From Deuterostichococcus epilithicus (lineage: Eukaryota > Chlorophyta > Trebouxiophyceae > Prasiolales > Stichococcaceae), in contig JAVTLE010000023.1 of assembly GCA_033439295.1 (NCBI GenBank), positions 1,426,001 through 1,490,000 of the forward strand: DNA of 64,000 bases, given 5' to 3'. Shown here in pieces: positions 1 to 64,000 of the stretch (position 1 is the first letter of the stretch; every line of letters begins with the position of its first letter). Both the position numbers and the translations under genes were made by a program. Under the pieces are notes generated by a model, which saw only the letters and a list, made by a program, of their open reading frames with translations, was not told where the DNA came from and did not search any database.

Positions 1-89
1 TGATGTTGAGTGGCTGCTTCAACTGCGGCGCCGGTGCTGCGCGCAGGCCTCGACAGGACGACAGGACTCTGCTCCCCCCTGGGTCTCAG

Positions 90-2566
90 GGACGTGCTCG
101 CGCAGAGCTTCCAGCACGCAGACGACCTGCTGCTTGAGGAGCTGAAGGGTGTGTGTCCCTTTTCGCCGTGTCCATGGCTGCAGTCTCCGCAAGTCCACGT
201 CTCAGCAACATCTAATCCTGCACCGTCCCTGCTCAGTCACAACGGTGCATCTGCGCCCATGTCCTCTCAGGGCCCCAGCAGCAGCAGAACGACTGTAAGC
301 GCGCTTACACTTACTGGCCAGTCCAGTGCACTGCAGCTTGGGGCTGTGTCCAGCTTTGCTCGGGTGAGGATGACATGGTGACAAAGCGTGGCTGCAGGCC
401 TGCAGGACGAGGAGGAACGGATGGCGGGGTCCACCGCTTCTGTCGTGTGAATGATTACCACGGTCACAAGGGGAGAAGAAACAAAAACGAAAAGACAAAG
501 GCCCTTTTGCTGCAGGGCTGGAGGACGAGGAGGAGCGCATGGCTGGGTCCACCGCCACCGTGGCGCTGGTGCGGCGGGACAAGATCATCGTGGCCAATGT
601 CGGCGACAGCCGCGCGGTGCTGTGTCGCAACGGCCGCCCTGTGGACCTCACCACTGAGCACAGGTATTGTGTTGAGAGGTGTCGTGGTTGGGAGTTTTCT
701 TGTGGGTGGCGGCTGTCAGTGCGGCGAATGTGGAGCACCACCAAGCAGAGACCTGCCTGTGTGCATGTGCCCAATCAGTGATGCACGCGAAGCATTACAA
801 TGCCATAGAGTGGAAACAGTACTGCCTTGTCTTGCCCGAATGTCTGTTCGTGGTTCAGCGTCGCGAGGTCGTCACTGTGGCGCCAGGCAAGACGCCTGCC
901 CCGAAACCGGCAGGCGTGTGCGCGTGCAGTGTGCGGCTGGACTGCGGACGGCCTCATGTCCAGCATCCCTTGCGAGGCGTGTCATGCCCGTTTTTGTGCG
1001 CCGCAGGGTGCCTGGCAAGGGCTCGGTGGAGGAGGCGGAGGGCAGGAGGCCTCCTTTGCAGCTTCCCCTGTAGGCACTGGTCAAGCTCAAAGAGGTTCAC
1101 CGTGCGCCACAGGGTGTTTTGGCAGCGGCCCGGTGGTGGGGCCGCAAGGGAGTTGCAGCCCCACCTGCAGGCATGGGATACAAGATTTCCAGGATTCAAG
1201 GTCCATACCTGAACGCCCTACACATGGCAGGGTGTTCGGGAGGGCCCCGGTGGTGGAGGCGGAGAAACTGCCGGTGGAGCCGGCGGGCCTGACCTTGTTG
1301 CAGATCGAATCGAAGAAGGGACCTCCTGTACGGCGCAGGGTGTTTGGCAAGGGCGGGGTGGTGGAGGCGGAGAAAGCGCGAGTCGAGGCTGCGGGCGGCT
1401 GGGTTGCGGACGGCCGGGTGTGCGACGTCATCGCGGTATCGCGTGCCTTTGGCGACCTGCAGTTCAAGACGGACGCCGGGCGTCAGGAGATGCTGCAGTT
1501 TGGCGTCGAGTGCGTCTGTCCCCCCGCGAGTTTCAAAGCCCCCATTTGCCCTTCAAGATTCACAAAGCCTGCAAATTTAGGGGGAGGCCGGGCGACAGGC
1601 TGTGCCGCAGTTGGGCATCGACTTCGGCCTCACTCGGCGCTTGGCATCCTTTGCGAAATGCAGATACTTTGTGGGAGGATTTTGCGTGTGGACTGTGAGG
1701 GGATTGCCGCGCACGTGGCCTTCTGTGGCACACGTCTTCAGTGCCAGAGCGCTGCTGCATGAGCACCCCTCTGATGCACCCCTTTTGAAGAGAAGAAACA
1801 TGTCACCACCCGCAGGATTGGGCAGTGGGACCAGGAGTTTGTGGGCAGCGTGCACTTCAGCGAGAGCCCCATCGTCGCGAAACCAGACGTGACGGAGTGT
1901 AAGCTGGAGGACGATGACGAGTTTGTCGTCATCGCATCCGACGGGCTGTGGTGAGCAGTGGTGCTGCGGCGCTGTGCTGCTCCTTTAACGTTTGTGCTCG
2001 CCATGCACCCGAACGGGATGGGCCTTGACACCTGTTGCACCTTGCCCCAGCTAGCTACTTCGAGGGTTGACGCTGCAGCCCTGATGCCGCCAAGGCGGCT
2101 ACACCTTCGGAAACATGCCCTCCACACTTTCGAGCCAGCTGATGTCGCTGTGTGTCATCGTGTCAGGGACGTCATGGGCAGCAGGGACGTCATCCACTTT
2201 GCACGCACCAATTTCAAGAAGAAGATGAATGCACAGGACATCGCAGACAAGCTGGCCGAGGTGATCCAATCTGGCATCCTTTGGCAGCCTCGTCAAAGCA
2301 GCACCTGAGGAGTGGTCTTGGTTACACACCACCTTGGCGGAATGCCTGACAAATCCTGCATTTCTGCGGGTCACACCAGGCTGCAATGAGCAGCTCACTG
2401 CGCAGTCACTGAGCGTGGCCTGTCGGCTTCTGGCCAGGTGGCGGTGCGGCGGCACACTGCCGACAACGTGGCGGTCATCGTGCTGGATCTAGGCGGCGGC
2501 AAGGCCGGCTGGGGCGGCTCCAAGAAGTCCAAGCAGCCGGGGCTGCTCTCCCGCATGTTCAAGTGA
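90..2566 (+). CDS. PP2C-type Ser/Thr protein phosphatase (5' part missing)
   Basis: This is a metal-dependent protein phosphatase of the PPM/PP2C family, which removes phosphate from Ser/Thr. Exons seen: 90-148 ([13 protein letters not shown]), 516-663 ([30 protein letters not shown]), one from about 1339 ([22 protein letters not shown] in part), one from about 1822 ([26 protein letters not shown]), one from about 2167 ([16 protein letters not shown]) and a last exon from about 2440 ([14 protein letters not shown]) ending at TGA 2564-2566. [14 protein letters not shown] and DGLWD are core PP2C motifs that include metal-binding Asp. The early motif DGHGG is not in the window, so the first exons lie upstream. 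The C-terminus is a Lys/Gly-rich tail. Introns carry repeated copies of the following exon starts (see findings). Substrate and cell location cannot be told. Confidence 0.9.
391..450 (+). repeat. Intronic echo of PP2C exon 516-663
   Basis: This intron stretch repeats the acceptor and first about 40 bases of the exon beginning at 516, with scattered substitutions. Both read GACGAGGAGGA followed by ATGGC and GGGTCCACCGC. The two copies are about 119 bp apart. Confidence 0.85.
1004..1395 (+). repeat. Four-copy array of an exon start in the PP2C intron
   Basis: The sequence GCAGGGTGTTTGGCAAGGGC, followed by a GGTGGTGGAGGCGGAG run, forms the start of the exon near 1339. Decayed copies begin near 1004, 1110 and 1228, giving spacings of about 106, 118 and 108 bp. 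Each copy keeps a CAG acceptor-like trinucleotide. A further weak copy of the inner exon (CTGCGGACGGCC) lies near 940. Confidence 0.85.
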
Positions 2567-3160
2567 CGCCACGCCAGGTGGGCGACTGCAGCATCCGACT
2601 GGCATCGGCGCGTGCGAGGGGCGCCCCGTCAGGCCTGCTGCTCCCGTAGTTGTGCCGACTCCTGCAGAGGGCAAATACCGGCGTGTACCCTCCCTCGGAG
2701 GAGGAGCGGGCGGCGTCGCAGGTGCAGGCTGGTACTATTTTACGACCATTTCAAATTGCTGGCATGAGGCATCAGAGACGAACCCAAATTTTCCTGGGTC
2801 GATGTTTTCGAAGACAGTGCTTGTGTGTAGTTTTTTTTTCCGGCATTGGGAATTTGCCGACCATGTTGAAGATGGTAGCTGTCCACTGCGGCAGCTGCGA
2901 AGCACAGCAGGCAGAGCTGGTGCTGGACCGACTGAATCAATTACAGACTTGCGTTTGAAGGCAACAGACTACTGTCAAAGAAGATTGCTGAAAGGATGCT
3001 GCGACACACACTCCGAGGCTTCTCTCTAATTCCTTCAAAACAGCTCCCGAGCCACCTCAACCCAATCGCGAAGGGTCGACAGACCAGCACGACGAGCAAG
3101 CCCACGTCTACCTGTCTCAGTCTATCTATAGAGATCTCAATGAATTGAGGACTACCCATA
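2567..3160. other. Intergenic region between convergent genes
   Basis: This lies between the 3' ends of the PP2C gene (+) and the small zinc-finger gene (-) and should hold both 3' UTRs. A TGTAA element on the minus strand near 2939-2943 could be a green-algal polyadenylation signal for the minus gene. No coding signal was recognised. Confidence 0.4.
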
Positions 3161-3937
3161 TCATTTCCCATCGAAGCCCGGGAAGCATTGCTGCGACGAG
3201 CAGACAAACCCGACGTCAAATTGGTTGGGAGTTAATTTGTGTGAACGGCAATGTACCAACAAAATTGCACAGCAGACACACAACAGCGCGAACTCACGCA
3301 AGAGGAGCACAGCTTACCTCAAAGGAGACAGGGTTTTTCCCAGCGTGCTTTCCCTCGATGTGCTCCTGCAGCTTGGCTTTGTTGGAGGTGCACAGGAAGG
3401 TCTGCCGGCACACATTGCACTGCGGGCACGATGCAAAAGCAGCTTTCCAATCGCATGCTTTTCACAACAGTGTGATTGGATTATAACTGCTGATATGAGC
3501 ATGACTGCATGACCGCAGGCGCTACACCGTTCGTCGCTCTTGCATGATATTGGCAACGTAGCACGACGTTTCGCGAAGACAACATGCGCACCACAAGGCT
3601 CTGCGCCTTTGCATTGACCTTCAGCTGGCTGGCTGCGGCAGCAGGGACAATAACACAGTCAAACCCGTGTCATGAGCCCGTGACTGCAGACACATCGAGG
3701 GTATGCAGCATATCGCAGTAGGGGTCACCAGCTGGCAAATTGTCAAAGCGACTCACAGCCGCCCTTGGCTGTCTTGGCGGCCTTTTCTTGCGCCTTTGCC
3801 CGCGCCATGGCAGTCTTCTGCGCATTGCCGCCTCCCTGAAATGGAAAACGTCCATGTAACAAGGCTTTCCTTCACATAATCTGAGGTGCTTGGACATACG
3901 AGCTCCGAAAGCACTACAATCGCTGGTGTGCGCACCA
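3161..3937 (-). CDS. Small zf-met2 / 4F5-type zinc-finger protein
   Basis: This small conserved eukaryotic protein resembles the Arabidopsis At2g23090-like family (4F5 N-terminus plus a C2H2-like zf-met2 finger). Molecular function is not established. Exons on the minus strand: 3835-3757 (GGGNAQKTAMARAKAQEKAA), 3632-3592 (SSQLKVNAKAQSLV), 3419-3318 (CNVCRQTFLC, then KLQEHIEGKH) and 3190-3161 (QCFPGFDGK, stop). Phases join cleanly and give about 84 residues, the family size. The finger is C-x2-C followed by H and H. The family begins MGGGNAQK, so the Met must be on a separate upstream exon; ATG 3937-3935, directly followed by a GTGCGC donor, fits best, and another ATG-GT lies near 3990. The body is well supported; the first exon is inferred. 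Confidence 0.85.
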
Positions 3938-4872
3938 TTGTGCACAGTTGGGAACCTCGCTCCGCTGCCTGTTCCACGGGATGACAACCATCACTGCTGT
4001 GCTCGAGGTGTTTGGCACAAGTGTTGAAGGCGCAGCTAAGAAGCAGAGTGCCAGTGCTCCTCAGCACATCAGCATCAGCATTCTTGGAATCGCGCTCCGC
4101 AGCGGACGGCAGCAATGCCGGCAGGAGGACCTGACATGCCGAAACTGGTTGAGCATATCACCTTGAGCGCGCTCGGACCAAGAATCAACTGCTGTCTGTG
4201 TCGGCAGCGGCCTTCCGACAGTGCTGTGCAGGGCAAGCGGGTAGCTCAAACGAGTGAATGGCCTGGATGGCAGCCCGGGTTGGCACTGGAGATTTTCGCA
4301 GAGAACGCGACACCGCACAGTCTCAAGGTTTTTCAACAACAGTTTCTCGTCCGGGAAAATGTGGCGTGTTAGAGGTGTGGTGCCGCAGCCGCAGAGACAT
4401 GCGTTGCCAGATGCGTTGTCAGGTTATTTCCCTTGTGGCAGCTTGCACAGCTTGCACGCCATAGCGGCATAACTGCAGACCCGCAGCTTGTGGTGACATC
4501 AGCAGCATCCCCTTCTACTTCGTCCAAAGCTTCAAGGTCGAGGCGGTCGTGTGGTGGCTGATTGTCGTCGGCGCGCGTTCTGGATACGTCTGTATCGAGG
4601 AAATCTGCAGCACATCCCTTCGGTGTTGAGGCAGGATGGCCTGGGCCAAGTGCCCGACGGGCTTCCGCAGCCTGGGCCTGCCGTGCCAGCGCGAGCGCAA
4701 TGTGTGGCACGTCCCCGGTGGCCACAAGCCTTCATCATTCATGCTGAAGGTGCACCTGCAACATATGCTCGCCGCAACTGTCCGCACTGCATGGGGCCCA
4801 GGCGTGCATGTTCATGCGCCGGACCACGGCAAGGCCATCGCATATGCGTGGTGACAACAGGGCTTCTGCTTC
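3938..4872. other. Intergenic region between divergent genes
   Basis: This separates the start of the minus zinc-finger gene from the plus cystathionine gamma-synthase gene. It probably holds both promoters and perhaps the plastid transit-peptide exon of the latter: short open stretches with ATG at 4562 and 4636 are rich in Ser/Ala/Arg. No recognised protein was seen. Confidence 0.35.
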
Positions 4873-8495
<3,623 letters not shown>

Positions 8496-8945
8496 GGCGG
8501 CAGCGGCCCCATAACGCTGCTGCAGTTTTGTCGAGTTGCGCGCTGGCGGCGGCTCGGGGTACTTCTTGGACGGCGCTGCAAGATGGTGTGGGACAGTTGC
8601 TCACAGCTCCGGCCGCTGCCGGGGTGTCACGTGTCACGCTGGCGGCTGTGCTCGCGAAAGCACATGATATAGAACGCGTTCACAGACAGCAAAACCGTGC
8701 GGGTAGATTTCGCGGTGTGGTGACATGCTTCGGCTTGTGACGAGACGAGCAGCGGCTGTACTGCCTTCCGAGCTGCGTGGTGCTATCCAAGTGCTGGTGC
8801 ATCGGCGCGGTCTTCTTGGGACTTGAACCACGGCATGGAACGCTTGCAACCAATTTTGTATCCCAACCAGTTCTTGCAGCTGACTGAAACATCCAGAGGT
8901 TCAAACATACGGCATGTTTGCAACGTCACTCCCTTCAAAACCCCC
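8496..8945. other. Intergenic region between convergent genes
   Basis: This holds the 3' flanks of the CGS gene (+) and the mL54 gene (-). No coding signal, repeat array or clear polyadenylation motif was recognised. Confidence 0.3.
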
Positions 8946-9453
8946 TCACTGCTTCTTGGCCTTGCTGAAGTTCCTTTCCCTAATGGCATCCCGGTTCTCC
9001 AGCTTCAGCCGCCGTTGCCGCTGCAGCCAGAGACAGCACCTCAGTCCCACAACTCCTGAGCCATCAGCAGACGCCGCCACCATGCACACGTCAGCGACAT
9101 GCACCACTGCAACCAGACAACACACCTGCGCAGGACTCTGCTCCTCCGCATCCAGCCGGCGCAGCTGGCTCAACATCGCCTGCGGCCCCGCCAGCTGCCA
9201 TAGCCAGGAGGGGTACTCTGCGTCTGGCAGCAGCGGCGGGTCCGCTTCACCCTTCACCAGATTGAGGCCTGTTGCGATTTTGGGCTGCTCTGCTGCCGCC
9301 GCCTCGCTGCTGAAGCCTGCGTTGCGGATTGCCTGGGGTCTCTGTCCAGCGCATGAACACCTTGTGACTGGAGGGCTGCATGCAACACAAATGTGCGCCG
9401 ATTGGCTCTGCAGCGCTACGTACCTGCTCGGTACGTCCAGCTGCGAGGTGCAT
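8946..9453 (-). CDS. MRPL54: Mitochondrial large-subunit ribosomal protein mL54
   Basis: A small mitoribosome protein (MRPL54/yeast Mrpl37 family). The diagnostic stretch LLPDAEYPSWLWQL and the basic C-terminus RLKLENRDAIRERNFSKAKK match the family pattern of a Pro-Asp-x-x-Tyr-Pro-x-Trp-Leu-Trp core followed by a conserved basic tail. The last exon begins after the acceptor near 9025 and ends at TGA 8946-8948; the middle exon covers about 9343-9120 (FSSEAAAAEQPKIATGLNLV upstream of the core). A short first exon, ATG 9453-9451 with donor GTACGT at 9424, joins in phase, but an earlier start encoding a longer mitochondrial presequence is possible. Family assignment is firm; the N-terminus is not. 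Confidence 0.82.
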
Positions 9454-10188
9454 GTGTCAGCAGCACGCGGCCTGGCTTTGGTAAGCTCTGCATGAAGGTG
9501 TGTGCCACTCTAGTATCGGCCGTCTGGGCCAGACGCTCGTTTGCTGCAGCAGATGTGTCGACGGTGCTGTCCTTGATTGTCTGCCCTTGTTGCTGTTGCA
9601 AGCTGGTTCCGAAGCAGTAAGATCACGACCTGCTTTTGCGACCTGCTGCTCCTGCAATTGCCGTCGGAGGGCGCGTAGTAACTGCCTTCGGGTTGGAGGT
9701 CCAATTGGGCTAGTTGTGAAATGATTGGGGTCTTTTCGACTGGATACCCTACTCGAGCACAAGGACCAGCAATTGACGATGGTTGATCGAGGCAAGCTGT
9801 TGGGAGGTGGGCACTGCAGGAACGCAAGTGGAGGCGGCTGTCATGCCAGCCAGCCTCTCCGTTCAATCCCCTCTGGCTGTTGGTGTCACGACCGCGCAAG
9901 CGCAGCGACGCATCTGGCACATACCACTTGTTCCCAACAGTTGCGCATACAACCTACTGCTGCGCAATGCTGCCCGTCACATAAAATGATGTCCCGGGAG
10001 CTTGCGACCTCAAATATGGTTTGCCAACCTGCTCGCTGGTCAAGTCATGACGGAGTGCTGTAGGATGGGTAAGGTTCCCTTCTTATGCCACACTGATAGC
10101 TTGCCAGTGCTGTGGCGGCACTGCCACCAATGGGCACTGACAGGATGTCCGCCCCGATTCAGAGCGCCTCGGTCAGGAGGCACGGCTC
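9454..10188. other. Non-coding stretch between two minus-strand genes
   Basis: This is the upstream region of mL54 and the 3' flank of the MYST acetyltransferase. Open frames exist on both strands, but none has a recognisable domain or splice-consistent continuation. Confidence 0.3.
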
Positions 10189-14016
<3,828 letters not shown>

Positions 14017-14131
14017 CGAAGACCGGAAACATGGCCAGGGGCCGTGGGCAAGCATGCGCAGACGGACGGCAACCACTTGCAGCTCTCGCAGCAGGCGGAA
14101 CGCGTCCATCACATGACACCATGAATGACCT

Positions 14132-14740
14132 TCAGCTGCACCACACCAAGCACCGCGTCACGACTGCTGCAAAGGGGTCCTGGCAGGCCGCAGCCGCGCG
14201 CCGCTGCATGGGGGTGCGACTGCACGGGGTGCGGCAGGAAGCTCTGGAGCAGACGCAGCGGACAGGTTTCCGTGTGGGCTGGACCAAGCTCGGCACCGTG
14301 CAGGCGCGCACCCCGGCAGGCGTGGCGCTGCCGGCCTCCTGCTTCACGACGACGTCCGCCGGCGCCTGCGCGCTGGTCACGCGCGCCTCCGCTGTGTTCT
14401 GCGCTCCGCCCCCCACGACCGTGAGCGCATCGCCAGACTGCGCGGCGTCCTCTGGGCTTCGAACCATGACCCGCTTGCCCTTGCCCGCGCCCTGGATGGT
14501 AAAGGTGCGCAGATGTCGGGGAGCTATGAGACGTGTTTGAAGCAGCCTGCTGGCAGCGCCGATGCTAATCCAAGGGATGGCAAGGTACAAGGGAGAGCAT
14601 TCCACAGGGCGTCTGGTTGCCGTGCTGACCTGGATGGTTCGAGGGCCATCGGGCGCGAGACTGGCGGAGACGGCGCCCTGGTCGATCTTCCGGTGCGGCA
14701 CGGACGGCCCGGGGGCGTTAGACACCTTCTGCCCGCCCAT
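14132..14740 (-). CDS. Hypothetical small protein
   Basis: Not recognised. From ATG 14740-14738 the frame reads MGGQKVSNAPGPSVPHRKID and then DGPRTIQ, where a GTCAGC donor (near 14633) and an acceptor after ACCATCCAG (near 14494) would remove an intron of about 140 bp and continue GAGKGKRVMVRSPEDAAQ. The nine bases ACCATCCAG occur at both edges of this intron. The downstream part is Ala/Val-rich, then Arg/Cys-rich to a stop at 14132, and may include further introns or non-coding sequence. It lies head-to-head with eIF3k and just upstream of the MYST gene on the same strand; it could be a 5' extension of neither. Existence as a gene is uncertain. Confidence 0.4.
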   Translation of the reverse strand: MGGQKVSNAPGPSVPHRKIDQGAVSASLAPDGPRTIQVSTATRRPVECSPLYLAIPWISIGAASRLLQTRLIAPRHLRTFTIQGAGKGKRVMVRSPEDAAQSGDALTVVGGGAQNTAEARVTSAQAPADVVVKQEAGSATPAGVRACTVPSLVQPTRKPVRCVCSRASCRTPCSRTPMQRRAAAACQDPFAAVVTRCLVWCS

Positions 14741-15137
14741 GTCCGTGGTAGAATCTCTGGTGGGCAGGAGTAGTGCAGACGCAGGTAGGGGCGTCGTGAG
14801 CCGCTGCGCGGCCTGCAGACGGCAGTGATGTCTGTTGTGAGCGACTTCAAAGGGTGGCTGCCTGTATGACTGCCAGACTCGCTGCCTGCACCTCGGTTTT
14901 TGAACTGCTGGCACGGACGGGGGCGTTGACGGAGGTGATTTACGCTGTTGAGTGCATGTCGACCCTTGGCAATGCAGCCTGCTGCGCGACGAGCCAACGA
15001 CACTACGACCGTTTTTCGTGCTCATCTGAACCTCCTGGTCAGATTTTTGAATAAGCAAGGCAGGCTGTTGCCAGTCGCTCGCGCCGTCCTGGCAGCCGCA
15101 CACCTCTGAATCCTCCTCACAGAGAAAGCCGACCAGC
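14741..15137. promoter_or_regulatory. Probable shared upstream region of the hypothetical gene (-) and eIF3k (+)
   Basis: About 400 bp separate two divergent start codons. The right half is relatively AT-richer than its neighbours. No specific promoter element can be named. The assignment rests only on the divergent layout. Confidence 0.35.
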
Positions 15138-16395
15138 ATGGCGTTGCGTCTGGAGGGCGCGGAGATCTACAACCCCGATCTGCTGTCAAAGCTGCAGACG
15201 CATGTCGCCACACAGGTCCGGTCGAGTGTGTCTGCACGTCAGCCTGCACCTCTGCCAGCCGTCCGCAAAATGTGAGACTGACGGCGGCGGACGCTGGTGC
15301 CTGTGCAGGTGTCAAACGGGACCTACGACCGCGATGCGAACTTGGCGCTGCTGCGGCTGTACAACTTCGAGCCGGAGATGGTGCACGTGCAGACGGTGGC
15401 CAACGTGCTCATCATGGCGCTCATGCAGTTGCCGGAATCAGACTTCACGCTGCTGCTGCACCTCATCCCTGAAAACATACAGGCGAGTGGCTTGGGGTTT
15501 TGCAAGGGATGTTTGCGTTATAGGCTGAGAGGAACGAGTGCTGCTGGCACAATTTACCAGAAGCGTTCGCTGGGCTGCCACTCGGCGCCAATCGAGTCTG
15601 TTGGCGGCGATCGGGACAAAGCGTTCAGGAGTGCCCTCACGCGGTGACGACCAGATTCTGCAGCATACTTTGAGCATGCTGGTTGACTGGATCCAGGCGG
15701 AGCCACTGATTGGCGCCGTGATCTCGCTGGACCGGCACCTGGAGGGCTTCCGCTTCGCACAGTTCTGGTCAGAGGTTGACCGCCTGCGGGAAATCGTCAA
15801 CCCAGGTGCAGACACCCTCCTCGCCAAACTCGCAACAACTCGACAGTGATCATCGGCCAGCATGCTGTCCGGGATGTTGCCATGTGCTGAGTCGCCGAGG
15901 CGTGGGACCGGAGCGTCATGCTGGGCTTTGACCTGTTTTCCTCGCCGCCACAGTGAGCGGCTTCTACGATGCCGTGCGGCGCTACATCCTGCAGACAGTC
16001 AGCACTACATTCCAGAGGCTGCCCAAGGCGTCGCTCTCGCAGAGCCTGAAGGCAGACGGCACTTCTCTGGACAATCTGGTGGGTCTGACAGGCTTTCGGT
16101 TGCCCATGGCATGCGTGCCCCTGTGAATGTCATGCTGGCTGTGCTGATCTCCAGTGTGACACTGACTGACCTGGCTTGTAACTCCTAATGCTATTGCCTG
16201 ACCTGACCTTGTTATCAACTATAAAGTGTTTTTTTTGCGCTGCAGATTGCAGAGAAGATCGGCACTGATGGCTGGAACATTGGCGAGGACAATGTGATCC
16301 GGTTCCCAAAGCGGCGGTCGGCAGACGCGCCGCAGGCAGCCAAGACCAGCGTGCAGTTTGAGAAGCTGGTGCCGGTGCTCAAACTGGCAGCATGA
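15138..16395 (+). CDS. EIF3K: Translation initiation factor eIF3 subunit k
   Basis: A subunit of the eIF3 complex in the cytosol. The first exon from ATG 15138 encodes MALRLEGAEIYNPDLLSKLQ. Later exons encode NGTYDRDANLALLRLYNFEP (from 15309) with ALMQLPESDFTLLLHLIPE, then SMLVDWIQAEPLIG and HLEGFRFAQFWSEVDRLREI (about 15650-15805), FYDAVRRYILQTV (15961) and KIGTDGWNIGEDNVIRFPKR (from 16246), ending at TGA 16393-16395. This is the order of the HEAT-like N-terminal repeats and the PCI/winged-helix half of eIF3k, whose usual length is about 220 residues. Neighbouring genes are functionally unrelated. Confidence 0.92.
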
Positions 16396-16672
16396 GCGCC
16401 AGGAGTGTTTGTGCTGGCGAGGCCATGTGGACCATAGCACCTCTAGCGGTGTCAGTTTTCTCATGTGTTTGACGCGTGAAGGGCACCGATTTGTTCGCTG
16501 GCAAAAGCATTCTGGGCGACCAACAAGACCCAAAATGGAACGACAACGCCTGGTATCCTCTGGCGGCAGTCCAGCAGGCTGCCGCGGCATGCGCCGCTCA
16601 GTCCAGCAGGATGAAAGCAAGGCGCGCTCACGGTCAGGTCACTCTTTCTGGTCCCTATGCAGCAGACGCACA

Positions 16673-19077
16673 TCATGCTGTCGCAGCTTGCGCCGGCACC
16701 TCAGCCTCGGCCTTGTCGAGAGCGGCGTCAATGTCCGCAAACACGCTGTCCATGTCTCGTGTGCCATCGACCTGCAGGTCACCACATGTGAATGTTGCGT
16801 TTGGCCGTGCGCCTGGATCGCAATGCATGATGGCCAAGATCGCACGGAGCTGACAGCCAGCCGGTCATCCTTTGACGAGTTGCTCCTACGTCTCCACGCA
16901 TCCAGCAAAATAGAGCAGATCTTTACCTCCACGAGGATGTCCCGGTAGTACTCAAGCACAGAGTCCACGTTGGTGTGGTAGGTACGCAACCGGTTCACCG
17001 CCTGACGGAGCACAGCAGTACTCGTAAGCCATGCCACCTGGCGAGATCACGACTGGGGCTGCAAGGGACCGGCCGCAGGCGGAACCTAGGGTTTGATTGC
17101 ACATCTGGCAAGGAAGACCAATACCCAGACCTTTTCCTCGGTGTAGTCGCTGAGCTGCACCAGGCGGTGCACGCAGCCTCCTCCTCCAGCGGCTGGGAGC
17201 AAATGGAGATCTGACAGGAGTGAGACGTTTAAAGTAGCAGCTCAGCCCCCTCACCTTCTCCTCGGTGTCGTCACTGCGCTGCACCAGGCGGTGCACGACC
17301 TCCTCCGGCGGAGGCCGGAAGGTGAGGTGGTAGATCGCGCCGGTGTCCGGGTCGGACCGCCGCCCCACGATGCGCTCCACCAGCAGCTCGTCCGGCACCT
17401 GCATGCGTCACCAGGGTCCTTGCGGTTTCGAGTCGCTGAAGGTGGCGGGCCGCAATAGAAACACGCCGGCTGGGCGTTGATCAGGGCAGCCATTGCATCG
17501 GTCGCAGCCCAGACCCTGGCGCCCTGGCGGAGGCGGCGGTGCAGACCTTGATGGAGAGCGGGGCCAGGCACGGGCCCCGACCACGCTGCATGTGAGAGCA
17601 CTGCACGCCGCAATCCGAGAGCCTGGACCCTCATGCGCAGCAGCTGCAGGGGGTCCATGCCGTAGCAGCCTCACGTTGATGAGGAGGAAGAGGTCGGGGC
17701 GGATGGCCGCCTGCTCGATGGCCTGCGCCTGCTCCCCGGAGCGCGGGTAGCCGTCCAGCAGCCAGCCCTGCTCCACCGCGTCGCGCTGCGCCAGCCGGTC
17801 TTTGACCATGTCCACCACCACCTGGGGATGTTTGGACGCTGGTTTCAGATGTTCATCATGGTCAAGGATGTAGAAGTTGGTCATCTGTAGCGACCAGCCA
17901 GTCCTTCGCCGTGTCCGCCACCACCTGGGGTCGTGAGATGCGGGCGAGATTCCGAACATGGGTTTCCCATTCACGTCAGAATTCTTGAGGTATGCCATTG
18001 GCGACGACACCCCGTCCAGCAGCCGAACCTGCATCCCTCCTCACTGCAGCTGCTGCACGGGAACAGCGGCGTGCAGCAACGGCACAGGCCAGAGGTCTTC
18101 CATCTGGTCAACTCGATCCTGGCGCCTCGCTGGGAAGAGGTTGCCGGCGTACGTGAGTCACAGGCGCGCCTCAACATCTCATTGTGGTCGCTTGAACAGA
18201 AACGTGCACCTGCACGAGTGGCCTGCGATCCGGTGCGTTTCCCTAGTGTCCCACCTCGGTGGGAACGAGCTTGCCGGCGTCCTTGACGTGCGGGCGTGCT
18301 GCAACCTTCAGTCTAACTAGTCGCTCATTCACGTGCAGCGTCAGAAACATGGACGCCTCGATGAAAGCCTGCATATTGAGATTTCCTCTGCACCTCGTTG
18401 GGGACGAGGTTTCCGGCGTCCATGAATTCGCGGGCACGCAGTCCGGCGGGCGACCCGCGCGCGACCTCCGCCCGCAGCAGGTCCCCCACCGATATGTGCA
18501 CCAGCTTGTGCTGCGGCACATGGGCAGGGCTTGAGTGAGTTACAGCGTTTGGGGGTCAGACAGCGGTCAAACATGCAGTTTCTGTTCCTGCGGCACCTTG
18601 CAGCTGCGGCTGGCCCAAGCCACGGGCTGGGACTGGACTCCTGAGCAGCAGCGGGCCTCGGCTGCAAGCGATGCCACGGGGCTGGAGGACACTGCTCACC
18701 TTGTGCACGATCTTCTCGCACTGGGTGCCCTTGCCGGCTGCCGGCGCGCCCATGATCATCACCTTCAGCGGCCCCGCACTCACAGCCTGTCCATAACAAT
18801 GCGTTGCTGGATCGTGAGTTCGATGCATTACCTACATCTTCAATGAATGAGGTGTAGCACCGGTGCATTTCAATGCACTCAGCCCACAGCATGATAAAGC
18901 GTGCCTACCCGCACTCGGCAGCGCTGCCGCCTGTGCTGTACAGCCTTTGGCAGCCTCTGTCGCCATGCTAGCGGCGCTAGAAAGCCTGCACGGGGTACAG
19001 GCAGCGTTGATCGTGCGCAGCAGTTTCGTCGGAAATCGCCACTGCCGTACTGCAGCGCCGCACGCCAGGGTTGCCAT
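16673..19077 (-). CDS. Adenylate kinase, plastid (AMK2-like) type
   Basis: It converts ATP + AMP to 2 ADP. From the N-terminus: a probable plastid transit peptide (ATG 19077; [20 protein letters not shown], Ser/Ala/Arg-rich) joined in phase at a GTAGGC donor to an exon starting near 18808 with [18 protein letters not shown] (P-loop), then [20 protein letters not shown] (18510), [32 protein letters not shown] (17820), [39 protein letters not shown] (17370, LID region), [13 protein letters not shown] and [18 protein letters not shown] (16980), and an Ala/Glu-rich end, stop 16675-16673. The match to plant plastid adenylate kinases is close. At least three introns contain copies of adjacent exon edges. 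Confidence 0.92.
17128..17285 (-). repeat. Echo of an adenylate kinase exon end
   Basis: The exon tail with its donor side at about 17250-17300 (plus-strand CTCGGTGTCGTCACTGCGCT, then GCACCAGGCGGTGCACG) recurs at about 17137-17175 (CTCGGTGTAGTCGCTGAGCT, then GCACCAGGCGGTGCACG) inside the downstream intron. The offset is 124 bp. Confidence 0.88.
17797..17945 (-). repeat. Echo of an adenylate kinase exon start
   Basis: The block encoding VVVDMVKDR (17797-17828) is preceded in its 5' intron by a degenerate copy at about 17900-17931. Both contain ACCACCTGGGG on the plus strand. The offset is 103 bp. Confidence 0.8.
18110..18440 (-). repeat. Triplicated exon end in adenylate kinase
   Basis: The exon end encoding [10 protein letters not shown] (near 18395-18430) is repeated at about 18255-18290 and 18125-18160. 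All share a CTCG(C/G/T)(T)GGGA core followed by GAGG/GAGC and TTGCCGGCGT or TTCCGGCGT. Offsets are 139 and 130 bp toward the 3' side of the gene. Confidence 0.87.
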
Positions 19078-19737
19078 CCAGCTCTCACCTGAGCGGCCGC
19101 TTGCAAGGCTGCCTCTGCATGTGTGGCTGTCGCCAGACTGCCCGACGGACTGCGCCAGCCCACCATGCAGGAGCGCCATTTGATGCGCTGGTTATATGTT
19201 GTATGTCTGTAGGACCTCTGCAATCCCGTGCACTTGCGTGGCGTGGCGCCTGAGACAAAAAAAATTACTCCAGCTTTGCCGGGTAGCGTGATGACGACGG
19301 GGCTTTCTTTTTGCAAAGAAAGGTGCCCAGTGGCTCCTGATCCACACGCACTGTAAGGTGTCGGCCTGCTGAGGATCAGCGATGACAAATGCCGCGCTGG
19401 CAATGGCTGGAGACAAGCGCAGCACGTCGCCGTGCTGTGCGCCAGAATACATGAATGCATGCAGAATCCACCCGGCTTTGTGAACTGTTTTTTCTGCGAG
19501 CTGAAAAGCCCTGCTCTGCTGGTTTGGATATGCACAGTAAGCCACACCATCGCAGGGCGATTCTCGTCAAACTCATTTGTGACGACAGGCACACTCTGCA
19601 TCAGCTTGTGCCCATGCGAGTCCCGCAGGTATGCTACGCAGCTAGCATGGCGTGACTTGAGCGGCGAGCTTGAGGCACGTCCGGCGGAAGTGTAGCTGGT
19701 GCTCGCAGCGGCGCCTGCCGCACAGGCGGACCCTGCA
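19078..19737. promoter_or_regulatory. Upstream region between divergent adenylate kinase (-) and XPD (+)
   Basis: About 660 bp lie between the two starts. It may hold both promoters and 5' UTRs; an alternative longer adenylate kinase start exists at 19179. No specific element was recognised. Confidence 0.35.
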
Positions 19738-22700
19738 ATGAAGGTGATGTCCTGCGGGACGCCTTGCTATGATCAGCGTGCTGCAGCATGCTCGGTTTCA
19801 TGCTCTGGTCTGCGTGCTTCAAATATAGCATTGCGCAATGACGGAACTCAGACAGTTTTCATGCCTGCAGTTCTCCCTGGAGGGGCTGGTGGTGTACTTT
19901 CCATATGAGTACATCTACCCGGAGCAGTACCGCTACATGCTGGAGCTCAAGCGGGCGCTCGACGCCAAGGGCCACTGCCTGCTGGAGGTGCGGCAATGCT
20001 GGTGACGACGGGAGTGTGTGTCATCACGCATCATGTACGAGCACCGTTTCGACGCCCCTGCCTAGCCACCCAGCACAGGCGCTGCCTACAGCTCGCAGCC
20101 GGCAGCAACAATGTTCAAAAGCATGATATGTCCTGCCCCCTGCACAGATGCCGACAGGCACTGGGAAGACCATCACGCTGCTGTCGCTCATCACGTCCTA
20201 CCAGCTGGCGCACCCGGAGGTGTGTACAAATGGCTGATTAGCACCGTGCGCAAATCGCATGTGCACTGTCAACTTGCCTGGCAAGGTTTTGATCGAGACA
20301 CCAGCAGTGCAAGCCCAGGCGGCTAGATTGTGACCGACGTCATGACGGCAAACCAGCGGACACAGTGACAGACATGCCAGCCGCAGCGCACCAGACTATT
20401 CATGAGCACCGTGCTACACTCTAGCTTTTGGAATCTAGACCTCACACCCTTCCCACAGGTGGGCAAGCTGGTGTACTGCACGCGCACGGTGCCCGAGATG
20501 GAGAAGGTGCTGGCAGAACTGCAGGAGCTCATAAGCTACCGCGCAAAATTCTTTGCCGACGGCGCCGACCCGAAGCTCCTGGCGTTGGGTCTGTCGTCAC
20601 GCAAAAACCTGTGCATCCACCCCAAAGTCGGCGGTGAGTCTGGCGTCGTTTGAAGCAGACGAATGCTCAAACACGTGGCTTGGCTTCGGCTGCATGCCAT
20701 CGTCAGCCGCATCCAGAGTGTGACGTAGGCTCGGGAACTGGGAAGGCTGCTGCTGGGTTTCGGAGGGCTGCGCCTGAGCAGACGCAGCGAGATGAAGCGC
20801 TGTCACCACTAGGGACAGTCTGGCGAATTGCCACGATGGTCAGCATCCTCGCCTGCAGAGGAGGACACATAGGGGAACTCGCAGGAGGGCGGAGCGAGGC
20901 GCAGTCAGATCTCTGTAGGAACACTCCTGCGACTGCATAACCACACCTTTGACTCTCCATATGTCTCAGAGGAGGGCTCGCGGGAGAGCGTGGACGCGGG
21001 GTGCCGCAACCTGACGGCGCCCTGGGTGCGGGACAAGGCGCAATCGGACGCGAGCGTGGAGCTGTGCAGCTACTTTGAGGACCTGGAGAATGCCGGTCCC
21101 GAGGTGCGCGCGACCCCTCCGCCTGTGTTGACCACCACTCATGACAACACATGCAACATGCTTGCGCGAAGTGGGAGAGGTGGGGATGCTGGTGCGTGCA
21201 CCCATCCGTCAGCCAGTCTTGAGGCCACAGGAGGCAACGAGCTGCCGGACACCTTTGTGGGTGTTCCGCCAGCATGTCCGTGAACTGTCCCCGGGTCACC
21301 AGGTGACAGTCCCCCGCTTGGTACACTTTCTAACATGCACGTTCGACACGTCCAAAAGGCGAAGCTGGAGGCGGGGGTGTACACGCTGCACGACCTGCGG
21401 GTGCTGTGCCGCAAGGCCGACACCCATTGGTGCCCCTACTTCCTGGCGCGCCACATGATCGCCTTCGCCAACGTCATCGTGTACAACTACCAGTACATGC
21501 TTGACCCCAAGGTGGGAGGGAAGGCAGGAAGTGATAACGGACAGCAAGGGGCAATAGGCCTTGCAGGGGTCGCGGCACAGCAGGGGCTCACTGGGGCGAC
21601 TATCGCAGCGGCCCCGCATGCTTTCGTCCCACACAGCTTTGAAGGTCGATTGAGCACGGGCATCTCCTCCTCTCCAGAACTTCAGCTCCTGCAAGAGTGA
21701 GCACATTTGCATCTTTAACACAGCCTGCCTTGCCGGGCATCACATGGTGGGGTGTGAGAAAGGTGCGTGTCAGAATTGTGTCTGAAGTGCCCTCACAGGT
21801 GTCGCAAATGGTGTCGAGGGAGCTGGAGAAGGAGTGTATCGTCGTCTTTGATGAAGCTCACAACATCGACAATGTCTGCATCGAGGTGCGCGTGCCCTGC
21901 ATGCTGCATAGGTCCAGCAAAGTATGTTCAGCAATCCTCGCGCCATCTGTGTGCCTGGACAGAACTGAAAGCCTCGAGCTGGACGGAGCCCTAGCCCAGC
22001 AGATCCGTCAGCATGTGATGCACTACTTGTTGTATCAGATCCGTTGTCGTGCGTGGCCAGGCGCTCAGCGTTAACCTGCGGCGGCAGACGCTGGACGGCG
22101 CATCGCGCAACATCTCCCGCCTGAACACCGCCATCGACCGCGCCAAGGTGGGCTGTTGCTCAGAGCACTCGAGGCCCGCTTGCGACGCTTGTATCAATTT
22201 GGATGTTCGGACCACTTGTTTCGGTTGCCGCATTTCTTGGCTGCAGCCTTCTGACTGTGGCTTGTCCTTTTCCATCGGCAGCCCTGACATTCTGTGTGGG
22301 AGGCGCACACCGTTACCCCGTGGCAGCGTGCATATGCGAGCCTGCAGCGACCATCGAATCTCCACCTTTGAGGGTCGCTCAGCGCTGACGCACCCCATGC
22401 TTTCGCCACCACAGGCGACGGATGCGCAGCGGCTCACAGACGAGTACCGGCGCCTGGTGGACGGCTTTCAGGGGCAGGGCATCATCCCGCGGCAAAACGA
22501 GGGCTGGCTTGCAAACCCGGCGCTGCCGGCGGACATCCTGCGCGAGGCGGTGAGGCCTTCCAGTAGGAAAACTTCAGGGTCTCAGGATGCGATGTTTGCG
22601 ACGATAACGCATCCTGCGCGGGCCAGTGAAGCATGTCACACATGGTCAAGGATAGCCTTCCAAGACCCGGACCAGCACCTTTGCCTGATTGCATCGAAGC

Positions 22701-25700
22701 AGGCATGCCATTCGCATCTGCCGCCCCCGCTGTGCGGCAGCGACAGCCAAGGCGTGCGTGGCCAGTTGCGGTTGCCGCACTTGCTTCGTTCTGTTTTCCT
22801 CTTGACAAGATACAGCATGGCCACCTTCGCTGCCAACAGGTACCGGGCAACATACGGCGGGCGGAGCACTTTGTGGCCTTCCTGCGGCGCTTCGTGGCAT
22901 ACCTGAAGCAGCGGCTGGACGTACAGCAGGTGGAGAGCGACACGCCCGCCACCTTCCTGTCGCACCTGCAGACGCAGGTCTCCATAGACGGTGCGCCTCC
23001 TGGTCAGGCATCGTGGTCGAGGCGGTGCATGTCGCTTGGTGTGCATGATGAGCTGTTGCGCCAGCTCCTGCTGCCGCTGATGCGGGATGCGATGCCGCCT
23101 CGAATCATTGCTCTGCAACCCTGGCTCCTCTGACCCCTGTACCTGATACAACGTGTGTTGCCCGCACCCCGCTGCCAAGACGCCGTGCTCCTGATAAGAC
23201 CGGCTATCTCCAGTGATGCACCCCGCAACGACCCATCACGTGTGCTCCTGCACCCCGCAGCCAAGACGCTGTGCTTCTGCTATGACCGGCTGTCGTCGCT
23301 CATGAAGACGCTCGAAGTCACAGACATGGACGACTTCACGCCCATCCACCTGGTCGCGGACTTTGCAACGCTCGTCGGCACCTACGCCAAGGGCTTTGCG
23401 GTGCGCCTTTCGTCTTCCTCCCGAGCCCCTTTCGCCAGTTGTCGCCGGCACGAAGGATGGCCTTCGGTCCCCTGCTAGGACTGCGCAGCATGTGCGGCAA
23501 CGGCTGCCTCTTGCTTGGCTCTGTCCAGGACAGCCGGCAGGCTGCATGGCTCACACGCCACATGGCAACAGACGATTTGCGGCGCCACTGCTCGAGCGTG
23601 ATGTGAGAGAACACACAGACATGACAGACAGGCACCCGATCGTCGCTCGCAGATCATCGTCGAGCCGTTTGACGAGCGCATGCCCACCGTCAGCGACCCC
23701 GTCATCCAGCTGGCTTGCCTGGACGCCAGCCTGGCCATGAAGCCCGTCTTTTCCAAGTTCCAGAGCGTCGTCATCACGAGTGGCACGCTGTCCCCCATAG
23801 ACCTGTACCCGCGCATCCTCAACTTCAACCCGGTCGTCTGCCAGAGCCTCAACATGACGCTCACACGGTGCGGCACTCTGCAGCTCGTTGAAGGGTCCAT
23901 TGAGAGGGTTCGTCGCACACAGATCAGGTCTGCTGGGGTTGTTACATCTGCCAACCCTCGTGCATGCACATGGCTGTCCTCGAATGAAAACGCGAGTCAT
24001 CATGGGTTCGGTCTGGAGGAGCGCGGCTCCTGCACCAAGCATCTGCGGATGCTGTCTGAGATGCAAGTTCTGCAGCTGCCGCACAGCCGCGTTTGCCCAG
24101 GGGTGCTCCTGTGCAGGTGCGCACCGAACAGCAGCCCCTTGCCCGCCACTCCTCGGCAGAGGCGCGCAGGTCATGCGACGATGCATCCGACCTTTTGAGC
24201 CGGTGCTGGCGCGCGGCGCCGACCTGCAGCCGATGTCCACTTGTACCCGGCAGAGGCAATCGGATCCTGCGTCACAGTATTCTGACCAGTGGTCTACGCC
24301 TGCCGCAGGGACTGCATGTGCCCGGTGGTGCTGACGCGCGGCGCCGACCAGCAGCCCGTCTCCACCAAGTTCGACATGCGCACCGACCCGGTGGGTGTCT
24401 GCCTCCGCACAGCACAGCAGGGTAGCCCCAGTTGTTGATGGCCCTGCATGCGTGCCTGATGGGAGCCAGTTGTGTTAACAACAATTGGTCTTCTTCGGGA
24501 GACACACGGGTGAAGCGCTGTGGTGGTCCAAGGCGATGATGCCAATGTCGCTGATGGCGACCCTTGCGATGGGTGATCCCCCCCACACATGACCCTCGGT
24601 CACGCCCGACTGCAGAACGTGATCCGCAACTACGGCAAGATGCTGGTGGAGCTGGCGGCGGTAGTCCCCGACGGCATCGTCTGCTTCTTCGTGTCCTACC
24701 GCTACATGGATGCCATCGTGTCCAAGTGGAACGACCTGGGCATCCTCAATGTGAGCGGACAAGTCCTCCGGGTCCACCTCTGCTGCCTCCCTCCTGCTTT
24801 CCATCGCCTGATGTCCACAAGCACAAACACGTGCAGCCCATCCTCAGCCCTGTTGCGGCTTGGATACCCCTGGTGCGACGGTCCCTAATGTGGCTGCATG
24901 CAGCTCATCTGCGACTGCTGATCCCCCCATGCAGCACAAGCTGGTGTCCATGCAGACGGCCGCTGGCCCACGACCCTCCAAGCCACAAACCCATCAACCC
25001 CACACCCTGCTCGCGAACCCTGCACAGGAGCTAATGCAGCACAAGCTGGTCTTCATCGAGACGACGGACGTGCTGGAGACGACGCTGGCACTGGACAACT
25101 TCCGGCGCGCTTGCGACTGCGGCCGCGGCGCCGCGTTCTTCTCCGTCGCACGTGGCAAGGTGGGCTGGCGTCAGAGTTTTCGGGTTTGGGGCTTGGGCTG
25201 GCGTCTGGACCGCCCACATGATGCGCATTGCCCTGAAGCACTGCCCTGAAATGGCAGGGCAGGAGCTGCAACTGTGACCTGTGACCTGAAAGTGCGATCG
25301 CGGCGCACCCTCCTTCTGCGTCGCCCGTGGCGTGACAAGGTGGTCGCCGTGTCGCCCGTCGCTGGGGGGCGGACAGACACAACTTGTAGCCTTGAAAGGA
25401 AATAAGGACCAACATGCCGGAGTCGATGCTGTACCACTGATGGACCCTCCTGTTCCCCCGTGTGAGCTTGGAGCTTGCTTGACGCCAAGTTCCTAAACCC
25501 TAAACCCTGCACAGGTTGCCGAGGGCATCGACTTTGACCGGCACTACGGCCGCGCGGTGGTCATGTTCGGGGTTCCCTACCAGTACACGCTGTCGCGAAT
25601 TCTGCGTGCGCGCCTGGAGTACCTGCGGGAGTCCTTCCAGATCAAAGAGTCCGACTTCCTGGCCTTTGACGCGGTGCGGCAGTCGGCGCAGTGCGTCGGC

Positions 25701-26698
25701 CGCGTCATCCGCTCGAAGGTATTTCTAGCTGTAAAGTGATTGCTTCTTTGAGTTTGGGAGGCGCTCGGTCTGCAGTCCCTGCTTTCCTTGTCATACAAGC
25801 AGCCGGCGCCGTGCATCTCCTGCGTCATCCGCTCGAAGGTATTTCTAGCTGTAAAGTGATTGCTTCTTTGAGTTTGGGAGGCGCTCGGTCTGCAGTCCCT
25901 GCTTTCCTTGTCATACAAGCAGCCGGCGCCATGCATCTCCTGCGTCATCCGCTTGAAGGTGTGGCGCGGCGCTTGAGGGTGTTGAGCAGCAAATACTGTT
26001 GGCCTTTCAGGTTGCTGTACAAGCAGTCTGCCCCCCCTCCCTCCCCCCGGGGGGCCAACCCTTGCACAAATTGTGGCTGCCCATGCGCCTAGTCCTGGAT
26101 AGGGCGGGTAGGCTCGCTGGTTGACAAGTGCGCGAGTCATGCAGTCTTATGAGACTTGTGTGCCCTTCCTACGGCAATTTACAGAGCCCGTGCCGCATGC
26201 AGTCGGACTATGGGCTGATGGTGTTTGCGGACATTCGGTACCAGCGGCATGACAAGCGCGACAAGCTGCCTGGCTGGATCACCAGCCAGCTGCGGGATGC
26301 GCACCTAAACCTGTCGACGGACATGCTGCTGGCGGTCGCGCGCCAGTTCATGCGCGGCATGGGGCAGGCAAGCAATTTCCCTCTCCGCTGGGCCCCCCGC
26401 TGATGTCCGATGGCAGGGTGTTGGGCAGCAGCCTCCCTGATTGGCGCCTCACAGACGCATGCTTATGTATTGGCGCACCGAGGGTTGACAAGCGACAAGT
26501 CTGCCAACTATGAGCCACACTGCCCATGTATGCTGCAGTTTCTGTCGTCGCCGACTTTCATGATGTTCTCTTGCCCACTTGCAGCCGTACGACAAGCTGC
26601 AGATCGGCAAGTCGCTGCTGACGGAGGCGCAAGTGAACTCCATGGACACACGGCTGCTGCCTGGCAAAGGGCCTGCGGGCCTGCTGATGGCGCCATGA
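19738..26698 (+). CDS. XPD: DNA repair/transcription helicase XPD (RAD3/ERCC2)
   Basis: The 5'-3' DNA helicase of TFIIH, for nucleotide excision repair and transcription start. The first coding exon is only ATGAAG (19738-19743). The next, after CTGCAG near 19871, gives [20 protein letters not shown] and the P-loop exon [10 protein letters not shown] (20150). Then come [19 protein letters not shown], the four iron-sulfur Cys (KNLC 20605, GCRNLT 20998, ELCSYF 21060, HWCPYF 21427), [11 protein letters not shown] (21850, DEAH box), [19 protein letters not shown] (23280), [15 protein letters not shown] (23770), [18 protein letters not shown] (24620), [18 protein letters not shown] (25515), [33 protein letters not shown] (25680, motif VI), [20 protein letters not shown] (26205) and a short last exon, stop 26696-26698. 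It is a full-length match, with all motifs kept. At least five introns hold exon echoes. Confidence 0.95.
23155..23300 (+). repeat. Echo of an XPD exon start
   Basis: The exon at about 23260 (CCGCAGCCAAGACGCTGTGC, then TTCTGCTATGACCGGCTGTC) has a copy 86 bp upstream at 23174 (GCTGCCAAGACGCCGTGCTC, then CTGATAAGACCGGCTATC) inside the intron. Confidence 0.87.
24203..24375 (+). repeat. Echo of an XPD exon
   Basis: The exon with GCGCGGCGCCGACCAGCAGC (24335) is preceded by an intronic copy GCGCGGCGCCGACCTGCAGC (24211), 124 bp upstream. A fainter copy (GCGCACCGAACAGCAGCCCC) lies near 24119. Confidence 0.88.
24929..25080 (+). repeat. Echo of an XPD exon start
   Basis: ATGCAGCACAAGCTGGT occurs at 24929 (intron) and 25034 (exon [13 protein letters not shown]), followed in both by CATNNAGACG. 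The offset is 105 bp. Confidence 0.88.
25129..25352 (+). repeat. Echo of an XPD exon end with its donor
   Basis: The exon end at 25129-25160 (CGCGGCGCCGCGTTCTTCTC, then CGTCGCACGTGGCAAG and GT) recurs degenerate at about 25296-25347 (CGCGGCGCACCCTCCTTCTG, then CGTCGCCCGTGGCGTGACAA and GGTGGT) in the downstream intron. Confidence 0.78.
25492..25508 (+). repeat. Interstitial telomere-like motif at a splice acceptor
   Basis: CCTAAACCCTAAACCCT lies just before the CACAG acceptor of the XPD exon beginning VAEGIDF. It matches the plant telomere unit. Confidence 0.9.
25681..25960 (+). repeat. 120-bp tandem duplication covering an XPD exon end and donor
   Basis: Bases 25681-25800 and 25801-25920 form two units. 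From 25702 to 25810 and from 25822 to 25930 they are identical. A third, partial unit runs from 25921 to about 25960 with few differences. Each unit contains the exon end GTCATCCGCTCGAAG (or CTTGAAG) followed by GT, so three donor-like sites occur at 25719, 25839 and 25959. Only the first follows the intact motif-VI coding sequence. Confidence 0.97.
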
Positions 26699-27126
26699 TT
26701 GCCATGATTTCAGCCAGCAGCGTGGCATTAGAGATGCGAAAGCCATGCCACAGCATTGTACATTACTGAGAGTGATAGAGCGGGATCAGGAACATTCATT
26801 GCTGCTGGCAGCACAGTGTGCAGAGGGCAGCTGTTGCTGGCGCAGAGCTCATACCACGGAGTGCGCACTAAATCAATTTGTAACATTGCCAGGCGGCCTG
26901 AATGCATCATCAGTGGCGACGCAACCTGATCCTGAAAGCTAATGAATGCAGTGTGTGCTGTGTCGAGCTGCATCCGCAACGTCTCATGCATGCCAACGAA
27001 CCCAGCTGCTGCCAACCGAATCATTCGGTCCGGGTGTTTTCCATCCGGACGGCACTCTGGTAATAATTCAAATGCACATTGGCGCTGAATCTGACCTGAA
27101 CCCCCTCCCCTGAAACTTCTTTCCCC
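26699..27126. other. Intergenic region between convergent genes
   Basis: This lies between the stops of XPD (+) and the metallophosphoesterase (-). A TGTAA at 26879-26883, about 180 bp past the XPD stop, is a candidate green-algal polyadenylation signal. Nothing else was recognised. Confidence 0.4.
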
Positions 27127-30100
27127 TCAGCGACCCTGCTGTGTGTTTGGCCGCTGTTTTGGAACGACCAGGTAATCGACCACTTTGATGGACGTCGAGT
27201 CGGTGCCGTCCCCGCCCAGGTCCTCGTTCCACCCTGCGTTGCGGCAATGCGGCACCAGTTGAGAGATGCAGCTCTGCCACCTGAGTATGCCGGACAGCAC
27301 TCGAGCCTGGCGCACTCTTAGACTTGCATGACATCACTGAGACTACTTGGCACCTGTGTCGACGGGCAGCCAGCGGGAGGGGTACGCTGCACGGTAGGAG
27401 GCGTGCAGGCCGCCACCGCCGCCGCCTGCGGGTGACCGCCAGCGCCGATCCTCCCGCCACTCTGACGGCACCCGGTCCATCGCCAGGCCGTAGATCTCCA
27501 GCTCTCCCTGAACAAACAAGGTTCTTCAGGTCGAGAGATCATAGACAGGAGCGATTGGAGCCAACATGTGGCCCAGGCTTTTGGAGTGTTCAGAGCCAGA
27601 AAGAATAACACTGTCGCACCTTAACGTTGATGTGGATGCGGCTGAAGCCCTTGTAGTGTGGGATGCGCAGCGACGAGAAGGCCTGCTTTCAAAATATAGG
27701 CTCAGGTAAAATGGAATGCTTTCGAGTGCTTCCAAGAGGAACGATTCTCCGCACTGACATACACCACTGCATGCTGGAGCAGCGACGCCCAAATGTCGCA
27801 GTTCTGCTCAGATACAGCTCACCTCGTCGTAGTGGACGCCGAACCAGTTGACGCACACGTACAGGTAGCAGCCGAACAGCCAGCCAACGGCGGGCGTGGC
27901 CAGCACCCAGTAGTAGCAAAGCATGCCGGCGTAGTAGCCCAGGGCCTGCATGTGGACAGGATTCTTCCTTCCTCTGCTCCATTCCACTCTACTCACTTTC
28001 TTACGACCGTGGGCTTATGAACGTGCGCCGCAATCGGGAACGATCACACGGGATCACATGGGGGGGCAGAATCGACGGTGTGTCTGACCTGGATGCGGGT
28101 GAGTGGCGCGCCGCCGCTGCAGGTGGCGGTGCGGGCAACTGCGATGGCCTCCACGATGTCGAACACCGCCATCGCCGCCCGTACCACGGCGGGGTAGGCG
28201 CCTGCCGGGTACTAGGGCAACTCAACAGATGGTTTGACATATGTTATGCGCAACATGGCGGCCGACACTGGCCCGGGAGCCGGCGCGGGAGCCCGCTCCC
28301 GAGCACGCACGACAGCCACGGATGTCGAGGTTTGACCGGAGCCAGGCAGCAGCAAGCACGAGCAACAGCAACCACACGTCGGATATGGATGATCAAAACG
28401 CGCAATGCAAATGGGGGGCGCACCCAGCGTTCATGCGAATGGCAGCAGCCACATGCCGCTTCGACTTCAACAACAACGTCGCTGTGACTGTCAAAGGAAA
28501 GGCGCACCCAGGGTCCAGGTGGCCAGGCTGGCGCGCAGACCACCGGGGTCTGGGAACTGCGCCGCCTCGAAGTCGCGGTACCAGCGCCACAGGGAGTGGT
28601 AGCCCTCGCTGCCCACCTTCTCGAAGCTGCGGCGCGGCATGGCGAGACTTCATCGAGCCTTCCTGTCGAGACCTGCCGGCGAGTCGACGCTACTGACGAT
28701 GCCTTGCGTGGGCTCAGACGGGCACCCCCTGCCTTTCCTTGGCAGCGCATGTGCAGGGGGGTGNGGCCGGGGGGAGGGNGGGGGGGGGTGAGAAGGAAAT
28801 TCTGGCTTGGAGGAGGCGGCCCCTCTTTGAGGAGGTTCTGCCAGGAGCCAGGGGTAGGTGGTACCGGAGCGCACCGGATACAGGTCTCGGTGGCCAGCTC
28901 CAGCAGGAGCATGAGGCCGATCGCGGTCGCCAGGTGCATGCCCACGTGCATGCCCGCAAACACCAGCTGCGTCGCCAGGCCGCCGTGCCGCGCCCTGCAG
29001 GCATCAGCCACACCCGTGACTGCCCACTTCCATTACACGCCTGCTGCAGGAGCGAGCTGCTGCCACAAGCAACCAGACAGTCGCTGGCTTGTGTCCGGCC
29101 AGAGGGCAAACTCGTCACACACATCTCACAGGCTCAGGACTTGCCTACAGTCGCACACGAGACATTCTGTGCATTCTCATCTGTGTATTCGCATGCAGGC
29201 ATTCTGTCGTGAAATTCCCAACACACCGGAGGGCGATGCTGGCGTGCAGGGGCTCATGCTTGGCGGTGTGCAGCGGCGGCGGGCCGCCAGCGGCGCCGAC
29301 GCCGCCGGCGCGCGCAAACGCCAGGCACAGCACGAAGAAGGACAGAAGCGCGGCCTGCAGACACAACCAAAGCAAGCTTCGGGCCTGCAAGGTGGTGCTC
29401 AGCTCGAAGGCATCAGCTCGAAGACACCAGCGAACAGCATGCAGCAGGGCAGAGGTCCTGCCGCATGGCCATCCCTGCCAGGCAGCCGACCTGATAAAGC
29501 AACGAGGAATCCGACAGGACAGTGCCCTCCTTCAGGTCGGCAGGCGCACCAAGGAGACGTAGCTCTCCGTGAAGATGGTGCCCACCGCCTCCCACCCTGC
29601 AGCGAAGAAGAGACGCAGCCCCTCCGCCGGGCTGCCGGCCGCCAGCACCGCGCCCACCGAGCTGCAGCGCGGCATCATGCTCACCTGGGCGCACAGGGAG
29701 GGCACAGAGGGTGGGCGAGGGCGAGGGCAAGGGCAAGGGCGAGGGCCTGGCGACGTGCACCAGGTGAGGAGGGACACTGCGGCATCGCCTTCCGCTGCAT
29801 CACCTGCAGTGTTACTTCTGAGATTGGCTACCACACTTGCAACAAAACTCTGCATGGACTGCTGCGGGAGGCACATCGTACACAGGACACAGTCCAGTTG
29901 CTCCGCTGTCGGCGTCCCATGCCGCCTCAAGACACGACAACATCAGGTACGCACCACGAGGAAGAAGTAGACGAGGCCGCCGATGACGTCAAAGCGCGTG
30001 TTCTTGAGCCGGAACAGGTGCAGGTTCTGGCGGCCCAGCTTCAGGGAGCGCCCCGGGGACGGGTAGGCGCTCGCGCAGCGGTACTCGCCCGACACAGCGC

Positions 30101-33100
30101 CCGAGGCGGCGGAGCCCGCCTCACTGCGCCGCGAGTCTGCGGCAGGGGGGTGAGCGTGGGGCACCTCACGCGGGATCAGGTCTGGAGCCCCACAGCCGAG
30201 CGGCCTGCTGTCTGGGATGCCGCGCAAAGGGACGCCGTCTCCAGGCGCGATGCTGCACGTTTCAGCCGCGGGACACATGTGAACCAAGCAATCATCCCCC
30301 CTCCGTGTTTGAACCAAGCAAAAGCGCCCCCCCACTCCCCGCCCTTTTTCCGGCAGCTGCAGGTCCGGGAAATGCAGAGTATGGAGGCGGACACGCACCT
30401 TGGCTGCGCGGCGCAGCGGCCGGCCCGTGGCTGGCGTGCACAAACGCGGCGTCCGCCTCGCGCCCGCGCAGCGGCGCAAAGTGCGCGTGCGCAAAAACGT
30501 GCGTGGGGTGCAGGAAGCCGCCGCCCAGGCCATTAACGATGAGGTGCTCCGGGTCCAGCGGGTACGCGTCCGCAGCCTCCCGCTCCTAGACAGGGTTTAG
30601 GGTTTACGGTTTAGGGCAGCACTCCAGACAGTCATTGGCGGTCCGCCACGAGCACGGCATGCCATGGCAAAGGAGTGCGCATCTGGGTCTTGCGTGCGAG
30701 CGCGCAGTCGCGCTGCCACCTGGAAACATGGGCGTGACACGCGCATGGCATGCAAAGCGTGAGTGGTACGTACGTAGTCGCTGGCGCTGCCGATGTTGGA
30801 GAGCCCGTCCAGCGACGGCCGCCCCGGGGTCGCCGCGGCAGCGTCGCGGACCTCCTGGGAGAAATACGTCAAAACCCTCGTCTTGAACAGGCGAGCCAAA
30901 GCCAAACTTTGACTCGGGTTGCGCATCTCAAAGAGGGAGGCAAAACTCGTGGGAGCAATGCGGTCGTTACAGCTATCTGATGGCGACAGACAAATCGTGA
31001 GGAGCACGGACCACGGGCCACGATCTTGTCTCCTTACCTCGCCGCCGAAGCGGACGCAAGACCTTGAAGCCACTCTCGGACGGCCGCCCTGCCGCTGCGC
31101 CTGCGCCTGCTGCGGTGGGGACCACACGATCTGCTCGCTGGCACCTGACGACGAGGCCCGCCTGCTGAGGCCCCCGCCACTGCCACCGCCAACAGCGCTG
31201 CCACCGCCGCCGCCGCCGGCATCGCTGCTGTCGTCGCTGCTGGTGGACTCGCCAAATGGTGGCGCCCCCGCGAAGGCCGACGACAGGCTGTCGCCGGACA
31301 TGGCGCGGGGCATGCTGCCATCTCGGAGGCCCGGCATCTCTCCGAGGCCGCCGATTGCGGAGTGCTTCCCTGCCGGCGGCCCGCTGAGCGCCTTGCCGCC
31401 CAGAGAGTGCAAGTCGCCATTCTGCTGTTTGCTCGGTAGATGGCAGCCGCCCCCCAGCTGGCCGTCCGCTGTGCTGCTCTGACCGCCCGCCGCGCCGCTC
31501 AGGCTGCCCGCCGTGCCGTTGGCGTGCACACACAAGCCGGCGGGCTGCTGGCCGGCGTCTCCGGGCGGCGCGCTGTGGCTGTCGCCGCTCTGTTGCGGCA
31601 GCAGGTCGCCGTACATGCCCTTGATGGTGGCTTTGTCGATGCCGGCCGCCGCCCTAGGCGACTGCCTGCCGCGCGGCTGCCCGCATTGCTGCCCGTGCGG
31701 CTGCGCGGGCTGCGCAGCCGGCGCCGCAGACGGACCCTGGCTGGCGGTCCCGCTGACACCGCAATCCAGATCGGCGAAAGACTGCGGCCGCCGCACGATG
31801 CCCCTGACGGTGACGCCTGCCCCCGCCTGCGCCTGTCCGCCCTGCGGCTGTGCAGCGGCGTCTGGCTGCGCAAGGCCCGCGGAGCTGCCCCGCCGCTGCG
31901 GTGCGGCGGGCACGCTGTCTGGCCCCCGCCTGGCGCCGGCTGCGCCGCATCGGCATCAACGGCGGCGGCCGAGCCCGCCGCCTCCTGCCGCGGCTTGAAC
32001 GAGTGCCGCATGTAGAAGTGCAGGTCGCCTGCGCATGTCGAATGTGTAAAACCTTGTTGCGGAGCCCTTGCTTAGCGCTACCAAATCGCACACCCAAGCG
32101 TCAAGTGATGCTCAAGTGCTCATCCACCAGGGAAACCTGAGGTGCAACACAGCAAAGGCATGCAACCCACCGGCGAGGTGCACGCGTGCCCGGCCGCGCA
32201 GGTGGCCGCGCACCAGCTGCCGCAAGTTGTGCGCCCCCGGCTCCCCCTCGTACCTGCACAGCACCAGACTCTGTGGGGAAGCCATGACATGCCATCCAAT
32301 GCTTCAGTGCTGCTCGCCGATCAAAGATGCAGCACTACCTGAGCGCATTGCCCAAGCGCGCTACCAGCCGAGAGCCGTCATCGATTGCGGAGCATTGGCA
32401 TACTGGCCGCGATGATGCAGGACCGCTGTGCTCGACCTGTAGCCGAGACCCCGACAGCCTGCAGGCGGCCGACAGCTGGTCGTGCTGTCAGATCGGCAGG
32501 TGGTTGTGCAGGCGCACCACTCGGAAAGCCAGCGCGGCGCGTGCGTGACCAGGATGACGGCGTCGTCGGGTCCCATGCGCTCCTCCGCCACCCGCGCAAA
32601 GTACCTGCACCGGCAGCCCAACCCTAGCGCGTTTACCAAGGTTTACAAGGAGACAGACGCCAAGTCTAAACACACAGGCTGGAACCGCGTCACCCCTGCG
32701 CGTGAGCCCACAAGGCGGTTTTGTGAGTTCTGTGCCTGACAATGCACGAGTTGCAGGAGGTGCTCGGATCTACAGGCGCTCTCAGCGGCAGGGCGGGGTG
32801 ACGTGCCGCGTCTGGCACATGTCGATGTCGTCGACGAGGGCCAGGTCCAGGCCGAAGAGCCACCAGCCGTGTGGCAGCGCCAGCGCAAAGTAGGACGCCT
32901 CCTGCGGCAGCAGCCACCCGCCGATCCACCCCTGCGCCGGTCAGGTGTTACTTGTGTGTGCCAGCGTCAACCTGTTGGGGGGTCGGTCCATCAATAGGGT
33001 GATACCTTTTGGGCTTGGTCCTTGCGCTTCTTCCTGCTAGCAGTCCTGCAGATCCGCATTGTGCCAGCTCCAGCAAAGCATGTTTAGGAATTCTGGTAAA

Positions 33101-36100
33101 GGCTCAGAGTCCAGCTTGGGTCAGCGCAGTGTGAGAGTCTCTCCACCTTGTGCAGGATGTGACGCTGGAAGGTCTCCAGGCCGTCGATCCAGTCGTGGTT
33201 GCCGGGAATGGCGAAGGCTGTTGGCCCATCGTGCCCCGCCAGGCTGGCCGCCCTGCGGTTTCCATCAGAATGGCCCGTGTTCTAAAGGCATGCCACGATG
33301 TGCGAAGAGTCTGATGCCAGCTATGCCAGCAGTGACAGCATGAGCTTGCGCTGCAGGGTGGCCACATCCATGGGTATCTAAGCACAACCTTGACATCGGG
33401 CTCGACAGGGAACGGCCATGATCTGATTGGGCGCACCTCTCTGCATTCCTGCTGCCGCCCGCCAAGGGGCTGCTGCTCTGCGGCCGAGGGAGGTCCGGCT
33501 TGTGGGTCACCAGCAGCCCAGGGTGCACGTGCGACGGCGGCGGCAGCGCCGCCTCGAAGGGCCTGCCGGGGGAGCCAGCACGTGAGTGATGGAGGTTAGG
33601 AGACGGCAATCGCACACGAGTCGTGCCAGGCTGTGCAGCCCCAAATAGTGTGCAGGCACTTGCAACGCAACAGCAGGAAAGCATTTGCAGCCAGGAGGAT
33701 GCGGCTGCGACGCATCGATCGGCAGAGGGGCCGACGCGGCTGTGCAGCTTGTCGGGCTGCAGTCTGCCGCATAGAGGGTTTCAGTTTTTTACAGGTTTTT
33801 AGGGGCTTAGGGAGGGCGCGCGCCTGAACAGCCGCTTCTCGTACGTCTCATTGCTGGGATTGGGGTAGGCCAGGTCGCCGCCCAGAATGAGCACGTCCGC
33901 GCGTGGCAGCACCATGGACCCTGGCAGGCTGGCAGCGGAGTCGTAGGCGGACGCGCCGCTGGAGGCCACGCTGCTGGTGGGGCTGTCGCCGCCTACGCTG
34001 GCGAAGTCCTCTGCGGCGCAAATGTTCCTTGTTGTCAAGCAGCCAGGCTCTTCCATCGGGTGCGGTGGAGCTAGCCACGCTGTTGGTGGGGCCGTCGCCG
34101 TTTCGCCCGCAAAATCTCCATGGTGCAGGAAGCTGGCTGTTGTTAGTCTGAGCATCAGGCGTTCATCGAAGATACAACTTTGCTCGCAATCTGTTGGTGG
34201 GCTGTCGCTGCCCACGCTGGCGGCATAGTCCTCTGCGATGCAAATGTCGTGCTGCTTGCCACGACGAACGGTGCCCCTGCCCATGGCGCTGCTGCTGCTG
34301 CCGCCGGCGCACATCGGCGCCATTTGAAGCTTGTAACCCCACGCACAAGCGGGGTTCGGCTCCTGTCTCGACCTTTGCCAATGTCGTCAAGCGTAAATCA
34401 GAAGTTCAAGTACCTTCTTCCGGCATGGTGGGGTGCTGCGGCAGGTTGACCAGGTGTGCGGGCGTCTGCACCGGCAGCTCCGGCGCTGCCAGCGACCGAG
34501 CCACGGCGTACCTGCAGCGCATTGCACGGTATCAGCTAGGCAAGTCTGTCGAGGCCTTTGGTCAGGTCGAAGCGATCGAACCAGGCGTCACGTCGGATTT
34601 CTCGTGTCACGCCTCACCCGATGCGGACGGTAGATTTGATGGGTGAGGGCGGCTCATCAGAGCAATTTTGGCAGTCTGCAGCAAAGAGGGGATGCACACG
34701 TGGGGTTGCCGCCGTCGCCCGTGTCGGCCATGAAGTCGAGCCATGCCTCCGGCCGCCCCGCCAGGTGCTCGTAGGTGTACCCGTCCCCCTCAGCAGGCGG
34801 CTCGCGCCCCACGCCCGGTGGCATCGCCGATGTGGCCGCCTGCGCCCAGTGGCGAGGTTGATGTTTGTTCACGGACAACTGTTGAATTGGTGCCGTTTAG
34901 GGTTTTCAAAGGTAACATCTGTGCTTTCATGTCAAATGCCAAGCGATGCTGCTGTCCGGGCGTGCACACGGCATGCAGGCAGCAAAGGGCTGACGCTGCT
35001 CTTCACACGTGCAAATAGCTCGAAAGGCGGCAAAAGGGCCAACTGCACATGAAGCCGTGCCTGCATGGTGCGCATGTCGAAGCGTCCTAAGAACAGCTTC
35101 AGTGACACTAGCAGCCCGAAGATGGTACGGTACATGTCCGCCGAGGTGCCAGAGTACCTGTGGCGAATCCACAAGCATGTGCATTTTCTTGGTGAAACAT
35201 AAGCATCAGCATCAGCATTGAGTTGAGAAAAGTGCAGCGCTACAGCCATCTGCTGCTGCGATCAGGCACGCATACCAGGCATTCGTCTGTCGAAGACTGC
35301 CTCAGCGGCACAAAGATTGCAGCGGCGGCTCTCAGGCCGTTTGAATCATGTAATGCACAGGCACAATCGAGGCGAGGGGAGTCCCAGCGCATCGATCACC
35401 AGGGGAATGTAGATCGCAAGTCGGGATGGGCCTCCTCCATCAGTATAGGGTTAATGGATGGGGGGATGTAGTTATGTACAAGCGCTGTTAAGAGGCAAGA
35501 AACAGGCCCAGAGTGCCTCACCAGGGGAACATGGGCAGGAAGTCGGGCCGCGCTTCCTCCACCGCCTCGCTGCCGACCTGCACAGAATCCGCCGGATCCG
35601 TGTCCGAGCCATACCTGCAGCACACACACACAAACTAGACATCCAGAGTGCGGGAGGATTCAAAGCATTCGCCAGGGCACTGCTGCGACTCACAGCCATG
35701 CTGCTTCAAAGCGTCCATCAGTGCGCTATCCTTTGCCGCGTGCCTGACTGTCGGTCAACTCTAACATGAGCGGCAGGAACGTGTCAAGCAATACTGTGGA
35801 CACTGAAAGAGTGGTGGAACCCTGTCCAAAGTTGCTGACGACTGCCCACCCCGAGACGGACTCGCCCATGAGGTACTGCCCGACGCCATTGTAGTCATCT
35901 TCGCGCGTCGGCAGGTCGGTTGGCGCACGCTGCTGTGCCCGCTTCGGGCTCAGCAGCTGGCCGTAGTGCGCCACGTTGTGCAGCATGGCCATCGCCTGCA
36001 GAATGGGTATTATCAGCGTTCATATTGCAAACATCACCATCTGCACTCGTTTGCTGCTGCAGCTGGCCGAAGTGCGCCACATTGTGTAGCAGCACCATCG

Positions 36101-38881
36101 CCCGGTGCACCGCATCAAGCAGCTTGGCTCCGACAGGGAAGGCAAGAGCCGATGTGATGTCGACTGAGCAATTCTAGTGCAGCAAGCGTGGCGCAGAAGG
36201 GCACCGGCCCAGCCCATCTGAGGTGCAGGCGATCTTTGCCGGCCCCTACTGCCTCTGCAAGGCGACGAAGAACCTTGAAAGTGGTAGTTGATGGAAACCG
36301 ACCTGGTCTGGCAGGATGGCCGATGCAGCGCGTTCGAGGTGCTCCGGGAGGGCTGTGACCGTCGCCGCCCTGCGCAGCATGGGCGCCGCCGCCAAAAACT
36401 GCGGCGGACGGGTACAACAAAACTGTCAGCCTGGAAAGGTATCAGGTCGGCTGTCCCTCACTGCCAGGGACTGACCGGGTTTCCGCCCCCTTCCTCGGCA
36501 GAGTCGACCTCAGCATCTGCAGCAACTCCATCTGTCGCAACCGCCGGGCTCAAACCCCAGCCAGAAGCTGGCCATTGGGGTGGTAGTTTCAGATGTCATT
36601 GATGAAGGGCGCACCGAGGAGCTGTGCCGGCGTAGCTCCATCGACGACACCTCCCTCAGGTCGCGCCACAGGCCCATGTCGAAGCTGTGGCGCCGCGCCA
36701 GCTGGCGGCCGCTGGCGCCGGGCGTGCCGCGGGCGGTAGAAGGGGTGGCAGAGGCGTATTTGGCCGGCCGCAGGTCGCTGGTGTGTTCCGCGGACATCAC
36801 CTGTGCCGCCCCATAGTCCGCAAAGCAGTTGGCTGCGGCGCAGGCACAGCACTGGTGAATGTACTTGGCAAAGGCCAGGTCAGCGACCTGTGATTGGTGC
36901 ACCCGTCCAGGCAGTCTCAGGTACAAGAGTCCAGTGAGGCGCTGCACATGCCCCTGGCGTGCAGCGAGCCGTCGGCGACCACCAAACGGAGAGCCAGAGG
37001 GCTTTTGCCATCTTGATGAGCATCAGGCAGAGTTCGCACCGATGAACATGAGCATCAGCGTCAGCCACAGTGTGAACACTGGCGAGATGGCCGTCTCGCT
37101 GGCGATGGCCACAGGGCCGAGGCCGTCCAGCGGGAAGTCGATCTGCAGCTGCCGGCTGGGCGCCGTCGAGCTCTCGCCTGCAAACATCAGGGGAGCGGCG
37201 TCTCTGAACGTATCTACAACAGGACAGTCACAGAAGCAGCACTGTTTGTCGCATAATAACTCAGACATAGGTGTCGGCGCCGGTGGCAGCTGCCAGATGC
37301 CAACCCACACAACTGTGTCCGGAGGAGACTAATGCTGGTGTATTCGGGCAGTTCCTGGACAAGCCTTACCATACAGCATCCAGGAGGAGAAGCCAGGGTG
37401 GTGGTCCGAGCTGACCGGGTGCAGCCAACGGCTGCAGATAGTGCCGCGCAGGTCCCCAGCCCCACTGCCGCTCGCCGCATTGCCACAGAAGCTAAAGTAG
37501 GTGCTGCACGTAGCGTTGAGGACCCTTTCAGTTTCACGCTGCTGCCAGCCGTGATTGTCATGCTCTGATGCTAAGTGCTTTGATGCTACGCTGTAATAGT
37601 CAAGCCAGTGCCGTTTTGTATATGCATACCGCAACTGACGCCAACTTGCAAAGCCGGAGATGTCTCATGGGACACACCGTCATTCTGCCCCTCACCTGCA
37701 GGCGACGGCCAGGGTGACGCTGTTGAGCAGCGCAATGGACGCAATCTCCCGCTTGCCTGCCGCAGGGTTGTACAGCGATGGCGCCATTACGTGCAGCGTG
37801 ACGGCCGCGCCGTGCAAGCAGTGGGCTACCGCCACTGCCGCCAGCGTAACCTTGGGGAAACACAGCATGTCCACATTTCTAAGAAATTTCAGACAGGTTA
37901 CTGGATTGCTCTCCTGTGAGGAGATTTGAAGGCCTGGAGCAGAGGCAGACGCACACTTTGTGAGAACCGAGTCCAGCTTTTCAAAGAGCGGAAACAGGCA
38001 TGCATGGAACCGCTTGTGGGCACTTGTGGCAGGGGCCAACGACTGTACAAAGGAACGGCAGTGGCTGTTTTCTGATGCAGACTGGATCAGAAGATGCACC
38101 AGGAACGCGGCAGCAGCAACATATGTACCAGAAACGTCGTCAGCAGGATGGAGGTCGGCAACGATGTCCAGGCCCAGCTTTATTGGGCGAAATACCAAAA
38201 GGGTGAAAAGGAGAAGAAGAATAAGCACCAGGAAGGTGGTCAGCAGGATGGAGATGTCGGCCTTGATGTCAAGGCCCAGCTTGCCCATGGAGGGCAGGTG
38301 CAGAAACACCGCAGAGCACAGCCATGCGATGTACACCGAGTAGAAGTTGATATAACCTGCGCAGAAGTGAGAGCGGCTTTGAATCCCCCGTGATCTGTGC
38401 GAGTGGCAGTAATCCGCCCTAATCGCTACCTGCCGCAGCGATCTGCTCAAAGGGTCAGACTTCGGCAGGTCAGGCAGGCAGGACAAGCGGGACATTTGCG
38501 CATTCAGTCATGCTCGACATCCTGGTGTGAGATGCGCTATGGAGGGCGGCACAGCCTCACCTTGCTCCGCGGAGCCGAGGCGCCGGCGGATGAGGGGCCG
38601 CAGGTACAGGTATGCAGCCGACAAAACTCCGGCATATGTGAGCCACCATTTCTGGTTCAGCACGAACTTCGTAGACAGCGCCTGCGTCAAGACGTGTTGG
38701 GTCAGGCTTCTAAGAGCAGGCAAAGCCTCGGTTCGTGTTGCTAACTGCACGGCACAGGCAACACAGCTGACGGCAGCGCAATTTGGACTGGCAGCAGCAG
38801 CATGTGCGGCAGGGAATTTCTACCTGGGCGCTGTCATAGGTCACAACGGCGAAGGCGCATGCCGCGACGATGTACAGGGAG
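27127..38881 (-). CDS. Plant-type multi-pass membrane metallophosphoesterase
   Basis: A large calcineurin-like phosphoesterase with membrane segments on both sides of the catalytic domain, like the roughly 1000-residue plant proteins of unknown substrate. N-terminal membrane exons: LYIVAACAFAVVTYD (38870), KWWLTYAGVLSAAYLY (38650), SVYIAWLCSAVFLHLPSMGK (38300), FTLWLTLMLMFIGANS (37060). Then WYSGTSADMYRTIFGLLVS (35140), LDFMADTGDGGNPT (34730), ADVLILGGDLAYPNPSNETY (33880), IPGNHDWIDGLETF (33190), GWWLFGLDLALVDDIDM (32850), VTHAPRWLSEW (32540) and GDLHFYMRHSF (32020). Next comes an insertion of roughly 300 residues rich in Gly/Ser/Gln/Ala, then HLIVNGLGGGFLHPTHVFAH (30530), RFDVIGGLVYFFLVV, YVSLVRLP, LATAIGLMLLLELATETCIR (28920), YAGMLCYYWVLATPAVGWLF (27920), FSRIHINVKGELEIYGLAMD (27630) and VVDYLVVPK, stop 27129-27127. 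The first coding exon was not found. Confidence 0.9.
28753..28789. repeat. Poly-G intron tract with two undetermined bases
   Basis: A G-rich run in an intron of the metallophosphoesterase contains N at 28764 and 28779. Exact length and sequence are not reliable here. Confidence 0.8.
29713..29746. repeat. G-rich minisatellite, possible quadruplex
   Basis: Six GGGC(G/A)A-type units in a row on the plus strand (template strand of the surrounding minus gene), within an intron. Runs of three G spaced by three bases could form a G-quadruplex. Confidence 0.7.
30592..30616 (-). repeat. Interstitial telomere-like motif at a splice acceptor
   Basis: On the minus strand this reads as three CCCTAAA/CCGTAAA units directly before the CTAG acceptor of the exon encoding EREAADAYPLDPEHLIVNG. 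Confidence 0.88.
30779..31998 (-). other. Low-complexity insertion in the metallophosphoesterase domain
   Basis: Between GDLHFYMRHSF and HLIVNGLGG, residues that are close neighbours in plant homologues, the minus strand has a long open stretch rich in Gly, Ser, Ala, Gln and Pro, including a Gly run near 31210. The frame that ends GDLHFYMRHSF differs from the frame of the long linker (which contains IDKATIKGMYGDLLP and RVASRSCVRFGGE, donor GTAAGG near 31036). A roughly 110-bp GTTGAT to GCGCAG intron near 31970-31860 would join them in phase; a sequencing error is the alternative. Confidence 0.65.
33822..33826 (-). other. GC-AG intron donor
   Basis: The exon encoding NPSNETYEKRLF ends TTCAG followed by GCGCGC, not GT. 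Joining to the acceptor CAG at 33565-33563 gives LFRPFEAALPPP, matching the conserved plant order, so a GC-AG intron is the simplest reading. Confidence 0.75.
33961..34255 (-). repeat. Triplicated segment in the metallophosphoesterase gene
   Basis: A block with GGTGGGGCTGTCGCCGCC, ACGCTGGCG, GTCCTCTGCG and GCAAATGT (plus-strand sense) occurs from about 33973 and 34192. A shorter decayed copy is at about 34080. Spacing is 107 and 112 bp. The lowest-coordinate copy adjoins the coding sequence SMVLPRADVLILGGD. Confidence 0.85.
35397..35563 (-). repeat. Echo of a metallophosphoesterase exon end
   Basis: The exon end at 35517-35563 (encoding PDFLPMFPW) recurs degenerate at 35397-35441 in the downstream intron. 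Shared plus-strand blocks are CACCAGGGGAA, AAGTCGGG and CCTCC. The offset is about 121 bp. Confidence 0.85.
35950..36112 (-). repeat. Echo of a metallophosphoesterase exon start
   Basis: AGCTGGCCGTAGTGCGCCAC at 35955 (exon, encoding NVAHYGQL) and AGCTGGCCGAAGTGCGCCAC at 36061 (upstream intron), each followed by TTGTG, AGCA and CCATCGCC. The offset is 106 bp. Confidence 0.9.
38127..38295 (-). repeat. Duplicated membrane-segment exon block
   Basis: ACCAG(A/G)AA(C/G)GT(C/G)GTCAGCAGGATGGAG occurs at 38127 and 38227, followed in both by GTC(C/A)AGGCCCAGCTT. The upper copy encodes GLDIKADISILLTTFLVLI. The lower copy lies on its 3' side and stays partly open (GLDIVADLHPADD). The offset is 100 bp. 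Confidence 0.88.
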
Positions 38882-39867
38882 CTGCACAGGTGGTAAAATT
38901 GTGATGGCCCGCTGGCTGACTGCCCGCTAGCTGGAAGTAAAGACGCTTAGATGAAGGCTCAGGCGAGAGATCCAAGCGTAGTTGCAGTTCAAAGAGCTGT
39001 CGATGCACCCACATGTGAGTGTGTTTGAAGGTGGCGGCTTTGGCACGGCTGGTGTGACGCTGCATCGGCTGACAGCCCGCCGCAGCGACGGCGGTGGCAG
39101 CGGCAGCAGTGGACCCCGCTCGATTCCAGACCTGCTGTCCCAGTTTATTGTGTCTCAGCGTCGCTCAGAGCAATGACTGATGCGCTTCTCCGCCACTGGA
39201 CGGCGCCAGTGAGGTTGCCAACGTCAACCAAAGGATTTCAGACGACTGTCGTTGCGAATGTCTGGGACTTTCAGTGCGGGTAGGCCGATCCGGAAAGATT
39301 AATGCCGCTGTCAAAACGGTGGTCAAGCTGACTGTGACGGCCGTGGTTCAAATGGTCCAAGTCGTTGTTCCTGGGTGCATTTTGCAGGGCGATACTGGTG
39401 CAGCACGGGCACCAACGACGAAAACGTTACTTCGGACAGAAGCGCTGCTTTCGAGACACGAAGTCGTTCTGTGTCAGCAATCTCATTCCATTCGCTTGTC
39501 CTTCCAAGATGCTGTTCACGTGAGGTGCTTGCGTGGCATGGGGAGGTGGCGATGGCATATGTTGATGGAGATGGAAGGGTTTCCATGCAGTCTCTACCAT
39601 CATCTGTTCGGGACGCTGCTCATCGTGTGGTTGCGCACATCAAGTAAGCAGTCCCTCTCCCCAGACGATCAAAGCTCGCATCTACAGCAAATGACGATCG
39701 GCGAACAGCAAGTGCGGATCTGCGGGCAACGCCCGCAGCAAGTCCTTCAATGCTCAGGAACTTCAGCATGCCAAAACCGTGACACAGCAATGTCACAAGA
39801 ATCGCAGACAACACTGGAGTGCCGCTGCGCCTGCTGAAAGAGGGCACGGCTATTCCTCAATGCGCAC
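38882..39867. other. Region between two minus-strand genes
   Basis: It should hold the missing first exon(s) and promoter of the metallophosphoesterase and the 3' flank of hexokinase. Plus-strand open frames at 38982-39176 and 39274-39837 have no recognisable domain and are not called. Confidence 0.3.
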
Positions 39868-43623
<3,756 letters not shown>

Positions 43624-44426
43624 TGCAGGCCCACACGCGTGCTGCCTCAGCCAGCTGCCATTACACCGCTGTTACATCGGCGATGCACATGCGCCGTCAG
43701 CGGCATGAACATGCATAGTCTGCAGGGTCCGCTGGTGCAGAAGAGTGTGTCTGCTGCAAATCCACCTCCATTCTCCAGTGTCTGGATCATGCCGCGGAAG
43801 GACCATCGGGCGTGTCGTGTGTGGGTTGTGTCGTGCAAAATAGCACTGCCGATCTGTCTGTGGGTTAACAAGCTTTACTGCTCTGCGGGACTCAGATCAC
43901 AGTCCTAGCGCTCTCAGGAGGTGCGGTAAGCAGCAGGAACTGCTCGAACGTCTGCAAGGTGTAGCTCAAACTCGCTCCGTTGTACCAAACCACCAGGACG
44001 CGATTTTGGGGACCAACAGCCAGGCCGACCAGGAGTTTGCCAAGCGCTCCGCCTTGTTTGCGGCTCCGAAGCACTGTGACGTGGGAGAGCGCAACTGCGA
44101 CTGTGAAAATGCTAGCTGCACGCCATTTGCACGAGATGATCTGCGAGAGATCTGCATTGCTGACTTGGCAGGGCTGGTAGCGTGCCCAAACTCGTTCCAA
44201 CAGAGGTTGATTCCGAATTTGTCGCAGCAGGACGCGCGTCCTTCTTATGCGAGTGGCGCGCTGTACTCATGTTACACTGAAGTGCAACAGGCATGTCACT
44301 GAAACATGAATCTTCACGATACATGTCGCAGCAATAGCAGGCAAGTCTTGCACTACCGCGTCTACAGACAGCGTGGCACCGACGCCTCGTTCGTACGATG
44401 CCGCATTGCCGTTCGACCCCCTCCCC
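43624..44426. promoter_or_regulatory. Upstream region between divergent hexokinase (-) and MutS2 (+)
   Basis: About 800 bp, expected to hold the first hexokinase exon and both promoters. An open frame at 44006-44302 (+) is Cys-rich but unrecognised and has no splice-consistent partner. Confidence 0.35.
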
Positions 44427-47400
44427 ATGCGGCGGTGCCGCGGCGGCGCCGCGGCGCGGGTCGGCATGCCTCACATATCGTGCCTGCGACGGCACAGCTC
44501 AGCCAGCAGCGCGTGTCGAACACCCGCGGATCAATCGATGACCAGCAGGTAGGAGTCACACAGCAGATTGTCAAGGCACTGGCGTCACCGGCCGCAGGCA
44601 TTCAGTAGCCTGCCGCAGCAGCACAGCCTGTCGAGCCTGCTAGCGTGCTGCCTTTATGGGTGCAGGATGGGTGGATGCACCCTCCTGAGGATGACATCGA
44701 GGCGGAGTCTCTCGTGGCGCTGGACTGGCCGGCAATCTGCGCTCAGGTGCGGCGCGGCCATTTGGCATGCCCTGTGCACTGCCATATGCGTATCAATATG
44801 CGCAAAGAGCAGTCGCCGGGTTGACCGCCGTTGCACCGATGCCATGTCCGCACAGACGTTATTCCGCATCTTACCTTGTGCAGGTATCGGCATTCGCCGC
44901 GACATCTCTGGGTGCGGAGGCCATACTCAGTGACGGGCTGCCCATCGGCGGCTCGCAGCAGCAGTCGGAGGAACTGCTGGAACAGACCGCCCAGGCTCAG
45001 GAGGCCCAGCTTAGGTGAGCTTCATTCATGGTCACCGGTCAATCAATTCGGCTTGTAGACTGCACACTGCAGGTGAGGTATCGCGGCGTTGTCGAACAAG
45101 CAGTCCTGCTGCTCATTCCAGCGGAGGGACTGATAGGATCAGATGCTTATCCTGCAGCTATGGCGGCGTGTACGACCTGCTGCCGCTGCTGGACGCGGTG
45201 GAACGAGGGCGCATGGCGCACCCGCTGCAGCTGTCCGGCGTGGCGTCCACCCTCGAGGTGGGCATTGTACGCTGCAAAATCTGATGGTGGTACCTGCCGA
45301 GCTGTTTTAGCACAGATAGGAAAAGTCCTGTGGCCGCAGTCAGGCATAAGCAGCTGCGATCACTTGCTACACGCAATATTTTCGTTTAGACCGCACTGGC
45401 GCTGAGGAACGCGGTCGAGGCGCGGCCGGCCCTGGCGCCGCTGCTGGCGCCGTTGGGGAAACCCTTGAGCAACCTGGCCGCCGATGTGCGGCACTGCATC
45501 GGCGCTGAAGACGGCCGCATACTGGACCGAGCCAGGTGACTTTCAACCCAACACCACATGTCATGCATGCTCATGCGAGAAGCAGGGATGCTGCATCACG
45601 TGCGTCATGACACCCCCAGGCTCCAGCACCCTGTGGAGAGAAGAAGGGACATAGAAGGATGAAAACCTGGTGATCGTGCATTTCCACACCATGATAGAAG
45701 CTGCTTGACGCTTCCGCAGCGCACGCCTGGCGGAGGTGCGGCAGCAGCGCAAGGCCAACGGCGCCGAGCTGCGGGCCAGCCTGGCGGAGTGGGCTCGCCG
45801 GCTGCACGCCAGCGGCGTCTCCGAACGCGCCCAGGTGTGTGTGCCAGGTCAGACCCAGGCGTGGAGGAGGATCCTGTCTTGTGACGCTGCCGCAGCGCGC
45901 CGCATGGACCCGGCGGCGTAACACCACGACATGGACAGGCCTGGCTGGATTGTCAGCGGAACTGACCCAGCAAGAATGGAGCGCCTGCTGCATGTGGATA
46001 TAAGGGTTCAAGGAGGCGACGTTGTGTCACCACCCTCCTGCATCGCCCCCGTCGCAGGTGGTCGTGCGGCGGGACCGGCAGTGCGTGGCGGTGCGCGCCG
46101 GGCGGCAGGGCGAGCTGCCGCGCGGCAGCGTCACCCTGGCCTCCTCCTCCACGTGCGCTCCTGCCCGGGCCCACTGCACGCTGCACGCTGCACGCTGCAC
46201 GCTTGTGGCTTGGCGCTGTACAAGGAACCGGGGCCGGTGCCAGCGCTGATACTCATCAGCAGCACCCTGCCTCATGACTGCACAGTTTGCGTCAGCAGTT
46301 CGACTGCACCTCCTGGTTGCATTTGCAGGCGCTCGACGCTGTACATGGAGCCGGAACCGGTGGTGGCACTGAACAACGCGGAGGCGCGCCTGGGGGCAGC
46401 GCAGGACGAGGAGGAGTCCGCCATCCTGCTGCACCTGTCCCGCCAGGTCAGCATTTGCATCTCACATCGCATTGCAGGTAGGGTTCAGGGTCCTGGCAGC
46501 ACCTGACACACCTGCTGGACCCCGTGAGCAGCCCAGCCGGCTGGCGAGGCACGGCAACGAGGCCCGTCTCTCCTGCCAAGTCTGCCTTGCTCGTGTGCGT
46601 TGACGAAGATGCAAGCTCCTGGCGAGCAGCTCCTTGTGCCACAATGGAGCCTGCTGCAGCGGAGTCTCTGGCCATGAGTTGGCACCCGGTGCGGCTCCAC
46701 CCCCCAGCGTCAGAGGGCGGCCACTCTGCCTTCGCAGGTGGCGCAGCTGGCGCGGGACATCGCCACGGTGCTGCGCGGCGTGACTTCACTGGACGTGGCG
46801 TCGGCGCGCGCGGCTCACGCCGCCTGGCTGGGCGCCACCCGGCCCGCCTTCATTGACGAGGCCGCTGCGGCGCAGCGCGGCCCGGTGTCCGTGCCCGCCA
46901 TGCAGCACCCGCTGCTGCTGCAGGTGCGGCGGCCGATGTGTGATGTCAGTCGGAGCAGTGCTCGGTTCTTGCTGCATCACGCAACACGTCGCAAGCGCCG
47001 AAACAGCTGACTGCACATCCCTGCCACTGCGCCGTTGGAGCATTCGGCTTGTGCTTTGCATGCAGCCCACGCTGGCGCCGCTGCCGGCGCTGGCGCTGGC
47101 AGAGGACGCCCAGTTTGAGAACAACTTCATGGAGCCTGTCGCCGCGCTGGAGGCCGCGGCGGGCTCGGCGCCGGCGCGGCCGGACTCCAGCGGGGAGTCG
47201 CCAGACGCTGAGGACTCGGGCGTCAAACCGAGGGCTAAGGCGCCCTGCCCAGTGGACCTCACGGTGCCGCCACAGGCGGCGGTGGTCATGGTCACAGGTG
47301 TGTGGGTTCAGCACTTAGGGTTTGCAGCGAGCACACATCTACAGCGAGCACACTGGTGACATGGCTGCTGGGCGTCCACGGCAGGCAGGCCCTGGCGACC

Positions 47401-50400
47401 AAGCAGCACAGGCATGCTGAGCAGGGAACATCAGTGAACGACGCATTCCATCAGGTATGTGTGCCCACGTGCGTCGCTGCACGGCCCAAAACGGGTTGCA
47501 AGACAGCGCCGCTGAAGGCAGTGGCCTTTTAGCGGCGGTGCTCAGCGTCAATGACGCATCGTCTCGACATCATCCTCTGCCAATGTGCCGCAAGGTCTAG
47601 AATCGACCGCAAGGCGGCTTCGCTGAGGCGCTGGGCCTTGCGGCTTTCAACATCAGAAAACCCTCATGTCAAGTTCGCTCATTTTTGCTTATACTGTGCG
47701 GTGCAGGGCCCAACACGGGCGGCAAGACCGCGTCGCTGAAAGCGCTGGGCCTGGCGGCGCTCATGGCCAAGGCCGGCCTGTTCCTGCCGCTGGCGGCGCT
47801 CGCCGGCGGTTGCTTGCAGCCGGAGCTGCTGTGGTTTGACAAGGTCAGCCGCCGCACCGCTCTACCACCTCCATCCCAACTCCCGCTGCTACACCGCGAT
47901 CTAGAATCGAATGGACTGGCAGCTATTGTAGGATGGAGGCCTGCTGTGTCTTTCGCCTGCCAAATGACGGCAGTCTGCTGAGCGAGTCGGGAGACGCAAC
48001 AATCAGTCAGTGCCTAGCATCTGAAGCTGCTGCGGGGTTGTCGCTCAGGTGTTGGCAGACGTCGGTGACGGGCAGAGCCTGCAGCAGAGCCTGAGCACCT
48101 TCAGCGCGCATGTGCGGCGGCTGCGCCTCATCCTGGCCGCCGCCACACGCGGGTCCCTGGCACTATTGGACGAAGTCGGCAGCGGTGCGTGCTCTTTCGT
48201 TGCTGCGCAGCATCTTTGTAGTGCTTGGAAGGATGCCCCTCATCCAGGCGTTCCCGCCGTCCGAGAGAGCATACAGACAGGACCTTCCCACGCATTTTTC
48301 TATTTCGCGCAAGCTGGCATGCGGACCCAACGGAGGGGAAAACAGCGGCGGCGGCGCTGGAACAACGGCTTGCCTGAGTGTGCCAGGGGTGCCTGACCGA
48401 TTTATGTTTGAATTCGTCCTGGTGTCCAGGCACGGACCCAACGGAGGGGGAGGCGCTCGCGGCGGCGCTGCTGCAGCGGCTGGCGGCCACCGCGCGGCTG
48501 ACCTTTGCCACGACGCACCACGCAGGCCTGAAGGAGATGGCCGACGAGCAGTTCGTCAACGCATCCGTCGAATTCGACATCGCCACGCTGCGCCCCACCT
48601 ACAGGCGAGCCGGGTTGGTTCTGGTGTCGCACGGTGCACGGTGTCTTGCGTCACGTCGCCTCGAAGGCGGCGGCCAGTCGGACGTAGAATCCGCTATGGC
48701 GGCCGCCTGGGACAATGTCAACAGCACCGGCACCTGCTGAGCGCTGAGGGTAATCATTTCACCTGACCTTGTGGTTGACGGTCACCCTTCGCTCGTGCCC
48801 GTGCAGGCTGCTGTGGGGCCAGGCGGGGCAGTCCAATGCGCTTGCAATTGCTGAGGGCCTGGGCTTCAGCCGGCAGGTCGTCGCGGACGCCCGGGAGGTG
48901 CGCCTCAGCACGCGCTCGAGAGCGCCAATGGGCTACCGGTGCAGACCAGCCAGCCACGCCCACGGGGAGCAGGCCTGCGGTCCATCGCCGGCCCAAGTCT
49001 AGAGTACTCTGTCGATAGTCGACTGGTATGAAACCCCCTGTCAGTATTCGACTGGTGTAGAACACCCTGTCATCAACACCCTGCCAACAGCCGAACGGTA
49101 TTGATCTGGCGGCACAGGTGGCGGAGGGGATGCGCGCCCTGACGGATGCGCAGGCGCGCAGCGAAGTCATGGCGGAGCACCTTGACACACAAGTCGAGGA
49201 CGCGCAGGTAGGGGCCGAGAATATGAGTGCGCAGAGATCACGGCAAACATTTGGCAGAAATTTGAACTGAAATTCTAAATCTCAGACCCCGGCCGCGGCG
49301 GCGGGTGAAACCCGCGCGACTGCACGTCGCACTATTTTAGCACTGCAGCAAAAGCGCGTTGGCGTGCCTGGATCACAGCTGCGGCTGTGCAGCAGAGCTG
49401 CGGCGTCGGCAGCCGTGCACAGCTTGTACCACAACCTGGCGCCGTAGCCAGGAGGGTGCCATGGCGGCGCGGGCCAGGATTGCGTGTGCCGAGGCTGCGA
49501 GACAAGAGGCGGCGCGGGAGCTGCAGGAGCTGAGGCAGCAGGCGCAGCTCGCCCGGCCTGCAACACGACAACCCAACCATCCTCACCATGTGTTGCAGCT
49601 ATGGAGAGCAGACTTTTTGGTAGTGCAGGCAGTGGCGGCGCGAGCAAAGGCGGCGAAGGAGGAGGCAGTGTGGGAACTGACGGCCCTGAGGCAGCAGGCG
49701 GACCTGATCCGGCAGCAGGCGGCCGCCGCAAAGTCTGACGTGCCCGCCGCGCAACAGGAGGTCACACAAACCTTTTCCCTGTAGCCCGGGCCCTCTGTTG
49801 CTTAGCTGAGTCTGCCGCTCAGACTCGGCACATGCGCCCCAATAAGGTTTCCTTGAGCCGGCGATACCATCCAGGCTGTGTCTGCAACTTTGCATGGTTA
49901 CAGACGAGGCGCATTGTCGGAAGTGTGCATGATGTGAGGGCGCGCGTTGTCCTGTGCAGTCAGTCACATCGGTGTTCACTGACCGCAATTGCAGGCGGCT
50001 GCGGCGCAGCGGCAGATCAGCGAGGCGGTGGCGCAGGTCAGGGCGGGCGAGCTGCCGGCGGCGGCCGCGGCCAGCCGCATCCGCCAGATCGAGCGGCAGT
50101 GGAATGCCGACGCCGCAGCGGAGGCGGCCGCAGACTCCGCTGACGACGCGGCGCCGGCGTTCCGGCCGATTGTGGGCCAGCAGGTGGCTGTGCGCACGAT
50201 GGGAGGCTCCGTCGGCACCGTCATGCAGGCGGGCAAGCAGGTGTGTTTAGGGCTCAGGGTTTCTTTTACTGCAGCCACAGTTGTCCTCAGTTCGGGTGGG
50301 AGCAACAGCTGCCATCAAGTCCAGGGCAACGGCACTTGGGGTTGCAGCTGCAAGGTTGTGCGAGAGGTGATGGTGCCAGCTTGTGCCAGGAGCTCTGCGC

Positions 50401-51345
50401 CGCGCAGATCACGGTCAGAGTGGGGTCGATGACCGTGCGAGTGGCGGCCTGCGACCTCCAGCCATGGCAGGGCAACCAGCGCAGCAGGCAGCGGCAGGGC
50501 GGCGGCGCCAGCGGCAGCGGGCGGCAGCGCCAGAAGCCGAAGCAGCAGCGGAAGCAGCAGGGGCAGCAGGGACAGGAGCCGGCTGGCGGCGGCGACGCGA
50601 CGATCCAGACGGCGGCCAACACCGTGGATGTGCGGGGCCAGAGGGCCGTAGAGGCGAGCTGCCCATGCGGGGCCTTCCCCCCACCTGCGCTGCTCCCGCC
50701 TCATCAACGTGCTCTTGTGCCGCGACTGCTGCCTGCTTCTGCAAGTAGCCCCATGCGCGCGAGATGGAGGAGGACAAACATCGCCTGATGCGCACCCAGC
50801 CCGCAATGCAATGCAGTTTGCATTGCATTGCATTGCAACTCAATGTGTGACACGCACGAGTGCTTGCAAGACCGCAGGCGCAGGCGGCGGTCGATGATGC
50901 CATCAGCGAGGCGCCTCCCGGCATGGCGCTGTGCATCGTGCACGGCATGGGCACCGGGCGCCTGCGCACCTCGCTGCACGACATGCTGAAGGGCCACCCA
51001 CAGGTGTGCAGTCTCGACGGCGCTCGTGTTTCATTCCGGCACGCCGCATGCTCACACCCCAGGACATGCTGGAGTGCCAACCCCAGGTGTGCTCCCGAGT
51101 GGCGCTGACGCATGCTTCGTGTGGTGGGGTGTGTACTTCCTACAGCCTGGCATTGCTGGAGCCTGCGATGAGCAGTCTCGTGGGTTTGTGCTAGCAGCCG
51201 GGATGCATCTGACGCCAGCCGGCGACCCGAGGCTGGCGTGTCGCAAAGGTTCGTGCGATGTTGGGTCATATCTTGGCTGCAGGTCAAGCGGTTCGAGCTG
51301 GACCCAGCCAGCAACGGCGGCTGCACCTTAGCTTTCTTGACCTGA
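44427..51345 (+). CDS. MUTS2: MutS2 family ATPase with C-terminal Smr domain
   Basis: A MutS-related ATPase without the mismatch-binding domain; in plants it is expected in organelles. Related bacterial proteins suppress recombination or rescue collided ribosomes; the role here is unproven. A likely transit-peptide exon from ATG 44427 (Arg/Ser/Ala-rich) precedes [20 protein letters not shown] (44690). Then [17 protein letters not shown] (45395), [20 protein letters not shown] (45800-46080), [20 protein letters not shown] (46336), [37 protein letters not shown] (47285/47706; Walker A), [20 protein letters not shown] (48052), [20 protein letters not shown] (48160/48433; Walker B), [18 protein letters not shown] (48515), [20 protein letters not shown] (48810), a coiled-coil region (49630-50130), a Gln/Gly-rich linker (50460-50600), and the Smr domain [40 protein letters not shown], stop 51343-51345. 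The first-exon phase was not resolved. Confidence 0.93.
46174..46201 (+). repeat. Microsatellite (CTGCACG)4
   Basis: Four perfect CTGCACG units in a MutS2 intron. Confidence 0.95.
46208..46370 (+). repeat. Echo of a MutS2 exon start
   Basis: GCTGTACAAGGAACCGGGGC at 46215 (intron) and GCTGTACATGGAGCCGGAAC at 46338 (exon, LYMEPEPV), both followed by CGGTG and GC-CTGA. The offset is 123 bp. Confidence 0.9.
47485..47770 (+). repeat. Triplicated Walker A exon start in MutS2
   Basis: The Walker A exon start (47706 on, ACGGGCGGCAAGACCGCGTC) has two degenerate intronic copies, near 47491 (ACGGGTTGCAAGACAGCGCC) and near 47602 (ATCGACCGCAAGGCGGCTTC). All three continue with CGCTGA and GGCCTT or GGCCTG. 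Spacing is 111 and 113 bp. Both intronic copies have lost the P-loop glycines. Confidence 0.92.
48320..48495 (+). repeat. Echo of the MutS2 Walker B exon continuation
   Basis: GGACCCAACGGAGGGG occurs at 48324 (intron) and 48435 (exon, [14 protein letters not shown]), followed in both by GGCGGCGGCGCTG. The offset is 111 bp. Confidence 0.92.
49015..49085 (+). repeat. Short tandem repeat in a MutS2 intron
   Basis: CGACTGGT followed by (A/G)T(G/A)(A/G)AAC and CCTGTCA occurs twice, about 29 bp apart, with a third fragment (ACACCCTG) after it. Confidence 0.75.
50803..50831 (+). repeat. Perfect inverted repeat (13-bp stem, GTT loop)
   Basis: GCAATGCAATGCA, loop GTT, TGCATTGCATTGC, within a MutS2 intron. 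It is also internally built of GCAAT/ATTGC pentamers. Confidence 0.95.
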
Positions 51346-51944
51346 AGTGCTGAGCCTCTCAACCCAGCACAGCAACCGGATTTTATATGGCAGCGCCTTT
51401 CAGTTCTGACATGATTTGGCAGGCGATGAATTTCAATGCAGAGGCGTCGACAGTGCCGGCAACACACATGCCAATGTGCAACCGCAATTCTTTTCGCTGA
51501 CTCGAGCGAGAAGCAACATTGATTAATTTGCTCTCGTCACGAATAAGACACTGCTCGGCGGCTGTTACAGTGGTTTGAATAAGTAATGGTCGATTCCGAA
51601 CGGTCGATTTCTTGTTTGCAAATAGGCAATAGTAATGGTGTACACACTCGGTGTTGTGCTGAATTTAGGCAATACGTATATTTGCCGCGCCGCCACAGCA
51701 GGCTGCGGCACCCGGCTGCTGAACATACACACCAGGCACACAATATAAATTTCACGCTTTGGGTGTGCCAATTCAATTGCAATTCTCGGATACCAAGTAT
51801 GAGAGCCGCTGACGGTAGTAGACATAAGACCTACTAACCAAACCACGAAACTCGGCTGCTGCAGACCAAAACCAGAGCTGCGCTCTCTAGGGGTGAACCT
51901 CTGTCCGCATGTAGCGGTGCCATGGCGAGCTTCCGCAGCCCTCG
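51346..51944. other. AT-rich intergenic region between convergent genes
   Basis: This lies between the stops of MutS2 (+) and the RNA-binding protein (-). From about 51490 to 51840 it is distinctly AT-richer than the rest of the window and contains two GGTCGATT repeats near 51588-51606. No coding signal was recognised. Confidence 0.4.
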
Positions 51945-54900
51945 TCACTGCTGCTCGGTCTTCTGGCCGTGCTGTGGCGCAGACTGCGCCTCCTGAGCCG
52001 GCTGCTCCTCTCCAGAAAGCATGGGCGGCAGCGTGTCTGCCAACGGCGATGAAGGCGGCTGCACATCGGATTCGTGCTGCGCGCTTGATGAGCCGTCGCC
52101 GACCCCTGACGGCACGCCCGGCGGCGGCGGCGGGTGCGGCTGCAGCTGCTGCAGTCCCGGGCCATACCCTGTGCGCACGTCGCACGAGAATACCTGAGCT
52201 ATCGGTGGCTGATCGGCTGCCGAGTAAGGTTGCCTAGCCAAGCAGCATGGCTGCTGGCTTCCATGCCATGCAAGCAAAGGATGGCCTGGGTTTGCACATC
52301 TGACGTCGCAAGCTCTGTCTGCCGCCAGTACCTGGCATGGGGACGGGGTAGGGGCTGGGCGGCATGCCGTATGGGTAGGTGCTGGGGCTGCCTCCGTATG
52401 CGCTGCCCGCCATGCGGGCGCCTCCCGGCAGCGCCATGCCGGCCGGAATGCCTGCAAGGTGTCTCGCGCGTCAGCCACCTCACAAATAGCGCGAATGGAG
52501 TAAGGTCCATCGACGACAGCACTCGGGAATGCTTGCGGCGCAGGCTTGCAGCGCCTTCCGTCGACCGAGCAGCGACGACACGGGACGCTTGCGCCGCATC
52601 CTGAACCTTCATCTTCCTCATATCTTGTAAGTGTTGCCGCACACCTGCTTCGGAGCCTGGCGGCGGAGGCATATACCACTGCAGGCCGCCGCGGCCGCCC
52701 AGAGTTTGCGGCTGCACCACCATTGGCATGCCGCCTGCCTGCGGGCTCCAGTCCGGCCGCATGCCCCTCATGGCCTGCGGCCCAGAACCAACCCCTGGCA
52801 TTCACATTCTGTTGGGATCCACATTCTGTTGAGGGCTGCCAGGCTGGCGAACCTTGCAAGCATGCGTGTGAAGGGCTGCGGTCGTCACGGACACAACCTG
52901 CGTGGAAATGCCGTGCAGGCATGTAGAGTCAGTCACAGGTGCAGCAGTGACATTCGCCTGAATTCGCTTCTCGGGTAGCCATGTGCCAATACTGTCAGTG
53001 ATGCATCACGCCCTCTCACCATCTGCCGCTGCTGCTGCTGCTGCTGCTGTACCATGTGGTGCTGCATGAAGAACTGTTGCTGCTGCGGCGACGGCGGCAG
53101 CAGCTGCTGCTGCTGTTGCTGCGATGGCGACGTTGGCGGCGGCCGCCCCTGCGGCGACTGCTGCTGCCCATACGACTGCTGCCCGCCGTACGCCTGTTGC
53201 TGCGCATAGGACTGCTGATGGAACGCCTGCTGCTGGTATGCGCGCTGCGCTGCCAGCGCAAGTGGCAGGCTCATACGCGGCTGCCCGCCCGAGCGGCCAC
53301 CCTCCAGGCCGCGCCCGCCACGTCCGAATGCCGGACCGGGGCCAGCGCCCTGCCGAAACCAGGCATGGGCAGTGTCGGCACCCGCACAGAAGCAAACTTC
53401 TCTTGACATTGCCCTCGTCTGCGCCGGCCTCCAGGGACATGCTCAATCGAAGGTGTTCTGGATGCCAAGATTGTGTGCGCTGGTGCATCAGCACCAGCAC
53501 TCGAGCTTGCCACCATGCAAGGCGAGCCTCACCCGTGGGGCGTACGGCATCTGGGCGCCGACGGGCATGCCGTACGGCAGCGGCGCCGGCAGCTGCATGG
53601 CGATGGGCGCGGGGTACAGCGCCGGGCCGCCCAGCATCGGGCTGTGTGGCGGCCGCATGGCGCCAGGCTGCCGCTGCGCAGGGGCGATGCAGCTTATGAT
53701 TGCGCAGCATCATGGGTGGACGTCAAGCTGGTCCCACATCCTGTTCCGACCCACAGTTGCAACAGGGGATGCATGCGTGGCACTGCAGCCGCCCGTTTGC
53801 ATCCCACCCTCTCGTGGCAAGCAATGCTAAACGCACTTGCGAAATGCCCCCTGGCTTTTCCCGACACCCACCTGGGGGGCGGTGTATGGGATGCATTCGA
53901 TGTAGCGCGTGCCCATCATCTTGCGGTGCTGCGCCGCCGCGGCCAGCGCCGCCTCGTTGGCGTCCTTGAAGTGCACAAAGGCGATGCCGGTGTTGACGCG
54001 CTCCCCGCTGCGGTCCGCCTTCGTCATGAGTTTCACGCCCTCGTCCGCCAGCTGGAAGTCTGCGATCGTGTAGCACAGCGGCCGAGCTTTTAGAAAAGGT
54101 AAGAGAGATGAACTGCTTGGGTGACCGGCGGGCCATGAGCACTGCGCACAGCACGTCACCACGCTGATGAACGCTACTGGGGCCACCAACACGTGCCTGC
54201 AAGCCAGCTGGTGATGTCGTCGATGCCAGCAGAGTATGGCAGGCCGCGCAGCTTCAGGGTGGCGCCGTCCGGCGAGATGCCGCCGGGCGCCGACGGCAGC
54301 GGCAGCGGCAGCAACGGCGCCCGCCGCCGAGATGCGGCCTCGCCCAGCCTCGCCACCTGCCTGTTGCGCTGCATCGCCTGCACCGCACAGTTCACGCCAT
54401 AATTGCATATGTGCACCCTCCCGGTTCAGAAGTGCTGACTGCATGCCTGGCGTTATGGCGTTCACAACAGCTGGCACTTTAGCTAAGGGGGCAGGGGGTT
54501 TGCGGCTGCACCTGCTGCATGTCTGGCTTGGAGGCCACAAAGATCTCGATGTAGCGGGGCCCCATGCGCGCGCGGTGCAGCGTAAGTGCCGCCTGCTGCG
54601 CCGCCTCACTGGGCACCTCCACAAACGCCTCGCCAGTGGGCCGGCCATCCTGGTCCCGTGTGAGGACCACACCCTGCACGCGGTCTAGGACCTCAGCCAT
54701 GAATGACGCGCAGCACAGCTGGGACGTGCCCGACAAACACCAGACTGAAGGGTGCACATTGTCGCCGCCGCGCAAGACGAGCAGCCGCAAACATTGCATG
54801 AGGACGATGCTCGTGCAGACCAGATGCTGTGTGAACCCTGCACCTGTGCGCCACCGATGATGATGTGCTCCGAGCCGAAGAACTCCAGCACCTGCTCCGG

Positions 54901-55862
54901 ACCAGCGGAGAATGGCAGGCCGCGAAGGCGCAGCACCCAGTGCCGCTGCGTCGGCTGGGCCCCCAACGGGGCGCCCGCTGCGTCCCCCCTCACAGCCGCC
55001 GCGAGATCCTCCTCGCTCGCCGGGAAGACCCTGCGCGGTTCAATGCAGACGTTGGCACTTCGTGTGCAGCACACGGGCATACGTGGCCGCAGGCTGGACT
55101 GCTAAACAGGACGTCTCTCCACGCACGCCGGCCTGCGACAAAGTTTAGAGGAGTTCCACACTGCTGAACTCGAATCGCGATCCAACGTTGGGGGACACCC
55201 CCGGAACGAAAGACCTTGTGGCCAAGGGAGGTCCAGACGCCAAGCTGGCGGGTCAGCGCGCTCGGAGGTCAAGCTGAAGGGTGACGCTTGATCAGTCACG
55301 TATCCTCAGAAGCAAGACGCAGGTGGCGCCGACGGCGCGATCCACCGTGCAGCAGCGGGCGGCGTAGTCCCAGCCAGTCGGACTGGCCAGCATTTTCCAG
55401 ACGTGTCACTCACTCGATGTAGCGGTTGGCCATGTGCGCGCAGTGCCGCGCCTCGCGTGCGGCAGCCGCTTGCTCCGGACTCGCCAGCCGCACAAAGGCC
55501 TCCCCTGTTGCCCGTCCTGAGATGCGTGGCGAAATCCGGCTACGACGCCCCGGTTCGGCCAATTTGCAAAGTACATGAAGTGCAGCGAATTCACGAGCCG
55601 CGTCCCGGTCCAGGATCCATGCAAGTTCCATATTGGGGAGCTCCGATCCGCGTGGCGTCCGTCGCCGCGCGATGCGATCGATCCGCTGTGCAATGGGAGG
55701 GGCGCTGACTCAAGGGAGCTTGTCCGCACCGGCGCGGGTGGGGAGGACGACTTCGATCGGCGCCCAGCCATCGAAGAACGCAATCACGTCGGCCTCTGCG
55801 GCGGAGTATGGCAGGCCCCGCAGCCGAAGCACCGCGGATTGGCCGCGCTCAGGAGCGGCCAT
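51945..55862 (-). CDS. Triple quasi-RRM RNA-binding protein (hnRNP F/H, GRSF1, ESRP-like)
   Basis: A nuclear or cytoplasmic RNA-binding protein. From ATG 55862: domain 1 has VLRLRGLPYSAAEADVIAFF (55830) and GEAFVRLASPEQAA with MANRYIE (55430-55500). Domain 2 has VLRLRGLPFSAGPEQVLEFF (54930), PTGEAFVEVPSEAAQQAA and YIEIFVASK (54560-54650). Domain 3 has LKLRGLPYSAGIDDITSWL (54250) and GIAFVHFKDANEAA with GTRYIECIPYTAPQ (53890-53985). The (V/K)LRGLP(Y/F) RNP2-like and GEAF or IAF RNP1-like motifs are those of the quasi-RRM type. The C-terminal half is a Pro/Gln/Gly/Met-rich region with a polyglutamine tract, ending KTEQQ, stop 51947-51945. An in-frame start at 55970 is an alternative. Confidence 0.88.
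53029..53049 (-). repeat. (CTG)7 tract encoding polyglutamine
   Basis: Seven perfect CTG units on the plus strand, CAG on the coding minus strand, in the Gln-rich C-terminal exon of the RNA-binding protein. Confidence 0.95.
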
Positions 55863-56495
55863 CTTGCCGAGCCTCCTACCAGCAGCGTCCCATCTGCGGT
55901 CTCCCCCCCAGCGCCGCCCCACCCACGAGCACGTCTGGGAGGATTGTACGAGCCCAGACCGAATGGCCAAGCCCGCTGACCGCCTCAGATCAGGGACCAG
56001 TCGTTGCGAGATCCTGCCGAATGCTCTCGGCCATGCAATGTAATTAGCACTCGGGGGGCACGTGCCTTGTTAGAGATCGCCGCCTAATCTTCCGCGTGAC
56101 TTTTGAGAATTAGTTCTGGGTACAGTGCTACAAATCCTGCACAAGCAAGCTGCTCTTATTCTCGGCTCCGGCCAGCCGCTTCAGCTACAGCACACGTACG
56201 TTCGCTAGGTCCTAGGAAGTGTTCTAATTTCAGTTCCGCTTTGGGTGACCGGATCAGCTGTTGTGTTTCGGCTGCTTGTCGACCAAAACTCGATCAAGTC
56301 AACGCACAACCAGCAACAGCCTTCGAGGATATGGCACAAGCCGCGTGACGAATCGTAACTGCAAGGGCGGTGCACGGGCCAACCGCCACATCACAAGTCA
56401 CGAAGCCACCGCGCCGCTGCCTTGCTGCCACCACTGCGCCCCTCTCTGCTCGCTGACCCAGGCCAACAGGCCAGGCTGATCGGGGCCCGGCAGCC
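55863..56495. promoter_or_regulatory. Shared upstream region of RNA-binding protein (-) and NUP58 (+)
   Basis: The two start codons lie head-to-head about 630 bp apart. The middle (about 56040-56260) is AT-richer than the flanks. No named element could be identified. A bidirectional promoter is inferred from the layout. Confidence 0.4.
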
Positions 56496-59400
56496 ATGGC
56501 GTTCAGCTTCGCGGGGGCCAACAGCAGCTCCAGCACCTCGAGTTTTAGTTTTGCCGCCGCAACGCCGGCGGCCAGCTCGTCAGCCTTCAGCTTTAACGGC
56601 GCGACCGCCCCGACCACGCCGCCCGGAGCAGCCAGCGCGCCTGCATTCGGGCAACAGCAGATCACGGCCTCGCTCTTTGGCGGCGCGTCCACTCCGGCAT
56701 TCGGGGCAGCCGGAGCAGCTGGCACGCCGGGCTTTGGCGGAGCGTCGGCGCCGTTTGGTTCCACTGGCGGCGGTCTGTTCGGCGGGTCCAGCGCAGGTGC
56801 TGAGGAATCAATGTCGTACTGCAGTGGCTGCTTAATGAGAATTGGCATGAATCACAGCATGTGCGTGTCGCTTCTCCTGCCACCGTATGTTGCCAATCCG
56901 TGCGGCTGCAACGCCAGGTGCTTTCGGGGCGTCCTCAGCCAGCGTGTTTGGCTCGACGGCCGCGCCCAGCCTGTTTGGCACACCAGCCTCGCAGCCGGGC
57001 GCCCTCACGACCTTCTCCGCTCCGGCGTTTGGCGGCCAGTCACAGGGCGGCGCCTTTGGCAGCTCCTTTGGCGCTGGCGCCTTTGGAGGCAGTCAGCAGG
57101 CGCAGCAGCAACAGCAGCAGCAGGTGTCCTCGGCGCTGTGCGGCAAGGAGGGCAAGCCGCTGACGCATGTCACAAAGTGGGAGGACATCAGCCCCCACGG
57201 CCAGAGCTACCTGTTGGACCTCGAGTGAGAAGCTGTCCCTTTCTTGAACACCCTTTGGCCCGCGCCCTGACAACACCTATCAGATAATGACACACACCCG
57301 CTTCGCTGAAGCCACTGGAGAAGTTTGACGAGGAGTTTGATGCATCGCGATGCCGCAGCTGTTACATGCATGCGGTGCTGCAAGCTGCTCGAAGGCGATC
57401 ACACTCCAAGGCATTGCCGCTCAAAGGCATTCACGTTTGTTTTTGCAGAAAGATTGTCTCGCAGTACCGGGAGGAATCGCGGCAGCTGGATCAGAACAGC
57501 CGCCTATGGGGCGACGAGGGGAGCACCCTCAAACAGGCGCGGGCCTGCATCATCTGCAGCACCTCTACAAGTCCTGGCAATTTACACTGGCAATGCGCCC
57601 GCATGATGCAGCCGTAGTGCATCAGTCGCATTTTGGGTGGGAACGGCGCAAGTTTTCTTACTGCCGTGATAGGCCTCGAAGCTGACTGCGGACGTTAAAG
57701 CCGCAGGAGATGGCGGCAGACGAGCGGGCACTGCACCAGGCGTTGGCGGGACTGGAGGCAGCGCTCAGAGGCGACCTGCAGACCGTCGCCGCCTTCCGCG
57801 AGGTGCGCCAGGATTTCCGATTTCGACACTACTTAGGGTGGAGTTTGACACAGCAATCCGCTGCTACCCTGCCAAGCCAGCCGCTTAAACTGTAGATGGC
57901 ATCAGTGGCGCCAGTGCTGCTTGAACCAATGCAGCAACGCTGCGGTTCCTGCAGCCGATTGCGCTACTTCTGCCATGGCCGCCAAAGCCAGTACAACAAT
58001 TTGCTCCAGTGCCCTGCGTTGTCATTTTGTGCACCTGCTCCTGCGGAGCCTGTGCCATATGCCAAGGCCGTGCGCATGGTCAGAGTGCCCGACATGACTA
58101 TCGACTGATGCTAAAACACATCGCGTCGTGTGCCAAGCCCGTCCGCCCTCACTCACTGCTGCCGCTGCTGACGCGTAGCCTTTTCCGCCCGCAGAAAGCC
58201 GTGGCGCTGCTGCATGACACAGATCAGGTGGTCCGCACCTTTCAGCGCACCCACAGGTGGCGCGCCGCCGGCAAGGTAAGTGGTCCACTGCGGCTCCGCC
58301 TTCTAGATTAGTATCCAAGGAGCCGCGAGCAGGCATCATACCGCACCTTTGACACTGCATGTATGCCAGCATGCAACCGCAAGCAGGCCTTAGCGGTTGG
58401 ATCAACCATGGGGCATGTGGATGATGATCGAATCATTGCTAAAACGGATGGGCACCTGTCTAGGAGCCTCGGACGAAAAATATATTCAAGTCATCCTTGC
58501 ACTGACGCGTGCCCCAGAAGCTCACAGGACCGCACAACCTTTTGCAAGCATGAGCATCGACAGGTCGCAGCATCTGTTGCTGTTGAGCCGATTTCGGTCA
58601 GCAGCCTCCAACCTCCTGGAGTCTCCTGGTGACGCGAAGGCCTCTCGCCGCTGCAGGTTCTGCCCCGGCAGGCGCTGCCGCCGGGCATCAGGGAGCAGCT
58701 CAATGGCCCCGTCATCCTGCCCTCCATGTACCTCCGCCGCACAACCCAGGCCTTCCATGTGCGCTCCCAGACACTGCTGCTGGACACTGCTTTGCGCATG
58801 CACCACTGCAGAGTCGCTCGCTTCGTGGTACGGCCAGGCGAAAGTGTGTTCTAGCTGCGCAGGCCCCAACAACTGTTCGCATGCATGCGCTCTGTGGCTC
58901 GAGCCAAGCTTTGTTCTACAGTGGTGGCAGCCCTGAAAAGCCCAAAGCGTGAGTGTCGTTGAACCTCAACCGAGCATGTCTGCAGGAGGCCCTGGAGCAG
59001 TACCGGGCACTGGTGGTGCAGCTGGAGGCGTTGCTGCCGCAGCAGCTCGGCGGCGGCGGCGGCGGGACGCAGCCAGACGGCGGCGGCGGCGCATCTTCGG
59101 CGGCCGTGGCGCTGCCGGTGGTGCTGCACAACCTGCACGACTTCTTCAACGCCGTCGCAGCGCGACTGGAGCGGCTGCACGATGGCGTGGCGGCTGCTAA
59201 GGAGGCCTTCCTCGAGCAACGGCGCGAGGTACAGATTACTGGAGTCGTGCCACAGTTTACCTAACCATCGTGTTCTCCCGGCTTTTCCTAATTTCTGCGC
59301 CGAGCGTGGTCATGCTTTTGTGGCTTTTGCGGTGTCAGGGTGCAATGCTGGTGTTGCGAGTAGGCTGGGTTGCATGCCGCACCTGCCTGCCAAGCCGAGC

Positions 59401-60154
59401 AGGCTAACTGCTTGCTGCCGGAGCAGGCTTCCACAGTATCTCATCTATTTTACCAGTCTGCATTGACTTCAACCTGCACGCCAGCGACATGAGCAATCCA
59501 TTGGCAGAGGCGGTGCGCAAGGCGCATCTGAAGTGGGAAGCTTTCAAATTAGACTGAGAACTTCTGCAGGCCGGCGACATTGAGCAACCGACTTGCAGAG
59601 CTAAGGCGGGAGTTTTGGAGCGTCCTGAGCTGAGACTTCCAACATCTGCAGGCTGGCGACATGAGCGACCCGTTTGCAGAGGCGGAGCGCAAGGCGCAGC
59701 TCAAGCGGAAGCTGTCGCAGGCGAGGACGACTGTCATCCCCCCAAGCATGGGCGCGCCAGCGGCGCAGCAGGGCGCCTCCGCACCTGCAGCTCCAGTGCC
59801 AGTGGCCACACCGGCAGCTGGTAGCCCTGGCTCTGAGTGGCTAACAACTGCTTGTATGCTGCATGCCTGTCAGGCTGCAGGAGCTGCTGCATGTGCTCGG
59901 CTTGATACCTGATCTGCCGCGGTTCTGAGCCTTCTCCCTCCTCGACATGAGCAGGTGGCGGCCTTTTCGGCGGTGGCGGCACGGTGCCCTCCCTGTTTGG
60001 CGCGAGTGCGCCTGCTGCGGCGACTGCCGCCACGCCTGCCGGCGGCAGTCTCTTCGGGACGCCGGCCGCAGGTGCATGGGGCGCAGCCCCGGNGGNGNCG
60101 ACGCCGCCCAGCAGCACAGCCAACTCGAGCCGACGAGGGCGCTTGCGCAAGTGA
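56496..60154 (+). CDS. NUP58: FG-repeat nucleoporin NUP58/p45
   Basis: A channel nucleoporin of the NUP62-54-58 complex. From ATG 56496 the N-terminus is Ala/Ser/Gly-rich with FSFNG, SLFGG, PAFGA, SVFGS and SLFGTP-type FG motifs and a short Gln run (57110). Coiled-coil exons follow: LCGKEGKPLTHVTKWEDISP (57140), KIVSQYREESRQLDQNSRLW (57450), ALHQALAGLEAALRGDLQTV (57725), ALLHDTDQVVRTFQRTHRW (58205), LEQYRALVVQLEALLPQQL (58993), LHNLHDFFNAVAARLERLHD (59120) and DMSDPFAEAERKAQLKRKL (59660). The end is another FG-type stretch (GGSLFGTPAAG) closing with a basic RRGRLRK, stop 60152-60154. The DFF-AA-RLE to DPFAEAERK order matches plant NUP58. Three undetermined bases (60093, 60096, 60098) fall in the last exon. 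Confidence 0.88.
59484..59712 (+). repeat. Triplicated exon start in NUP58
   Basis: The exon start at 59658 (GACATGAGCGACCCGTTTGC, then AGAGGCGGAGCGCAAGGCGC) has copies at 59486 (GACATGAGCAATCCATTGGC, then AGAGGCGGTGCGCAAGGCGC) and 59576 (GACATTGAGCAACCGACTTG, then CAGAGCTAAGGCGG). Spacing is 90 and 82 bp. Confidence 0.92.
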
Positions 60155-60483
60155 TATCACGGTGCACCGCCGCCGCCTGGACTGCACTGCTGAGTTATTT
60201 CGAAACTGGTGACAACAGTGACAGAGCACTTGTTCAGTCGGCGTGTCTGGTTATTGAGGCGTCGCTGGCGTGTTCGGACTACCCGTGCTCGGAGGGGAAC
60301 TCTGAAACGATCGCGACTCCATTTTGTGCCGCCGGTCCACACGGGGGAAGTTTTGGTATCACCCCTTGCAAGCTTCTTCGGCTCGCCGAATCGCGTACAA
60401 CGCAGCGCAATTGCAGGTTCCAAACGGCGAGGTGTGAGAAAACTTCGGTCTTCGAAATCGTACGGACCCCAGGCGTCAGCAAG
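60155..60483. other. Intergenic region between tandem plus-strand genes
   Basis: 3' flank of NUP58 and 5' flank of the fasciclin gene. It is AT-richer than either gene. Nothing specific was recognised. Confidence 0.3.
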
Positions 60484-63239
60484 ATGGCATTCACAACCTT
60501 CATGGCCATCGCTCTCGCTGCGTGTGCGATCGTCTGTGCTGTCGCCTGTCAGGCAGCGGCCCAGGTGACCGCAACGCGCTTTTCTGCAGCGCATGAGCCA
60601 AGTTACTCGTTCCTGTGTGCCTCTGTGTCTCATGATCCTGCAACGGGTCAGAGCTCTGGATCGATCTGGTGTGCTGCGTTGTTCTCCGGCCGCGCCCCGG
60701 ACCCTCCCAACAGATGAACTGCTCGTTTGAAAGCTACCTCTTGAGCTCGAGTTGCGATTCGATCAGGTTGTGCGGTGTCCTACCTTCTCGCCATGACCTC
60801 AGTTGAGCGAGCGAGCCTTTGATGCGACTGAACTTCGTGTTGCAGCAACCGGCTGCTGCCGGTCCGGCGGGATCGGCATTATGCAGAGCTCAGCCATCCC
60901 TGTAAAAACACGAAAGACAATGCCAAGCACGCTGATTGACGTCCTCACCGACTCACGCCGCGATCCCTGTCTGCTGCGTGCGCAGCACCCTACTGCAACG
61001 ACCGAAAACTTCTGGCCCTCCAACTGGCGACGACCCTGCAGCGCGTCGGACTTCCTGGCCACGCTGCGCGACGTTCCCGTCTGGTCCGCATCCGCACAGA
61101 GCTATGAGGCGCTGCTGGCAGCGGGTCTGCCGGTGCCGCACGATGCCACCCTGTTCGTGCCGCAGGGCAATGCCTGGGCTGACTTCGGGGCAGCCAACGG
61201 TGCGCAGATGTTTCAAATGGAATCTCATGCCCTGCATACAACCGCTGAGCAAAGCATGCTGGCCTCATGCCTGCAGTTCATGTTGCATCGATGGAGCATT
61301 GACCTTGTTGCTGCATGCAAATAAGGCGCCTGCCCTCGGAGCACTGCATGCATGCATGTACCTGCGCTGGCAACTCTGGTTCTGGCTGACAGAAAGGATG
61401 TGTCGGTTGCAGGGCGACCCACCTCAAGCGACCCTCGCGTTCTTGCCATCCTCCTGTACATGAGGTGATTTGCCCGTCGCATGGTGGCATCCGGATCAGC
61501 TGCACATCATGCTGCATGCTGCAGCGTGCATGTTTCGAGCTCAAAGTCCAGCTTCAATTATTCACTGATGCGATGGTTCGCTGTCGCACAGCATCCCCGG
61601 CGGCGCCCTGAACCGAGACAGGCTGGTTGCCGGATCCCCGCACCAGAGCACACTTGGCGCCGGCCTCAACGCCAGTCTGCCGCTGACCATCACGCGCAAC
61701 AGCACAATCAGTGCCGCAAACCACGCTGCGCGCTTCCACCGTCAGGTGTGAGTCGGTAGACTACTTGGTGCTGCAAGTCGTCGTCCAGCACGCAGCACAC
61801 CCTGCTCTGCAACTGTATGGGATGGAGGGTCCGATGGAAGTGGAAATGCTGCGCATCCACGGCGGGTTGCTGTGACAGCATTCGTGACAGGAAGCAGAAC
61901 ACCCATGCTGTTTGCCAGTCCAGCACACTAGCAGCTATCCATTTGACGCAGGAGCAGCTGTCCGGCATCAACCAGTACGTTTTCGGCAGCATCCTCCCCG
62001 TGCACAGGTGAGGAGTGGTCAAAGCAAATCAACGAAACGCTGTAAATGGCTGGTGAGGCCTGTAGTGTCACCCACCTGGCTGCTGCTCCAGTCCGTGGTG
62101 GTGAAAATCTGCACCGCAAGCAAGCTGTTTCATGCTGCATGAACCTGCAGGGCCTGCTCCTGCTACATCTACGAGATCAACGCAATCATCTTCCCGGCCT
62201 CCACGACTTTTGATGCCGTCCCTGACACGGATCTGGTCACCGGTAAGCCGCCCAGACGATGCTGTTCGTAGACCTAATGTAAGCTTATCGTTGATTGTGC
62301 ATGCTTCACTTCGTTGGCCTCACGTCTGTGCGCACTCTGCGCAGCTGCTGCAAGTGTGATGATTCATGCGTTTTGCAATGTCGCTTGCAACAACTTCATG
62401 CGTCTCTGCAGCCATCGCCGGCCTCGGCGAGCACCCCGTTATTTCAGCAACGCTCACACCGCCAGCAGCGCCCACGACGCCTCCTGTGACGCCTCGGCCG
62501 ACGGCGCGCAGCACTGCTGCGCCCACAGCTGCGCCCACAGCTGCGCCGAATGCGGCACACCCCACAGCGCCGCCGCCGCCTCTTATGCCGCGGCCGACCG
62601 CTGCGGCGATGCCGGCCCCCACTGTTGCACCGACACCGGGGCCCACGCCGCAGCCGACCACTTTTCCCACCGCAGCGCCGACGAAGGCTCCCAAGCCACA
62701 GCCGCCGCCTATCACACCCACACAGGCGCCCTCCGGCGACCGCACTAGTGCTCGTGCGCCCAGCAAGGCCACCACTGCTGTGACTGTCAGGAAGGCACTG
62801 CAGCCACCCGCTTCCACGGGGCCTGCGCCGGCGCTCGACATGGCGGGTCACACCGGTATGCGCCCTGGGATTCCTTCCGTAAGGCACGACCGCCCAGGTT
62901 ATGTTTTCTCAGCAAAGAATACTTAGAATGGACTCTATCCATGCAAGGGGTGCCTTTGCAGCATGCAACCTGCTGGTGCAGTATGCGCTCGCACTCACAG
63001 CACAGCGGCCAGAGGCAAAACCGCTTTCTAAACATGTTTTCGTCCTTTCGCAGACGTATCGACAGCCGCCAACAATGCACAGGTGGCGACATCGTTGGGC
63101 GGCATGTCTACCGGCCCCCCTCCCGCGCGCAAGATCCTGCCGCCGCCATCTCCCGACAATGCCGCTCCAGTACCCATGGTGACAGGCAGCATGAAAGTGG
63201 CGGTGGCAGCCGCCGCTGCGGCAATTATGGTGCTGTAAA
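60484..63239 (+). CDS. Secreted fasciclin (FAS1) domain protein with Pro/Thr-rich tail and probable GPI signal
   Basis: ATG 60484 opens a classic signal peptide (MAFTTFMAIALAACAIVCAV, then ACQAAAQ). A FAS1 adhesion domain follows: DFLATLRDVPVWSA and ATLFVPQGNAWADFG (61040-61190), IPGGALNRDRLVAG with TITRNSTISAANHAA (61590-61745), EQLSGINQYVFGSILPVHR (61953), and YIYEINAIIFPASTTFD (62165). The exon from about 62410 encodes a long hinge of Pro, Thr and Ala (TPPAAPTTPPVTPRPTA), like glycosylated arabinogalactan-type regions. The last exon (63055) ends with small residues and a hydrophobic tail (VAVAAAAAAIMVL), a likely GPI-anchor signal, stop 63237-63239. Cell-wall or matrix adhesion is inferred from the family. 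Exon phases join throughout the C-terminal half; the middle exons (61200-61590) are less certain. Confidence 0.8.
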
Positions 63240-63848
63240 GGCGCCCTCGATTTGGTGGTTTCGCGGTCAATCTGCATGATGACTTCTGCACTTCTTCTTC
63301 AGTGGCGCGATCAGCAAGGTATTCGCAGCCTGATATCGGTTCCTTAGTCGAACTGGTTTGTGATTGTATCGATGCATTCAAATTCGCACATCTGCGCCTT
63401 TCTGTCTCCATGTTGAGCCTCGCACTGTGACATTGGGTTTGACAGGTCCGAGACATCTCCGCCAGCTTCCCAAACCCTGCCCAGTCCCATGGATCAGACC
63501 GATGCTGATGCTCTGTTTCGAAGCTAACGCCACACTGGCCTTCATTACTACACATACATTGCGTTGTGAGCGAGATTGCACAAAGCCCTTCTTGGACTGC
63601 TTACCTGTGACAAGCACATCACGGCCACGCTTTGACAACTGGAGCACTTGTCGAAACTGTGCTGTGCAGAACCTTGGCACGTTGCGACAGCATAGAGGGG
63701 CGATTGTTGGCGGTAGATAATTAGAGCTCAACGCCGCTGAGCGCTGGTGGACCTAGCAGACAAGTTGACATCGCAGAGCAGGGCGAGCGCCGCACGCCAG
63801 GTCAGCAGCGAGACGTGTCTGGAGCTGCTGCCGCCTGGTGCGCAAGCC
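63240..63848. other. Intergenic region
   Basis: 3' flank of the fasciclin gene and probably the 5' flank of the next plus gene. It is AT-richer than the genes. Open frames on both strands lack recognisable content. Confidence 0.3.
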
Positions 63849-64000
63849 ATGTTAGAGCGGCTGCAATCTCATCACTCACTGGCCGGCACCAGCCCTGGTT
63901 GCAGCCCGGCGCAGCAGGCAGTGCATCACCGCCCGCACAGCGCGCCGCGGCGATGCCCGCGCATTGCAGCGGCAGCGAAGAAGGGCAGGCGCAGCGGGGG
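63849..64000 (+). CDS. Possible N-terminus of a plastid-targeted protein (3' truncated)
   Basis: From ATG 63849 an open frame runs to the window end: MLERLQSHHSLAGTSPGCSP, then Ala/Arg/His-rich sequence with AAAAKKGRR. Composition (no acidic residues after the first few, rich in Ser, Ala, Arg) resembles a plastid transit peptide, but no mature domain is visible. Confidence 0.3.
   Translation, partial: MLERLQSHHSLAGTSPGCSPAQQAVHHRPHSAPRRCPRIAAAAKKGRRSG

Follow-up and report, generated by a model that had tools for sequence, protein, structure and literature searches.

The origin of intron sequence is largely unknown and its sources are seldom identified, as stated in the sections on intron origin of Ma, Lan and Niu 2016 (PMC4974935). 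The case described in those sections is a tandem duplication in the RdRp gene of potato, which crossed an intron-exon border and copied the 3' side of the intron together with the start of the downstream exon. The AGGT model (Rogers; Gao and Lynch 2009; Hellsten 2011; as cited in PMC4974935) derives new introns from exonic AGGT. Intron gains in Daphnia, in the excerpts of PMC3488318 considered here, are accompanied by short repeats attributed to double-strand break repair, and the introner elements of Micromonas, described in the same excerpts, form a shared repeat family.

Here, we describe a genome, probably that of an alga, in which many introns carry, at a distance of about 110 bases, a degraded copy of the end or beginning of the adjacent exon, a few dozen bases in length. 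These copies, hereafter called echoes, are real. The potato duplication, similar in joining an intron end to an exon start, is one recent case with part of the intron duplicated, whereas the echoes number dozens, are old and mostly lack a recognisable intron part. With the AGGT model the echoes share within-gene local duplication as a source of intronic sequence, but that model needs an offset equal to the intron length, a relation seen in none of 48 echoes. As in Daphnia, repeats lie around sequence of other origin; the Daphnia repeats, however, are short and mark new introns, whereas the echoes are tens of bases long, lie in existing introns and are anchored at splice junctions. Micromonas is comparable in that it, too, is an alga whose genome has unusual repeats associated with introns, but its introners are a shared family and the echoes are private to each exon. 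By the cited portions of these sources, to which the comparisons refer, single border-crossing duplications are known (PMC4974935) and the density of echoes looks new; no account of the echo pattern was recognised in the open-licence literature searched. The source of intron sequence is partly legible here, in a compact genome and with an internal clock.

Echoes derive from the adjacent exon

The sample comprised a 64,000-nt stretch of DNA (the window) and 24 other 10-kb loci of the same genome, 304 kb in all. Gene models came from a self-trained gene finder and are predictions without RNA support. Its first settings produced many tiny exons; intron penalties of -9 (850 introns) and -12 (586 introns) were compared, and the latter was chosen by eye from the window exons. 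Tested introns numbered 487 of the 586, those with a length outside 60-1500 nt or a flanking exon shorter than 40 nt being dropped. At an alignment score of at least 16, 45 echoes were found in 41 of the 487 introns. About 8% of the sampled introns thus contain sequence whose source can be read.

The initial annotation had proposed aligning introns with their flanking exons against mismatched exon-intron pairs; run on the 304 kb, this comparison gave echoes in excess of all controls. Reverse-complemented exons yielded 0 of 487 on each side at a score of at least 14, exons of other genes 0.06% of 4,870 pairs per side at score 16 and none at 18, and exons of the same gene that do not adjoin the intron 0.1% and 0% of 1,941 at score 16. 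Since these controls are near zero, the echoes are local, direct in orientation and derived from the gene's own adjacent exon, as the initial annotation had stated. An annotation-free self-comparison of the window found 22 ungapped repeats at offsets of 30-1000, 16 of them at 80-139.

The window holds 23 echoes in 22 of its 135 tested introns, in agreement with the roughly twenty segments first noted there, and is enriched relative to the other loci (Fisher p 0.0004), where 19 of 352 introns contain an echo and 13 of the 24 loci have none at score 16. A distribution across most large genes, as first described, thus fits the window and the genome less so.

Echoes in the window

In the PP2C gene (PF00481, forward strand), positions 400..437 echo source 518-555, at the start of exon 516-663 (offset 118, 34/38 identical). 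A far echo at 995..1040 (source 1327-1372, offset 332, 39/46) forms a series about 108-117 apart with further copies near 1118 and 1227, and on our reading the predicted exon 1231-1509 truly begins near 1337; the end of this exon (source 1471-1509) is echoed at 1583..1621 (offset 112, 31/39). The CGS-like gene (PF01053, forward) has echoes of the starts of exon 5902-6111 at 5765..5816 (offset 137, 46/52) and of exon 6398-6532 at 6303..6352 (offset 95, 38/50), the latter with a spacer related in both tests, and one of source 7919-7956 at 7873..7912 with an atypical offset of 46 (32/40). On the reverse strand, the MYST gene (PF01853) echoes the starts of exon 10457-10614 at 10672..10716 (offset 102, 41/45), where the 57-nt spacer showed no similarity when compared with the echo flank, and of exon 12208-12375 at 12412..12453 (offset 78, 33/42). 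The adenylate kinase gene (PF00406, reverse) echoes the end of exon 17255-17398 at 17131..17184 (offset 124, 47/54), the start of exon 17675-17821 at 17894..17924 (offset 103, 25/31) and the end of exon 18394-18510 at 18255..18286 (offset 139, 27/32), with a second copy at offset 268.

The XPD-like gene (DEAD_2, PF06733, forward) has, besides the array treated below, an echo at 23175..23208 (offset 86, 29/34) that derives from the start of exon 23261-23400 and includes about 11-14 nt of intron, one at 24202..24240 of source 24327-24365 (offset 125, 34/39), and two from exon 25028-25159, its start at 24929..24958 (offset 105, 26/30) and its end at 25293..25331 (offset 175, 31/39). Three further echoes lie on the reverse strand: 36059..36101 from the start of exon 35850-35995 (offset 106, 37/43) and 38129..38180 from the end of exon 38229-38356 (offset 100, 45/54), and in hexokinase (PF00349), 42646..42691 from the start of exon 42383-42599 (offset 95, 42/46). 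In the MutS2-like gene (PF00488, forward) the starts of exons 46329-46446 and 48430-48613 are echoed at 46208..46239 (offset 123, 26/32) and 48322..48373 (offset 111, 40/52), source 49648-49713 at 49492..49557 (offset 156, 48/66), and exon 47707-47843 by a second-order echo at 47483..47519 (offset 224, 31/37), with another at 113. Finally, 59484..59545 (forward) echoes the start of exon 59652-59853 (offset 172, 52/62; another at 82) in a gene whose name, NUP58-like, is that of the initial annotation; the N-terminal piece tested gave no Pfam match.

Anatomy, decay and age

Anatomy was analysed in 42 of the 45 echoes, three with offsets above 250 being excluded. The copies are direct and cover 28-85 nt of exon at offsets mostly of 80-140 nt; the spacing of about 80-140 bp first reported is borne out by 33 of the 42 echoes with offsets below 250, which fall at 84-149. 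In 38 of the 42 the match begins 0-9 nt from the splice junction, and in these 38 (gap of at most 9 nt, a set that excludes the related-spacer case of locus L008) ungapped similarity extends at most 14 nt to the intron side. At the projected junction AG is still present in 13 of 26 echoes and GT in 10 of 16. The echoes are thus direct, local copies of the adjacent exon that include the splice site, as expected of tandem duplication across a splice border.

Identity over the alignment, which is biased upward because local alignment favours well-matched parts, ranges from 73% to 93%, with short stretches reaching 96% (27 nt, L006). A single age fits the echoes (identity SD 0.051, chi2/df 0.92). 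Divergence by codon position is 0.132/0.139/0.201, 18 of the 42 echoes contain frame-breaking gaps, codon changes comprise 164 nonsynonymous and 78 synonymous ones with few stops (3), and substitutions lean to transitions (159 versus 143 transversions, summed). For comparison, the introns of a tandem kinase pair differ by 0.220 and its third positions by 0.164; judged from these sequences, echo decay looks neutral-like and in line with that pair. Simulation with the same detection fits 0.15-0.20 substitutions per branch, slightly above the 0.12-0.15 inferred from codon positions.

Constant-rate tandem duplication would, in simulation, place 29% of detected echoes at 94% identity or higher. Because no aligned echo exceeds 93%, the process is not visibly ongoing, contrary to what had been suggested from a range of near-perfect to barely visible copies. 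That range is itself half right: the one near-perfect array, in the XPD-like gene, is secondary. The earlier suggestion that echoes may supply alternative exons, and a role as duplicated coding exons, find no support in the sequences, in view of the frame-breaking gaps in 18 of 42 and the lack of coding constraint in the codon changes. A diverged allele or homeolog as the template is disfavoured, as first and second positions diverge as neutral decay predicts, with little synonymous excess.

Spacers are mostly unrelated to the intron end

If the whole unit had been duplicated, its intronic part, the spacer, should be recognisable. It was related in 5 of 36 echoes by one test and in 6-10 of 40 under three gap scorings, short or cut flanks among the 45 being dropped, whereas paralogous introns of similar divergence were alignable in 19 of 20 cases. 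In simulated plain tandem duplications that match the observed mean identity (0.15-0.20 substitutions per branch), 84-98% of spacers stay visible. With most spacers unrelated, the majority of echoes do not look like the plain tandem duplication that the initial annotation had proposed. Duplication of the whole unit, intron part included, is nevertheless seen at some loci (such as L008 and L015), and spacers are truly related at L008, L015, PP2C and others. Echoes of high identity more often have a related spacer (in the first scoring, 6 of 16 echoes that are at least 86% identical versus 4 of 24 below). Five echoes have an identity of 91-93%. In the four of these with offsets below 150, the spacers showed no similarity (p 0.15-0.81), and in the fifth, an echo in L022 with 93% identity and an offset of 233, the spacer is related.

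No common family is visible among the sampled spacers. At E 1e-3 none of 41 matched elsewhere in the 304 kb (of 123 control pieces of intron, 10 did, most strongly within the duplicated gene of L013), and two searched genome-wide found only themselves, a result that does not by itself establish rarity. The view that no dispersed introner family is involved is supported in this sample. Relative to all tested introns (101 in 126,462 positions), the spacers contain an excess of CCCTAAA-type heptamers (12 in 2,760 positions), an observation that touches the idea of telomere-repeat filler and stems from few loci.

Intron length and copies elsewhere

Introns with a single echo (n=39) have a median length of 314, against 219 for echo-free introns and 203 after subtraction of the unit. 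Echo-bearing introns are thus longer by about one repeat unit per echo, in keeping with the earlier proposal that echoes lengthen introns, although length-biased intron sampling combined with a 50-nt paste also covers the median of 314. Pasting of the exon edge only into an intron was set aside as a candidate; it agrees with the spacers and is not clearly contradicted by the net gain in length. The creation of new introns by duplicated AG-GT found no support, the offset equalling the intron length in 0 of the 48 echoes examined; the nearest to this geometry are an echo at offset 98 in an intron of 116 nt in L008 and one at offset 114 in an intron of 133 nt in L022, both 18-19 nt short.

The power to see copies within introns or between genes was 0.67-0.89. 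At offsets of 60-180, in a survey that drops low-complexity stretches, there were seven intron-intron or intergenic pairs, five of which belong to echo series by coordinate check, and 32 exon-exon pairs, comprising 22 in the repeat-rich loci L010, L016, L018 and L024, three that are window echoes called exons, and seven that are unexplained (L004, L006, L015). A paralog search covering L004, L008, L017, L022 and the window except 20601-23000 and 63001-64000 found no readable paralog of an echo-bearing intron; a MYST paralog lacks the echo-bearing intron altogether. L022 has a kinase relative on C12.

Origin of the echoes

We tentatively prefer, at somewhat less than even odds, the reading that exon edges once underwent a burst of imperfect local duplication, which lengthened introns and left products that have since decayed: the echoes exceed controls, lie nearly flush with junctions, decay in a neutral-like manner, share one age, accompany a gain in length, have mostly unrelated spacers and include the XPD array. 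During one past era, short local duplications would have struck exon-intron borders, each adding about one unit of some 110 nt beside the junction, made up of an exon edge of about 30-85 nt with the splice-site core and a spacer of about 60 nt. The spacer would mostly be unfaithful to the adjacent intron end, through imperfect copying or filler from break repair or template switching. Units landing on the intron side would preserve the protein and lengthen the intron, and the copies would then have decayed unconstrained to about 83% identity. What the data show are the copies, their orientation, locality and position nearly flush with the junction, their neutral-like decay, the mostly unrelated spacers and the XPD array; the mechanism by which the units were duplicated, the single era and the filler are inferred. 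Against this reading count a geometry equal to that of simulated plain tandem duplication and the truly related spacers, a minority that possibly reflects a mixture of processes or fast spacer loss. A random local process also predicts copies in introns and intergenic DNA, of which few were seen despite the power; the length shift can be fitted by length-biased sampling with a 50-nt paste, and the gene models are predicted ones, with an intron penalty set by eye. The preference for exon edges over introns or intergenic DNA is unexplained; should it hold in other strains, it would suggest that breakage or copying is associated with splice junctions.

Plain tandem duplication, in which units of about 110 nt span splice borders and the intronic half is obscured by two-copy decay and indels, is rather unlikely as the general explanation. 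Its simulation reproduces the observed exon extents, aligned length and offsets, the net length gain is near one unit, a minority of spacers and those of several multi-copy series are related, more often where echo identity is high, and the potato case has the same geometry in the sections cited (PMC4974935). It would, however, leave 84-98% of spacers visible at the fitted age, four of the five echoes at 91-93%, those with short offsets, show no spacer similarity, and paralogous introns of similar divergence are still alignable. The near-flush match, short intron part, exclusively direct orientation and near absence of intron-only or intergenic copies despite power would suit a copying process associated with splicing or transcription, such as repair templated by pre-mRNA or splicing intermediates, which would explain why only splice-core-bounded exon ends were copied, and only into the adjacent intron. 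A genome-wide, past-era copying of such ends, coupled to splicing or transcription instead of general DNA duplication and lengthening a noticeable share of introns, is in our judgement unlikely, and so is the splicing-linked route as the explanation of the echoes: some loci have tandem series of units with related spacers, and we know of no mechanism that copies one exon edge and a few intron bases into the same intron. Older tandem duplications whose exon parts were kept alike by gene conversion until a recent stop, such as a loss of meiosis, and which have all decayed equally long since then, would account for the single apparent age, for the loss of the spacers and for those series, at several loci, whose units are alike in length; this is improbable, since conversion should first have homogenised the spacers too, and the few visible noncoding tandem duplications would require very old events or a burst. 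The repeat-filler-repeat layout recalls an introner-like or transposon insertion in which the exon edge is a very long target duplication and the spacer the element. The want of a common family among the sampled spacers makes this very improbable, and we know of no precedent for target duplications that measure 30-85 nt and lie flush with splice junctions. An assembly or haplotype-merging artefact, for which the exon edges would be where diverged haplotypes align, is scarcely credible, as the transition lean, the 18 of 42 broken frames and a first- and second-position divergence as large as 0.13 are unlike a functional second haplotype.

Under the preferred burst of imperfect duplication, recombination between existing echoes and the exon end may now and then multiply the echoes; the XPD-like gene provides the example. 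There, an array at 25679..25960 (forward strand) consists of the exon end R0 (25679-25720, with GT) and the copies R1 (25799-25840) and R2 (25919-25960). Its two 78-nt spacers are identical and a third spacer differs; R1 is mixed: six of its sites (5-23) match R2, and sites 13 and 36 match R0. On our reading, the exon end and an echo recently underwent an unequal exchange, which multiplied the echo; this exchange is the one recent event among the echoes and is secondary. Echoes also call for caution in annotation: the gene finder called as exons those at 25776-25838 and 25896-25958 in the XPD-like gene and, on our reading, likewise the one at 1231-1335 in PP2C.

Sample and gene models

Besides the window (GC 61%), the analysis covered 24 other stretches of 10 kb drawn from 16 contigs, 304 kb in total, of the 46.8-Mb, 21-contig genome, which by its genes is probably that of a green alga. 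Genes were predicted using a hidden-Markov gene finder trained on these 304 kb themselves, with the intron penalty picked by eye from a comparison of two values. This yielded 586 introns with a median length of 224 nt and the splice consensus AG/GTGCG (donor) and TGCAG/G (acceptor); 11 of 12 window proteins cut from predicted exons lacked an internal stop in the best of three frames. Eight of nine window gene queries had Pfam matches (PP2C, cystathionine-synthase-like, MYST, EIF3K-like, adenylate kinase, XPD-like, hexokinase and MutS2-like), and the NUP58-like piece had none.

Exon-edge echoes

Worn direct copies of exon edges (echoes) in the adjacent introns are real, local and present outside the window too. 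At a score of at least 16, the upstream exon edge matched the intron in 17 of 487 introns and the downstream edge in 28, giving 41 echo-bearing introns for both sides combined. The existence of echoes, reported in the initial annotation, is confirmed above all controls: no reverse-complement pair per side among 487 (score ≥14), about 0.06% of 4,870 other-gene exon pairs per side, and 0.1% and 0% of 1,941 non-adjacent same-gene exon pairs (both at score 16). At a looser threshold, 70 matches were found for 974 edges versus 5 for 974 swapped pairs, and their offsets peaked at 80–139 nt with a second rise near 220. The window is richer in echo-bearing introns than the rest of the sample (22/135 versus 19/352, p = 0.0004); 13 of the 24 loci outside it, one with only two tested introns, contained no echo. 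Among the matches listed in a search of open-licence literature, no report of this pattern was recognized.

The anatomy was analyzed for 42 echoes with offsets up to 250. The match begins 0–9 nt from the exon-intron junction in 38, runs 28–85 nt into the exon and then ends, identity beyond being at background (0.24–0.32). On the intron side, ungapped similarity in those 38 extends 0–14 nt, with medians of 6 and 4 versus 3 and 2 in swapped pairs, slightly above the shared splice consensus. At the projected junction, 13 of 26 downstream echoes retain AG, and 10 of 16 upstream echoes retain GT.

Echo frequency climbs with intron length, from 1/81 (60–149 nt) through 4/209 (150–249) and 16/146 (250–399) to 15/37 (400–699) and 5/14 (above 699). 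Single-echo introns (n = 39) have a median of 314 nt, or 203 once the unit of echo plus spacer is subtracted, and echo-free introns 219, which fits the gain of one whole unit; length-biased sampling combined with a 50-nt paste is a possible account of the same shift.

Age and origin of echoes

Differences between echo and exon at codon positions 1, 2 and 3 number 85, 89 and 128, each over about 640 sites; 18 of 42 echoes carry frame-breaking gaps, and three stops occur. As a yardstick, we used a tandem gene pair, which we take for protein kinases, lying ~8.2 kb apart (L013:1–1832 and 8189–9993, sampled stretches L013 and L028), with 76% identity over 1,886 nt and mostly alignable introns. Its divergence is 0.220 in introns and 0.164, 0.115 and 0.080 at third, first and second codon positions. 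Echoes therefore appear to decay at about the rate of free intron sequence. By our reading, the codon positions suggest a decay of roughly 0.12–0.15 substitutions per site; simulation matching the mean identity gave 0.15–0.20. Echo identities (mean 0.832, SD 0.051, chi2/df 0.92) fit a single age. The process had been proposed to be ongoing, but none of the 42 echoes exceeds 0.93 identity, whereas simulated constant-rate tandem duplication places 29% at 0.94 or higher. The echoes are old remnants of a process that is not visibly active.

General local duplication could produce such copies anywhere. Repeats at offsets 60–180, found independently of annotation and then classed by gene models, comprised 46 exon-intron and 6 intron-intron pairs, plus one pair within intergenic DNA and one between an exon and intergenic DNA, in a sample with 157 kb of introns and 50 kb of intergenic DNA; five of the six intron-intron pairs are parts of echo series by coordinate check. 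A further 32 pairs were exon-exon, 22 of them in repeat-rich loci. Because repeats confined to introns or intergenic DNA are rare despite a detection power of 0.67–0.89 for neutral 40–60 nt copies, general local duplication does not account for the pattern. The echoes are related in kind to known border-crossing duplications but are denser and confined to exon edges.

Tandem duplication across the splice border, the origin proposed initially, copies a whole unit, so that the exon-side spacer should resemble the flank of the echo. Related spacers were found in 5 of 36 cases; at p below 0.05 a first test gave 11 of 40, and three gap scorings gave 10, 6 and 7 of 40, with two as the chance expectation. 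By comparison, similarity is recognized in the kinase introns for 34 of 40 segments (two lengths at each of 20 junctions) and, with gap scoring, for 19 of 20, and simulated tandem duplications of the fitted age leave a visible spacer relation in 84–98%. Most echoes would therefore not be plain tandem duplications. The proposal fits a minority: L008 (offset 112, 71% identity across 185 nt) and L015 (71% across 255 nt) are full tandem arrays, spacers are related in several of 13 multi-echo series, and relatedness is commoner at high echo identity (6/16 versus 4/24, first gap scoring). These cases speak for a mixed set with tandem duplication behind part of it.

Individual loci and other repeats

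In the XPD-like gene (25679–25960), two echoes come after the exon end; the 78-nt spacers ahead of each do not differ from one another, and the sequence past the last echo is different. Six sites in the range 5–23 are shared by the middle and last copies, whereas sites 13 and 36 of the middle copy agree with the exon. An exchange point between 23 and 36 would account for site 36; site 13 then requires a later change. We read this array as a probable recent unequal exchange between the exon end and an older echo, a case in which echoes act as seeds of arrays.

A MYST paralog (L026/L027; contig G000:C19, about 1343498–1347068) lies ~80 kb from the window copy, with exon matches of 63–89% identity and different introns. 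The echo-bearing MYST intron (window 10615–10961) is missing in it, the exon matches abutting at L027 2378–2538, and about 250 nt in the paralog split two parts of one window exon. The comparison suggests intron gain or loss.

The adenylate kinase echo (window 18255–18286) reads DAGKLVP against DAGNLVP in the exon; it may preserve an older residue, since K is usual at this position in the family.

Exon-exon repeats at L004:7407–7457, 7534–7555 and 9306–9327 and at L006:4617–4662 have offsets of 117–141, spaced as in echoes, and may be echoes mislabelled as exons by the gene finder. Away from exon edges, an intronic duplication (L005:5844–5947 and 6345–6453, ~500 nt apart) shows 77% identity over 109 nt. 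A 46–59 nt stretch at L017:8432–8490, with copies of 90–96% identity at more than 30 places genome-wide, was not called as a tRNA by ARAGORN and is possibly a short dispersed element. CCCTAAA-type heptamers, in any register, occur three times as often on the sense strand of introns as on the antisense strand (101 versus 33 in the 304-kb sample), and positions 30592–30616 of the window contain a short AGGGTTT array.
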